A stretch of 64,000 nt of DNA, from positions 23,901,221 to 23,965,220 of the forward strand of contig OX243824.1 of NCBI GenBank assembly GCA_945859605.1, in the 5' to 3' direction. The stretch comes from Lumbricus rubellus. Lineage: Eukaryota; Annelida; Clitellata; Crassiclitellata; Lumbricidae. Position numbers and translations under genes: made by a program. The notes under the pieces are model-generated. The model made no database searches and was not told the DNA's origin. It was given only the letters and a program-made list of their open reading frames with translations. Positions within the stretch are counted from its first letter, which is position 1. Each line of letters starts with the position of its first letter. Of this stretch, positions 1-64,000 are shown piece after piece.

Positions 1-362
1 CTGACTGTGTGTGTGTCTGTCTGTGATGTGTCTGTCTGTGTTTGTGTCTGGCTGTGGTGTGTCTGTCTGTGTTTGTGTCTGGCTGTGGTGTGTCTGTCTT
101 TCTGTGTTTTTGTCTGTCTGTGTGTGTGTGTCTGTCTTTCTGTGTGTCTGTCTGTGTCTGTCTGTTTCTGTGTGTCTGTGTTTGTGTCTGTCTGTCTGTG
201 TTTGTGTATGTCTGTATGTGTGTGTGTGTGTCTGTCTGTCAGAGTATCTGTCTGTGTGTCTATCTGTGTTTGTGTCTGTCTTTCTGTGCGTCTGTCTATT
301 CGTCTTCTATCCGTCTGTTTGCCTATCCGTCTATCTGCCTGTCTGTCTGTGTCTCTCATTTA
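1..362. repeat. TGTC/TG-rich simple repeat
   Basis: This stretch is a diffuse tract of TGTG and TGTCTG words with point substitutions. The open frames across it encode only C/S/V/L low-complexity sequence and are not genes. From 363 to 629 I see no gene or known repeat. Confidence 0.9.
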
Positions 363-629
363 ACAGTCCAGCACACAATCCACTAGACTATAGAGTATAG
401 AACAATGACGAAACAGATGAATGAACGGAGAGGAAATGACATTTGATTCATTTATTCAGATAACGACGACAATGATATTATTATTATATCTCGTCGCTGA
501 TCTGACCCAGGGTTTCCGAAGAGAAAGAAACAAAATGTATATATGGTTTATTATCATTATACAATACTAACAAATACCGTTGGCAAGTACCATTCGATGG
601 CACTTATGGTCAGAGTCCCAATACACAGT

Positions 630-840
630 GGGGCGCGGTGGTGCAGTGGTGGCGTCGTTGCCTTGAAGCCGGAAGGTTCGAGGTTCGAATTCACCTCGCC
701 GCGTAAGGACCTTGGGCAAGTCCTTCACTCACAATTGCTCAGCGCTTCGGCGTGAAACTCCGATGCAGTGTCCGCTCTGCATTCGGGAGCGCCTCTGAGT
801 AGAAAGAGCTTGAAGGGGCGCTAGGACAAGTGCACATACA
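630..840 (+). repeat. tRNA-derived CORE-like SINE, copy 1
   Basis: The 5' part is tRNA-like, with an A-box-like GGTGGTGCAGTGG and a B-box-like GGTTCGAATTC. The body contains GACCTTGGGCAAGTCC, the word typical of the CORE-SINE/MIR central domain. The 3' part is GCGCCTCTGAGTAG...ACAAGTGCACATAC. The same unit recurs at 2798, 7186, 15861 and 24760, so it is an interspersed retroposon rather than a tRNA gene. Confidence 0.85.
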
Positions 841-1344
841 AACAAACACATCCTCATGCAGAGGTCTCGAACCCGTACATTCCACGTTACACGGCGAGCA
901 CAGCAACCAATTTGCCATCGTGTCCCACAGAAAAACATTCCGTGTTATAGCCTACGTGTGGGTTCTTTTATAAATGAACTCTGACTTTGTTCGCAATCAA
1001 TGCACTCGTAAATAACGAATCATTAGGACACGATCGCGTTGCGGCTTTCCTTCCATACATGTATATGCCGGCAAACACATGTACTGTAGCACAGATGCAT
1101 GCATTCGAGAATCGGTCGTTCGCTATAGGAAGTCATGTGTCAACAGATTGCCTCCCGCTGTTCGATCGACTGGTTCAGTGGACTCTTAAATACATGCTGA
1201 AAATACACTTGTTCTCTATGGATTATTTTTCGTCTGTTAGCTGCTTTGTCTAAGGCACTCTTCTGTAGCGGCATAACCGTGTCATTGCGCCATATAAATG
1301 GTCGCCACCACGAGCATGACCAACGCCATCGCTAATACCAACTC

Positions 1345-1557
<213 letters not shown>

Positions 1558-1744
1558 ATCATTATCAATTTATCATTGTTAATTTTTTTGCCCTGAGGTA
1601 CTTCATTCCCCCAGTGACTTATGGACTATTATTAATTGAAGAATGAACGTCTGGTGGGTCAAGCCTCGTCTTCAGGGTGTGAGGCAAAAGTATATTTGAA
1701 AGCGACCAGGTTGTAGCGTTGAATACAAATGGACAGACGCAGTA

Positions 1745-1873
1745 TGAGAATTGTGGAAAAATAACTGGGGGGTTGGCCTATGATAAACTTGAAATTGGGG
1801 TATGAAAAACATACTTTAACATGGGGCACTAAAAATGACTGGGGGGATTGAACCCCCCCCCCGGCAATTCTCA
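1745..1873 (-). mobile_element. Short MITE (family A), copy 1
   Basis: A 129-bp unit with ends TGAGAATTGTGG and CCGGCAATTCTCA, which are short inverted termini. Three further copies lie at 34561, 36541 and 42578. It has a C-run on one side and a conserved ACATACTTTAACATGGGGC internal block. It has no coding capacity. Confidence 0.8.
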
Positions 1874-2797
1874 CCCTGGACAGACGTTGAAAAATTATTA
1901 TTATTATTATTTTATTATTATTATCGCAACATATTTATTTCAGACTTATGAAGTATACGAAACACTCACGTGACAGATTCCTCGATTCGCCACGAGCTGA
2001 AAAAGAAGCAAAACGTAAAAGAATTATAATAATATTATAACAATTTATTGTACGCTTACTCATTCGCAGAAAATTCTATGTAGCGTGTATTAACTTTATG
2101 ACAGCACATACTTGTTATAATATGAACAGACTATCTAGTCCTGTTTATTGTTATTTGATCTGAGGAGGTCTACAGTAACTGTACACGATAATACGACCAT
2201 AATTATAGTACTCGGAGATTCATGATATCAAATGCAATTCCGACTTGCATGCAGTGTAGGCTATCTTTTAATTTGCACACACATTTGTATTCCGCGCACA
2301 AATAACGGGCAGCGTATTATAGTCTGCCAACCGGAGTTTAACAGATGTAGCTTTTATGCAGACTTATACTATGTCGTGGTTCCGGTATTTTACGACAACA
2401 TACATGTAGACTATAATGTTTTCGTCTTTTATTCAGGCTTGCTTGTGTCGCAACCCGAACAGACGGCAATGGAGGAGTTTCTCGTTTTCTATGCATCAAC
2501 TGCTTTACAAAGGCTTCATTGTATATTTTTTGTTGACGCTGGCGATTCTTTTTCTTTTGCATAATATTATGCGAACTCATCGAACCTGCTCTGCTCCGAA
2601 TGACATCCTCGTTGCAATTAATTTGTACATGCAGGTACTGATGGAATCTCGCCTATCGCCTACCCTGCGTAGTGCGTAACACTGCTTGGACGTGCGTGTA
2701 ACTGTGTATGTAAATCATGCGTGTATACTATATATAAACAAGTATAATATATATATATAGTATATACAGTACATTGTGTACTATGTTTAAATATACT
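1874..2797. other. Intronic DNA without recognised features
   Basis: An ATT-rich tract lies at about 1892-1925 and a TA-rich stretch at about 2729-2765. I found no convincing exon, RNA gene or known repeat elsewhere here. Confidence 0.5.
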
Positions 2798-3010
2798 GGG
2801 GCGCGGTGGTGTAGTGGTGACGTCGTTGCTTTGGAGCCGGAAGGTTCGAGGTTCGAATCCACCTCAAGTAGCCGCGTAGGGACCTTGGGCAAGTCCTTCA
2901 CTCGCAATTGCTCAGTGCTTCGGCGTGAAACTCCGATGCAGTGTCCGCGCTGCATTCGGGAGCGCCTCTGAGTAGTAAGCTTGAAGGGGCGCTATAACAA
3001 GTGCATATAC
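2798..3010 (+). repeat. CORE-like SINE, copy 2
   Basis: This is the same SINE as at 630-840, with GCGCGGTGGTGTAGTGG, GGTTCGAATCC, GACCTTGGGCAAGTCC and the same 3' end. It is followed by a (GT)n tract at about 3023-3085. The next stretch, 3086-3810, shows nothing recognisable. Confidence 0.85.
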
Positions 3011-3810
3011 AAAAAACTATACGTGTGCTCGTGTGTGTACGTGTTTGTGCGTGTGTGTGTGCGTGCGTGTGTGTGTGTGTGTTTGTCTGCGTACCTCTGC
3101 CACTAATACCACTCGTAAAAGGCGGCATTTTATTACACAGCCGTGCATCCGTGCATGATCAAACGACCTGAAGGAATTGACCTTCGAGGGATGAGATGAC
3201 CAGAAGAAAAGTCCGAGGAATTATCCCAGATCCACACGCGGCGGTCAAGACGGTCTTTATATCTCTTTCGCAATCGCATACACTCAAAATTCAAAGGTGC
3301 TACTCAAAGGCTATAGGTGCATGGCACCAGTTCATTCACGAGTGCTGCGTCACGCCAGAAAGGTCGTCCGAAGATAGCCTACATGTAGGCTCCAAAAAGG
3401 TCATCTGCAGAGATACGTTCAGTTAGGACGAGAAAGATGTAATTAATTAAATGTAATTAGTTGAATGATTTGCTTAAATGCGAACAATAGAAAAAATCAT
3501 GTGATATTTTCCAGATATTTTGATACCGCAGACATTTTTGCAAGAGAGAGAAAAACACAACGGTAGCGGTTAAAGTTTTAGGCAAGAACTTGAAAATGCA
3601 AAGCGGAAAGCTAAGAACATGTATGATCCTTTTCATATAGGTTTCTAGATGTATAGACTTTATTTCCCAGTTTCATTTTGTTTATCATTAATGTCGTCAC
3701 TGCTCTATTTCGAAGACTTTAATTTTGTCAAACTCAACATCGCAGTAGATTTAAAAAAATAGGAGTCAATGTTTCCGGGTGCAAGACTAGTGACTTCTTG
3801 CAGGGATTTT

Positions 3811-4340
3811 TTAACGTACAGTTGTACACAAAAATGTGCAGTTCTAAATGGATTTGAGCAGTAGCCTGCTGTTGTAGAAGCACTTCTGTAGGCCTACAGT
3901 TAAAAATTAACAAAAAAGGTCATTGTCTTCCGATTGGAAGTAATTTACCAAGAAGAATGGGGAAAGGAAAAAAGGATTTGTCTAGTTCTGAAAATTCCTT
4001 TAAAACAGCCCTGCCTCTTGCCCCTACATGCAGGCGCTCATGGATATACCGGTACACAAGTCTTGTTTTGGGAGACGCAACTGTATTCCAGGGGTTATTT
4101 TAACGTGCAGCTGGACACAAAGTGTGTAGTTGGAAAAGAAATTTGTGCAGTTGAAAATAAGATTTTGTGCAGTAACTCATAGTGTTATAGTGAACGAAGG
4201 ACTAAAAAAGGGTCATCAGGTTTCAAAATTTCAAAATGGTAATATTTTCACGGGATTTCGCCGATCAAACATTTGGTCCGGACGACTAAAAAGGTCGTTT
4301 TGTGCAGTTCTAAAAATTTATTATAATAACCCCTGCTGTA
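3811..4340 (+). repeat. GTGCAGTT-family interspersed repeat, two adjacent copies
   Basis: Copy one (about 3811-4019) has ACAGTTGTACACAAAAATG, GTGCAGTTCTAAATGG and CCGATTGGAAGTAATTTACC. A second, partial copy starts near 4095. Related copies occur at 7636 (minus), 30882 (plus) and 33985 (minus). No inverted termini or RNA-polymerase-III boxes are evident, so the class is unknown. Confidence 0.65.
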
Positions 4341-4648
4341 TTCGTGGGACATTCTCTACTTTGATTCGCCCATCAATTGCTGTCGTTGTGTCGGTGCAGT
4401 TAATGTGTTACAGGGAAATATATATTCTACACCACATCAGCTTTGTTCTGCAACAGACTGGAGCAGTCCTAGATCGACTCAATCCAAACCGTTCGCTGAA
4501 AAGCAAGCATCCGTGTGTTTACGGTCGTTAAGGGGAGAGAGGGGACAGGGAGCAATGATCTCCCCATGGTGGAAGGGGGAGCAATAATAACCATCCCACG
4601 AGTAGAGTAGGTCACTGGTCCCTTGTCATTCGATTTAGGTCTGCTGTG

Positions 4649-4905
4649 AGATGCATGGGGGGGGGTCGAGGGATGCAGGGGGTGTCGAGGGATGCAGGGG
4701 GTGTCGAGGGATGCAGGGGGTCGAGGGATGCATGGGGGGTCGAGGGATGCAGAGGGTGTCGAGGGATGCAGGGGTGTCGAGGGATACAGAGGGTCGAGGG
4801 ATGCAGAGGGGGTGTCGAGGGATGCAGGGAGTCAAGAGATGCAGGGGGGTCCAGAGATGCTTGAGGGGGTCGAGGGATGCAGAGGGTGTCGAGGGACTAT
4901 CATGG
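4649..4905. repeat. Minisatellite, GTCGAGGGATGCAGGGGG unit
   Basis: About a dozen tandem copies of an 18-20 bp G-rich unit with variable G-run lengths. The open frames (repeated SRDAGG/RGMQG or TPCIPRHP) arise from the repeat. Confidence 0.9.
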
Positions 4906-5166
4906 TCGTCGATTTCTCCCTCCTTGCTTCTCTCCCTCCAGTCACCCGAAGCCGGACAGTGATTTGAAAAAGCGAGACGTCGCTTATTTAAGAGCGCTGT
5001 AAAGTCGTCGTGTGTTCTGGTCTGCTTCATGTCTCGCTGCAGTCAACCTACACACAAATGTCTGTCGGTCTGTGACTGCGATTCTCGCTGCAGGGTGATT
5101 GTTGTTCCTCTGGGCTGTGGTTACCTCTGCATGAAAGCCATGAACGCTGGGTGATCTGTATTGTGA

Positions 5167-5345
5167 TGCACTTAAGAAGAGAGGAGGAGAAAGAGGAGGA
5201 AAACGATGAGCACGAGGAGGAGGACGAGGAGAAGAAGGAGAAAGAGATGGTAAAGAAGGAGGAGGAGAAGGAGGAGGAGAGGTGGAGATAAGGATAAAGA
5301 GGAGGAGAGGAAATTAGGAGGAGGAAACAGAGAGGGAGACAGAAT
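5167..5345. repeat. Purine-rich GAG/GGA tract
   Basis: This is an imperfect poly-purine stretch of GAGGAGAAG words with no coding support on either strand. Confidence 0.75.
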
Positions 5346-5579
5346 ATGCGGATAACAAGTTAGATGAGAAGAAAGAGGAGAGGATGAGAATAACTAGAAG
5401 TGGAAAAGTAGTGATCGAGTATCATGAGGAGAAGGAGGGTATAGAGAGGGATGGATGAAGGGATGGGATGGATACGATGGAGTGAGTTGGCGATGATGAA
5501 TAGGATTCGATTCATCGATCTCTAGTGCAAGAAGAACGCACTTAACCCAACGACCGAAGATCATTCTTTCCTCAGTTTC

Positions 5580-5671
5580 TCTCTGTGCGTCTGTGTGTGT
5601 CCCTGTCTCTGTCTATCTCTCTCTGTCTGTATCTGTCCCTGTCCCAGTCCCTGTGCCTGTCCATGTTCCTG

Positions 5672-5730
<59 letters not shown>

Positions 5731-5809
5731 CTCTCTCTCTCTTCATTTTCTATAGTCTTTCTCGCTGGACGCCCTTTCATCTCTCTGTGTCTCTGTGTCT
5801 TTCTGTGTC

Positions 5810-5878
<69 letters not shown>
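5580..5878. repeat. (CT)n and (GTCT)n microsatellites
   Basis: Pyrimidine-rich DNA contains a (CT)n run at about 5673-5722 and a clean (GTCT)n run at about 5812-5877. ORFs across it are low-complexity artefacts. Confidence 0.95.
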
Positions 5879-6085
5879 AAACTTAGCCATTAATTAATTG
5901 AGAACAATGCCGGAGATCGTTCTTGACAGACTACTTCATAAGGACAATGCATGCAGCAGCAGCAGAAGCAGTATTGTTAGGACTATATAGTTGTTATGGT
6001 AACACATGCACTGTCGGATATAATAATATAATAGCTAAAATAGAGTGCATGAGAACTGAGAAGACGCGTGAATAAAAGAAATACG

Positions 6086-6190
6086 ATGTATGTTTGTTTG
6101 CATGTATGTTTGCATATATGTTTGCATGTATGTTTGATGTATGTTTGCATGTATGTTTGCATGTATGTTTGCATGTATGTATGTTTGCAT
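6086..6190. repeat. Minisatellite, ATGTTTGC(ATGT) unit
   Basis: Tandem 8-12 bp units ATGTTTGC / ATGTATGTTTGC. The region 6191-7185 that follows shows no recognisable gene or repeat. Confidence 0.85.
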
Positions 6191-7185
6191 TTCTTGTCCA
6201 TAGAAAGCAAGTATTCGGACAGACGTCGCTTCATCTTTTTACATATGTACTTTCAGATTCACTTGCAAATAAAATAATGTCAACATTTCGCCATGCTTAT
6301 GTAATAAGTTGTTTTACCACAGATGAACTATTTTTAAAAAATCTTTCTCACTCCTTTTGTAAAGTCACCCGTATGCCGCTCTCAACCATTCTCCCGACGT
6401 TGTCTACAATATAGGCCTAGCTATCAGAATTTCATTTCTCTCTGTCATTTCTTTTTCTGTCCTTTTATAAATATCGTATCATCATCCCATCCCCCCATTC
6501 CATCCCATTCCCTCCCATCACATCCCACGCTATTGATTATCTCTTTCTCAACGCTTCGCTTCCTTCTCCTCCCGACCTTTTCCGTAGACAGTAAATCATC
6601 CTCACCGAAAGAATCTCATTGCGCATAAAAGCACTGTTGCGTTTAGATACATGCGTTGCGTAGCTTCTCATACATTTGCAACTGTCTTCAAAAGCACTTG
6701 TTCAACAGACTCGTGTACGTGTCTATTCTTCTATATCAATTTCCTATGATATAATAGATATGTGAGTGGGCGTACATCAGCATCATAGGCCTACCGTCTC
6801 GTCTGTCAAATTATTGCGTTTCTTGAGCAGTAAAATGTATGACTTGTCCTCGGTGTATAAATTTGGAACACCCGATCATGTAAAGAATAGCATACATGTA
6901 TACGGCGTCTGATCTGGAGGCATTTAGATTACCGCTCAACACATACTTATATCTTTGAAAGAATCATATTGCAAATTGTACAAAGCAGGAGTCATAGGAG
7001 TCAAGTGGGAATGTGAAATTGCAATTATTTTTATATCTATATGCGTTTAGACAGGTGGCCTAAACGTTTCACTTGCACGAATCTTGCAAGTTCCTGTAGC
7101 AAATGCGTTCGAAGTGTAAACCTCCAGATTACAGACATGCATGTATCAAAAGAAGACGTTGTGGGAGTCAAGTAGGGCAGTTTGT

Positions 7186-7394
7186 TTGTATGTGCACTTG
7201 TTATAGCACCCCTTCAAGCTCTCTCTACTCAGAGGCGCTCCCGAATCCAAAGCGGACACGGCATCGGAGTTTCACGTCGAAACGCTGAGTAATTGTGAGT
7301 GAAGGACTTGCCAAAGGTCCTTACGCGGCGATGTGGATTCGAACCTCGAACCTTCCGGCTCCAAGGCAACGACGCCACCACTACACCACCGTCG
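7186..7394 (-). repeat. CORE-like SINE, copy 3 (reverse)
   Basis: Reverse-complement copy of the SINE at 630-840. It runs from TGTGCACTTGTTATAGCACC through GGACTTGCCAAAGGTCC and GGATTCGAACCTCGAACC to CACTACACCACC. Confidence 0.85.
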
Positions 7395-7635
7395 AATTTC
7401 CTGATGACTCTTTTTTATTCATCGAATTTTCTGATGGCCTTTTATTTCTTTTAGTCACGATTTTTTGGCCTCGTAAAACTCGCTAATTCCCTAATTTTAT
7501 CATCTTTATCTAAGCGTAATCTTCTCTTGTCAGTATTATTGCTTACAATCTTCTATATTTACTCTTTGCGATGTTAGTAGGCCTACACGCTGTATCCCCG
7601 CGTATACCCTAGTGTGCACTGTAAAGCCATGGAAT

Positions 7636-7845
7636 GAAGCAGGACTGTTTTAAAGAAATTTTTAGAACTGCACAACCCTTTCTTTTTGTTCCCATCCTCC
7701 GTGGTAAATTACTTCCAGTCGAAGGACAATGACTATTTTTTGCTAGTTTTAACTTACAGAAGCGCTTCTAGGCCTACAACTGCACAAATCCATTTAGAAC
7801 TGCACATTTTGTGTACAACTGCACGTTTAAAAAGCCATGGAGTGA
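7636..7845 (-). repeat. GTGCAGTT-family repeat (reverse)
   Basis: Reverse copy of the family at 3811, with TTTTTAGAACTGCACAACCC, GGTAAATTACTTCCAGTCG and CATTTAGAACTGCAC. Positions 7846-8526 hold no recognised feature. Confidence 0.65.
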
Positions 7846-8526
7846 AGTACGAGAGATTTGCCATTTTTTTCTATCTGAAATCCATTTGGACGTGTTGACT
7901 AAACCTTCTATTCGCACGAATCTCCCAAGTTCCTGAACACGAATCTCCTAAGATCCGATACAAAAAGACGCTTGCAGCTGAAACTACGAAATTCCCCGAC
8001 GGATCCTATAGCACCCGGTGACTACACCGTCTACACGAAACTAACGGCAACTATGTCGACCTGTCATCAGTCGTGGCTTATCGCACGGAGGTTCATATTT
8101 GCGCACTTTGTATTCGCGATCCTAATCCAAGCATTGTACTCGAATCACATCAATCACCAGCCGCCACATACAATGTACATGTATCTTCTCATTTTCATAT
8201 TCATGACTTCCGATGTCATCCCTACACTTGCCTGCAGTGCCAATGTATTATGCACTGGCTTCCATGCAGTCATCTCTTTTTTATACATGGTAGGCCTGGT
8301 CTAATATGCACTGGTTGCCAGTCATCTCTTTTATATAGGCCTACATGGTAGGCTTGGTCTACTGCTCGGATCTGCGTTGGGGTGTGTGGGGGGGTTGTTT
8401 CTTTCGCTAGTGAGAATAATCCGTGATTGGTTTCGCTGGCAATTTCTTCCTTTCGTCAGCTGTTGTTTCCATTTTTCTGGTCGCCTTAACGACAGTCGCT
8501 TGCAGATTTATCGTTTAGTCCTTCGC

Positions 8527-9640
<1,114 letters not shown>

Positions 9641-9777
9641 TGAGACACATCGAAAAGAAGAGCATCAGCCTATGAAGCAATACGTTCGGTGACTGGTGCG
9701 TCATGTCCTCATCATGTGGACACTAATGAGCATGTGCATGGAAGCGTGCAGTAACAGTTCACCGCGTTGAATTTCAC

Positions 9778-9947
9778 CACAACGGATAACACCATGTCAC
9801 TTGAAAGAACGGATGACACCATGTCACTTGAAATAACGGATAACACCGTGTCACTTGAACTAACGGATAACACCATGTCACTTGAAATGACGGATAACAC
9901 CGTGTCACTTGAAATAACGGATAACACCATGTCACATGAAATAACGG
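9778..9947. repeat. 27-bp minisatellite, about six copies
   Basis: The unit contains ACGGATAACACCATGTCAC and TTGAAATA. The period is divisible by three, so a frame stays open on both strands (repeated TDNTMSLE on plus). No flanking exon or start context makes it a gene. The units abut directly with no spacer, so it is not a CRISPR array. Confidence 0.9.
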
Positions 9948-10189
9948 AGCACCGTGGTGCAAGCTGACGAGGTTCTGTACAAAACCGAAATTTCTAAATC
10001 ACAATTACGTCATGCGAGAAATGTTTCCTTCCATAATATAATCAGACAATACCAATATTTCCTTCGTCCAACAACCTACAACTTTATAAGACCGTGCAAA
10101 GACGATTGAAATTCTATCTCCACAGTATTCTGCAAAGCTCAGGGCTCTTTAGTGTGCAGTACTGTTCTACACATTTGGTCTTGGGTCCA

Positions 10190-10395
10190 AATTGTTTTCG
10201 CTGGCCTTTCGCCGAAAAATCTGATGACCTTTTTAGTTATAGCTTTATGCAACGTTTTTCTCTCTCAACTTTCCCCGCATTGATAAAAAGCTTGTTGTTG
10301 AAACCTGGTGGCGGGACACGTCCTGTGCAAATCTCTTAATGAGGGGGGGGGAGGTCAGTCGCCGGATTGGCCTCCCCTGGATCCGCTCCTGTGGG
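10190..10395. repeat. Degenerate GGATCCGC-ended repeat relic
   Basis: Contains the words GAAAAATCTGATGACC and GCCTCCCCTGGATCCGC, shared with elements at 15005, 26855 and 38224. Only one end is clear, so this is a partial copy. The flanking stretches 9948-10189 and 10396-10958 show nothing else. Confidence 0.45.
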
Positions 10396-10958
10396 TGGAG
10401 GAGGATGTTGGGGAGTCTGTGCGACACTGACGGGAGGGAGGGACTGTTGGGTTCATGCATCGGTCAAAGATGAGACGATAATGAGGGATGGTGGCATCTG
10501 GCTGCATAGTTTCTGTTAGATTTCGACAACCTTTGAAGCAATGAGAAGATAATGTGTGTTATGAGTGCGACCTCCTCTGACTGGATTGGAATTAAGGGAG
10601 ATCGATACATGTGATCGCTGATTGATTGGAGCCAAGACAACATGCTCCATAATCATATCTCGCAATAATAATTATTTCGGCGACATGTATTTTCTTTTGG
10701 AACTTTTGGTTTGAGAGTTGCACAGTCGTATTGGTTCGTTAAAATTTATTTAAAAATGTAAGGAGCACATGAAAGGAAACTTTCTTAATTCGGTCACCTG
10801 ATGAGAAGGAAAGGGAGACTGCCTGGAAAGAGATTGTGCAGGGTACGGTGCCAAGAGGAAGAGCCCATAGGAGATCGAGGATGCGTTAATAATGCAATAT
10901 GCGTTAAACAATATGCGTTAATAATACAATATGCGTATATATGCAAGCATTGTCTTAC

Positions 10959-11164
10959 CTCTCGTGTCTCTCGAGATATCGTCAGATGATGCCACTGGTT
11001 GTCGTCCAATCTGAAGCCGCTGCTGCTGCTGCTGGTGGAGGTGTAAGTGGGATGCAGGGATGGAGATGGAGGGATGTCGCAGTCGAATGTACCTGACCCG
11101 AGACGAAGTCGGACCTGAAGACCACTGCGATGGACGGAAGCCAGGAGGAAATCATTGCCGTCTC
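10959..11164 (-). CDS. Laminin-G/LNS domain exon (second half), neurexin/CNTNAP-like gene
   Basis: This is an internal exon of 206 bp. It encodes about 68 residues beginning at GDGNDFLLASV, continuing LRLGSGTFDCDI and ending LDDNQWHHLTISRETRE. These are the middle strands of a laminin-G (LNS) jelly roll, with the conserved WHH/isoleucine strand. LNS domains of neurexins and contactin-associated proteins act in extracellular synaptic or cell adhesion. On the minus strand a pyrimidine-rich tract and TGTACAG acceptor precede 11164, and the donor GAG|GTAAGA follows 10959. Entry is phase 1 and exit is phase 0. The phase matches the exon at 39866-40015, whose product supplies the earlier strands of the same domain. 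A serine-rich loop (about residues 37-46) is an insertion relative to typical LNS domains. The next exon is not seen to the left and probably lies outside the window. Confidence 0.8.
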
Positions 11165-13210
11165 CTGTACACAGACACAGATGCATACATATATACATAT
11201 ATACATTTCCGGCCGGACTGGGTCTTGTGCTGCTAATATAATTAGGGTTCAGTTTAACCCTTTAATGTCGCAGGGTATGGGATTTCCATACCATTTACTA
11301 CCATCTCGGCATTAAAGAGTTAAGACTGAGGAATTGAAAATTGAAGAAATGGAGGAGAGGATGCCGAGAAGTGGAAGCCAGTACAGCTCCCAGAATGCCC
11401 AGCTATGCTGCCGATTAGTCATTTCCGGTCGGAGTGGGGCTTGCGCTGCCAATTAGGGTTCACCAATTGCTATAATTAATTAATTCTAATTATTATTAAT
11501 TAATATTATATAATTACTATGACCTAAGCAATATGCTCCCTCGACGTCTTATCTTCTACTAGGCTAACTGATTGACTGATTGATTCATCGACTGATTGGA
11601 TTGATTGGTCGATTAATTGATCGATCGATTGATTGATTGACTGATTCATCGATTGATTGACTGATTGATTGATTGATGTTCCATCAACTTCAACAGTCTC
11701 CGAACGAAATGACCTCAATTCAATGCTTCAATGAACGCTTCTTACTACACGAAACAATGACCAACGTTTCTCACACAACTAACCCAGCAACGTCTCAAAA
11801 ACAAACTGCAAATACGAATCCGTATTAAGATGTCCTAGCTGAACTGACAGACAGATTCATTATCAACCTGCGCCCTAACGCCCGAGAAGACCGCTGAACG
11901 TGACGCGGATGATAGCACCTGCTACATTGACGCGAAAACGAGAAAGACAGCGCGAAGCCCCGCAGAGTGGATAGAGGCAGAGAGACAGCTGCTTGCGAGT
12001 CTGTCGTCAGCGTAATCAAACAACGGATTCACTTATTCGGGTCACACTCGCTAATTACATGCATACGGAAGCTATAATGTACCGTCGTGAGCTTAAATAA
12101 TATATATGTAATATATACATATAATTATATATTGCATATATATTGTATATAATATGTATAATTGTATAGGCCTATATTTAAAAATCAGCCCGTGTAGGTT
12201 TTTTGAAGAAGCGCTATGTAAATTCACGAAATGAATTATTATTAATGAAAAAAGCAGTGATGGGAAAATGCATTTCAGCAGTAATTTGAGTAAATACAAG
12301 TTGATCACAATGTATTCAGAATACAAGCAGATCTATATTCGTTCTGACACATGTATTTGAGCTACAAGCAAAGAAAGAAATTCAAAAAATACCTGTTCGA
12401 GATCGTACTTTAAATACCAAATGCAGACAAACTTGCGGGTCAAAGTGGGCTATACACAAATACTCAAATCATCAGTTTAAAAAAGGTCTACTTCCGAACT
12501 CTGAAACGTACCATCAATCACCACGAATCTGGTCAACATCTATTAACACATAGCAATCATTGTGCAATTATTCACCAATCAAGTCTGCCGTTACAGACAT
12601 GCCAAGCCGCAAACATAAGAGACGCACACTGCATGAGTATTATACAGATGTCCATGTCAGAGCGCTGTTCCTTTAACCTACTTCGAAGGATGGCAATTAA
12701 TCACGAAACAATGATACAACCATCCATCATTCGGACGTGACATACTCTGGAACCCAAGATGGATGAAATGTGAAAACATTATAAAGCGTTAATTAATGAC
12801 GCACTTGAATACCCGTCTCATAACGTCACTCACGCGTTCTTAATGACGTAAGGCTCCGTGCGACGGGAGAAGGAGTCTCCTCTAATGACGTCATATCGGT
12901 TACCCTAAAATCTTTTCGTCTTAATGGCATAAAAATAATAATTATTATTTATTTATCATTATTAATTTATTATTATTATTTTTTAAATATTATTATTATT
13001 TCTAATATTAGCCTAATATTATTATTACTATTATTATTGGTATCATTATTATGTATGTGACTCTTCCAGGTTACTGCGCATTGTTTGCTAACTGATTTAA
13101 TCTAATTATGTTGTTCTTAATGGTCGACACTTAGCATCAAGTAGGCCAGAGGCCAGCGCGGAGAGCGCCTATGGGTAGCTTTCTTGAAGAAGCGCTTTAT
13201 ACATTTTCTG

Positions 13211-13285
<75 letters not shown>

Positions 13286-15000
13286 TGGCAGAGGCAATGA
13301 TGAAACCATTAGAATTTACATAATTGTCTTATCAATTCCCATCTCATGTGTCGTCGTCAATTCATCTTTTATAGCTGACGTCTACCATGCACTTGGTCTA
13401 CCGCTATTCGCCGGCTTCAAACGCCGTAAGCCCCATAAAAATCTGCCTTTCTCTAGTTCCTCTATTATTATCTCTTTGGAAAAGTTTGGAGGTTGGCCGT
13501 TGTTCAAAAATGACTGTGAATTATCGTCGTCATGTGACAATCCAGTTTCTTGTAGGGCTAGATATGTTAAAGCATCTTACAAATTCATCAAGTTGTTTAT
13601 CGTCATAACACATCATCGTTTTTAGGAAACTCCATAATTTGAAGAATAAAATGTCTTAATTGCTGTTAAAGAAATACTTTCATTTAAATAAATTACCTTC
13701 ATCGTTTTCAATAAAATAATTATGTTTACTTAAGTAGAGCATCATCATTGTTGTTAAGGAAATCACTTCATATAAATGAGAGCTTCATTGTTAGCCTAAA
13801 ATAAATTACTTAGGCTACCTTAAAAAACATATTCGTAGTTAATAAAATAGTAATTCATCTAAATTAAATGCGTTCATTGTAATTGTGGAAATACTTCAGT
13901 TTAAATATTTATTACACATAATATTATAATTATATTATATTGCAATAAATAATATTAGCAATATTATAGGGCCCAGCTTCGCTATAAAACCTTCTATGTA
14001 AACTCAAGATGTCACTGAATATATTATTAGGTCACTTTACGTTCAGCCAATATACACATAAAAAATATATATCCAACGCATAATATTTCAAACACATTGA
14101 CCACCGTATCTATAGGAAACGAGCAGCAATTTGTTATTCTGGCCAACTTTTCCGGTGGGAAATCTTGGCTCAATACTTCCCGACCAGACCGGACCGACCG
14201 GCGCCCGATGATCGTCGGGGTATAAGCCCGTGCCCCTCAGTCTGACCTGCGCTTATAGGGTCCCATCGACGTAGATTTCGACGCAGGATTGAAGTCCATT
14301 GTGGGGAAATTCCGGAAGTTATGCTCTCCTCGCATACATAATAATAATACACTCCTCGTTTGATTCGCCTGATAAAAAACCTAACGATGCAAAACGGTTC
14401 GTTGGTACACAGACGTTGGTCGGGTTGGTTAGTTCCCTTCGGCATTGCCATCGTCGGCTTCATCAAAATTTCAAGACCGCTCATGCTTTCCTTGGCCTCC
14501 AGCGCGAGAAAAACGTTATAAGAAAAACGAAAATCTCATCGTGTATACCATAGCCGCTCAAATGGCAAGAAAACGGATAATTCCTAATAGACTGTCCGAA
14601 AAAGATTTTCCTCTGCTCTTTATGTGCATGCGTAAATATCTTCGTGTGTGCGTACGTGTCCATGTTGGTATTGCTATGTGCCACTATGTGGGCATGTATG
14701 TATGTGTGTGTAAGTGTGTGTGTGTGCGTTTGAATATGTGTGCATGAATGTGTATGTGCGTTTGGCTATGTGTGCACGTGTGTATATGTGCGTTTGCGTA
14801 GCATCTTTATGAGCATCTATCACCGGAATAGCCACTTATGGTGGTAGGCTATTTCCAAGAGCGGCGTTAGATAAGTCTTCATCTACGGTCGCATTAGGCT
14901 GGTCTTATATCACATGGTTAGGAAGAGCCGCGTCGTTTTTTCGGATTATAGCTCATTCGATATGAAATTTTCTTACGTATATTTATAAAGCTATAGTCAG
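11165..15000. other. Large intron: AT-rich DNA with short tandem repeats
   Basis: This is intron of the minus-strand LNS gene. It holds a (GATT)n-like tract at about 11566-11680, TA-rich DNA at about 12097-12165, an ATT-rich tract at about 12944-13050, a clean (TCAA)n run at about 13211-13279, and a GT-rich tract at about 14640-14790. I found no convincing exon. Confidence 0.6.
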
Positions 15001-15004
15001 AGGC

Positions 15005-15312
15005 GGATACAGAAACTTTGGACGGGGGGGGGGGGCAAAAAATCCATGGCCTTGGGTGTGGAAATTATTTTATCCGCCAAAAAAGTTGATGACCTTTTTT
15101 AGTGATCTGGTCGAAATTTCGGGAAAGTATACCATCTTGTCCGCCAAAAAGTTGATGACCATTTTATTTTTATTTTTATTTTAGTCATCCAGTCCAAATG
15201 TCCTCATTATGCACTGTTCGAAAGCTTGTTGAAACCAAAGGGGCACGATACATGGGCAGTTCTAAATGGGGGGGGGGCCATGGCCGGATTGCCCCTCCCT
15301 CTGGATCCGCCC
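15005..15312. mobile_element. Non-autonomous GAGGCGGATAC/GGATCCGCC-ended element
   Basis: Ends AGAGGCGGATACAG and CTCTGGATCCGCCCTTAG are imperfect inverted termini of hAT-MITE style around G-runs. The internal words AAAGTTGATGACC are shared with the elements at 10190, 26855 and 38224. I did not find a clean 8-bp target duplication. Confidence 0.5.
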
Positions 15313-15860
15313 TTAGCTATAGGTTGGTTAGCGTTTGTGCTCGTGATCTTCAACTTGCGCTCGTATACAATTTAAAATCTAGCTTTGTAGCAATATTTTT
15401 TTATTTATTTCATTTTGTTCATTTATTGACTTGCAATGTCACATCAATAATCACATAACAGAAACAGACATTAACAACAACAAAACTTCAACAAGGAAAT
15501 AATTGTTATATAAATTTAATATTAGTGCAGGTCAATGAGTCAGCCGACAAAGGTCTAAAAGACCCGCTTAAACTCGGCTGGCTCATTTACAAACTTAATT
15601 CTTGCATAAGTAAATGTGGAGAATCAAAATTCCATCAAGATAAGGAGACACCAATAACACATTGAAAATAAGGTTAAGTTGAATATGAGGCGGTACACAA
15701 AAATAGCAGAATAACCTAGGGCCACACATTATTAATTAATGTAAATGCAAAGCCTGAGAACATCATAAGCTCAAGCATATATCTCACTCAGAACGTTTAC
15801 ACAGTAGACCCTATAGTTATCAACATTGCATTTAAGCCCTTTTTATTTCTGAAGCATTGT

Positions 15861-16065
15861 GGGGCGCGGTGGTGTAGTGGGTATGTTCGTTGCCTTGCAG
15901 CCGGAGGGTTGCAGGTTAGAATCCACCTCAATGGGATCTGGGGCATATCCTTGACTGGTAATTGTTCAGCGCTTCGGCATGAAACTCCGATTCAGTGTCC
16001 GTCCTATAGTCGGGAGCGCATCTGAGTAGATTTCTTGAAGAGGCGCTGTAACAAGTGCACATACT
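15861..16065 (+). repeat. CORE-like SINE, copy 4
   Basis: Diverged copy with GGGCGCGGTGGTGTAGTGG, GGTTAGAATCCACCTC, GCGCTTCGGCATGAAACTCC and ACAAGTGCACATAC. The CORE word is degraded (GATCTGGGGCATATCC). Positions 15313-15860 show no further feature. Confidence 0.8.
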
Positions 16066-16544
16066 GCCACACATGCATTGCATAACATGCCGCTGCAATG
16101 GCTGTTCATACTAAAATGACGTTGTGTAAATAACCGTTACATCTGTGCTGACTTCTCTGCGCGATTTACCCTTTACCAAGCGAGCTTTGCATCTATCGTC
16201 GAAAATCGCGGACTCGCAAAATATCTTTTCGTTGAGCAAGACCAATGATTGGTGTATACACGGCAAAGCAGGAAAGCCGCCCTGCCAATATGTATTAGCG
16301 GAACTATTACCGCTGCATCGGCAGCAGACTGATAATATCGGCAATATTTGTCTTGCCAGAAATTCATTTATCACAGACCGACCGGTAGGAACGCAGAGCT
16401 GGTGACAGTTTGTGGGACGGGAAGAGAAAATTTGATGAAAATACCGATGTAGAAGAAACCAACAGTTACTACGCAGAGACGATGTTATAGACGCTTCTGT
16501 CGCTAAAGACTCGTTTTGGAGATTGCACGATTGAAGACAATGCG

Positions 16545-16675
16545 ACAGATTCAAGACAAAGGGAGAGATCCAAGACAAAGGGGGATCCAAGACAAAGGAA
16601 AGAGGTGCAAGACAAAGGGACAGATCCAAGACAAAGGGACAGATCCAAGACAAAGGGAGAGCTGCAAGACAAAGA
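16545..16675. repeat. Short minisatellite, GATCCAAGACAAAGGGA unit
   Basis: Six or seven tandem copies of a 12-18 bp unit built on CAAGACAAAGGGA. The minus-strand frame encoding repeated FVLDLSLCL comes from the repeat and is not taken as a gene. Positions 16066-16544 show nothing recognisable. Confidence 0.8.
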
Positions 16676-16901
16676 CTGTTGGAACATTGGAACTGATCGA
16701 TTCGGTTGATATGACAAATGTGCCAATCATCTCCGATTCGCATCGCTCGCTTTCTCGTTTCTTGTCTTCGGTGGTCTGCTTGCTTTATAAAGCAATGTCC
16801 GATAACAGCAGAAACTTTTGTCAATACGATATTCATCGAGCTTTCAGACAGGCACTTGTGAGACTGCCTGCATACGACCGTATACTGCCATATCAAATAT
16901 G

Positions 16902-16970
16902 ATTAGTGTCGCCCTCCTCCTTTATTCAGGCTTGGGACTGGTACTGGCAAAGTGCAACCAGTGGCGGAAA
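16902..16970 (+). repeat. GTCGCCCTCC-family interspersed repeat, copy 1
   Basis: Begins TTAGTGTCGCCCTCCTCC and continues CAGGCTTGGGACTGG. Further copies occur at 28213 and 61530. The class is unknown. Confidence 0.6.
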
Positions 16971-17054
16971 TCGACTCAGGAAACAGGGCCGGATTAATGC
17001 ATGTTCAATATGTTCGGCCGAACAGGGGCCCCACACTTTAGGGCCCCCACACTA

Positions 17055-19311
17055 GTGTGGTCCATGTGACAATGGTAAAAAATCATCTTTAGCAGAACTT
17101 TGCTCCACAAGTCTAAATCTGTTCTACCTCTTCTAAGTAAGATTTGTACCAAATTTGAAGCTGATTGGAGCACGTTTAGAGGTAGCTTAAATCCTTACAA
17201 TTTCCTCATAATGATTGTTTATTGAAAGTTATTACATTGCTATCTAACACTCAGAAAAATCATTATTAGAACTGCTTACTTACATAATTTTGAACTGTTG
17301 GGTTACACTGGTGTTTAAAAATACCAATACGTCATTAATAACTACTCCATTGCGTTCTAATTTCGTTGACTTCCTGCTCCTCTGATTCTGATGACGAGTT
17401 CCAAGCTCGTCATCCTAGCCTGAAATCTCAGCCAAAGCGCGCAAAGTTCAATATCCATACAGATCCTAATGTCACTGCGGCTCTGGACCAAGTCAATGTA
17501 CCAGATTGAAGTGCCACATATATTCTTGGTGCAGTTGCACAGGTCATAATGTCAATACGATGTCATTGTCAAGAAGTTCCATCCGACGATCACGTTGCAA
17601 GAACCGTGAAGAGGAGAGTGAAGTCATGAACAGGGCGGTCATTGGCAATGTGCCGCTGTTCCTGCACTGGGATGGTAAACTTCTGCCTGACATTACTGGC
17701 AAGAAAGAAACAGTCGACAGAATTGCAGTACTTGTCACAGGTGACGGGGAAGAGATTTTGCTGGGAGTTCCAAAAATTGGTCGTGGAACTGGTAAAGAAC
17801 AAGCAAAAGCCTGCCTGAGCACACTGGATGAGTGGGGTCTTCAGAATTGAGTTCATGGATCAGTGTTTGATACCACTGCCAGCAATACTGGTCTCAAGAA
17901 CGCACTTTTATTGAGAATGCACCTGAATAAGAATTAGTGTGAGTGGCTTGCCACCATCATGTCATGGAACTTGCACTTGCTGCTGTTTTCGGATCGCTAT
18001 TTGGACCGACTGGAGGACCATGCTTTCCATTGTCAAGAGGTTTCAGCAAAGCTGGCCCAACATTGACGAGGCGATATTTGAAGTGACATATTCACTGCAC
18101 ACACTTCTGCTCTTCGAGAAGAAATGGTAAAATTCTGCAAGGCAGCGCTGGAAGGATCACATCAAAGAGAAGACTACGAGGAATTCTAGAAACTCAGCTT
18201 GATTTTCCTGGGTGGTGAAAATGGGTCAAGGGTCTCGTTTCGGGCGCCTGGAGATTTCCATCATGAGCGTTGGATGGCAAAAGCCATCTATAGCCTTAAA
18301 ATATTTCTTTTCCAACAGCAGTTCTCTCTAACTGCCAAAGAGAAGCACAGTGTAAAGGAGATGGCACTGTGTGTGAGTCTCGTCTATGTTCGATTCTGGC
18401 ATGAGGCTCCTCTGCCTATTAGAGCGCCGCTTAATGACATAACTACTTCTTGAGGAGATCAATAACTACGGTATCCAAATGTAACAGTGGCAAAGGCGGC
18501 CTTGACTGCACTTAGCAGGCATCTTTGGTACTTTTCCGAAATTTTGGTTGGCCTGTCATTGTTTGACGACAGAATAGGAGCGGATGTGAAAATACTGATG
18601 GTGACAAACCTCGGCCTTCCACGATCCATCAGTTCCGTGAAATGCCTCGACCATCCACCAGAACCCCTCAGCTCTCTTGGCCTTGCATCTTGCTTCACAG
18701 AGAGAACTCCTGTCATCTTTGACGCTCCACACTTTGATGGAAAAGATAACGCCCAAGGCTTTCTGGCAAAGGATCCTAAGGAATGGCACTATGATACCTC
18801 GTACCAGGATGTCTGGACGGCAGCTTCGGTCATGACAGTTGTGAACGACTCTGCTGAGCGTACCATTGCTTTGATGAAGCAGTACAATTTATCACTGACA
18901 AAGAACGAAGAACAGAAGCAGTTCCTTCTTCGGCTCGTGAAACGGCACCGGAAGATCTATCCATCTTGTTCCAAGGCCACGTTCGTGAAGATGACAGAGG
19001 ATAGTCAAGGTCACTGAAGGTGCTATCCAAGAATAGCTGTATGTGCCCATAGAAACATTTGACATTTTGAAATCTTCATTTATTTTTATTTGCAACAATT
19101 ACACGATTTTATTCAACTCAAATTCAAGCTTACATTCTTCAACGCAGAACACTGATTTTATGCTCAAATGGTGAAAAAACATTGACCTTAAGCTACCTCT
19201 AAATATTTATCGATCGCTCTAAAATTTGGTAGATGTGATACTGACTTGCCATAGAACAAAACTGGGGTTGTGGAGCCCAACTCTGAGAAGGTTTTTGTTT
19301 TTGGACCACAC
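17055..19311 (+). mobile_element. TA-flanked DNA transposon, copy 1 (2257 bp), nested in hAT
   Basis: Termini GTGTGGTCCA and TGGACCACAC form a 10-bp TIR flanked by TA on each side (17053-17054, 19312-19313). An inverted copy of identical length lies at 21443-23699. Both carry the same broken transposase-like ORF. TA duplication suggests Tc1/mariner-like or another TA-targeting group, but the coding region does not look like a Tc1 DD34D transposase, so the superfamily is left open. Confidence 0.85.
17506..19017 (+). pseudogene. Broken transposase-like gene in TA-element copy 1
   Basis: The longest open pieces are 17506-17850 (114 aa) and 18487-19017 (176 aa), separated by in-frame stops and frame changes. 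The first carries HWDGKLLPDITGK and VLVTGDGEEILLGVPKIGRG. Just past a TGA at 17848, the same frame continues with VFDTTASNTG. The last piece ends NDSAERTIALMKQYN...EEQKQFLLRLVKRHRK. The spaced Asp residues (HWDGK, FDTTASN) suggest an RNase-H-fold DDE-type transposase, and similar ORFs are common as unannotated invertebrate proteins. I cannot name the family. The minus-strand copy at 21737 carries the same interruptions, so the breaks predate duplication. Confidence 0.6.
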
Positions 19312-19935
19312 TACCCCACACATATGAAAACATTTTAGGGAGAAATTGGTGTATTGTGCACCTGCAGAGGAAATGTCGACCAAACGACTAAAAGAAAGGT
19401 CGTCAGCTAATTTTGCATGAAAAAATCTGTTTATACTAAAACAAAATTACCCCTCTTCTTCTTCTTCTGGTTCTCTGCCCCTATAGGCAGGTTCAGCTGT
19501 TCAATGTCGCCACTCTTCCCTCCACTGGGCTTTCTCCTTTAGTTTTTGGCATCCAATCCTCGTCATCAATGTGTCCAGCAGCATCTGTCGTGGTCTTCCT
19601 CTTGTTCTTTTCCCCTCCCTTTTCCTTCTACTCCTCTTAGCGTATGCCCAATCCATTTCTTTTGCCTTTCTCTGATTGTTTTATCACTGTTCTTTCCTAC
19701 CCTTTCCAACACTTCCTCGTTTGTTCTGTGTTCCATCCAGCTGATCTTCTCCATTGTTCTCTAAGTCCACATGTCAAACGCTTCGATTTTATTTATGAAA
19801 TTTTGACCACGATTCAAAAAAGATCATCAGATATTTCGGTCGAAGATCGCCATGTAATTTTTTCAACATGGCCCCACATTTCTTAATCCGGCCCTGTCAG
19901 GAGATCGTGCCTGCAAAAATATGAGTAATATCTAA

Positions 19936-20018
<83 letters not shown>
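19936..20018. repeat. (TATC)n microsatellite
   Basis: About 20 clean TCTA/TATC units. They are followed by a SINE-3'-end-like ATTTATATAGCGCCTCTTC, so the tract probably grew from a retroposon tail. Confidence 0.95.
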
Positions 20019-20019
<1 letters not shown>

Positions 20020-20589
20020 GTGATTTATATAGCGCCTCTTCATAGTCTTGCTTAGTAAGCTTACTTAGTTCTTTTCGTGCAGGTCTGCACATTGGGCAAC
20101 GCACTTCCTCCCTCCTCTCTGCCTATCGCCAGTTTTTCCGCCTCCTTCCGTCACCACTGCTCTGTAAATTTTCTGCTTCGTTCCCACTGCTCACCATGCA
20201 AGGAAACCTGGATACACTGGCGTTCAAAAAAACCTCTTTTCCCGCGTTCCCACTGCTCACCCAAACCACTGCAGATCAGTTTGAATCTAAGCTTTTTAAA
20301 CGCGAAACTTCGTAGATTCGCCACCTTCTCTGTATGAGCAACTTAATCCCTTCCTGCAGTCAAAGGCCTACTTAGATGCCCATATACATGTACTAACACG
20401 AACATACCATAAACCTTTTTAAAGACGCATTAGACTCTAAGAACGAGCAGCTCCACGTAAGTCGAAGAAGCAAGCGGTGATCTCTTCAGATTTATCTTCG
20501 GATGATTGAATGATTTGATCTTAAACGCAGGGACGGATAGATGACGCTCGCTTGACAAATGGGAAGATCGATAGTCGATGGAGGGAGAG

Positions 20590-20850
20590 GAAGGAGGACG
20601 AGGAGGAGGAGGAGGAGCAGAGGAGGAGGAGGAGCAGAGGAGGAGGAGGAGGAGGATGGTGAGCAGAGGGTCCTCAGTGTAAACGGTTTTTTAGATGGAA
20701 TGACTGGTGAAATTTATCGTTGATTTGTTATTGATTCCAAGAAACCAACTGCAGCCCTGTATATATATATACACATATTTATATATACACATATATCTAT
20801 TATATATACACATGTACACACATATCCATTATATATTTATATATATATAT
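20590..20850. repeat. GAG-rich and TATA-rich simple repeats
   Basis: An (AGG)n tract lies at about 20590-20655 and an ATATAC/TATATA-rich tract at about 20758-20852. No gene is supported between 20019 and 21220. Confidence 0.8.
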
Positions 20851-21221
20851 ACGACGAGAGAGTCGGACGTTTATTAGTCTGAACTGGTTTCTATAGATAT
20901 ATCTCTGAAGGCTGAACGCATTTCGACATGATAGCAATGTAGTCGCATGTCCTACTTATAACAGAGTGATAACTGCTTTCGTTAGTTCTAAAACAAGCGG
21001 CCAGCGTTGAAAACAGTACTGTCAAGACGTCTGATATTATAGGCCTAGTTACAGCACGACTTGAGTTGGCACTGGCTCCAAGACTCGAGTTCAATTGGCT
21101 TTGTTATCATTATGACGATAAAGAAATTTAACGAAAATCCAGACATTCAGTCCTCCCCCCCCCACACATCTGCCAGATCTGCCCTAAAATATAGGTTGTA
21201 ATGCTTATGCGTCGGTGGTTG

Positions 21222-21440
21222 AAATGCATATTTATCATGAACTGCAAGACATATTTGTCATGAGTTGCAATTTATTTTCGTCATGAGTTGCAATGCATGT
21301 TCATCATGAGCTGCAATACATATTCATCATGAGTTGCAACACATATTCGTCATGAGCTGGAACACATATTCATTAGGTGCTGCAAAACATATTCATCATG
21401 AGTTGCAATTTATTTTCGCCATGAGCTGCAATACATAATT
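21222..21440. repeat. Minisatellite, CATATTCATCATGAGTTGCAA unit, left part
   Basis: Imperfect units of about 21-23 bp. The array is interrupted at 21441 by the TA-flanked transposon and resumes at 23700 with the same unit. Confidence 0.9.
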
Positions 21441-21442
21441 TA

Positions 21443-23699
21443 GTGTGGTCCAAAAACAAAAACCTTCTCAGAGTTGGGCTCCACAACCCCAGTTTTGTTC
21501 TATGGCAAGTCAGTATCACATCTACCAAATTTTAGAGCGATCGATAAATATTTAGAGGTAGCTTAAGGTCAATGTTTTTTCACCATTTGAGCATAAAATC
21601 AGTGTTCTGCGTTGAAGAATGTAAGCTTGAATTTGAGTTGAATAAAATCGTGTAATTGTTGCAAAAAAAAATAAATGAAGATTTCAAAATGTCAAATGTT
21701 TCTATGGGCACATACAGCTATTCTTGGATAGCACCTTCAGTGACCTTGACTATCCTCTGTCATCTTCACGAACGTGGCCTTGGAACAAGATGGATAGATC
21801 TTCCGGTGCCGTTTCACGAGCCGAAGAAGGAACTGCTTCTGTTCTTCGTTCTTTGTCAGTGATAAATTGTACTGCTTCATCAAAGCAATGGTACGCTCAG
21901 CAGAGTCGTTCACAACTGTCATGACCGAAGCTGCCGTCCAGACATCCTGGTACGAGGTATCATAGTGCCATTCCTTAGGATCCTTTGCCAGAAAGCCTTG
22001 GGCGTTATCTTTTCCATCAAAGTGTGGAGCGTCAAAGATGACAGGAGTTCTCTCTGTGAAGCAAGATGCAAGGCCAAGAGAGCTGAGGGGTTCTGGTGGA
22101 TGGTCGAGGCATTTCACGGAACTGATGGATCGTGGAAGGCCGAGGTTTGTCACCATCAGTATTTTCACATCCGCTCCTATTCTGTCGTCAAACAATGACA
22201 GGCCAACCAAAATTTCGGAAAAGTACCAAAGATGCCTGCTAAGTGCAGTCAAGGCCGCCTTTGCCACTGTTACATTTGGATACCGTATTTATTGAGCTCC
22301 TCAAGAAGTAGTTATGTCATTAAGCGGCGCTCTAATAGGCAGAGGAGCCTCATGCCAGAATCGAACATAGACGAGACTCACACACAGTGCCATCTCCTTT
22401 ACACTGTGCTTCTCTTTGGCAGTTAGAGAGAACTGCTGTTGGAAAAGAAATATTTTAAGGCTATAGATGGCTTTTGCCATCCAACGCTCATGATGGAAAT
22501 CTCCAGGCGCCCGAAACGAGACCCTTGACCCATTTTCACCACCCAGGAAAATCAAGCTGAGTTTCTAGAATTCCTCGTAGTCTTCTCTTTGATGTGATCC
22601 TTCCAGCGCTGCCTTGCAGAATTTTACCATTTCTTCTCGAAGAGCAGAAGTGTGTGCAGTGAATATGTCACTTCAAATATCGCCTCGTCAATGTTGGGCC
22701 AGCTTTGCTGAAACCTCTTGACAATGGAAAGCATGGTCCTCCAGTCGGTCCAAATAGCGATCCGAAAACAGCAGCAAGTGCAAGTTCCATGACATGATGG
22801 TGGCAAGCCACTCACACTAATTCTTATTCAGGTGCATTCTCAATAAAAGTGCGTTCTTGAGACCAGTATTGCTGGCAGTGGTATCAAACACTGATCCATG
22901 AACTCAATTCTGAAGACCCCACTCATCCAGTGTGCTCAGGCAGGCTTTTGCTTGTTCTTTACCAGTTCCACGACCAATTTTTGGAACTCCCAGCAAAATC
23001 TCTTCCCCGTCACCTGTGACAAGTACTGCAATTCTGTCGACTGTTTCTTTCTTGCCAGTAATGTCAGGCAGAAGTTTACCATCCCAGTGCAGGAACAGCG
23101 GCACATTGCCAATGACCGCCCTGTTCATGACTTCACTCTCCTCTTCACGGTTCTTGCAACGTGATCGTCGGATGGAACTTCTTGACAATGACATCGTATT
23201 GACATTATGACCTGTGCAACTGCACCAAGAATATATGTGGCACTTCAATCTGGTACATTGACTTGGTCCAGAGCCGCAGTGACATTAGGATCTGTATGGA
23301 TATTGAACTTTGCGCGCTTTGGCTGAGATTTCAGGCTAGGATGACGAGCTTGGAACTCGTCATCAGAATCAGAGGAGCAGGAAGTCAACGAAATTAGAAC
23401 GCAATGGAGTAGTTATTAATGACGTATTGGTATTTTTAAACACCAGTGTAACCCACCAGTTCAAAATTATGTAAGTAAGCAGTTCTAATAATGATTTTTC
23501 TGAGTGTTAGATAGCAATGTAATAACTTTCAATAAACAATCATTATGAGGAAATTGTAAGGATTTAAGCTACCTCTAAACGTGCTCCAATCAGCTTCAAA
23601 TTTGGTACAAATCTTACTTAGAAGAGGTAGAACAGATTTAGACTTGTGGAGCAAAGTTCTGCTAAAGATGATTTTTTACCATTGTCACATGGACCACAC
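21443..23699 (-). mobile_element. TA-flanked DNA transposon, copy 2 (2257 bp), inverted
   Basis: Reverse-complement copy of 17055-19311, of identical length and nearly identical sequence. I noticed about four mismatches, for example near 22290, 23455 and 21668. TA flanks lie at 21441-21442 and 23700-23701. It inserted into the minisatellite, which has the same unit on both sides. The flanks differ from copy 1, so this is a separate insertion rather than a segmental palindrome. Confidence 0.88.
21737..23248 (-). pseudogene. Broken transposase-like gene in TA-element copy 2
   Basis: Minus-strand counterpart of the pseudogene at 17506-19017. The open pieces 21737-22267 and 22904-23248 encode the same 176 and 114 residues and are broken at the same places. 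Neither copy can encode a full protein, so mobilisation would have needed a transposase supplied from elsewhere. Confidence 0.6.
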
Positions 23700-23701
23700 T
23701 A

Positions 23702-24128
23702 ATACATATTCATCATGAGCTGCAACACATATTCATCATGAGCTGCAACACATATTCGACATGAGCTGGAACACATATTCATTAGGTGCTGCAAAACATA
23801 TTCATCAGGAGTTGCAATTTATTTTCGCCATGAGCTGCAATACATATTCATCATGAGTTGCAACACATATTCGTCATGAGCTGGAACACATATTCATTAG
23901 GTGCTGCAAAACATATTCGTCAGGAGTTGCAATTTATTTTCGTCATGAGCTGCAATATAAATTGTCATGAACAGCGATGCATATTCATCATGAGCTGGAA
24001 TACATATTCATCATGAGTTGCAATACATATTCGTCATGAGCTGCGATACATATTCATCATGGGCTGCAATGCATATCGTCATGAGTTGCAATGCATATCG
24101 TCATGAGTTGCAATGCATATTCATCAAG
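23702..24128. repeat. Minisatellite, CATATTCATCATGAGTTGCAA unit, right part
   Basis: Continuation of the array at 21222-21440, with variants ATTCATTAGGTGCTGCAAAA and ATTCGTCATGAGCTGC. The stretch 24129-24759 shows no recognised feature. Confidence 0.9.
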
Positions 24129-24759
24129 GGAACATTATTCCTCCTTGGTGCACCGATTCACAGCATATTTTTGGCGCATCCTGCATTAAATTCGGCGCTA
24201 CATAAGTTTCTAATTAACAACCGATTTCTACTTTATTCATCCTGTGCATGTACATGAATAGTCTACTCTGATTTCATTTAAATCGCTGATGAGTTCAACA
24301 CATGTGATGCCTGATCAGCCTTCAACCCTTGCAGGTTGGATAAAAATGGATATTTACCGCGATCAAGGGTTAAAAGGCGCCACATCGTTTGATTGTGGTT
24401 GTGATGTTTACGCCTCAGCCGAGTGACCCACTGACCCCAATACCCGCTGTTGATGAGTTGCTCATAAACAAACACGGAACCAGTATACCTATATGTATAC
24501 GCTGGTTCCCTTTACGCGCTAACCGTAAAATGAGATGACGTTGGCCGACTTGCGTTGGCATTCATCTTGCCGCCAATATATACGTTCGAGTCACGATACT
24601 GAATGTCGTAATCTTAATAAAATTGTTTTGTTAATTATAGGAATTCTCATTTGTCCTGATTACAAAAAAATCAAAGAATGAGGACATTGAGGAATGAGGA
24701 GTGGTCTTTAAGTTAACCAATGTGTCTCTAGCATATTATATGTGAGCACTTGCTATTTT

Positions 24760-24975
24760 GTTTGTATGCGTACTTGTTATAGAGCCCCTTCAAGCTCACT
24801 GTAGTCTGCTCAGAGGCGCTCCCGAATGCAGAGCGGACACTGCATTGGAGTTTCACGCCAAAGCGCTGAGCAATTGTGAGTGAAGGACTTGAACAAGGTC
24901 CCTACGTGGCGAGGTGGATTCAAACCTCCCGGCTTCAAAGCAACGACGCCACCACTACACCACCGCGGCCCACCA
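24760..24975 (-). repeat. CORE-like SINE, copy 5 (reverse)
   Basis: Reverse copy running TGTATGCGTACTTGTTATAG, GGCGCTCCCGAATGC, GAGTGAAGGACTTG and CACTACACCACCGCGG. Positions 24976-26045 show only scattered repeat fragments and no supported gene. Confidence 0.85.
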
Positions 24976-26045
24976 CTCTCAATAACGCCCTATTAGGAGA
25001 GACCTTATCGGAGGCTCTCCCGACCGCAGAGCGGACACTGAATGGAGTTTCTGTCGACTTAAATTTTCCGTTTAATTTCCTTTAAAATGCAATACAAATA
25101 CATTATACAATTATACATCGAATAGAGTTACATGGGCGCCCGCAGAAATTTTTGCAGGAGGGGGAAAACTCAATAGTGGCCGTTAAAGTTTTTTAGAAAG
25201 AACTCGAAAAATGCAAAGAAGAAAATAAAGAACATCGGTTTTTCCCTAGAGGTTTCTGAATGAACTTTTCTCAATTTTACTTTTTTATCATTAGTATCAT
25301 TATGTGAAGAAATGTTTCAGAATCCAAATTGTAGTAGGCCTAGTTAAAAGATTGGAATCAATTTTCCAGGGGCGGGCAAGTGCCCACTCTTGCGCCTATG
25401 TGCGGGCGTCCATGTAAAGTTATACTTTCTTAAAAATTGTGAAGCCCGAACAGAAACTCTCAGAGCGCAAAAAATCGACTTAAAGTCGTCCTTTGATGGC
25501 TTAGTATTATACACGTCAGCGTCTCAGCGTTTTGCCAACTGAAGCACGGAGACTCAAGCCCACGGGACAGCGATAAAAGCCCGGTGTATTACAGCGCGCA
25601 TGCACATTGCACACCCTGGGACTCAGTCTCTCTTCGTCTATCTGTCAACTGATCAGTGGTCAAGACTTTCCCCGTCTTATTCGGACACATCTAGAATCCC
25701 TATAAAATATACAAGATGCGTTGGCGGCAGATGTTGTTGCGAGTCCATCCATGGAAAATCTCACTGCTCGTCCACTCCTTCGGAACTGAGAGATTATTTT
25801 TCTTTAATGTGTCAGTAATTGATATTTCGTATGCACATCTTGCCTTTTCGGCGACAAAAACGCTCCCCGTGTAGATATATTCCATGGTTAAAATCACATT
25901 TTTCATCCGTATGCGTATAACTAGAAAATAAAATATGTTTTTTCCGTAGGCGCTCCAACATTAAGCGGGAAGTTATGTAGGCCTACATAATTGCACTAGT
26001 CACTTCAGGCGTAACCATATTTCTCTGTGTAAATATCTTCGCGTT

Positions 26046-26480
26046 TTGTTGCATAAATATGTAATAGTAATACGCATGTTTTTGGTCTCTCTGTCATTCT
26101 GCTTGTGTTTGTATCGGTGCCTATGTCTATGCCTCTGTTTGTGTCTCCTGTGTCTCCACCTCTGCCTCTCCCAGTGTCTCTATCTACGTCTCTACCTGTG
26201 TAGCTGTGCCTCTGTTTGTGCCTCTAAACGTATGTGTGTCTCTCTCTGTGTTTCTCTGTGTGTCTCACTCTGTGTCTCTGCCTGTGTCTCTGTGTTTCTG
26301 TCTGTGTCTCTGTCTTCCCCTCTGTCTTAGTCTCTCCATGTGTCTATGTGTGTGTCTCGGCGTCTCTGCTTATGTCTCTGCCTGTGCCTCTGTCCACGTC
26401 TGTGTCTCTCTCTGTCTCTGTCTGTACCTCTGTCTCTGTCTGTACCTCTGTCTCTGTCTCCTTCTGAGCCTCAGCATGGC
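26046..26480. repeat. TGTGTCTCTG-type diffuse tandem repeat
   Basis: Pyrimidine/TG-rich words CTCTGTCTGTGTCTC with point variation. All three plus frames stay open with C/L/S/V-only translations, so no gene is called. Confidence 0.85.
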
Positions 26481-26854
26481 TGCGTCTGTGTGTCACTGGT
26501 CGTTGTACAATTCATTATACGAGTACTGTGCATATATAAAGCTATAGCGTTGGCGGTTGATGCGTTGGATGCTGTGGACGAATTCTGCCGATGGCAAAAA
26601 GACGTTGATTCGATTCCCGGGATTTGCATGAGACAACAACGACGACCGTTGACGACCAACCGTTGACGACCAACCGTTGACGACCGACCGTTGACGACCG
26701 TTGACGGATATCACCGTCACCGCGGAGGACAAAGTCACGGGCGACGACAGAAAAGAACGGAAACATTGGACGAGATGAATATAGAAGGAACGTTAAAAGA
26801 ACACACGGAAGTGGTGGTGCTGGTGCTGGTGGTGGTGGCGGCGGTGGGGTGGTC

Positions 26855-27224
26855 ATAGGCGTAGGGGACATTTCAGCGTTGGGGGGCAAAAATGATACTT
26901 TTGCCCGAAAAATTTTTTGTCATCCGGCCGAAATCTTAAGAAAATTTCCCGTTACGTTTGCCCGAGAATTTTAACGACCTTTCTTTAGTCATCTGGCCGA
27001 AATCTTCTGCAAATTTCCGTTACTTTTTGCCCGAAAGGTCTGACGACCCTTTTTGTTCGGGCAAGTCTGATTTTTCGGGAAAAACGACCCGGAAAAATAA
27101 AAAAGTAAATTTTTTAAAGAAACTTTTTTTATTTTTCCGGGTCTGCTTGCCCGAAAAATCAGACTTGCCCGAAATTTGGGGGGCATTTGCCCCCCCCCCC
27201 TGGATCCCCGTCTCCTACGCCTAT
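26855..27224. mobile_element. Foldback MITE with ATAGGCGTAGGGGAC termini
   Basis: Outer ends ATAGGCGTAGGGGAC and GTCTCCTACGCCTAT are inverted. Inside, about 27053-27174, a long hairpin pairs CGGGCAAGTCTGATTTTTCG with its complement, and GACCCGGAAAAATAAAAAAG with CTTTTTTTATTTTTCCGGGTC-like DNA. The words GGCCGAAATCTT and CCTGGATCC link it to the elements at 15005 and 38224. It is followed by a (GGT)n tract at about 27226-27295. Confidence 0.75.
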
Positions 27225-27299
27225 TGGGTGGTAGTGGTGGTGGTGCATGGTGGTGGTGGTGGTGCATGGTGGTGGTGGTGGTGTGTGCGTCGCCGGTGA

Positions 27300-28094
27300 G
27301 AACGACGGATGCGAACTTACTTCGCTGTGTTGTTTGGGACCTTGAGCGAGAGTTCTTAACTCACAGTTGATAAGGTCCATCGATTGATGGTTGGTCAAAA
27401 GATATTGTTAAGATAGTAAAAAATAGTAACAATAAGAATAATAATTATAATAACTAGGCCTATTACAATAATTACAATACCAACACCAACACTTGCAGGG
27501 ACTGACATCGAATGATCGAAGGGATAATAATATGAAACCGCAACCTCTCAGCCAATCACAGATCGTATTTTCTGATGCGTCACGGGCAATGTATGTAACT
27601 ATATCCGGGTAATCAGCAGGGTAATTTTGAACTGAGTCGCATCGTTTCCACGATTAATTTTGTAGTCGCCATCCGTGTAATCTCGACACCATATATAGTC
27701 CCAGGAGTAGTATATATTAGCCCAAAATAAAATTTTGCCTAAATTTATATAACTCTAATTACAAAGATCTTCGTTAGAACATAATTATTTTATTTAGTTC
27801 GCGCGTTATCTTTATCATTGATTTAATTCGGCTTTCGCTACGACAGTCGTCAAAAAACGAACTGGAATCGGCGGGTGAGGCAATGCCCCATCAAGAGTCC
27901 CGGATGCATAAACAACCAAGTTCTCTTTCAATTACCTAATTTTCGTCGGCTTCATGTCCTTTCGAGATTAGTCCCAGCCAATACCAATAACAATTATAGA
28001 GCTACTCAACAGCTGAAAGGAGGGCATCAGCTATTTTCCTTCTCTGAGACAAAATAAATAAAAGAGAGTTGGGATGGGAATAAACAGAACAGAA
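27300..28094. other. Intronic DNA, nothing recognised
   Basis: AT-rich sequence without a convincing exon, RNA gene or repeat match to the rest of the window. Confidence 0.45.
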
Positions 28095-28185
28095 AGTGGG
28101 GCGGTGGTGGTGGTGGTGGTGGTAGTGGTGGTGGTGTATGGCGGTGGTGGTGGTGGTAGTCGTGGTGGTGCATTGTGGTGGTTTC
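28095..28185. repeat. (GGT)n microsatellite
   Basis: GGTGGTGGT runs broken by AGT and CGT triplets. Confidence 0.9.
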
Positions 28186-28212
28186 AGTTTAATGACCGTG
28201 TGTGATAACAAA

Positions 28213-28290
28213 GATCATTAGCGTCGCCCTCCCCCTTTCTCCAGGCTTGGGACTGGCACTGTCAGAGTGCGGACAGTGGGAATTCAGAGC
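28213..28290 (+). repeat. GTCGCCCTCC-family repeat, copy 2
   Basis: TTAGCGTCGCCCTCCCCC, then CAGGCTTGGGACTGGCACTG and CAGAGTGCGGACAGTGG, matching 16902 and 61530. Confidence 0.6.
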
Positions 28291-28474
28291 AAGAAGCTAG
28301 CGGAAAACATAGATTCGGAAAGCGCAATGGAAATAAAGGTCATAGAGTAAATCACACAGAACAAAAATGCGAATCGAGATATGAATTAAGTCTAAGAAGA
28401 AAGTGAGGGTAAGCTTATATAATACTAGCTGAACCCGGCCACGCGTTGCTGTGGCTGAAAAGAGCATCCAACCA

Positions 28475-28835
28475 CCCGTCCCTACCTCCATTCGACCTCC
28501 CCTTCCCCTTCCCCTCTCCATCCCCTCCCCTCCTCCCGTCCCTCCCCTCCCGTCCCTCCCAACTTCCCCTTCCACTCCCCTCCCCCTTCTCCTCCTCTTC
28601 CCACCCCTCTCCGTCCAATCCCATCAACTCCCCTCTACCTCCTCCCGTCCCTTTCCCCTTCCTTTCCCTTTCACCTCCCCTGCACCCTACCCTCCTCCCC
28701 TTCCCAGTCCCAATCCCTCCGTCCCTTTCTCTGCCTCCCTGCATCCCTCCCTCGTCCATCTCTCCCCTCCGCTCCCTCGCCTCCCTCTTTGTCCCGCTTC
28801 CTCCCCCTCCTTTCCTCCCTCACGCCGTCTCCCCG
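28475..28835. repeat. C/CT-rich low-complexity tract
   Basis: TCCCCTCCC-type words fill this stretch and keep proline-rich frames open. There is no splice or codon evidence for a gene. Confidence 0.8.
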
Positions 28836-28900
28836 ACATCGATGCGAAAAGTCGAACGCAACAGGGCCGCTATTGAATGTGTTGAATATCTATATGGGCC

Positions 28901-29336
28901 TAAATAAAAATGTAACTGCGTACGCACGAATCTTTCGGACCAAGGATCTCGGAAATTTAAAAATTGCCGTTCGAATAGGCGCGGGTTTGCATAATGCTTT
29001 TTTGCTAAAATCTTGAGAAAAAACACTTTCACTTCGATTCGACCGATTCCGAGTTCAAATTCGACCCGTCAATAATTATGCATGCCTTGACCCAATTCGG
29101 GCGCGTTTGAAAACGGTGGTTCCGCAAGACTTGTATAGCGCATTTTGAACTCGGAATCGGTCGAATCGAAGTGAAAGTTGTTTTTTGTTGTAAACGATTT
29201 TAGGAAAAAACCATTCAAAGAACACTCACGTATTCGAATGGAACGTTTTGCTGCAATTTTGAAAAGAATCGGTCCAGACTTTCCAAGATCCTTTATAAGG
29301 AAGATTCGTGCGAACGCCGTTACATTTTTATTTATA
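28901..29336. mobile_element. Long-inverted-repeat (foldback) element
   Basis: The left arm starts TAAATAAAAATGTAAC(T)GCG and the right arm ends CGCCGTTACATTTTTATTTA. A second inverted pair (CACTTTCACTTCGATTCGAC with its complement near 29150-29180) sits inside. The arms are roughly 165-195 bp with a short loop. It has no coding capacity. Confidence 0.7.
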
Positions 29337-29744
29337 GGATAATAGGCTATATCTACATGTAAAAGCAGTCGGACGATATGCTCAGTTAGAAGATTGATAT
29401 TATAAATCTCAGAGGATGTACCATACTGACCATGGGACGAAGAAAAATGCCCAGTGGTCCAAATACGCAATCCGGTAGCACGCCACAGGGATCTTGCACC
29501 GAATGTTGGCATCGATAGGGACCGACTGACGGTCCAAGTCCCCTGAACGTTCTTTCTCATCACGCAACAGCCGAGACATGAGATTTTATCTCAAAATATT
29601 ATTTATAAGTTTAGCTCGACTATGCGTATGTTTTGCTTTAAATTCACTGCCTAATATAATGTTATAACTATCTCGTGTAGCTTTCGGTTCCTATGCATTG
29701 CTTTCAACTTGCCTTTTGCAACCCAAGTGAAGCAGGCAATATTT

Positions 29745-30010
29745 TCATGTCTGTCTGTCTGTCTGTTTGTCTGCCTGCCTACCTATCCGTCTGGTTAGAT
29801 TGAGAGCGAAGCAGAAACAGAGAGAGAGGGAGACAGATACAGATCATTGAAGTAGGTCATAGCTGCAGAAAGACGGAGAGATACAGACAAGCATACACAA
29901 AAGAAACACAGATGGGTGGATCATGGACACCAAGAGGCACAGAGACTCATTGAAAAAGACACACACAAAGGGAGACAGAGAAGAATAGAAACAGAAGAAC
30001 GGAAGAACAC

Positions 30011-30093
<83 letters not shown>

Positions 30094-30155
30094 CACAGAC
30101 TGACAGAGACAAAGATAGATACAGAGAGAGAGCCATACAGAGAAAGAGAGAGAGA

Positions 30156-30211
<56 letters not shown>

Positions 30212-30212
30212 C

Positions 30213-30286
<74 letters not shown>

Positions 30287-30570
30287 GCGACAGACAGACA
30301 AACAGTGACCGACAGAGACAGAGAAATAGACAGAGAAATAGACAGAGATACACAGACAGACAAACAGACAGACACACAGATTGACAGAGACAAAGATAGA
30401 TACAGAGAGAGAGAGAGTCATACACAGAGAGAGACAAAGAGACGCAGAGAGATAGAGAAAGAGAGAAGAGAGACAGACAGACACGCAGAGACAGACAGAG
30501 ACAGAGAAAAAGACAGACAAACACACAGACACATAGAGACAGATAGAGACAGACAAAAGTAGACAGACAG
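29745..30570. repeat. GACA/GAGA/(GA)n microsatellite complex
   Basis: Alternating (GACA)n, (GA)n and mixed tracts over 800 bp. The 292-codon minus ORF is an S/L/C low-complexity artefact. Positions 29337-29744 and 30571-30881 show nothing recognised. Confidence 0.92.
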
Positions 30571-30881
30571 AGCACAACTGTGATCCGTATCTGACCCGTG
30601 GCATCTCGACATAATTGCAGTTGGTCATCGAAAAACCGTCGGACGGTCAAGCAAGCATTACTCGACCGACTGAGGTGACAGCATTGGGACAATTGGACGG
30701 AAAATGCCAACCCGAATGACACGTGTCACACCTTTAAAATAACTCAACTGTAAAAAGGTTAACTCACCTTTAACCTTCAATGGACATTTACGTTCAAGCA
30801 AATAAATTGGCTGGTCCACAATAAAAGAGTTACACTATTTTCTGCAACAGTTTGAGCTTCATATGGATGTGAAGAACCAGG

Positions 30882-31085
30882 TTTTTAACGTGCAGTTGTA
30901 CACAAAATGTGCAGTTCTAAATGGATATGTACATGTGCAGTTGCAGAAGCACTTCTGTACAGTTAAGACTAGCAAAAAGGTCATTGTCCTCCGATTGGAA
31001 GCAATTTACCATGGAGGATGGGAATTTGGAAAGGAAAGAAGGAGTTGTGCAATGTGCAGTTCTAAAAATTCCTTAAAAACGGTCC
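30882..31085 (+). repeat. GTGCAGTT-family repeat, best-preserved copy
   Basis: Contains AACGTGCAGTTGTACACAAA, TGTGCAGTTCTAAATGG, CATTGTCCTCCGATTGGAAG and GTGCAGTTCTAAAAATTCC. The last block echoes the internal CAGTTCTAAA word, so the family may contain internal repeats. Positions 31086-31985 show no other feature beyond GTA/AATA-rich stretches at about 31375-31520. Confidence 0.65.
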
Positions 31086-31989
31086 TGCCAAGAACGGTTT
31101 TTAATGCCTTCATTGTATACTTTTTGAATTGGAAATTAATATTCTGTGTTTTGAGTTTGACGCGTTTTCATCTCAATTTCTTATAAAGCCAATCTTTCTA
31201 TGTCGAAAAGTGGTTTAAGATAGTTTTGATTTGCTTGCTTTCCTGAATTTGTGAGCGCCTCTAATAAAAGCCTTTGATATGTGTAAATAAATAGCAAAGT
31301 GATGCTTAAAATGTCTTACTGTGTATATAGGCCTTACTTAATACTTATATTAAATTGCTCTTTATAATCGTCATGCAGTAGTATTAGTATTTTAGTAATA
31401 GTAGTAGTAATAGCAGCAGCAGCTGCAGTAGTAGTAGTAGTAATAATAATAACAGTAATAAACTATAATTTCATAACAACACCAACACTCACAGTAATAA
31501 ATTATAGTAGTAATAACAATAATCGAGTTACTACTATTGCTATTGCTGTTACTGCTCGTCTGCTACTGCTACTAAAATTGTGAAGTCGAGTTTAGCCGAA
31601 ACGGCCACATTGTAGCTGGCAAACGTCCCCACCAGCAGTCTCTTACAAACACGCATAGCCTATAGACCGACCACATTGTCCCATTCACAATTGACATCGC
31701 GTGTGAGTTGTATTTGCTTCGGTTGCCCGTATACATGTATACATGCATATATGTATATATACATGTATACATGCATACGTGTATATACGATTGGGAGGAT
31801 AGAAAAAAGACAACGGGTATAGTAGATCTTAAGGAAGACATAGATTTGTGCACAAGTATAGAGGATAATTCGATTTACGACAGCGTACAATGTTTGTCTT
31901 CTTCCTCCGCTTCCAGAAACCACATCTGAGCTCCTCTTGCTTGTATCACTCTACTCCGCCCACGGCATCATTTAAACGCATGATTTTTT

Positions 31990-32430
31990 GTGTCTGTTGC
32001 TTTGTCTGTCTGTCTGTCTGTCTGCTTGCCTGCGTGCCCGGACACTTTCTAACCTTTGTTTGTCTGGCTGTACGTGTGTCTCCGTATGTCCCTCTGTCTT
32101 TATGTGAGTTTCTATCTGTCCGCCTGCTTGGCCATCTATATCTGCCCGTCTATCTGCCCGTGTGTCGGTCTCTGTCCCACTGTCCATCTGTCTGTCTGTA
32201 TGTCTGTTCGTCTTCCCTTTGTCCCTCCGTCTGTCTGTCTGTCTGTAAGTCCGTTTGTCCCTCTGTCTGTCAATCCGTATGTCTGTATGTCTGCCTGTCC
32301 TTCTGTCTGTCCTTCTGTCCCTCTCTGCCTATCCGTCTGTTCCTCTGCCTGTCCACCTGTCCTTCTGTCCTTCCGTGTCCGTCCGTGTCTATCTGTGTCT
32401 GTTTCTCTGTCACCAGAATGTCCTTCCTCC
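31990..32430. repeat. TGTC/CTGT-rich degenerate repeat
   Basis: (CTGT)n words decay along the tract. Several frames are open but low-complexity, so no gene is called. Confidence 0.85.
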
Positions 32431-32844
32431 TTTCCGCATCACCAGCAGCTGCTGTTTTACTAATAAGATATCACGTCCTCCGCCCTCCCCTACCCTGCCC
32501 TTCCCTCCCCTCCGCCCCCCAATTAGACCTCGACTCGCGCCTCCATACGCACCCAGCTACTCTACGCATGCATAGGGAAGAGGCAGAAGGAAGAACCTCA
32601 AGGAGATGGAAATAGCGGATAAGAGGGGGGGCCGGGGTAGGGCGAGGGGAGGATCGTGATCGATTGACTGTACGGGTCACCTGAGCAAGTTATACGGGCG
32701 TATAACTTTGGAGCAAATTGTGCGAAGAAGTAACTGACCGTCGCACGTCCTCGACCATTAACCCACCGTGAAGCCGGACAGACAGAGAGAGTCCGTCGGA
32801 TTGGCCGTCGATGAAGACGTCTGTGCCCGGTCGCCATCACTGGG

Positions 32845-33235
32845 TAGGTGGGTGGGTGAGAGAGGGTGGGTTGGTGGCTGGGTGGGTGGGTGGGTGAGTG
32901 ACTGAGTGAGGGAGGGAGGTTGGGTGGGTGGCTGCGTGGTTGAGGGAGGGTGACTGGGTGTGTTGGAGGGTGGCTGGGTGGGTGTGTGACTGGGTAGGGG
33001 GAGGGTGGGTGGCTGGGTGGGTGGCTAGGTGGGGGAGGGTGGGTTGGTGGCTGGGTGGGTGGGTGGGTTGGTGGCTGAGTGAGGGAGGGAGGTTGGGTGG
33101 GTGGCTTCGTGGATGAGGGAGGGTGACTGGGTGTGTTGGAGGGTGGCTGGGTGGGTGTGTGACTGGGTAGGGGGAGGGTGGGTGGCTGGGTGGGTGGCTG
33201 GGTTGGAGGGTGGGTGGCTGGGTGGTTGGTCGGTC
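32845..33235. repeat. G-rich minisatellite, GGGTGGGTGGCTGGGT units
   Basis: Nearly 400 bp of GGGTGGGTGGCT-type units, including a higher-order repeat: the block near 32930-33010 recurs near 33100-33185. The G-run strand could form quadruplexes. Confidence 0.9.
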
Positions 33236-33330
33236 GAGAGGGTGTTAAGATTGATTGATTAAAAAGTCTTAGAGCGTGAATGTGATTGATCCGTTGAATC
33301 TGGAACAGAGTCGGAATTCGGTGGCAAGAG

Positions 33331-33618
33331 ATGAGGAGGAGGAGGAGGAGGAGGAGGAGGAGGAAGAAGAGGAGGAGGAGGAGGAGGAGGAGGAGGAGGA
33401 GGAGGATGAGGAGGAGGAGCAGGAGGAGGAGAAGGAGGAGGATGAGGAGGAGGATTGAATTGACGACTGACTGATGGATGGAATGATGGAAGGACTGGAA
33501 GAAAGGATGAAAGGAAGAAGAGAGAGGAGGGAGAACATCAAACGGAAGAGTGAAGAGGAGGACGGTGACAGGACGATAGGAAGGATGGAAAGACAAGGAA
33601 CGAAAAGCAGGACGAGTC

Positions 33619-33669
<51 letters not shown>

Positions 33670-33700
33670 GGCATTAGAGAGAGACAGACAGACAGACAGA
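33331..33700. repeat. (GAG)n and (GACA)n microsatellites
   Basis: A (GAG)n tract lies at about 33331-33456 and a (GACA)n tract at about 33617-33668, with purine-rich DNA between them. The plus frame over the first is poly-Glu and is not called. Confidence 0.93.
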
Positions 33701-33984
33701 GAGACATAAGGAAGGACATAAAGTAAGACAAAGAGATGGAAAGACAGACGTAGACAAAGTGAAAAGCCGAAAGGATGGATGGCCAAATGAAAGAAGAGGA
33801 CAGAGAGAGAAGTATACAGACAGAGACACAGAGACACTGAGAAAGACAGACATCGACTAAGAAACCGATTCGCAGAGAGCTACATGTATATACAGCATAT
33901 ACAGAGTCTGTATTACAGACATAGGAATGAAGAGACTTCTTTTAATTAAATATCAGAGTTGCACAAAGTCTCTCCCATTTTTCC

Positions 33985-34143
33985 ATGATCATCCATGGTA
34001 AATTATTTCAAAACGGATGACAATGGAAAATGGGCATAATTAATTATTTAGCTATTTTTAACTGCACAAACAAATCTTGTATAGCTGGACAAATTCATTT
34101 AGAACTCCAATATTACTGTGTAGAACCGCACACTAAAAAGCCC
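33985..34143 (-). repeat. GTGCAGTT-family repeat (reverse, diverged)
   Basis: Reverse copy with GGTAAATTATTTCAAAACGG, AACTGCACAAAC, CATTTAGAACTCC and AAAAAGCCCTGCAGGG. Confidence 0.5.
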
Positions 34144-34560
34144 TGCAGGGTATAGGAAGTCGCTGTAGCTTTCTTGCCCTTTTCAACGAATGAATGTAAT
34201 CGAACGTGAACAAAGCCACGGACTCAATCGGTTTCTGAAGTCCTACCGAAACGAAGACAGAAAACGCACTTTCGAGCAAAGGCACAATAACGCAAGAAGA
34301 CAACTCTGAACTGATCTAGAAATCTCGAGTCGGACGTAGGGGCCTAGTGCTGTCTGGGTAATTATTTTGGTAAACCAAAGTAGGCCTCCTCCTCCAGAAG
34401 AAATGGTCGTCAAATAAATTTCTCAGCACTGAAGATCCGGGTCCTTAGTACGAACACATTTTAAGCTAATTTGCACAAAATGTTGACTGAAAGGCAGCTC
34501 CTTAAGTTTCAGTAGAAACTATGAACCTATTATGAGTTTTATGCACGCCTATAGACAGGG

Positions 34561-34700
34561 TGAGAATTGCCGGGGGGTTTGGGGGTTCAACCCCCCCAGT
34601 CTTTTTAGAGCCCCATGTTAAAGTATGTTTTCGTACCCCAATTTCAAGTTTATCATAGGCCAACGCCCCCCCCCCCCCAGTTATTTTTCCACAATTCTCA
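34561..34700 (+). mobile_element. Short MITE (family A), copy 2
   Basis: TGAGAATTGCCGGGG to CCACAATTCTCA, inverted relative to 1745-1873, with CCATGTTAAAGTATG inside. Confidence 0.8.
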
Positions 34701-36540
34701 TACTGCCTATAGATAGGCCATAGCCTAATCCTATGCCAGCAACATAATGATAATATGTAAATTTTAATGAGATAGAAAAGAACCACAATAGCCTACTTCC
34801 GTGACTCGTAGGCCTCTCTTATTTTGCAAAATAGGCCTAGGTCCTATCGTCCTACGCAACTAAATCTTAAGGTTAACGCAGCAACTGCGTTCAATGTGAA
34901 ACTCGCAAAGGTAGGCTATACATCAGCATTCGACACCCGAGATTCTTGCAACATAATATTCAATCATCGATCATTCGGGTATTTTTATTAGTCATAGGCT
35001 ACAATGCTAGGCTACATGTAGGCCTATCTCCGAATTTTATACTTAGCACTGTTAGCAGGTACTTACTTTGGCTAATAGCAGTGGTGTAGTCCTAAAAAAT
35101 GAAGTAGGGGAACGCCTGGAAGTAGCAACTGTAGCAAAAAGTGCAATCTTGCAAGAATTTTGCATAGTGTGAGCGCTGCTATTTGTGAAACTGTTGAATG
35201 AAAAAAATAAAAATAAAAATAATAAATGTAATTATGTAAATTTATACATAGGAATTTGTTATTTGTAAGGCTCAAGTAAGTAAGCAGTTGAAACTGTGAG
35301 TCTTGAAGTCTTCTTTGTTCATTTATTTCAACAGAAATGCTGCAAAATAGTGAGGGATCGCGTTCCCTCCCTTGAAAAAAGTGGGGGAATGGCGTTCCCC
35401 CGCGTTCCCGCCCCACTACACCACTGGCTAATAGAATGTCTTGATGCAGCAGATCTTGATGCATTGTCTTAATGTGCAACTTATTGGTAGCGTATACTTA
35501 GCCTATAGCTTTATTATGATCAGGCCTAATAGGTCTATTGATAATTAGAGTATATGTTTCAGGCCTACCGATATTTCTCTCATTGATGCCTGTATTATCA
35601 TTAACGAACTCTAGTTAATAATGGCTTCTAAGATCTTATTATCACAAGCAGGATAGTAAATTTCATGGCCTTGATGTAGATGCTACTGCCATAAATGACG
35701 AACAGTGGGCAAAATTCTTCAATCGACGGGGTAATTTATCACGCGGAATGGTCAAAGACTCAAAGTCACACCGGAAATGAGACATGGCGTCGATTGCGTC
35801 GGGCCTTCTGAACGAACGCGAAAACAAGATATAAATTTTATTGTTTCCGCAAATAATTATAGGTTTTGCTTTGAAGCGATTCTGTTGAGAACGACATGGA
35901 TCTAACTGCGAGTCCATAAAAGGACCGTTTTATCGGATGTTTAAGCAGTAATAATGAATATTTCTCTGTACATCGAGTCTTGTATAATTAGCCTATGTAG
36001 GCTAGATTTATAGGTATAGCCTACCACCATAGAAACCCAGACATGGCGGACGTAGACTAGCCCATAATAATTATTATCGAGAACGGTCGAAGACATCGAT
36101 TTGTAACTTGATCGGCCATTGGCATGGAGTAATCCAGTAATAATTTCTTATTTAACAGGAATAAACATTGAAATGTGCCGTATGTAGGCTAGGCTTAGGC
36201 CTATATCATGGGGCTGCGGTTTAGTGTTCGGATAATCGGATTGCACTTTCGGAAATCTAGTCGAATTGAGGAATAAATCCTGTGTAAATAGAACAAAAGA
36301 AAGCTCGAATCTAATGGCCATGCATGATATTGTAGACTTAGAGACGTCCAGAAAAATGAGATAGCCTAATTGACGTGTTCAAGAAATTCGGTGAAATAGA
36401 ACAAGAATTAGATCCCTATCGCAAAATTACAGCCAAATTGTTTTGCACTGAAGGGTAAACTTGTATTACCCATAAATTATCTAGATCTTTAATTGTTTTT
36501 CCATCAAAATACAATAGTCATAGGTCTAGGCCTATATCAG
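34701..36540. other. Intronic DNA without recognised features
   Basis: AT-rich sequence with many TAGGCCTA words. No exon or element ends could be supported. Confidence 0.45.
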
Positions 36541-36671
36541 TGTGCGAATTGTGGAAAAATAACATGGGTTTGGACTATGACCCACTCGGAAGTGGTGTGT
36601 GAAAAACATACTTTAACATGGGGCTCGAAGAATAACTGGGGGTTGACCCACAACACTCCCGGCAATTCTCA
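36541..36671 (-). mobile_element. Short MITE (family A), copy 3
   Basis: GCGAATTGTGGAAAAATAAC to CCCGGCAATTCTCA, the same orientation as the copy at 1745. Confidence 0.75.
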
Positions 36672-37494
36672 CCCTGGCCTGTATACAGAGACTCTCGTGG
36701 AAGTAGTCTAATGACCTAACACACTTCTGAACTTTTTAAGCCTATAAATATTATACTAGGCTATAAGTATTAAGTAGTAGCCTATTATAGGCCTATGAGT
36801 CACCTTGATACACCCGTCTCGTTCTAGTTAATCAGTTACATCTCCTTCTGATATTAGAATTCAATTTCGCGTTCGTAATGGAGTCAGATTGAAGGTTCGT
36901 TTATAATGATGTAATAAATTCCTTTTCTAATCAGAAATGAGTCAATCGACTGAGGTTTATGAAACACCTTTCACGCGTCATCCAATAAAGCAAGACGAAC
37001 CTAGTTTGAGACGATACAATTACAGAATGTCTTTGATAGGCCTAGGCTACTCAGATTACGAAGACCTTGGGGCCTATAGCAGGCCTAGACAGGCCCGCCG
37101 AGAGGGGGGCAGGGGGGGGCAAATGCCCAGGGGTCCGGCGACTTTTAGGGGGCCCGGGCTACGATGACAAAAATAAAATTTATTATTTATTATTATTTAT
37201 TATAAATTATTATTATCATTATTATATTTTAATATTATTTTAATCCAGTTATTATTATGATTAAACTGTCATTTAGGCTATAACGCGCCCAAGCAAAACA
37301 GAATCTTACAGTAAAGCGCGTTACAGGAAAGTCTGCTCAAAATAAATCTTAAACAAACAAGTCTTCAGGTTTTTCTTGAAAAGTGATTAAGAAGACGATT
37401 TTGCGCATAAAGTCCAGACGTCTATTCAATTCTCTCGGACCAGCACAATATTTTTCATAAGTTGAATCAGTTGATTGCTGGCGGCGGCGGGCCC

Positions 37495-38019
37495 AAAACT
37501 GAAATTATTATCGAAATTGTAGAAAGGCTTGGTTTTGATGTTACCACTCTGCATGCCATCAAATCGTGTGAGTGTAGTCTAATGAGGAAGTTGAAAGATC
37601 TTTCAGCAAGTTCACGCAAATTAAAAGTATTCAACGATCTGTCACGAAGCATGACAGACTGAATGGTTATGCAACTCTTGCAATCAGTAGCGGCGCCAGA
37701 GGGGTTAGGGGGCTAAGCCCCCCCCCAAAAGGCTATCCGGTTTTTTACATGTAAATATTCAATATTTTCACGTTTAGCTCCCTAAAAATGCGATATTTCC
37801 ACGAGATTTCGACCAAATGACTAAAAAAGGTCGCCAGAAATTTCGGCGGATGGAAATATGAAAATGGAAAATTTCCTTCATGAGGATTCCGCCACAAAAA
37901 CTGAAATCCTGGCGCCGCCACTGCTTGCAATAGAATATGATCTTCCAAAATAATTGACCAACGAGGATATTTTAAACAGTTTTGCTGCAGTTAATTCTAG
38001 AAAAAAGCTCCTTGATTAA
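37495..38019 (+). pseudogene. hAT transposase C-terminal fragment, interrupted
   Basis: The left piece encodes IVERLGFDVTTLHAIKSCE and SSRKLKVFNDLSRSM, followed by a frame change into RLNGYATLAI. The right piece after the nested MITE encodes EYDLPK, a stop, then EDILNSFAAVNSRKKLLD. RLNG, a short acidic helix and a final FA..NSRK are typical of the hAT C-terminal dimerisation region. The gene has a frame displacement, an in-frame stop and a 239-bp MITE insertion. Confidence 0.65.
37685..37923. mobile_element. hAT MITE (CAGTAGCGGCGCCAG) with perfect 8-bp target duplication
   Basis: The 239-bp element has termini CAGTAGCGGCGCCAG and CTGGCGCCGCCACTG. It is flanked by perfect CTTGCAAT duplications (37677-37684 and 37924-37931) and inserted in the transposase fragment of the surrounding hAT element. 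Confidence 0.92.
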
Positions 38020-38223
38020 CATAAATTAGAAATTTTAATTCATATTATATTATAGGCTATATATATATATATATATATATACATTTTTGTACATTCGACC
38101 CACACCTTTGTTATTTTTATATGATTTTATTTAAAGTTGCTCATAAAGCCTAAAGATAGTTTAGGGCCCGTGACTGTTCTGCCCAGGGGCCCGGAATTTC
38201 TGTCGGCGGGCCTGGGCCTAGAA

Positions 38224-38537
38224 CAGGGGCGGATAGAAAAATTTTGGAAGTGTGGGTGGTCAACATTCTTGGTGTTGGGGAAAAAATTCTTTGACCTTTC
38301 GCCGAAAAAACTCATGACTTTTTTAAAGTCTTTCTCACAAAATTTCTAACAACCCGTGGCAACTCTGCATATTTGAAATCTGATTACCTTTTTAGTCATA
38401 ATTATGCTGCTTTTTCTCGCTCTCTTTCCCGCTGCATTTAGCCTATTGAAAGCTTATTGAAACCTGACGGGAGTAAGTCCTGTGCAAATCTCTTAATGGG
38501 AGCATGATCGGATACCCCATGGATCGGCCCCTGTAGT
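38224..38537. mobile_element. hAT-like MITE with CAGGGGCGGAT/ATCGGCCCCTG ends
   Basis: Starts CAGGGGCGGATAGA and ends CATGGATCGGCCCCTG, with GCCGAAAAAACTCATGAC and CAAATCTCTTAATGGG inside, as in the element at 10190. The flanks GCCTAGAA and TAGTAGAA agree only partly, so the target duplication is uncertain. Confidence 0.65.
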
Positions 38538-38869
38538 AGAATATGTTCGGTAAGAAGCAGGATAGCCTACTACAACTGCTAAGGTGTCTCAGCCTGATAT
38601 TACAGCGTCTAATGCGTTTCTCGTGTATTTGCGGTTAATGTGAAAAAGCACTGGGTCCAGTATCACCACAGAAAGTGCCACACGGGCCACACGGGCAATC
38701 GAAAACGCCATTAGACATTTGGATTTGTTGTTGTTAGTTTAAGGAGTGTCTCTTTCATTGCTTTCTCAAGCGACACCGCTTTTCCTCCGTTCATCAATGG
38801 CACCAGAAAGAATCGACCTGTTTTTAAACAGTGCTCATCAAGTTAGGAGTCAACCATAATATGGGCAAC

Positions 38870-39095
38870 GCGGCCGAATGGATGAAGCGCCCGGCTTGCA
38901 GCTGAGGAGGTCACTTAGTAAGAACCTTGAGCAAGTTGTCCAATGTCCAGGCACAATTGTTCAGCGCTGCCGTATAGGGCCTAGAGGTTCTCTTATATGC
39001 ATGGTCGTGTGTGTGTATGTATGGACATTTGTTATATAGCTTCCCTTTAAGATTTATACTCGGAGGAGCTCCCGACTACAGCGCGGACGCTTGGC
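38870..39095 (+). repeat. Possible highly diverged SINE
   Basis: Words AACCTTGAGCAAGTTG, TTGTTCAGCGCTGCC and GGAGCTCCCGAC resemble the CORE-like SINE. The tRNA-like head (GCGGCCGAATGG) is a poor match. Confidence 0.35.
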
Positions 39096-39865
39096 ATAGC
39101 GAATTTAAGCAACCAAAGATAATTGTGTTATTGGACATGCGCAGTGTCTGGTGTTGCATTCTGGACAATAATTTTTTCTTCTTATCATATTATTTCCTTC
39201 AATGTTTCTGCAACTCGTCCTTCTGATCCTCGTACGAACCTGCTACCATGCACTCAACAACCGTGCTGAACCATCACCCTTACACTGGCTATAGAGCGCT
39301 CGTGAATAAGCTGGTGCCCTGCGCTTGGCTTTCGAGTGGCGCTATAGAAATTTGTAGGTTACGATCACGATTTAGAGTATCAGAAGTCTTCAGGACCGTA
39401 TATCTACATGTACACTGTCCACACATATGTTTTGGACATTGGACATAAATTATCAGGAGGGATTGCCCTTCGAAAGTATGCATGGGCTATATACGTACTT
39501 TGAGAAGTCCATAAAGCAGCACTTCCGCTGCGTAAGTATCTTATTTACACAATTATTGATATACGGAGCAAAACAATGCTAAAAACTTCTACCGGATGAG
39601 AGAAAACTACTTCACATTCCCTCCTCAAGATTATTATAGGTTGAGAGGCAATTTCAGCCCTTTCTCCCCAACTATACATGTATATACAACTACATGTACT
39701 TCACATTCCCTCCCCAAGAATAGTGGAGAGGTAATTTCCACCATTTCCTCCACAACTAGAACTACTACACGTTCCCTCCTCCCCAACATTATAATTGGAG
39801 AGGGGATTTTCACCCCAAGATCCGAACGACCATGTAAGAAGACGATAACTGCATTGTTGTCTGAC

Positions 39866-40015
39866 CTGTATAGACGAGAATTCCGTTGGCGCTTTTCGTT
39901 CTGAAGTAGATACTCATCCTGTCCTGGTTACTAACGATGACGTCACCACCACGTTTCGAGAGGTCAAAGGTCAGGTACTCGTGACCGAAGAAAGTCGCTT
40001 GCGATGGGATCTTCT
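39866..40015 (-). CDS. Laminin-G/LNS domain exon (first half), neurexin/CNTNAP-like gene
   Basis: This 150-bp internal exon encodes KIPSQATFFGHEYLTFDL, then VSNQDRMSIYFRTKSANG and ILVYT. These are the first strands of a laminin-G (LNS) domain of the kind repeated in neurexins and contactin-associated proteins. On the minus strand a pyrimidine tract (GTTTTTCTTTCTCAAG) supplies the acceptor, and ACAG|GTCAGA is the donor. The exon enters and leaves in phase 1, so its last base is completed by the first two bases of the exon at 10959-11164, placing GILVYTG against DGNDF as in LNS domains. An alternative acceptor 2 bp further on would change the entry phase to 0. No further upstream exon is visible to the right, so the Polinton lies in the next intron or upstream of the part of the gene seen here. 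Confidence 0.78.
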
Positions 40016-40035
40016 CTTGAGAAAGAAAAACAGGC

Positions 40036-40612
40036 GACATGTTATGTGATGCAAAATGTTATGTGACGACATGTTATGTGATGCAGAATGTTATGTGACG
40101 ACATGTTATGTGATGACATGTTATGTGATAACATGTTATGTGTCGACATGTTATGCGATGACATGTTATGCGATGACATTTTATGTGATGACATGTTATG
40201 CGATGCAGAATGTTATGTGTGACATGTTGTGTGACGACATGTTATGTGATGACATGGTTTGTGATGACATGTTATGTGATGACATATTATTTGATGACAT
40301 GTTATGTGACGACATGTTATGCGATGCAGAATGTTATGCGATGACATGTTATGTGATGCAAAATGTTATGTGACGACATGCTATGTGATGCAAAATGTTA
40401 TGTGATGCAAAATGTTATGTGATGCAAAATGTTATGTGACGACATGTTATGTGATGCAAAATGTTATGTGACGACTTGTTATGTGATGCAGAATGTCATG
40501 TGATGACATGTTATGTGATGCAGAATGTTATGTGATGACGTGTTATCTGATGCAGAATGTTATGTGACGACATTTTATGTGACGACATGTTATGTAATGA
40601 CATGTTATGTGT
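40036..40612. repeat. Minisatellite, GACATGTTATGTGATG unit
   Basis: About 35 imperfect 15-17 bp units (ACATGTTATGTGATG / CAGAATGTTATGTGACG) start about 20 bp from the LNS exon acceptor, so the array abuts the exon's polypyrimidine tract. The units abut without spacers, so this is not a CRISPR array. Confidence 0.92.
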
Positions 40613-41672
40613 GATGTAAAATGGAAGAAAGTCTCGTAAGATCCATGCACTGGTGAGGTTCATCAGGAAAATCATCGCTTGATATTGACATTGAACAGGA
40701 TTTATAATTATATTAATAAAAACAACAATAACAACAAAAATAAACAATAATAACAATAGTAGCAATAATACAAATAATAAGAATAATAGCAATGACCATC
40801 ACAATCATCATCATCATCGTCGTCGTCATTATATTATTCGTCATGATTATCACCACTATCATCGTACACATTGCGTTGTCTTGCGCTCATTATAATGCAT
40901 TTTCACTAGACATATCACACCTTTTTTACCAGACACTTGCCAAATTAAATAGGCCCTATCTATTGTGACCCGTCCCCTCTGGTGCGCCTATTGTTACTAA
41001 ATAAGCCTCATTATTTTATTGATTCTGTGTTGATTACTCTTATCTAGTTATTAATAGGCCTACAGTAACTTTCGTCACGTGGCAGTATATGATGGATGGA
41101 TGGATCCGATTTGACCAGGGTCTATGACAACAGAGGCCGTTACCCTGGACAGAAATTTGCCCTGCATATTACAGCACTTATGAGCAAGGTACTAGACAAG
41201 GCAGTATAATTATGAACGCCGTTAGACGGTTATATATTGCATCGGGTAACAACGTTTAAAAGGTATTTAACAGAATATATTATGGTTACCAAAATAAGGC
41301 TATAATTGATATTATTAGTGTTTGAACATGCAGTATCATTGTCAAACTGTGCATTATTTTGTGCAAACTAATTTTGTCGGTAACTATTATTACCACTTTT
41401 TGTTCTGAATGAACTTTTTAAAATATCCTTCCATCAATTAATCGAAATTTGTATAGCGCTCTTCAAAATCCCAAGCCTACTCACAGGCGCTCCCGATCCG
41501 GAAAAAGAGCAACTTTGAGCAACCGAGAGAACGGAGAGGAGCGGATATAGGTCTACACTGGGGGAGGGAGAGAGGCACATCCAGAGGAAGTCCATTCCAT
41601 GTCATGTGTTGATCATGGAAAATGCCCAGCGTTGCATAGCAGCTGTGCGAGCAAAAGAAACATCGGCCATAG
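40613..41672. other. Intronic DNA left of the Polinton
   Basis: AAT/ATC-rich simple DNA at about 40700-40860. Possible 3' SINE piece in reverse at about 41451-41505 (GCGCTCTTCAAAATCC, GGCGCTCCCGATCC). No gene. Confidence 0.5.
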
Positions 41673-41678
41673 GACCTA
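41673..41678. other. Polinton target-site duplication, left
   Basis: GACCTA, repeated exactly at 59648-59653 just outside the right terminus. Confidence 0.75.
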
Positions 41679-41680
41679 CA

Positions 41681-41892
41681 GGTACTTATGGGTTATCTAC
41701 CCCGAAGTAGAACAGGAAGAAGGCATTTGACTCATTTGACCAATATAGCCTTCAGTTTCGTCCATCTGACCAATATAGCCTTCAGTTTCGTCCATCTGAC
41801 CAATACCAGCCTAAAAAATTGAGTGCCTGCGCAGTTTGACCAATACTGTGCTTACTTTTTCATATTCAGCCAGTGCTAGCCTTACTTTTTTG
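41681..41892 (+). repeat. Polinton left terminal inverted repeat
   Basis: Starts GGTACTTATGGGTTATCTAC and is matched in reverse at 59298-59647. It contains two tandem 30-bp units (41737-41766, 41767-41796) on CAATATAGCCTTCAGTTTCG. It differs from the right copy by few substitutions, by about 30 extra bases near 41850, and by lacking the 175-bp insertion at 59454-59628. Confidence 0.92.
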
Positions 41893-42074
41893 TCTTTGGC
41901 ACACCATGAACTGTTGGTTACAAAAGTTTCATACGCTTCATCCTGTTTGCGGCTGACAGACCAGCGTTAATTGCCAAAATCCTGTTTACTGTCGGATCGG
42001 GGCCGGCCGAGTATAATTGGTAAATGCGGGCCTAATTATTATAAGTAGCCTACGAGTGGCGGACTAGGATGTTA

Positions 42075-44043
42075 GGGTCGTTTCAGATAAAGTGAACCAC
42101 TTTTCACGTTTGGCCACTTTGCTACCTTCAGAAGCATCGTATCAAGGATTCAAATACATCATTTGAAAGAGAATTTATTGCTCTATAAGGCTATGCAGTT
42201 AAACTGGACTGGTGTTAAGGTTGAGTGGATCAAATATCAATTCAAAGTTTAAATGTCCAGTGGTTCTCTTTACCTGAAGTTTCAGGCATAGTGAATCAGT
42301 TTTTTTGATAAAGTGAACCAGATCTTGCTTGTATGAAACTACACTTATCCAAATGCAAAAAGCCTAATAGTCTATATAAATCACAGCAGAATGTAAACAT
42401 TTGCACCAATTTTAATAAGTGACAATCTAAACTGAACTTAGAAGTTATCATGAGTTCATGGCATTGAGACTATATCAACCATAGATCTGGTAGCCTAATG
42501 CTGAGATTGCTCAAGAGATGGTCACATATCTATCATTCAATTGAAAAATGACTTAGACAAGTGACTTGGTCAAAGGGTGAGAATTGCCGGGGGGAGTTGG
42601 GGGGTTCAACCCCCAGTCTTTATTAGAGCCCCATGTTAAAGTATGTTTTTCATACCCCAATTTCAAGTTTATCATAGGCCAACCCCCAGTTATTTTGCCA
42701 CAATTCTCATACTGCTTGGTCATAGCTATGCAACTTTCATATCAGTAGAGCTATATCCTTTACGGATCTTATTTTGGTACCAAACAGAGAGTGACAAAAG
42801 AGCAAAAACAGAAAACGTCCAAAGTTTGATATGACCAGTGCAGCCACAATGGAATTTGTGGATTCAGGATCATCGAAGAATGCAGTCAAACATTAGGCCT
42901 ATAACAAATATTCAATGATGGTTAAGAGTGCTGATGATTCTCTACAATTTTTGATAATGTGAGAGGCCTAATGTTAGTTCTGTGAGTCAAAAGTTCTTGC
43001 ATCTATTATATAGCTTGTATAATAAATTTTTGCTGGAACTAAGGAACACTGTGTGGTTACTGTGGTACCATAATAATATCTGTAAAGTTGACATTGTCTC
43101 AATGCCTGTACTTGAACCGAGACCAAGAACTAAGGCACTGCTAAAATTGCTTGATAGAGTTGGATTATGCAGGTTTTGCATTCTTAACACCACTATTTAA
43201 GCTCGAGTCAGACACTTTTACAATCTCACAACTGGGTGCCAAATTTAGGTTTCAATGTTGCCTAGGTCTATTTTTATTGTTGTCTTTTTCAGTGACAATT
43301 TTGCTGGTCTTTCTTTCTCCTTCGTTCTGATGTCTTGTTCCATGATGGTGGAGTCTTCCCAGTGTGGTGCAAATAAATTTATAGCTAAACTTCAAAATGG
43401 GATGTGCTTATTTTTCGATAATAAAATTATTAGTAGGCCTAATAATTTTATTATCGAAATATAAACAAATCCCTTTTTATCATTAATTTGCTTACAATAT
43501 GGGCTTATTTTTATGTAGTCATAAGTAATATCCAATTTAGGCCTATCTGTAATTCATTTACCAGGCTATAGCCTATCAGATAAAGTGAACCATTGGTTCA
43601 CTTTAGTTGGACTTTTGTGGTTCACTTTACCAATGCGTGCAAGCAAAGTGGACCGCATGATTAAACGCGTGCAAAAAGCTCGCGGAATCGTTCAGTCAGA
43701 CATTTAAACTGCTTTTTTTTCATCACCATCCCAGAATTCCTACAGAGAAAAAGTTCCTGCATAGGTTAATGCATTTAGCCGTGAAACCGACTTTTGTTAT
43801 ACCCCATCTAAAAAGTAGGACACTTCAATTTTGGGAAGTTTCGTTGGCACCCGACATTTCTCTGTCGACCATAACATGAAGTTGCTAGGTATGTCTCTAA
43901 TAACCCGCTGACTTGGTAGCCAAGAGATAGTACAATCTAAAAATAGCCTCCGCGTTAATTTGACATTAATAGTATGGTGCACAGACAATTTCTAGCAGAA
44001 TTGGTTCACTCAACCTGATGGTTCACTTTATCTGAAACGACCC
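42075..44043. mobile_element. Nested TA-flanked DNA transposon in Polinton left arm
   Basis: Terminal inverted repeat GGGTCGTTTCAGATAAAGTG (extending through AACCA), flanked by TA at 42073-42074 and 44044-44045. The motif AAAGTGAACCA or its complement recurs inside (about 42310, 43577-43600 as a palindrome, 43619), as subterminal transposase-binding repeats would. No transposase ORF is visible, so this is a 1969-bp non-autonomous element. A family-A MITE is inserted at 42578. Confidence 0.88.
42578..42709 (+). mobile_element. Short MITE (family A), copy 4, inside the nested element
   Basis: TGAGAATTGCCGGGG to CCACAATTCTCA, the same family as 1745, 34561 and 36541. Its position inside the TA element inside the Polinton makes it the latest of the three insertions. 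Confidence 0.8.
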
Positions 44044-44045
44044 TA

Positions 44046-45120
44046 TGTTTGCAATAAGGCAGAGAGGCTGAGACTAATTGCTCATACATCCATCCATTCA
44101 TCTAACCATCATCGTCGTTGTCATCATCATCATCGTCGTCGTCGTTGGATGATGCACTTATATGTAGGTTCAGAAATTAACACCAATAAAAATAGCAATA
44201 TGTCAATGTCATAGTGAGACACGAATCGCTTTGATGCCGTCGGTGAAAAAGTCTCGTCTAATTAATCCCACACCCTAACCAATTATAACGACCCGCTGTT
44301 TTTGCCGACGTTCACACCCACCCACCCATCCAGTCACCCACCCTGTCATCTATCCATCCATCCATCTTACCATCCATCCGTTTTCTTTCTGTATAGTCTG
44401 TTCTCGATGCTTTTGAAATAAAAAACACAGCGCGTTGTCTGTATGAATTTCGTTCTGAAACAGGCAACCATCGAGCGTTTGGCTGCTATTTCAGAACGTG
44501 AATAATATAATAGAGCGAGACATCTAGCGGCTGACAGTGTTATAATCATCTTCGTTGGGAACGCGTTTTCTTTGAATGTGTCTGTTGGCGTAAAGTTGAG
44601 CAGGCGGTTTTTCCGACAATTCGTGATGATGAATGTAGGCCTATACCACACCAAGTAAGTGATTTTTTCGTCAACTCACATTAGTGAATGTGCCTGCGTT
44701 GGTGATTAACAGGCGATTTATTTCAGTATCACGCGGCTGTGAATGTGTCTGAGTATTGAAACTTAGGATTTCCCATCAGATCTATTTCGCAGTTACTCCC
44801 ACGTATGACGTCATATCTATATAATAACTAGGTGAGACCGAGAGATTTCGTGTCACGTTTTTAGTTTTCGTGTCCCATGCGTGACACTTCGGTCACATAG
44901 CGTGACACAATTCTGGCTGTTTTACATTTGATCGCGTTTTAAAATTTCAACGATCGCAGCGAGACAAAATCCTAGCTGTTTTGCATTTGGTCACGTTTTA
45001 AGATTTCAACGCTTGCAACGTGACCAAATCCTAGCTTTTTTCGACGCTTTGCTAAACACGTTCTGGAACGTCTCTTTCTCAGCTTCGTCTATAAACACGA
45101 CATATTTTTTCATAATCGTC
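44046..45120. other. Polinton left-arm non-coding region with repeats
   Basis: No supported ORF. A TCATCG-rich tract lies at about 44108-44146 and a CCATCC-rich stretch at about 44318-44382. At about 44905-45040 two copies of a 65-70 bp unit carry CGTTTTAARATTTCAACG and AATCCTAGCTGTTTT. Confidence 0.6.
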
Positions 45121-45990
45121 TCACAATGTCACCAAGTCTTCAGTATCAATCCACGAGTTGAACGAGTCTGGGTAGCCCAACCACTTCACGAGACATTTCT
45201 TCCCGCGTTTCCTAATCACTTTTTCGATTCTAAATATTTCTTGAGTTGTTTTCTGTAGCTCCTGCTCGTAAAAAGAGCCTTGTATTTCCTCACCCGCAGA
45301 ATCAGTAATCTTGTAAGTTGGCGGATCTGTGTATTGAACCTGAGATACTGTGAAGACTTCCTCCGTCCATCTCGGCAAGTAACCCTTGTCAAAAATATTC
45401 TTCTTCCTAGTTATTCTGACTCGATCGCCGACTGAAAACTTTGGTGTAATAGGCTCTGAAATCTCATCGCCGTATAAATTCATAAATACAGTCTTTTCGT
45501 TCACCTTCATACTAGCCTTCGCGGGGGTCATTTTAATGGAGGAATGTCTCGTGTCATTATAATTACTAACCATTTCGTCTAATACATCGATATATCTTCT
45601 AGTTGAATTAGCCGTAAAGTACTTGAACATTTTATCTTTCATCGAACGCACCCATCTTTCTACGATACAACTTTTGCCCTCGTTCTCGGTAGAATACAAC
45701 TCGACTAAATTCTTCACATTTTTATTATAAAATTCTTTCCCTTTGTCGCACCAAACTTTGACTGGCTGTCGACCACCCCCGAGTATCTTCACGAACCCAT
45801 CGGCTGTAGACTTCCCACTCTTGTCATGTAATGGAACGATCCACCCATACTTGGAAAACACATCTATAACGGTCAATAGAAATTTCACCCCATCATTATC
45901 TCTAGCGAAAGCCTGCATGTCGATTAGATCAGCCGCCCAAATCTGGTCAATCCCCCCAACACGGACCCGTCTCGTTCTAAAATTTCTCAC
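45121..45990 (-). CDS. Polinton retroviral-type integrase with chromodomain
   Basis: The integrase performs end-joining of Polinton DNA into host DNA. The rve core has catalytic Asp21 (WAADLID), Asp82 (WCDKGKEF) and Glu111 (IVERW). An SH3-like segment follows (FSVGDRVRI, about 186-194), then GSFYEQELQ. The C-terminal chromodomain, about 250-289, has IEKVIRKRGKKCLVKWLGYP and FNSW. The spacing between the second Asp and Glu is 28 residues, shorter than the retroviral 35. The interval 45121-45990 starts at a GTG. The frame is open upstream to 46083, and that extension (residues LKWTNQLANELHKPV) is integrase-like, yet it has no ATG before Met25, past the first catalytic residue. It overlaps the 3' end of the PLA2 ORF in the -1 frame at a seven-A run, so initiation is unresolved. 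No N-terminal HHCC zinc module is visible. Confidence 0.88.
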   Translation of the reverse strand: MRNFRTRRVRVGGIDQIWAADLIDMQAFARDNDGVKFLLTVIDVFSKYGWIVPLHDKSGKSTADGFVKILGGGRQPVKVWCDKGKEFYNKNVKNLVELYSTENEGKSCIVERWVRSMKDKMFKYFTANSTRRYIDVLDEMVSNYNDTRHSSIKMTPAKASMKVNEKTVFMNLYGDEISEPITPKFSVGDRVRITRKKNIFDKGYLPRWTEEVFTVSQVQYTDPPTYKITDSAGEEIQGSFYEQELQKTTQEIFRIEKVIRKRGKKCLVKWLGYPDSFNSWIDTEDLVTL

Positions 45991-46049
45991 TACTGGTTTG
46001 TGTAATTCATTCGCTAATTGATTAGTCCATTTCAGGTCCTGCTGTAATT

Positions 46050-46574
46050 CTAGGCTTTTTTTAAACCCAAACCTAGGCTTGTTTTAGCTGACAAGATGGG
46101 TTTGACTATCGCCCTCTCTACGCGTTCCCGCAGACTTGGATTAGGTATATTATTCAATTGGTTTATCATTGCTCTATCGGCAACATTCCTAGAAGCCGTA
46201 TCAGTGTGTTGATTGTATGCCAGGTCGTGAATATATGCCGCGCTATCTACCCTGTTTATAGGTTTGCTCCAATCTTTGGGGGTTTCGTTGGGATTCAGAC
46301 GCAAATCTAGTCTAGTACCGGGACCAGTAAACTGAAGGCCTGGCAAATGTACCTCACCAGCAAACTTGGCCCAAGGTAATTTAATGTTGCTAGTGGCAGC
46401 GTTCAGCGAACTAACTAGATCCCCACCTTGCGCAACAGCGGGCGCCTTCACGAATTGAGTTTTTGTTTTTCCGCATACGACGCAAACACCTCTGAGCATC
46501 GATATCCCATTATTAGCCACGGAGTTCTGCACATCTCTCGTCTCGGTCTGTTCTTTACATTTTACGCAATACAT
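46050..46574 (-). CDS. Zinc-ribbon (DUF5679-like) plus phospholipase A2-like protein
   Basis: A 174-residue protein. The N-terminus is a zinc ribbon with Cys3-x2-Cys6 and Cys31-x2-Cys34 (YCVKCK, VCVVCGK), like DUF5679 domains of virus-like elements. Residues about 75-140 resemble the phospholipase A2 domain of parvovirus VP1-unique regions: a calcium-loop-like FTGPGTRLD (82-90), then the His116-Asp117 pair in AAYIHDLAYN. Such domains help virions cross endosomal membranes, and PLA2-like domains are known in adintoviruses. The ATG start is preceded by an A-rich box and faces the ATPase gene across 29 bp. The gene ends in GLGLKKA directly after a seven-A run, and the -1 frame there leads into integrase-like sequence. 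Catalytic activity is inferred from two motifs only. Confidence 0.75.
   Translation of the reverse strand: MYCVKCKEQTETRDVQNSVANNGISMLRGVCVVCGKTKTQFVKAPAVAQGGDLVSSLNAATSNIKLPWAKFAGEVHLPGLQFTGPGTRLDLRLNPNETPKDWSKPINRVDSAAYIHDLAYNQHTDTASRNVADRAMINQLNNIPNPSLRERVERAIVKPILSAKTSLGLGLKKA
46056..46062 (-). promoter_or_regulatory. Possible -1 slippery site (A AAA AAA) between PLA2 and integrase frames
   Basis: A seven-A run, placed in the PLA2 frame as A AAA AAA, lies two codons before the TAG stop. A -1 slip would enter the integrase frame, which has no AUG of its own upstream of the catalytic core. I have not identified a downstream pseudoknot. A one-base homopolymer deletion or sequencing error would look the same. 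Confidence 0.4.
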
Positions 46575-46603
46575 TTCGTTTTTTAATAATATATATTTTT
46601 AAA
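46575..46603. promoter_or_regulatory. Bidirectional AT-rich promoter between PLA2 and ATPase
   Basis: The 29 bp between divergent ATGs is almost pure A/T (TTTTTTAATAATATATATTT). It contains TATA-like sequence for both directions and ends TTTTTAAAATG on the plus side. The spacing leaves very short leaders. Confidence 0.55.
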
Positions 46604-47392
46604 ATGGAGATTAGAGATATGAGTTGGGGCACAGCGCTCTCGAAAAGATTCAATAATCCGTTGTTACCCAAAAGCATACGTGGTTTGATAGTTGGGAAAT
46701 CGGCGTGTGGAAAAACAACGCTTCTTCTCAATCTTTTACTCAGGCCGGACTGGTTGGATTATAATAACTTGCAGGTATTCGGTACTTGTCTGTTTCAACC
46801 GGAATATCGCATTATTAAAAAAGCCTACGAAGAAAAATTACCGAAAGAAGCGATCGTTCGGCTGTTCGAGCACCGAGATGAAATCGTGGGCCTAAATGCG
46901 TCACCAGACTTCGTTATGGAAGAAATGGCAAAAAACTTAGAAGCTAAATCCGATATAATTGCCAAGTTCTTTGAGAGCGCCGACGATGTACCGGACCCGA
47001 GAGATCTGAGCGCTGAAAAGAAGAACCTGATGATATTCGATGATCTTCAATTGGAAAAACAAAACAAATGTGAAACGTATTACAATCGGGGGAGGCATAG
47101 TAATGTAGATTGTTTTTACCTCGCCCAGAATTATTTCAAATTACCGCGCCAAACAATCAGAGAAAATGCAAACTTTATTTGCCTGTTCAAACAAGACCTG
47201 AAAAATTGTAATCATATTTACAACGATCACGTGAGTACAGACATGTCGAAAGATGAATTTAGAAAACTATGCAAAACAGTATGGGGGCAACCTCATGGAT
47301 TCGTGGTTTTAGACCTGACTAGCGACAAGTACAATGGTAAATACCGATGCGGACTCGACGAATTTTATATAATCGAGGATCCGCCCTTGTAA
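46604..47392 (+). CDS. Genome-packaging ATPase (FtsK/HerA, A32-like)
   Basis: A 262-residue P-loop ATPase, the motor that fills the Polinton virion with DNA. Walker A is GKSACGKT at 31-38, preceded by RGLIV. Walker B is NLMIFDDL at about 141-148. A sensor-like YLAQNY with Asn176 follows, and the C-terminal part has VSTDMSKDEF and WGQPHGFVVLD. Length fits Polinton and virophage packaging ATPases. The ATG is preceded by TATATTTTTAAA. The gene heads the plus-strand capsid block, and the next start is 21 bp downstream. Confidence 0.93.
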   Translation: MEIRDMSWGTALSKRFNNPLLPKSIRGLIVGKSACGKTTLLLNLLLRPDWLDYNNLQVFGTCLFQPEYRIIKKAYEEKLPKEAIVRLFEHRDEIVGLNASPDFVMEEMAKNLEAKSDIIAKFFESADDVPDPRDLSAEKKNLMIFDDLQLEKQNKCETYYNRGRHSNVDCFYLAQNYFKLPRQTIRENANFICLFKQDLKNCNHIYNDHVSTDMSKDEFRKLCKTVWGQPHGFVVLDLTSDKYNGKYRCGLDEFYIIEDPPL

Positions 47393-47413
47393 AAATTGTA
47401 TTGTATAGTAAAA

Positions 47414-48208
47414 ATGGAATCATCGCTTCTCAAACAGATATCGGAAAACACGGAAAAGACGGCCTGCAATACGGAACCAAAAACATCATTTTCCATTTTT
47501 CTCAGCGAAAAGAGCACGCGAATCAGAACGAAGTTTAATCCACTACTCGAACTGGAGAAGAATAAGAAATATGAAATGGCCTTAGTTGCCCTCGAGACGT
47601 ACTATTCTTTTCCTAATATCGATGCGACAAACAACGGCTTCAGTTATTCGCCGAATTCCGACACACAGTGGATAAACATTCAAGTTCCAGAGGGTTGCTA
47701 TGAAATAACGGATATCAACGAATATATACAGAGGGCCATGAAGGGGAATGGGCATTACGACGGAGTAAATGGAGAATACTGTATCTCAATAACACCAAAC
47801 ACCAATACGCTGAGGTCTGTGGTAAATATAGCAGCAGGTTATATGGTTGACTTTACGCCAAAGAATTCGATCGGAAAGGTTCTAGGGTTTGACAAATGGA
47901 TCTATTCGGCGGGATACAACGAATCGGAGGACTTGGTAAATATAATGAGTGTAAGCAGCCTACGAGTGACCAGCGACATTATCGGGTCTTCGTACACTAA
48001 CGGAACATCGGAAAACGTGATATATTCTTTTTTCCCAAACGTAGGCCCGGGTTACAAGATTATCGAAGTGCCGCATAATTTGATATATCTCCCGATTTTG
48101 CTATCTACAATTTCGACGATGGAAACGAGGCTCACAGACCAACACGGGAACCTACTAAATCTTCGAGGTGAAGAATTGGCGATTCGATTTCACATCAGAG
48201 AAGTTTGA
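47414..48208 (+). CDS. Probable minor capsid (penton-type) protein
   Basis: 264 residues from the ATG at 47414, which follows AGTAAAA; an upstream TTG in frame is not preferred. It contains VALETYYSFPNIDATNNGF, EGCYEITDINEYIQ, a long beta-rich middle and a C-terminal GPGYKIIEVPHNLIYLPI followed by LTDQHGNLLNLRGEELAIR. This architecture recurs in Polintons of many invertebrates at the position between ATPase and capsid genes. I infer the single jelly-roll penton from size, beta-rich composition and locus. No catalytic motif is visible. Confidence 0.6.
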   Translation: MESSLLKQISENTEKTACNTEPKTSFSIFLSEKSTRIRTKFNPLLELEKNKKYEMALVALETYYSFPNIDATNNGFSYSPNSDTQWINIQVPEGCYEITDINEYIQRAMKGNGHYDGVNGEYCISITPNTNTLRSVVNIAAGYMVDFTPKNSIGKVLGFDKWIYSAGYNESEDLVNIMSVSSLRVTSDIIGSSYTNGTSENVIYSFFPNVGPGYKIIEVPHNLIYLPILLSTISTMETRLTDQHGNLLNLRGEELAIRFHIREV

Positions 48209-48232
48209 AAGTTTTTGTAATTTATTATTAAA

Positions 48233-48829
48233 ATGAATCGTTACACGGGCGTAAAAGTTAATATTTCAGAAGCGCAACAAGACAAAATTAAAAGATCACT
48301 TCAAGCGGGGAGCGGCGTGAGTATCAAACTATCGCACGATGATTTGAATGGCGAACACGTTTTGGCTCTCACCCAGGCGCAAATCAATAAAATGGCAGCA
48401 GCCTACCAAAAAGGAACTGGCATGATTATTAAAATGAGTAAAACGCAATTGGAGAACAACAAGAAAGTCGAAGGTGGATTCATAGGCGCTATACTTCCGT
48501 TTCTAGCGACAGCGGGACGGTTCCTTCTGTCTAATGGACTGCCAAGTTTGGCGATGGGGGCACTAAGTGGTCTCGGCTCCGCGGCAACTACTAAGATTGT
48601 AGACAAAATCAGCGGTTCGGGTGTAATGTATGTCAAGAGAGGCGACATAGCGTGCAAAATAAGACCAGCCGGATCTGGTTTGTACTTGTCCCCGTGGCAA
48701 AAAGGTAGCTCGATAACGGCATCCGGGCTGTACATGAAAACAGGGTCGGGCTATGCGAGGGGCGAAGGACTTTTGTTGGGCCCCAACTCTCCGTTTCGAA
48801 ACATTCCGATTCTCGGCATGATATTATAA
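48233..48829 (+). CDS. Conserved Polinton glycine-rich/hydrophobic virion-type protein
   Basis: 198 residues. The N-terminal third is polar (NISEAQQDKIKRSLQAG, then ALTQAQINKMAAAYQKG). A hydrophobic, glycine-rich segment at about 83-120 (FIGAILPFLATAGRFLL) follows. The C-terminus is built from glycine-rich SGSG/GSGL repeats and ends GPNSPFRNIPILGMIL. It is preceded by TTTATTATTAAAATG. The hydrophobic stretch and place in the capsid block suggest a membrane-active or core virion component. I do not recognise a characterised family. Confidence 0.6.
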   Translation: MNRYTGVKVNISEAQQDKIKRSLQAGSGVSIKLSHDDLNGEHVLALTQAQINKMAAAYQKGTGMIIKMSKTQLENNKKVEGGFIGAILPFLATAGRFLLSNGLPSLAMGALSGLGSAATTKIVDKISGSGVMYVKRGDIACKIRPAGSGLYLSPWQKGSSITASGLYMKTGSGYARGEGLLLGPNSPFRNIPILGMIL

Positions 48830-48845
48830 ACTATTCTATTATAAA

Positions 48846-49244
48846 ATGTCGAGACCAATACACAAATTTGGAACTAAACCAACTAGACCGGTAGAGGTTA
48901 GAACGCAGCCCGTTTCAGTCTTTTGGAAGATTACGAGCGGTGTTACTCGCGCCCCAGTAAGACAACTAGGAGGTCTGCAATGGGAGATTTTTGCGCAAAA
49001 TGATATCACGATACAACCAAAGACAGCAAATACGCTAAGGCTTGGACTAGGTGTAGAAATGGCGGCAGGACTTTGCCTCGTTTCCCTCAGACAGAGTATC
49101 AAGGAACGGCGCTGCAGCCTACTAGACGGAGTGATTTCAGAAGATGTGGTTGATGATATCATAGTTTCCATTCAAAACAACTCCGATTCGGCAGTAACGA
49201 TAAACGAAGGAGATTCGCTATGCTGCGTAAATTACCAACGGTAA
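48846..49244 (+). CDS. dUTPase-fold protein with degenerate active site
   Basis: 132 residues. The order of strands matches trimeric dUTPases: LGGLQWEIFAQNDITIQP in place of the AGYDLYA motif, LRLGLGVEMAAGLCLVSLR for the PTG...PPG...R segment, DGVISEDVVDDIIVSIQN in place of the GVIDxDYxGE motif, and INEGDSLCCV in place of the KKGDRIAQL strand. The catalytic Asp of motif 3 is replaced by Ser (GVIS) and the P-R-S-G motif is absent, so hydrolysis of dUTP is unlikely. Non-enzymatic dUTPase-derived proteins are known in adenoviruses. Its place among capsid genes suggests a structural or adaptor role. The ATG is preceded by CTATTATAAA. Confidence 0.6.
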   Translation: MSRPIHKFGTKPTRPVEVRTQPVSVFWKITSGVTRAPVRQLGGLQWEIFAQNDITIQPKTANTLRLGLGVEMAAGLCLVSLRQSIKERRCSLLDGVISEDVVDDIIVSIQNNSDSAVTINEGDSLCCVNYQR

Positions 49245-49272
49245 AAAATATATATTGCTAATAAATAAAAGA

Positions 49273-49971
49273 ATGGAATACGAAGGCATCAAACTCTATC
49301 CAAACCTAACAAATATAACGCCCTCTGCGCCAGAAGGTGAAATACAAATAGCCGCAGGGTCCGCACAAACGTATCGACTTCAGAAGATTAGCGAAATCAA
49401 AAAGGAGATCGAGCAAGAACGAGACAAAAGAGCAACGTTGAGTAAAAAGTACCATAGAAGTGTGAGCGTAATCGGTGTAGTAGACAGCTTCCTCCTGGTG
49501 GTCACGATGGGGCTCGGAATTTCGGGAATCGGTGTATTGTCCACCATAATTGCAGCCCCCATCGCTATTGCTATGGAAGGGACAGCGCTAGGTGCGGGGC
49601 TATTGAGTATAATCGGCGGCCGAATCTGTAAAAAGCTCGCTCTGAAGGGGGAGAAGCATGAAAAGATCAAAACGCTAGCTGATGCGAAGCTCAACACGAT
49701 CAGCGACCATATTTCAAAAGCACTCGTGGATGATCACATTTCAGACGAGGAATATTCTCTGATTCTAAGTGAGATTGAAAAATTCAATGGCATGAAAGAA
49801 GAAATCAAAAGTAAGTCGAAAGTTGCGGCAGCCGCGATGGACGAGGAAACGAAACAATCTCTCATCGACCGAGGAAGAGAAGAAGTCAGGCAGTCCTTTC
49901 AAAGCATGTTTGAGAAAAATACCGAATCTGTGAGAAAGACGACTAACGCGAACATGTATGAAATCATGTAG
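49273..49971 (+). CDS. Conserved Polinton membrane protein with coiled-coil flanks
   Basis: 232 residues from the ATG at 49273, after AATAAATAAAAGA; a TTG six codons upstream is not preferred. Charged helix at about 35-60 (SEIKKEIEQERDKRATLSKK), then a hydrophobic block at about 66-116 (VIGVVDSFLLVVTMGLG; GVLSTIIAAPIAIAMEG; ALGAGLLSIIGG) consistent with two or three membrane passes, then charged helices (DAKLNTISDHISKALVDDHI). It is a recurring Polinton ORF without a known function. The hydrophobic core fits an inner-virion membrane or membrane-remodelling role, which is inference only. Confidence 0.6.
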   Translation: MEYEGIKLYPNLTNITPSAPEGEIQIAAGSAQTYRLQKISEIKKEIEQERDKRATLSKKYHRSVSVIGVVDSFLLVVTMGLGISGIGVLSTIIAAPIAIAMEGTALGAGLLSIIGGRICKKLALKGEKHEKIKTLADAKLNTISDHISKALVDDHISDEEYSLILSEIEKFNGMKEEIKSKSKVAAAAMDEETKQSLIDRGREEVRQSFQSMFEKNTESVRKTTNANMYEIM

Positions 49972-50091
49972 ACCTGCAGAGTTTTGTAGACCTATGTCGC
50001 TATGTCTGAAAATACGTCTAACTTGTGTTTTTACACATGTCGAAAAACATGTAGAAAAACACGTCTAGAAACATTAAATTTTTTATTAAAA

Positions 50092-50994
50092 ATGTCGTTT
50101 CTAAAGATAGATGACCCGGCGAAAAGAAATTTCATAGTCGAAGAGTTTCTGAAATCCAAGAAGAATATTCAACAAAACTTTTTATCGGAGAGATTGGGAG
50201 ATTCAGGACTGCAACAAGAATTAACCAAGCTATACAAGCCTATCGTCGATTCACAATCCGCAATTTCCAAAGAGCAGAATGCCCTACTATCCGCCATCAA
50301 AGAAAAGTCGATAGCCACATCAAACGCGCTACAAACGCTTCCCGCGTCGTTGAAGGTTCAATTTCCTCAGTATCCCTCGATAGAAGCGTATAGCGACGAT
50401 CCGACCGACGATATTAGAACTTTAGAATTAGGAGATGTAGCCACCAAGTACCTTCATCAATACGCCTCCGATAAAAAAATTGTAGACACGACGTTCGGAA
50501 TACGATCAAAAAATGGTCAATTCTACATCGGCGATACTCCGATTTTTCTTCAAGGAGACGATGTGACGGTTGGAAATAAGACGTATAGCGGAACACCGGG
50601 GCTTTGGGAGTTGTTGACGATGAAACAGCCGAACACGTCGATATACGATAATAATGATAGAGACGATTACGCCGAGATTCTACTCGCGTCGGATGCTATC
50701 AGACAGCCAACAAATCCCAACAAACCGAAAGCATCTGCGAGCGTCAAATATCGAGAAATTATCAAGCCGATATGGGAAAAGAGGACTCGTAATGCGGTGG
50801 GTAAAGGCGTGGGTGGTGTAATCGTTATTTCCGAAGATCCAAACGTATTAGCGAAACAGCTAGAACTACGATTTCAAAGCTTCAAAGCAGGCAATACCGG
50901 CGTGAGAAACGAGATCGTGGCGATGTGCGACGCGTTATTGAGGCAGGAAGTGCTGAGTAAAGATGCGTACAAAAATATAATGATGACCTTGTAA
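50092..50994 (+). CDS. DUF8207-like Polinton protein
   Basis: 300 residues from the ATG at 50092. I chose this start over the in-frame ATG at 50002 because it follows TTTTTTATTAAAAATG, the motif seen at neighbouring genes. The extra 30 residues are Cys/Arg-rich and the DNA there holds short repeats. The N-terminal half is helical (EEFLKSKKNIQQNFL). The central domain has FGIRSKNGQFYIGDTPIF, QGDDVTVGNKTYSGTPGLWE and LLTMKQPN, matching the domain named DUF8207 in invertebrate Polinton ORFs. The C-terminus has AKQLELRFQSFKAGNTGVRN. Its function is unknown. The stop overlaps the TAAAATG start region of the next gene. Confidence 0.6.
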   Translation: MSFLKIDDPAKRNFIVEEFLKSKKNIQQNFLSERLGDSGLQQELTKLYKPIVDSQSAISKEQNALLSAIKEKSIATSNALQTLPASLKVQFPQYPSIEAYSDDPTDDIRTLELGDVATKYLHQYASDKKIVDTTFGIRSKNGQFYIGDTPIFLQGDDVTVGNKTYSGTPGLWELLTMKQPNTSIYDNNDRDDYAEILLASDAIRQPTNPNKPKASASVKYREIIKPIWEKRTRNAVGKGVGGVIVISEDPNVLAKQLELRFQSFKAGNTGVRNEIVAMCDALLRQEVLSKDAYKNIMMTL

Positions 50995-50995
50995 A

Positions 50996-51454
50996 ATGCA
51001 GGTCATTAGTAGAAGGAGGTATAGAAAACAATACGTTGTCGGAGGATCGGGAATATTCGATACAATTTCGGGATTTTTCAAACGACTAGTAACGTCGAAC
51101 GCCGCCAAACAATTAGCAACGACCGCTCTCAACGCGAGTAAAGACGTGGCGAAAGAAATTGGGAAAAAGGCCATCGATGTTGGGAAAACAACCGCAATCG
51201 ACGCTGGTAAACGATTAGTAGACAAAGCAGCGGCCAAACTGTTTACTCCTGCTCCTACTCCCACCTCCAAGAAAATTACGCCAGAAACTAGACAAATTTT
51301 AGAGCGGCTGAGTGGCGTCGGGTCGAGCCCAAATATTCCAAATATCCCGAATATTAATAATCTGATGATGGGGGATGGTCTGAAGAAGAACGGCGTCATA
51401 TCGATACAAGATTTAGTACGCTCGCTAAACGGCGCCGGAATGAAGGTCGCGTAA
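50996..51454 (+). CDS. Small basic virion protein, adenovirus VI/X-like
   Basis: 152 residues starting one base after the preceding stop (GTAAAATG). N-terminal basic RRRYRKQ precedes a glycine-led amphipathic helix (GGSGIFDTISGFFKRLV). Repeated Ala/Lys amphipathic helices follow (KDVAKEIGKKAIDVGKTT, GKRLVDKAAAKLF), then a Pro-rich linker and Asn/Pro repeats (NIPNIPNINN). This plan resembles the membrane-lytic protein VI or core protein X of adenoviruses and their Polinton analogues, which the viral protease matures. The similarity is of architecture, not sequence. The protease is encoded at 54597-54995. Confidence 0.5.
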   Translation: MQVISRRRYRKQYVVGGSGIFDTISGFFKRLVTSNAAKQLATTALNASKDVAKEIGKKAIDVGKTTAIDAGKRLVDKAAAKLFTPAPTPTSKKITPETRQILERLSGVGSSPNIPNIPNINNLMMGDGLKKNGVISIQDLVRSLNGAGMKVA

Positions 51455-51479
51455 AAAATATTATCGCGTAGTAGTAAAA

Positions 51480-52769
51480 ATGCAATCATCTGATATTCTG
51501 AGATTTACCGAACAACCATTGAGCGATGAAAGCGTCGAACGCTACGAATGGTACGAGTATGAGCCGATATCGGGGGCGAATCTAAACACCTCCGGCGAGA
51601 TTAGAATAAATATCGAACTTCAAGATCTATTTTGTCATCCGGCGGAATCTTACCTGCTGTTCGAGGGTAGATTGACGAAGGCGGACAACACCTTCTACGT
51701 CAATGCCGATGAAGCAACCCTTACGAATAATGGGCTCATGCATCTTTTCAGTCAAATTTCGTATTCCCTGTCGAATCAGGAAATTGAATCGTTATTTTAC
51801 CCAGGTCAAGCAACGACGATGCTCGGATTACTCAAATACCCGAATGATTTTCAACTAGCTCAAGGTCTGAATCAGTTGTGGTACAAGGACAGCGGAGCGA
51901 CGGCTGCTATCGCGAATAATCAAGGTTTCGCCGTGAGACAGTCGTATATAATTCAAAAACCAAATGCCAAAGGTACTTTTAGCTTTGTAGTTCCATTGAA
52001 GCATATTTTCGGATTTTGCGATGATTACGACAAGGTTGTTTTTGGTGTGAAACATACGCTAACTCTGGTTCGTAAAGCCGATGATGACGCAATTTTTAGA
52101 CTCGCCGCCGCGGGCGCAGGGAAAGTTAGGCTGGATAAAATCTCATGGTTCATGCCGCACGTTATTCCCGCGGATATGGAGAAGATGCAATTGTACAAAA
52201 CTATCGAATCGAAAGCGTCGCTGCCAGTTGCGTACAGAGCCCGTCAATGCGATACCACCTCCGTCGCACAGTCGACTAATTTTAGCTGGAGACTTAGCGT
52301 CAAGACATTACCCGAGAAACCTAGGTACATCATCTTGGGTTTTCAAACCGACAAAAGCGGCGATCAAGTACACAATCCATCCGTTTTCAATCATTGCGAT
52401 CTGAAGAACATGTTCGTGATGATGAACCAGGACCGATACCCAGTTGTCGACTATAATCTATCATTTCCGAATCAACAATTCGCGCGGGTGTACCGAGCAG
52501 CAGCCGCGTTCAGTGAAAAATACTATGGAATGGACGAACTAATGACACAATGCAATATCACGCCCTTGGACTTCAAAGATCTGTTTCCGATTATGGTGTT
52601 TGACGTGAGCAAGCAATCCGAGCGTCTGAAGTCATCGGTGGTTGATATCCAGATCAAAGGCACGTTTAATACAGCGCCGCCAGCTAATACGGAAGCGTAC
52701 GCAATGGTGATTTCAGACAAGTTACTGAGGTTTCAATCGGACGGCCAGAAAATGAGCGTGGTATATTGA
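51480..52769 (+). CDS. Major capsid protein (double jelly-roll)
   Basis: 429 residues. Starts at an ATG after AGTAGTAAAA. Beta-rich throughout: EIRINIELQDLFCHPAESYL early, LFSQISYSLSNQEIESLF, VPLKHIFGFCDDYDKVVFG in the middle, and a second half with LPEKPRYIILGFQTDKSG, LKNMFVMMNQDRYPVVDYN, DLFPIMVFDVSKQ and VDIQIKGTF. This order fits the two-jelly-roll capsid protein of Polintons, virophages and adintoviruses, which forms hexon-like trimers in an icosahedral shell. It is the last gene of the plus-strand block and converges with the fibre genes. The ORF is intact. Confidence 0.82.
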   Translation: MQSSDILRFTEQPLSDESVERYEWYEYEPISGANLNTSGEIRINIELQDLFCHPAESYLLFEGRLTKADNTFYVNADEATLTNNGLMHLFSQISYSLSNQEIESLFYPGQATTMLGLLKYPNDFQLAQGLNQLWYKDSGATAAIANNQGFAVRQSYIIQKPNAKGTFSFVVPLKHIFGFCDDYDKVVFGVKHTLTLVRKADDDAIFRLAAAGAGKVRLDKISWFMPHVIPADMEKMQLYKTIESKASLPVAYRARQCDTTSVAQSTNFSWRLSVKTLPEKPRYIILGFQTDKSGDQVHNPSVFNHCDLKNMFVMMNQDRYPVVDYNLSFPNQQFARVYRAAAAFSEKYYGMDELMTQCNITPLDFKDLFPIMVFDVSKQSERLKSSVVDIQIKGTFNTAPPANTEAYAMVISDKLLRFQSDGQKMSVVY

Positions 52770-52825
52770 AGTTCATGATAGAATGGTCGATGACAGTTCT
52801 GAATAATGAGCCTTTGAGACTTGTA

Positions 52826-52859
52826 GATACCTATCGTGTGTTCTCGGACGATAGGTATC
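52826..52859. terminator. Perfect 12-bp hairpin between convergent gene blocks
   Basis: GATACCTATCGT (52826-52837) and ACGATAGGTATC (52848-52859) pair perfectly around a 10-nt loop. The hairpin lies 57 bp after the capsid stop and 18 bp before the end of the fibre gene on the other strand, so it could mark transcript ends for both blocks. Confidence 0.6.
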
Positions 52860-52876
52860 AACGGAAAAATACGGAC

Positions 52877-53764
52877 TTAGTATAGAAACTCGACCTGCAA
52901 TCCACATCCAGCCACAATAAGAAGGGAGGTAGCCGGTGAACTGTCGAATTCGGCAGAATATACTCTCATACCGACTTTTTCGCTGGCGACTAAAGACATG
53001 GCGGCGGTTGGTAATACGAGCGATACTCTGCTGTCGCCTGTTTGGCCGCCCGCCATGTATCCAACAAGTTCGTTATTATGTAACTCGGATTTGAAATACG
53101 CAACCCTGACTATTTTTTTTACCACATCATCACTCCGCACATTTCCGATCATGAAATTCGCGAATCCGCTAAGTCGATATACGCCCGTACGAGGAATAGT
53201 TATTACCCCTTCAGCCGCCGTATACGCCGAATCCGTATTTATAACGACGGTCGTTAATTGGTCGTGCTTCACATAGGCGCCTGAGAATCCGCCAGTCAAG
53301 CTTGCGGGTGCGCCCGATGTTGCCGACTCTTTCAACGCGCAAATAGCCGGTCCGGTTGTAGGTCTCCAATTCGGGGACAATGCTGGTGCCGCTGTTATAG
53401 CTCCAGCCGTTCCTTCAAACCTATATGTAATGCCGCTCGTCGTATTTCTCACTAGATTGCCTGGAGATACCCTCATACCCGAAACGTAATCTCTAATACC
53501 GGTAGGCTCAGCGCTATTAGTGATTTTATCGGCGACTAGGGCAATAGCTTGTCCCCAACTTAGCGCTTCATCCATTCCCGCATCCGGATTATTTGTTACA
53601 GGCAGGCCTTTGATGCAGTTGCCATTCATATTTAGATTCCCAGTCGCCGGTTTTGCTCCATCTACCCTTAGAAAAGTACTATTTACTTGGGGCAGCGTAA
53701 CGCCCCCTGCAATTATTCTTTGAGTAGATCCTGAATCTGTATGTCCAAATTTATCAACAGGCAT
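52877..53764 (-). CDS. Fibre-like protein 1 (shared anchor, distinct head)
   Basis: 295 residues. The N-terminus MPVDKFGHTDSGSTQR and the segment FLRVDGAKPATGNLNMNG are nearly identical to the neighbouring paralogue at 53789-54538. The FLRxDGAxPATGxLNMxG element is of the type seen in trimeric tail-fibre shafts. The head (about 120-295) differs and is beta-rich: GVITIPRTGVYRLSGFANF, KKIVRVAYF and a final GCGLQVEFLY, consistent with a C1q/TNF-like jelly roll. I infer a virion spike for host attachment. The ATG follows TATATTCAAA. A duplication of an ancestral fibre gene is the simplest origin. Confidence 0.65.
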   Translation of the reverse strand: MPVDKFGHTDSGSTQRIIAGGVTLPQVNSTFLRVDGAKPATGNLNMNGNCIKGLPVTNNPDAGMDEALSWGQAIALVADKITNSAEPTGIRDYVSGMRVSPGNLVRNTTSGITYRFEGTAGAITAAPALSPNWRPTTGPAICALKESATSGAPASLTGGFSGAYVKHDQLTTVVINTDSAYTAAEGVITIPRTGVYRLSGFANFMIGNVRSDDVVKKIVRVAYFKSELHNNELVGYMAGGQTGDSRVSLVLPTAAMSLVASEKVGMRVYSAEFDSSPATSLLIVAGCGLQVEFLY

Positions 53765-53788
53765 TTTGAATATAATAATTTTTATTAA

Positions 53789-54538
53789 TTAGGGCCGTAA
53801 GAATACCGCTGAAAAGTCCCTACACAAAATGCGCGTAGCGATGGATGAAAAAGCGTGTATGTTGAGGTAATCGAAATCGTCTAGAAAAACTACGCCACTA
53901 CCGGTTGAATGGTTATACGAACCTCCCGTAGCCCCTCCGCCCGCAATTTGCATGTACGACGCCCCATTTCTATACAGGTGGACGGTGCCATACGCGGTAT
54001 TACTATTGTTACAAAATTCTATGTACACCGAAACGAGATAGTACCCGGCTTTACTGGGGAAGAAAGAAGTCGTTCCGATACCCTGTTCAATACCGTGTAT
54101 TGCGGTACCGCATCTTATTACGTCAAAAGTAACTGCAGTGTGTGTTCTAGCGATTATAGCCTGTTGAGTTGAACTGTAAGCGCTAACCGCGGGTCCTACC
54201 ACTGTCGCCACTTTCGAAGTAAGTTGTTCATCGACGTATTTCTTATTCGTCAAATGATTATCGTCGGTCGGGACGTCGTCGTGATTCTGCAGTAAATCTA
54301 TTACTTGTCCCCGGCTCACTGCCTCATCTATTCCCGCTTCCGGAGTATTCGCTGTATTCGCTGTATTCGTTGTAGGCAGACCTCTAATAGTATGACCACT
54401 CATATTTAGATCTCCGGTCGCGGGGTTTGCTCCATCTAGCCTTAGAAAAGTACTATTTACTTGACTTTCAGTAACTCCTCCAGCAATTACTCTTTGCGTA
54501 GATCCCGAATCTGTATGTCCAAATTTATCAACAGGCAT
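53789..54538 (-). CDS. Fibre-like protein 2 (shared anchor, C1q/TNF-like head)
   Basis: 249 residues, just upstream of fibre 1 on the same strand. Shares the first roughly 57 residues with it (MPVDKFGHTDSGSTQR, FLRLDGANPATGDLNMSG). An NTANTANT repeat and a shaft with LTNKKYVDEQLTSK, a phage-tail-fibre-type motif, come next. The head at about 130-249 has the C1q/TNF pattern FFPSKAGYYLVSVYIEF, GTVHLYRNGASY and LDDFDYLNIHAF, and ends AVFLRP. The two heads are unrelated in detail, which suggests modular exchange of receptor-binding parts. The ATG follows AGATGTAAAAA. Confidence 0.65.
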   Translation of the reverse strand: MPVDKFGHTDSGSTQRVIAGGVTESQVNSTFLRLDGANPATGDLNMSGHTIRGLPTTNTANTANTPEAGIDEAVSRGQVIDLLQNHDDVPTDDNHLTNKKYVDEQLTSKVATVVGPAVSAYSSTQQAIIARTHTAVTFDVIRCGTAIHGIEQGIGTTSFFPSKAGYYLVSVYIEFCNNSNTAYGTVHLYRNGASYMQIAGGGATGGSYNHSTGSGVVFLDDFDYLNIHAFSSIATRILCRDFSAVFLRP

Positions 54539-54596
54539 TTTTTACATCTGAATATAATTTTCAATGCAGGCTGTTTATAACTTCTTGAAAACTCAC

Positions 54597-54995
54597 TCAA
54601 TCTTTACATGTTTTTTTCAGGACGTGCAGGCATAAATGACCGCAAAACACTTCGTTGTCGGGCTGTACGCGTTCGCTGTTGTAGTACACAGGACTCTGTA
54701 AATACTTTACCAGTTCTGTAGGAGGGGGCAGGCCATAGCTGTCGAAATATATTTTATCCTTGCCGTTCTTCAAAAAAGCGACCCAGTGCGAGCCGGTTCC
54801 ATTAGAATCGTCTAGATTCAATATACCACATTCATTCCGGCTAGGTTTCTTCGGCAGCTCGTCTCTGAGAAATACTCCCCGGAAATTAGGGATATTGAGC
54901 TTCTTAGCAGCATCTAGTAGTTCAAAATTCGTCAGCGGATGATTCGGAAGGACTACGCCTTCGACATGTATATTTTTCACAGTTGTATAGCTCAT
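54597..54995 (-). CDS. Adenain-like cysteine protease
   Basis: 132 residues, a compact maturation protease of the Ulp1/adenain type. Catalytic His70 is in GSHWVAFLKNG, Asp85 in YFDSYGLPPP, Gln111 in ERVQPD and the nucleophile Cys118 in FCGHLCLHVL. Spacing and order fit the family. In Polintons and adenoviruses this enzyme trims capsid and minor virion proteins. The C-terminus is short (KKTCKD). The ATG follows GAAATATTAAA. Confidence 0.9.
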   Translation of the reverse strand: MSYTTVKNIHVEGVVLPNHPLTNFELLDAAKKLNIPNFRGVFLRDELPKKPSRNECGILNLDDSNGTGSHWVAFLKNGKDKIYFDSYGLPPPTELVKYLQSPVYYNSERVQPDNEVFCGHLCLHVLKKTCKD

Positions 54996-55017
54996 TTTAA
55001 TATTTCATCTAGTTGTT

Positions 55018-55329
55018 TCACAAACTAACGAGCTTTCGAGCTTCTACGCAGGCGAGATAATATTTATGTCTGCAATTTTTGCATTCATTCGCCTTTCCAT
55101 CTTTTTGAAATCGATTGTTGTCGTATCCCGATATGTTCTGATTTACCTTACACCGACTGCAAACTTTTGTGTCTTTTGTCTCCCTATTTTCCTGTCTTGC
55201 GTATTTGTGTGCAAGCTCCTTTACTTTGGCATTTTTACAAAGTTTGCAGCTCGGATAGCTTCCGTTCTTTTGCGTATGATCTTTGTGAAATTCGCCCAAG
55301 CTTTTTTCTATTTTGCATTTGGTACACAC
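55018..55329 (-). CDS. Double zinc-ribbon protein, no ATG in frame
   Basis: About 103 residues with two CxxC-CxxC units: CTKCK...SCKLCK near the start and CSRCK...ECKNCRHKYY near the end. Such ribbons occur in DNA-binding or endonuclease-VII-associated viral proteins. The interval begins at a GTG. The reading frame is open back to a TAA about 18 nt upstream and contains no ATG. An ATG with good position (at about 55345) lies in a different frame, and the two frames meet at a six-A run (55330-55335). Either a one-base loss disrupted the gene, the base is miscalled, or initiation is unusual. Function is unknown. Confidence 0.6.
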   Translation of the reverse strand: MCTKCKIEKSLGEFHKDHTQKNGSYPSCKLCKNAKVKELAHKYARQENRETKDTKVCSRCKVNQNISGYDNNRFQKDGKANECKNCRHKYYLACVEARKLVSL

Positions 55330-55335
55330 TTTTTT
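55330..55335 (-). other. Poly-A run where the zinc-ribbon frame and its upstream ATG diverge
   Basis: The ATG-led frame upstream is displaced by one base from the zinc-ribbon frame at this six-A run. The direction is the same as at the seven-A run near the integrase (46056-46062). Confidence 0.5.
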
Positions 55336-55362
55336 ACCGCATCCATATTATATTAGTGTAAA

Positions 55363-58300
55363 TTATTCTTTATTTTGTTTAGTTTTCAGCGTGTAGTGTC
55401 CATAGGCTAGGGTATGGATCCCGTCGTCCATTATTACTCTTTTGTCGTCGTCGGCAGACAGAGCTATTTTATTTACTTCTTCGGTGTAAATTTCATGACG
55501 ATAGGATCGAATGACGTTCATCGCTCTCGACTGTTGTCTTTTCGTAAACACGCAGTCTTTGTAATCTGCATGAGTGATTGATTTCTTGACGACGTTCTTT
55601 TTCACTCCTTTACATTTCTTGTAGTCTTCACCCGCCATCTTGTAAGAGTACAACTTGGATCGCAGTCCGACAAATTCTTCGATTTGTTTTCCCGCGGCTT
55701 CGTCCTTGAACATACCAACCACTTTTTTATTAACGCCGGATTCTATACCTGACGGATGATCTCTCGGATAGTCTGAAGTATCGAACATACTTTGGACGTC
55801 GGGGGAAATATCTTTGTAGAAGTCTTCCGTTTTAATTTCATACGCCAAAGAATCGGTATCTGTGATTAATAGCTTGGCCCTATCTCCGTACTTGGCCTTG
55901 ATGTAATTATAATGAAAATCATACATGAGCGTCTTACTGGTGTCTAATATACACATCCCTAGATATATCGGCTTGTTGTAAAACAACTTGGTCTTTTTCA
56001 TGTGAACAGCGATGAGGTTTTCATCGAAAATCGTTCGTCTGTCGTAATTGGTTTTCGCGACTAGCTTGATGGCTTCCTTCTCATCACTCACCAATCGTAT
56101 GTCAACTCGATTCTCGATAGCTTCCATTGTTTTACCGAAAACGCTATTATTCATCAGCTTGAAAAAGTCTTTCTCAAAATCGTTCGTAGCTTTCGTTCTC
56201 AGGTTGGTATTCAGATCGATATACTTTTTCAGCCAGGCACTTTCCATGAATTTTATTCCCCGATGTATTTTTACGATTTTCAATCCGAGACGTTCGTACA
56301 ATTTTAAATTTCCGTAATGAACGACGTACTTCTTTTTATCGTTCAAGTTTGGAATGAGTTTCGCCACATTTGATCCCGTGGGTTTTACACTCTCGGGCGC
56401 TAGAGGATAATCATTGTGCAGGTCGTGTAATTCCTTTGGATATTCTAAGTCGACTTCTAACACACATCCCACTCCATCTCGTTCGGTAATGTTTCTCCAA
56501 TCATTCAATTCGTCATCGTTCATCCATTCAAACCCATGAGTTGGTAGCGGCTTGCTCATCGCCCATCCGTACAAGTTGTTCGCGTCCAAGTATGGAATGA
56601 ATACTGAATGCTGGGTGGGATTGAAAGCTTCCCCCATGTACTCGTTGTTCGCTTTCGCGTATCGATGCGAAATCGTGCTGACGCCTCCTCGTATTCCTTG
56701 CTTGATCATCAGTAACATATCGTAGTCGCTCAACAACTCCAACTCTACGCCAGTCGTCTTCAACGCCGCATCCCAAGCAAGTCCAGGCGAAGTATAATAC
56801 CACGTAGGATCTAGGTTGTAGTTCTTCATACAGACGTCTCTAAAGTTTTCAAATACATCCGCTAATAATAGAACATCCGATAAATTGTACAAGTCGTGAT
56901 ATTGACGTAATGTTTTGCATTCAAATTTGTCCCATACCGTTTTCGCGTGCGCGTAATCTTTTTCACTAATACCCGAATCGTTTAGTTTTGAATAGAAGGC
57001 ATGTTTCGGCGGCAATTCGGTTTCGTTTAATCTTTCAACACCATCGACGTAATCATACGGGTAAACGCCTTTTCTGAGTAAAAGATCCAGCTTCTCACCT
57101 TCAAAAAATTTCCCTAAATTCTTGCACTGGTCTTTCTGAAGATTTTTCGATAACGCGTCGAGACTCGAGGGCATGAATCTAAAACTATCGATGAAACGTA
57201 ATTCGCGCTTGACTTCTCGCTCTTTTCCATCTTTGTCGACAAATTTATCGACGACGACCTCTCTGCTGAATGAGATATACTTTTCTTCGTTGCAGGGAAT
57301 GCATTTGATTTTCTCGCCGTGTTCGCCCCGTAATTTCTTGATAAATAAATGGCTGTCATAACCTGTCAAATTGTGAAATATGACAGGGAAGAACTTGGGG
57401 ACTTTGTATTTCAGATTACAAAGGTTGTGAGCGGCACCTCTAAATTTTCCAGTCAAATGGCAGTGATCTCGAACTCGATCTTCACGCAACTCTCCCCCAC
57501 AGATATGGCAGTTGACAGCTTCATCATAACATTTCTGTTCAGTTTTGCCGAATATCATCTTCTTGGGGAATTTGAACTCGTTGTATATTCGTTTTACATT
57601 TTCTTCGATAGAGTCTATGAATAACTGAGCAACATCATCGTCTTCGTTTTCAGCTGTAAACCTCACCGGCTCTTGGGAATAAACATCATCGTCGAAGCAT
57701 TTCAAATGATAACAAAACGAGCTGGGCGTATGTTTTTGATACTTGTTGGTGTAAGACGTGCTAGGAACGGGTTGACATGTACCGATAGGTTTGATGAACG
57801 ATTCAAAGTCGGCAAAATACAAAAACGGTACACGCATCTTTCTATAATAATGTGTAAAACTTAGCATAGTCCCAGGTTCTGGAAGTTCTATTCGTTGGGC
57901 GTCCTGCTGCGAACAGTACTCAGTATGTTTGTGAAGCGATTCTACTTTTCTGTAACCGATTAAACATCTTCTGCAATAGTGCATTGAATTATGGGATTTT
58001 TCTGTTCGCAGCGCTAGCAATCTATTAAAATTCTTGATCCAGCAATAATGCTTCTTTTCCCCATCAGAAATGAGTAATAGATCCACGCACCTATCATTCT
58101 CATGCTTTGATATATATAGTGGGAATACATTCACATCTTTCTCGTAACCAAAAACATTAACACTAATATTATTATTTCTTTCAAACTTACCTATCACATT
58201 AGCATCCGCTGCTACTGGGAATTCAATACCGGACCAATTGAGTTCCTCAGACTGTCTAATTAATTCTTTCGTAATTCTTTCTGTATTTTTGTCGACGGGG

Positions 58301-59217
58301 TTTACAGCTCGCGTTACACACCACTTGAAGCATTCATCGTCTTCGTTCTTCATATTAATAATAGCCTTTTTATTCGCTAAATAATCTGGAAGTGGAATAT
58401 AAGAACTTCCTTTCAATGGTTTATATACCACTGTATCGATATCCAACTTCAAAACGGTTTTGAATCTCCAATTACTCCCCCGCATTTGAAAACTGGCCAT
58501 ACTCTCCTTAATTTTATCCGCTGCGTTGGTATATATTTCCCGAACATCGGTTGCTTCTAAAATAATATCACTCTTTGATTTGAAATTAGGCTCGGCCGTT
58601 ACTACTTCGCCGGTTTTCATATCTACTTTCTCCATTACGCACATGAGATCGAGTTGAACTTTTACCCCTCGATTTTTCGCTAGCAGCCTAACTACCTGCG
58701 GTCTTACAGCCTTGAGAAAAGTTGCAACATCGATCCTGCCGTCGCCATCGATCGTGTATCTTTTTGTAAACCCTTTGATAGCCGTCGCAGTCTCTCGAAG
58801 TTTGAACCTATGAATGGGCGGTTTTATTTGCGGAGGTAACTGACTAATCTCGCTAGTCAGCCAATCCGAAAAAACTATTTTATTTTTCCCCGGATGCAAA
58901 AATTTCCAAGTAGTAGTCAAGAATGCCGTAAGTTCCGCTTTTGCTAATCTCGAGTATCCTCGCACACCTCTCTTTTTTGCAATTTCCCGCAATTCTCGCA
59001 CAGTGGCGGGAGTATGCGCTGGTGTTTTGTTGACCTGAGCCCGAGCGCCTAGTCGATCTCCCTGCGATATGAACGCTATGAGTTCCGCTTTTCGCAAACT
59101 CGAGTATCCTCTTTGTCCTCTCTGTTTAGGAATTTGTCGTAATTCTTTCAGATTATACGATGAGTAGTCCATTTTATATTGGGATATCTTGTCTTTAGAC
59201 CGAGTAATATAATCCAT
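55363..59217 (-). CDS. Protein-primed family B DNA polymerase
   Basis: 1284 residues, intact. Two SAP-like modules open the protein (LKELRQIPKQRGQRGYS at about 24-50 and REIAKKRGVRGYSRLAKAEL at about 77-100). The exonuclease has ExoI Asp470/Glu472 (YFADFESF), ExoII NLTGYDSH (616-623) and ExoIII with Asp781 (NLSDVLLLADV). A zinc/HNH-like insert lies at about 570-600 (CHICGG, RDHCHLTGKFRGAAH). The polymerase has GIRGGVS (841-847), motif A YLDANNLYGWAM (Asp878), motif B KLMNNSVFGKT (1020-1030) and motif C TDTDS (Asp1120 to Ser1123). This replicates linear Polinton DNA from a terminal protein. It is the largest gene, reading inward from the right TIR. The ATG is preceded by ACTGAAAAA. Confidence 0.96.
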   Translation of the reverse strand: MDYITRSKDKISQYKMDYSSYNLKELRQIPKQRGQRGYSSLRKAELIAFISQGDRLGARAQVNKTPAHTPATVRELREIAKKRGVRGYSRLAKAELTAFLTTTWKFLHPGKNKIVFSDWLTSEISQLPPQIKPPIHRFKLRETATAIKGFTKRYTIDGDGRIDVATFLKAVRPQVVRLLAKNRGVKVQLDLMCVMEKVDMKTGEVVTAEPNFKSKSDIILEATDVREIYTNAADKIKESMASFQMRGSNWRFKTVLKLDIDTVVYKPLKGSSYIPLPDYLANKKAIINMKNEDDECFKWCVTRAVNPVDKNTERITKELIRQSEELNWSGIEFPVAADANVIGKFERNNNISVNVFGYEKDVNVFPLYISKHENDRCVDLLLISDGEKKHYCWIKNFNRLLALRTEKSHNSMHYCRRCLIGYRKVESLHKHTEYCSQQDAQRIELPEPGTMLSFTHYYRKMRVPFLYFADFESFIKPIGTCQPVPSTSYTNKYQKHTPSSFCYHLKCFDDDVYSQEPVRFTAENEDDDVAQLFIDSIEENVKRIYNEFKFPKKMIFGKTEQKCYDEAVNCHICGGELREDRVRDHCHLTGKFRGAAHNLCNLKYKVPKFFPVIFHNLTGYDSHLFIKKLRGEHGEKIKCIPCNEEKYISFSREVVVDKFVDKDGKEREVKRELRFIDSFRFMPSSLDALSKNLQKDQCKNLGKFFEGEKLDLLLRKGVYPYDYVDGVERLNETELPPKHAFYSKLNDSGISEKDYAHAKTVWDKFECKTLRQYHDLYNLSDVLLLADVFENFRDVCMKNYNLDPTWYYTSPGLAWDAALKTTGVELELLSDYDMLLMIKQGIRGGVSTISHRYAKANNEYMGEAFNPTQHSVFIPYLDANNLYGWAMSKPLPTHGFEWMNDDELNDWRNITERDGVGCVLEVDLEYPKELHDLHNDYPLAPESVKPTGSNVAKLIPNLNDKKKYVVHYGNLKLYERLGLKIVKIHRGIKFMESAWLKKYIDLNTNLRTKATNDFEKDFFKLMNNSVFGKTMEAIENRVDIRLVSDEKEAIKLVAKTNYDRRTIFDENLIAVHMKKTKLFYNKPIYLGMCILDTSKTLMYDFHYNYIKAKYGDRAKLLITDTDSLAYEIKTEDFYKDISPDVQSMFDTSDYPRDHPSGIESGVNKKVVGMFKDEAAGKQIEEFVGLRSKLYSYKMAGEDYKKCKGVKKNVVKKSITHADYKDCVFTKRQQSRAMNVIRSYRHEIYTEEVNKIALSADDDKRVIMDDGIHTLAYGHYTLKTKQNKE

Positions 59218-59297
59218 TTTTTCAGTTATTTTATATACGCCAGAGAAATTTTTTTTACTTTTTTACTTTTTTACTTTTTTACGCCGGACGTCTAATT

Positions 59298-59647
59298 AAA
59301 AAAGTAAGGCTAGTATTGGCCAAACTGCGCGGGCACTCAATTTTTTAGGCTGGTATTGGTCAGATGGACGAAACTGAAGGCTATATTGGTCAGATGGACG
59401 AAACTGAAGGCTATATTGGTCAAATGAGTCAAATGCCTTCTTCCTGTTCTACTCCCCGATTTATTTTTTTATTTTTTCAGCGTTGTCATTCCACGTCTTT
59501 TCCGTGAGGGTCGGTTAGGGCTCAGGTTAGGCATCGTGAGGGTCGGTTAGGGTTAGTGTTAGGGTTAGTTTAGCCATTAGAAACTGGTCGATTCATGGCA
59601 AAAGACACTGTGTCAAAATAAATCGGGGTAGATAACCCATAAGTACC
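59298..59647 (-). repeat. Polinton right terminal inverted repeat, with insertion
   Basis: Reverse complement of 41681-41892 with only scattered substitutions, ending ACCCATAAGTACC. It includes the 30-bp tandem pair (TGAAGGCTATATTGGTCAGA) and is split by the 175-bp insertion at 59454-59628. A (ACTTTTTT)n tract at about 59255-59281 separates it from the polymerase start. Confidence 0.92.
59454..59628. mobile_element. 175-bp insertion with CCCCGATTTATTTT termini and TTAGGG-like core
   Basis: It is absent from the left TIR, where the flanking bases are nearly contiguous. Its ends are perfect 14-bp inverted repeats (CCCCGATTTATTTT and AAAATAAATCGGGG). The middle (about 59510-59570) contains GGTTAGGGTTAG and further GGTTAGG words. 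No clear target duplication is visible. It may be a MITE or a DNA-repair insert. Confidence 0.7.
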
Positions 59648-59653
59648 GACCTA
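59648..59653. other. Polinton target-site duplication, right
   Basis: GACCTA, identical to 41673-41678. Confidence 0.75.
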
Positions 59654-60239
59654 TATACTGTAGGCTATATCTGACCTGCTCCGGCAAAAGGAGGCGGAAG
59701 TCGCAATTATTGATAAAAGATAAGAAATTCGCTAAAACGCCAATCATAATTATGTAAAAATTTCAATTTTCGCTTTTTGGTTTTTTTTTGTAAATAAGGT
59801 CTACTACACGAAAAATAGATTTACTTAAAATTATTTCACCCATTTCATAATAAAATTGATAAGTCTGTGGGACAGAGAAGAAATTATCGGTGAATATTTA
59901 AACTCATCTTTACGTCATATTAATAATATTATATTATAAAAAATTATGCTATTTGATCAACTGCTTTTTGTACCTGATGGCGGTGTGCCTATCAAGTTTT
60001 GCAGGAACAAACATAATAACAATTATAACAACAATAATAACAATAATAACAATAATAGCAATGATGACGACGACGACGATGACGATGATGACGATGATGA
60101 TGATGACGACGACGATGACGATGATAATAATAACAATGAAAAAAATTCCTATGGTCTACTACCACTAACTGCATTTCGGCCGACTGCCTGCCGCTGTATA
60201 TACAGTATATATAGGCTTTTTATAGGTCATCTTATTTGG
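59654..60239. other. Host DNA right of the Polinton, with AAC/GAC triplet tract
   Basis: AT-rich DNA followed by an (AAT/AAC)n and (GAC/GAT)n tract at about 60015-60135 that keeps Asn/Asp frames open. No gene supported. Confidence 0.55.
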
Positions 60240-60860
60240 CCGCATTTCGACAGCAGCAACCGGAGCCACAACCCCCATCCCCCCACCCACCCCATCCCCC
60301 ACCCACCCCCATTCCCCCACCCACCCCCATCGTTCTCTGCCGGGCAACGAGTATCGGTTCGCACCGGTCCACAACTACAGTCCACAGCCGAACAGTGTAT
60401 GGGCGTGATGGAGACCGACAGACCGGATGACCGATGAGTGGACTGCAGGGTGGACGGACGGAGTGGACAGTAGCGTCAGCGAGACCCGACAGCAGGCGCT
60501 TGACCAGATTATCGCGCTCCATTGTCCTTAATTCACGTAATCGCCACTCGGCGGCAAGCCTTGCCTTGACCCCACCGTCCGCCACGGAACCCCGCTTCAG
60601 TCCCCCCTTCCACCCAGGGTGAGGGAACCGAGAGCCCGGGGGAGCGGTGGGGTCGCGCCATTATCGGTGACGGGTGTTGACGGCTTGCAAAGAACGGCGG
60701 TGACCGACCAAAACAGACAAATGTGACGTTGATTCATACGAATCGGTGATTGGCTGGCGAAAACGAGGATCAAACGGCGGGAGGCACGGCGCGCCGGGAA
60801 CAGCCGCCGGTTTTTAATTCGACGGGGGACGAAGCGCGCTCGTCGGAACAACCGCGTTGA
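60240..60860. other. GC- and CpG-rich stretch, possible promoter or first-exon region
   Basis: It is markedly richer in C+G and CpG than its surroundings, beginning with a CCCAC-rich repeat (about 60275-60330). Minus-strand frames near 60440-60585 encode ordinary-looking sequence (TMERDNLVKRLLSGLAD), but no confirmed splice or homology exists. It could be a CpG-rich promoter of a host gene. Positions 60861-61529 show nothing recognised. Confidence 0.3.
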
Positions 60861-61529
60861 TTATACGTCGAACGTTAAATAGAATTAGAGAAATTTCTAA
60901 TTACAGTTCGATGGAACTCAACCACAAAACGCAGCAAAACTTCTCGACTGGTTGAAAAAACTGGTTCTAAAATGACCAAATATAGCCTTAAATTTTATAG
61001 TATGAGTTACCCAAGTCAAGGCACGGAAGATACGAGTAATAGAATGAAAAACCGAGTTAAGGCATAGGCACAGAGTGGGGAAATTGAGCAGACTTAGTTG
61101 GGCCCGGTGTTTAATACATACGTGTCTGGGGTGAAAAGTTCTCCTAAAGAATGAGACTCCCTCTCAGAAAAATTCGCCAGGTGTTGTAGGCTAGGCTATA
61201 CATGTAAATACGTACCGTTTCCCCTATCCTATAGCAAAATTAAACGTGCAAGAATTTTCCCCTCACAGAAAACTCGACGGGTCTTGTTTAGGACTGCATG
61301 TATATGCACGAAATTGTATGGTATAGGCTAAATTCATGTGAAAATTTGAAAGACTTTAACAAAGGTAATCTGTTTCTAAAGTAGGCTACCGAAAATAGAA
61401 TGTTTGTATGGGAAATATAGACAAGAACCAGAAATAAAGGGAAATTTTTTCACAAAAGAGAACCAAAGACTACAAAAGTTCATCAGTTTTGTAAGTAGCG
61501 AAAGCGATATATTTCTGTTAAAACAAAGC

Positions 61530-61600
61530 TCATTAGCGTCGCCCTCCTTCCTTATCGAAACTTGGGACTGGCACTGTCAGAGTACAAAAGGTGGCGGAGT
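61530..61600 (+). repeat. GTCGCCCTCC-family repeat, copy 3
   Basis: CATTAGCGTCGCCCTCCTTC then CTTGGGACTGGCACTGTCAG, matching 16902 and 28213. Confidence 0.6.
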
Positions 61601-61810
61601 TAAAGTGAGCTTTTAGATAAGGTACTTTAATGTATAGCTAATATAGCTTAACGTAGGCTAGCGTGCATAATTATATCCTACTATTGAAAGTAAAATCATA
61701 TTTGCTAGACTTACATGTACATGTAGGCCTACGTAGGCAAGCTAACTTCAGATAAAGTGGTGTTTTAATGTAACAGCAAACTATAGCTTCGAGTGTCTTC
61801 AGATATTATA

Positions 61811-62597
61811 CACGGTGTCCCAATTGAACTGATACCCTTTTTGTTTTGGAGATATACTTGTCAATTCTAAATGAAACTCTATCAAATTTCAGAGAATGTA
61901 ATAGGGATAAACTTTCAATGTTTGCTGAAAATTTTATCCAATTTTGCCAACAGAGTCCGAAGTTATGCACATTCAAATTTGGGCAACGGAAATTTTAAGT
62001 TTCCAACATGTAAAAGATAGGAAATTATTGCTTGCAACTGCGCACCTTATTTATTAAATTGACAAATATTACGTCATGTTTCAGTCATTTCCATGTTAAG
62101 GGACAATAATAAAAATGGTTTTCAGCAAAAAAAGATTTGAGTTTAATAAAAAATTTAATAGAAGAAAAACATTACGGTGCAAAATGTTTTTAAAGGTATT
62201 TCCTAACAGCAACTGGCTCATCGCAGCCTTATGAAACTCGCATACGTGACGTTGACCAGTGACCACTTCGAACAGCGAAATGTGGAAGAATGTAATCGTT
62301 TTGATCAAGGGGTTTTTGACAATGCATTCAAGCTAATGGCGGGCATTTTGAGCATCAGCTTTGAAGAGCAGCGCTAACACTAATTTCCTTTCTTTTACAT
62401 GTTGGAAACTTAAAATTTCCGTTGCCCAAATTGGAACATGCATAACTGCGGACTCTGTTCGTAGAATTGGGTTAAATTTTCAGAAAACATTCATAATTTA
62501 TCCCTCTTACATGCTCTGAAATTTTATAGAGTTTCATTTAGAATTTACAAGTATATCGCCAAAACAAAAAGGGTATCAGTTCAATTGGGACACCGTG
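61811..62597. mobile_element. TA-flanked DNA element with long (about 200-bp) TIRs
   Basis: Starts CACGGTGTCCCAATTGAACT and ends in its complement, flanked by TA at 61809-61810 and 62598-62599. The arms correspond for about 200 bp, including ACATGTTGGAAACTTAAAAT and its complement. The 787-bp element has no transposase. TA target and GTGTCCCA termini suggest a mariner-like MITE. Confidence 0.85.
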
Positions 62598-62599
62598 TA

Positions 62600-63175
62600 C
62601 TACTATAATAAGCTTAGGTCCCTGAAAAGTCATATCATGCAGCTGAAGAATGCTCATTTCTCATTAGTTCTAATGTATTTCTTATGAGTTATGAATTTCC
62701 GTATACACACGAGTTCCGATTATACGAGTTATCATATTATTTTTCTTACGACTTCGAAGCACAGCCGCGAAGATTAAACTCAGCAATAATTGCTATGCAT
62801 TGGATTATTATTATCCAAAGGTTGAATTGCTCTTCCTAAACAAATAATCGGAATAAAGCGAACAAAGATGCATCATCAGAGCAATCAATACTTCATCGTA
62901 ATATGATTGAATGCTGTGCACTGCGTTTAACTGCTGTGTAATGGTCCGCGGGTCAAAAGGTCATTTGGCCGTATAGGAAAGACGATGAGCCTATAACGTC
63001 CTACATGGAGAACAAACCTTTCGTAATTTAACGTTATGATAGAGATTATAGAATCTTGTAAAACCACATTTTCGGGCGAGAAGCTCTGCCCATAGGGCAA
63101 TCGTACACCATCTGCGATATTGTAATGTACTTTTTCAATCAGTGCATGTTACGCATTTATACCATTTTCGGGGGG
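62600..63175. other. Host DNA without recognised features
   Basis: No supported gene or repeat. Confidence 0.4.
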
Positions 63176-63177
63176 GG

Positions 63178-63300
63178 GGGTACCTGGTAGCTCATTGGTT
63201 AACACGCTTGAGACCGAGAGGTAGCCTAACGAGTTCGAGCCCCGTATAGGACGGACATGCTTTGTAGGCTGCTATTATAGCGCCGTGTATATTGCAGGCT
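63178..63300 (+). repeat. Second type of tRNA-derived SINE head
   Basis: TACCTGGTAGCTCATTGGTT (A box), then GAGTTCGAGCCCCG (B box) and a non-tRNA 3' part with TATAGCGCCGTG. The A-B spacing is tRNA-like, but no acceptor-stem pairing or CCA-adjacent end fits a functional tRNA. Confidence 0.5.
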
Positions 63301-63774
63301 CTACATGTAGCTAAGATTTATGTACTCTGTAGTCTGAGTTCTTGTAAATTGTTTCAATTGCATAATTGTTCACTGTAACCGGTTGCGGTTAATTTGTCAA
63401 CCGGATTGTTGAATAGACGAAGATTATGATTTATTGCAAAGAATGATGACTTGGACTGGTGTAGGCATACAAGTATAATTGTATACGGCCATAATGATAT
63501 GGTAAGTGTGGACTTTGTCTTCCTCGGACGGTTAATCGGGATGAAGGGAAAGCAATGGATACGCACCAGACAGAACCAAGCGAAGCGCGTTTAACGATAA
63601 TCCTCTGAATGAAGTAATGTCTCGTATAACCAGATGCTCATGTAGACATAAACATTAGACAACCTACGCCAAAAGTACATGTAGTTGCAACTGTGACCTA
63701 GGTTTGCTCAGCACTTGGTACCGTGATAACAACCATCATAGCCACTGCCTGCCACTACCGGAAGCACTACTAAT

Positions 63775-63905
63775 GTCACTGCTACTGCTACTGCTACTGC
63801 TACTACCACTACCACTGAAAACTACCACCACTACCGCTGCCGCTACCGCTACCACCACCACAACCACCACCACCACCACCACCACCACCACCACCACTAC
63901 TACTG
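63775..63905. repeat. (CTA/ACC)n trinucleotide array
   Basis: CTGCTA, ACCACT and (CAC)n runs. The Thr/Leu frame is an artefact. Confidence 0.92.
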
Positions 63906-63911
63906 GTTATT

Positions 63912-64000
63912 TTTGACCTTCAGCAAGTCCCTCACTCGCAATTTCCCGGGCGCTTCGGCATGAAAGTGAAACTCCGACGCAGTGTTCGCGCTGTATATTC
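63912..64000 (+). repeat. CORE-like SINE fragment running off the window
   Basis: Starts TTTTTGACCTTCAGCAAGTC and continues GCGCTTCGGCATGAAAGTG, the middle part of the SINE at 630. The tRNA head is missing, and the window ends before the 3' part. Confidence 0.7.

What the first reader, a model, noticed from the sequence alone, without database searches (positions are those of the whole stretch)
41679..59647. Young, nearly intact adintovirus-like Polinton with a complete virion gene set
All hallmark genes (integrase, ATPase, protease, major capsid, probable penton, protein-primed polymerase B) are present with catalytic motifs in place. The long TIRs are nearly identical and a 6-bp target duplication GACCTA remains. 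This suggests a recent insertion and possible virion formation.
Basis: partly seen in the sequence, partly recalled or inferred. Interest (0 to 1): 0.85.

Follow-up and report, generated by a model that had tools for sequence, protein, structure and literature searches.

The report
Polinton with swappable fibre heads
A virus-like DNA element inserted in an animal genome belongs to a family of many near-identical copies that differ most in the tip of one of two fibre-like proteins, which may be the part that recognises cells.

Summary
The Polinton is real, but its ends and target duplication were misread. Sister copies show that it spans 41706-59453 (AGTAGAAC...GTTCTACT) with target duplication CCCCGA. 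The outer 25-bp repeat and GACCTA belong to a 213-bp MITE into which it inserted; 39 other MITE copies cross the site uninterrupted. The virion gene set is present, but this copy is not pristine: a 1,969-bp repeat sits in its left arm and its protease ends 12 codons early. The genome holds at least 127 copies. The genes tested (capsid, protease, phospholipase, integrase) show purifying selection. (1) Two neighbouring fibre-like genes share a 16-residue N-terminal anchor. One slot carries one head type; the slot beside the capsid gene carries three head classes (9, 14 and 7 of 30 copies), close to unlinked from capsid ancestry; the window's head has a predicted TNF/C1q fold. (2) The integrase lacks a start codon and overlaps a zinc-ribbon/phospholipase-A2 gene in the -1 frame at a T TTA AAA slippery site kept in 45 of 53 copies; relatives encode both as one protein. 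A Polinton of known kind; the switching fibre slot and the frameshift fusion look like new variants. Virions, cell binding and frameshifting are inferred, not shown.

The parts
41706..59453 (.). Polinton element, corrected ends AGTAGAAC...GTTCTACT
41700..41705 (.). target duplication CCCCGA, left
59454..59459 (.). target duplication CCCCGA, right
41706..41860 (+). left terminal inverted repeat (155 bp)
59299..59453 (-). right terminal inverted repeat (155 bp)
41681..41705 (.). left piece of the 213-bp MITE that the Polinton entered (not part of the element)
59454..59647 (.). right piece of the same MITE
42075..44043 (.). insertion of a high-copy repeat, absent from sisters L002 and L003
45121..46083 (-). 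integrase (rve + chromodomain) open frame; no ATG before the first catalytic Asp
46050..46574 (-). zinc ribbon (DUF5679) + phospholipase A2-like protein; overlaps integrase, which lies in its -1 frame
46059..46065 (-). slippery heptamer T TTA AAA in the overlap (followed by AAA GCC TAG)
46604..47392 (+). packaging ATPase (Pox_A32-like)
47414..48208 (+). penton (minor capsid) protein by predicted fold
48233..48829 (+). small glycine-rich ORF, function unknown
48846..49244 (+). dUTPase-fold protein
49273..49971 (+). ORF with hydrophobic stretch, function unknown
50002..50994 (+). ORF kept in sister copies, function unknown
50996..51454 (+). small basic ORF kept in sister copies, function unknown
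51480..52769 (+). major capsid protein (double jelly roll)
52877..53764 (-). fibre 2 (variable slot), head class A, TNF/C1q-like head by predicted fold
53789..54538 (-). fibre 1 (constant slot), same N-terminal anchor
54597..54995 (-). adenain-like cysteine protease; ends 12 codons earlier than in sisters
55363..59217 (-). protein-primed DNA polymerase B candidate with N-terminal Rho_N repeats
   Evidence: polymerase motifs by eye

Best explanation
The locus is an endogenous adintovirus-like Polinton that inserted into a MITE. It is one of at least 127 copies left by a lineage that was, until recently, replicating with functional capsid genes and recombining. Inferred working: the penton carries two trimeric fibres through their shared MPVDKFG anchor. 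Fibre 1 is constant. Fibre 2 is a cassette slot in which recombination in the anchor and shaft exchanges unrelated or distantly related heads, so that the population keeps several cell-binding specificities on one capsid. The phospholipase-A2 protein is made alone from its own start, and a fraction of ribosomes slip by -1 at T TTA AAA to make a phospholipase-integrase fusion, the simplest way in which the start-less integrase could be translated. Shown: sequence anatomy, copies, head census, open frames, selection on the genes tested, predicted folds. Inferred: virions, receptor binding, actual frameshifting, timing.
Against: No transcript, protein or particle data. dN/dS comes from summed pairwise counts, not a tree model, and ranking by protein score lowered it (0.05 against 0.165). 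The PLA2 and integrase rows are copies chosen through the capsid ranking, and 34 of the 53 junctions are among the best DNA matches to the window's own junction, which favours likeness to it. The capsid tree is weak (1 of 27 inner branches starred) and class A shows slight clustering (26 of 500 shuffles as low). Fibre 1 and fibre 2 distances are weakly correlated (r 0.23, p 0.018). 8 of 53 junctions lack the canonical heptamer: 4 have one more T in place of an A, 2 have fewer T, one has a different frame offset (L112), and one has the frames in register but with a stop at the joint (L073). In L072, L117, L133 and L143 the phospholipase stop after the stretch is missing. The fold downstream of the slippery site is unexceptional (z -1.5; 12 of 200 shuffles as stable). 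In the fibre-2 model the first 88 residues have pLDDT under 50.
Confidence: 0.72

Rival explanations
1. The family spreads only inside the genome as a self-synthesising transposon; capsid and fibre genes are passengers or act inside the cell.
For: At least 127 copies in one genome; no relative confirmed in IMG/VR with single-protein queries for integrase and fibre 1.
Against: Capsid, protease and PLA2 are under purifying selection; fibre anchor is kept; a database protein from a JGI contig is 93% identical to fibre 1, though it may come from host DNA.
Confidence: 0.2
2. The fibre-2 variety arose by gene conversion between resident genomic copies without selection for diversity.
For: Mosaic blocks inside fibre 2; protease N-termini and PLA2-integrase haplotypes are also mixed.
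Against: The three heads are old (A and C 56-63% identical, B without significant match to A or C; a database protein is 89% identical to a C head), while capsid dS is about 0.1; three classes at 9:14:7 is not what a rare import would give.
Confidence: 0.3
3. The integrase is made another way: transcriptional slippage in the A run, an internal or non-AUG start, or a spliced mRNA; the overlap is no frameshift site.
For: The stretch is an A7 run; no strong stimulatory structure; one relative's integrase protein starts with Met at the junction (P0104).
Against: T TTA AAA in 45 of 53 copies; third-position variation in both frames; relatives have the in-frame fusion with a linker at the same point.
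Confidence: 0.3
4. One reading: element 41679-59647 with target duplication GACCTA.
For: A 25-bp inverted repeat and two GACCTA copies are there.
Against: Sister copies end at the base matching 41706; 39 other MITE copies lack the insert.
Confidence: 0.02

Closest known systems
Adintoviridae / Eupolintoviridae and animal Polintons (Mavericks)
   Same: Gene set, rve integrase with C-terminal chromodomain, DJR capsid, penton, adenain-like protease, AGT...ACT ends, 6-bp duplications, purifying selection on core genes (compare PMC8097293, passages read; PMC11071296, passages and section 16 read).
   Different: Those passages describe no paired fibres with exchanging heads and no phospholipase-integrase frame overlap; PMC11071296 proposes -1 slippery sites near the 3' end of Penton and for Hexon-Adenain instead.
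Fibre proteins of protist Polinton-like viruses (PMC12220804, passages read)
   Same: Modular fibres with cell-binding domains, discoidin among them; two fibres per penton suggested.
   Different: Protist hosts; the passages report long repeat proteins, often with an endosialidase chaperone, not one slot with alternative TNF/C1q-like heads in near-identical copies.
Adenoviruses with two fibre genes (recalled; avian fibres binding in pairs are mentioned)
   Same: Two fibres on a common penton anchor would be the same plan.
   Different: Head fold and anchor expected to differ; recalled, not tested.
Retroviral and insertion-sequence -1 frameshift fusions (recalled)
   Same: X XXY YYZ heptamer placing an integrase or transposase behind an upstream frame.
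   Different: Upstream partner is a phospholipase A2; DNA virus-like element.

Membership tests
Polinton/Maverick | terminal inverted repeats with AGT...ACT ends | tested here: met
Polinton/Maverick | 6-bp target duplication | tested here: met
   CCCCGA in the window; 8 of 8 sister pairs with both ends, out of 10 pairs examined; empty MITE sites
Polinton/Maverick | rve integrase | tested here: met
   PF00665 E 2.6e-5, below the Pfam cut-off; 4757 homologs at E <= 0.001, nearly all of the 120 listed with PF00665
Polinton/Maverick | protein-primed family B polymerase | tested here: inconclusive
   1284-aa ORF with motifs read by eye; Pfam gives Rho_N and weak matches only; no meaningful PDB match
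Polinton/Maverick | DJR major capsid and penton | tested here: met
Polinton/Maverick | adenain-like protease | tested here: met
   ASFV S273R E 7.5e-4, adenain only E 0.97; no Pfam match; shortened in this copy
Adintoviridae/Eupolintoviridae | integrase with C-terminal chromodomain | tested here: met
   PF00385 E 7.9e-5, just below cut-off
[quoted passage not shown]
   definition read; no reference compared
-1 ribosomal frameshift site | slippery heptamer in the overlap | tested here: met
   45 of 53 copies
-1 ribosomal frameshift site | downstream stimulatory structure | tested here: inconclusive
   z -1.5
-1 ribosomal frameshift site | fusion product observed | not testable with these tools
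   no expression data
Trimeric viral fibre | head with a fold found in trimeric ligands | tested here: met
Trimeric viral fibre | anchoring to penton | not testable with these tools
   inferred from the constant N-terminus

The most novel reading that the evidence does not exclude
The genome holds a stored, recombining population of one animal DNA virus in which a dedicated slot next to the capsid gene is kept polymorphic for receptor-binding heads by selection, while the entry enzyme (phospholipase A2) and the integrase are delivered as one frameshift-made protein coupling membrane escape to integration.
Probability: 0.25. Interest if true: 0.82.

Novelty: new variant of a known kind. Interest (0 to 1): 0.62.

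Why it matters
Virions of Mavericks have not been observed (PMC8097293, abstract start), and what would let such elements enter cells is unclear. A pair of fibre-like genes with a constant and a switching slot gives a concrete, testable entry apparatus, and a large set of natural variants in one genome. The start-less, selected integrase behind a slippery site ties a putative entry enzyme to integration. The locus also shows how a Polinton nested in a MITE can be given wrong ends.

Tried and rejected
Boundaries 41679-59647 with GACCTA: rejected. My own first reading of the 169 bp as an insertion into the right terminal repeat: rejected for the same reason. Dating by the 5 terminal-repeat mismatches: dropped, since all lie in the inner 33 bp. 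IMG/VR scans with integrase and fibre 1 confirmed no relative. Phmmer of both fibres against PDB: nothing. Covariation in the frameshift region: not attempted, too conserved. Host identity: not established; a laminin G exon at 10794-11261 and a Hydra protein among the integrase relatives suggest an animal. Copy number: the capture-recapture figure of about 390 assumes independent lists, which does not hold; and a draft count of 128 became 127 after one search showed that one junction may belong to a listed capsid copy. A draft statement that one copy has both frames in an open register was wrong and was removed. Of 12 copies picked for an unranked capsid test, 3 gave no full capsid match in the fetched stretch and were left out. 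Of 20 junction stretches, 2 lacked the motif. Literature: searches 'adintovirus', 'polinton' with 'fiber', 'frameshift', 'phospholipase A2', 'receptor binding', a six-term fibre/TNF search, a Maverick copy-number search and a frameshift-integrase-transposon search. In these listings, and in passages of PMC11071296, PMC8097293, PMC12220804, PMC3671162 and PMC12451622, I saw neither the switching slot nor the PLA2-integrase overlap; a term look-up in PMC11071308 found none of the terms. Starrett 2021 and Koonin 2024 are not held and were not read; no paper was read whole.
Full report
1. What is there. Between 41706 and 59453 there is a 17,748-bp element with ends AGTAGAAC...GTTCTACT. In other copies the terminal-repeat homology begins for the most part at the bases matching 41704-41706 or further in. 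In 10 sister pairs examined, 8 had both ends, and all 8 were flanked by a perfect 6-bp duplication. In the window CCCCGA stands directly on both sides. Joining only the two flanks gives a sequence that 39 other places in the genome match at 97-100% through the joint, over some 213 bp with 33-bp inverted ends: the Polinton sits in one end of a MITE, and GACCTA flanks that MITE.

2. State of this copy. The terminal repeats are 155 bp; the outer 122 bp are identical and 5 mismatches lie in the inner 33 bp. The 8 sister pairs have 0, 0, 6, 3, 3, 0, 6 and 0 mismatches. A 1,969-bp high-copy repeat (42075-44043) is missing in sisters L002 and L003. The protease frame is 132 codons; the 13 other copies with the same start have 144. 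Six further copies did not match that start; five of them have a different N-terminus, and all six reach the longer C-terminus. The other large ORFs are open. So: a recent insertion in general terms, but no longer pristine.

4. Copies and selection. The capsid search listed 98 places at 97-100% identity, 93 without a stop; only the best candidates are scored, so this is a lower bound. Of the 40 best junction matches 10 fall at listed capsid places and 30 do not; one of the 30 lies 16.7 kb from a listed capsid and may be the same copy. At least 127 copies therefore exist. Capsid dN/dS was 0.05 for 29 copies that had been ranked by protein score. Of 12 copies picked by DNA similarity elsewhere, 9 gave a full capsid match in the fetched stretch, all 9 open, and dN/dS was 0.165 with the window included. 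Ranking therefore lowered the first figure, but purifying selection remains. Protease 0.10 (13 copies), fibre 1 0.25 (18), fibre 2 within classes 0.36-0.42 (9, 6 and 3 copies).

5. The fibre pair. Two ORFs between capsid and protease begin with the same MPVDKFGHTDSGSTQR; the first 48 nt agree at 46-47 of 48 between the two genes in the 3 copies compared. The slot next to the protease has one head type (matched in 29 of 30 copies, some broken; the thirtieth showed none in the stretch held). The slot next to the capsid has three: A in 9, B in 14, C in 7 of 30. A and C heads are 56-63% identical; B has no significant match to A or C and is 35-37% identical to the fibre 1 head; a database protein is 89% identical to a C head. 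Capsid distances average about 2.5%. Head class changes 13 times on the capsid tree, as in shuffles (13.4; 104 of 200 as low), although the tree is weakly resolved and class A is slightly clustered (26 of 500). Capsid and fibre distances are uncorrelated in 16 copies (r -0.19 and 0.05), while the two fibres correlate weakly (r 0.23, p 0.018). Copies c0 and c3 are 92-97% identical for about 225 nt and then 37-60%. The nearest capsid relative of the window (0.39% different) has another phospholipase-integrase haplotype (92.8%). I read this as recombination.

7. Phospholipase and integrase. The integrase frame opens at 46083 and has no Met before its first catalytic Asp, in the window and in the 17 sisters in which that residue could be placed. 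The phospholipase frame overlaps it and stops just after T TTA AAA AAA GCC. The canonical stretch is present in the window, 14 of 18 sisters (2 more of the 20 fetched lacked the motif) and 30 of 34 further copies: 45 of 53. The 34 are among the best DNA matches to the window's junction and so lean towards it. I saw no open in-register fusion; in L073 the frames are in register with a stop at the joint, in L112 the offset differs. In four sisters the phospholipase stop is missing. Variable columns concentrate at third positions in both frames (phospholipase 10, 3, 33 of 73 each; integrase 8, 10, 38 of about 105 each; 19 rows), consistent with both being translated and selected. The 60 nt after the stretch are less variable than what follows (4/60 against 54/260, p 0.009), although the predicted RNA fold is ordinary. 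Four of 120 listed relatives carry integrase and phospholipase domains in one ORF, with the linker at the same point. Programmed -1 frameshifting is the simplest reading; transcriptional slippage is the main alternative.

8. Comparison. By its features this is a Polinton, probably in the adintovirus group (the OTU-like domain and capsid clade were not tested). Strong purifying selection on core genes is known for fish Mavericks (PMC8097293, passages). Modular fibres are known in protist Polinton-like viruses (PMC12220804, passages). Slippery sites were proposed for other adintovirus genes (PMC11071296, section 16). The switching slot and the phospholipase-integrase overlap were not seen in the listings and passages named under Tried and rejected.

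Noticed in passing
18466-19017 (+) and 21737-22288 (-): Two near-identical 183-aa open frames in inverted orientation; no Pfam match for the one tested.
   Followed up: partly
48846-49244: dUTPase-fold protein in the virion module (E 4.2e-5); from recall, motif residues of the active enzyme seem replaced.
   Followed up: no
41681-41705 and 59454-59647: 213-bp MITE family with 33-bp inverted ends and at least 39 other copies.
   Followed up: yes
L026:2822-3205 (copy c17), and copies c10 (L049) and c24 (L033): Extra 121-128-aa ORF between capsid and fibre 2 in 3 of 30 copies; the L026 ORF has a sub-threshold NUMOD1 match.
   Followed up: partly
L042, L044, L045, L048, L054: A different N-terminal version of the protease in these 5 of 20 copies, another mosaic.
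   Followed up: no
50996-51454: Small basic ORF with a sub-threshold match to a scorpion antimicrobial peptide model (E 2.4e-4); could be a membrane-active core protein.
   Followed up: no
52877-54538: Database proteins from JGI contigs close to both fibres: P0046 93% to fibre 1, P0001 and P0002 with C-type heads.
   Followed up: partly
10794-11261: Laminin G-like exon on the minus strand, pointing to an animal host.
   Followed up: no
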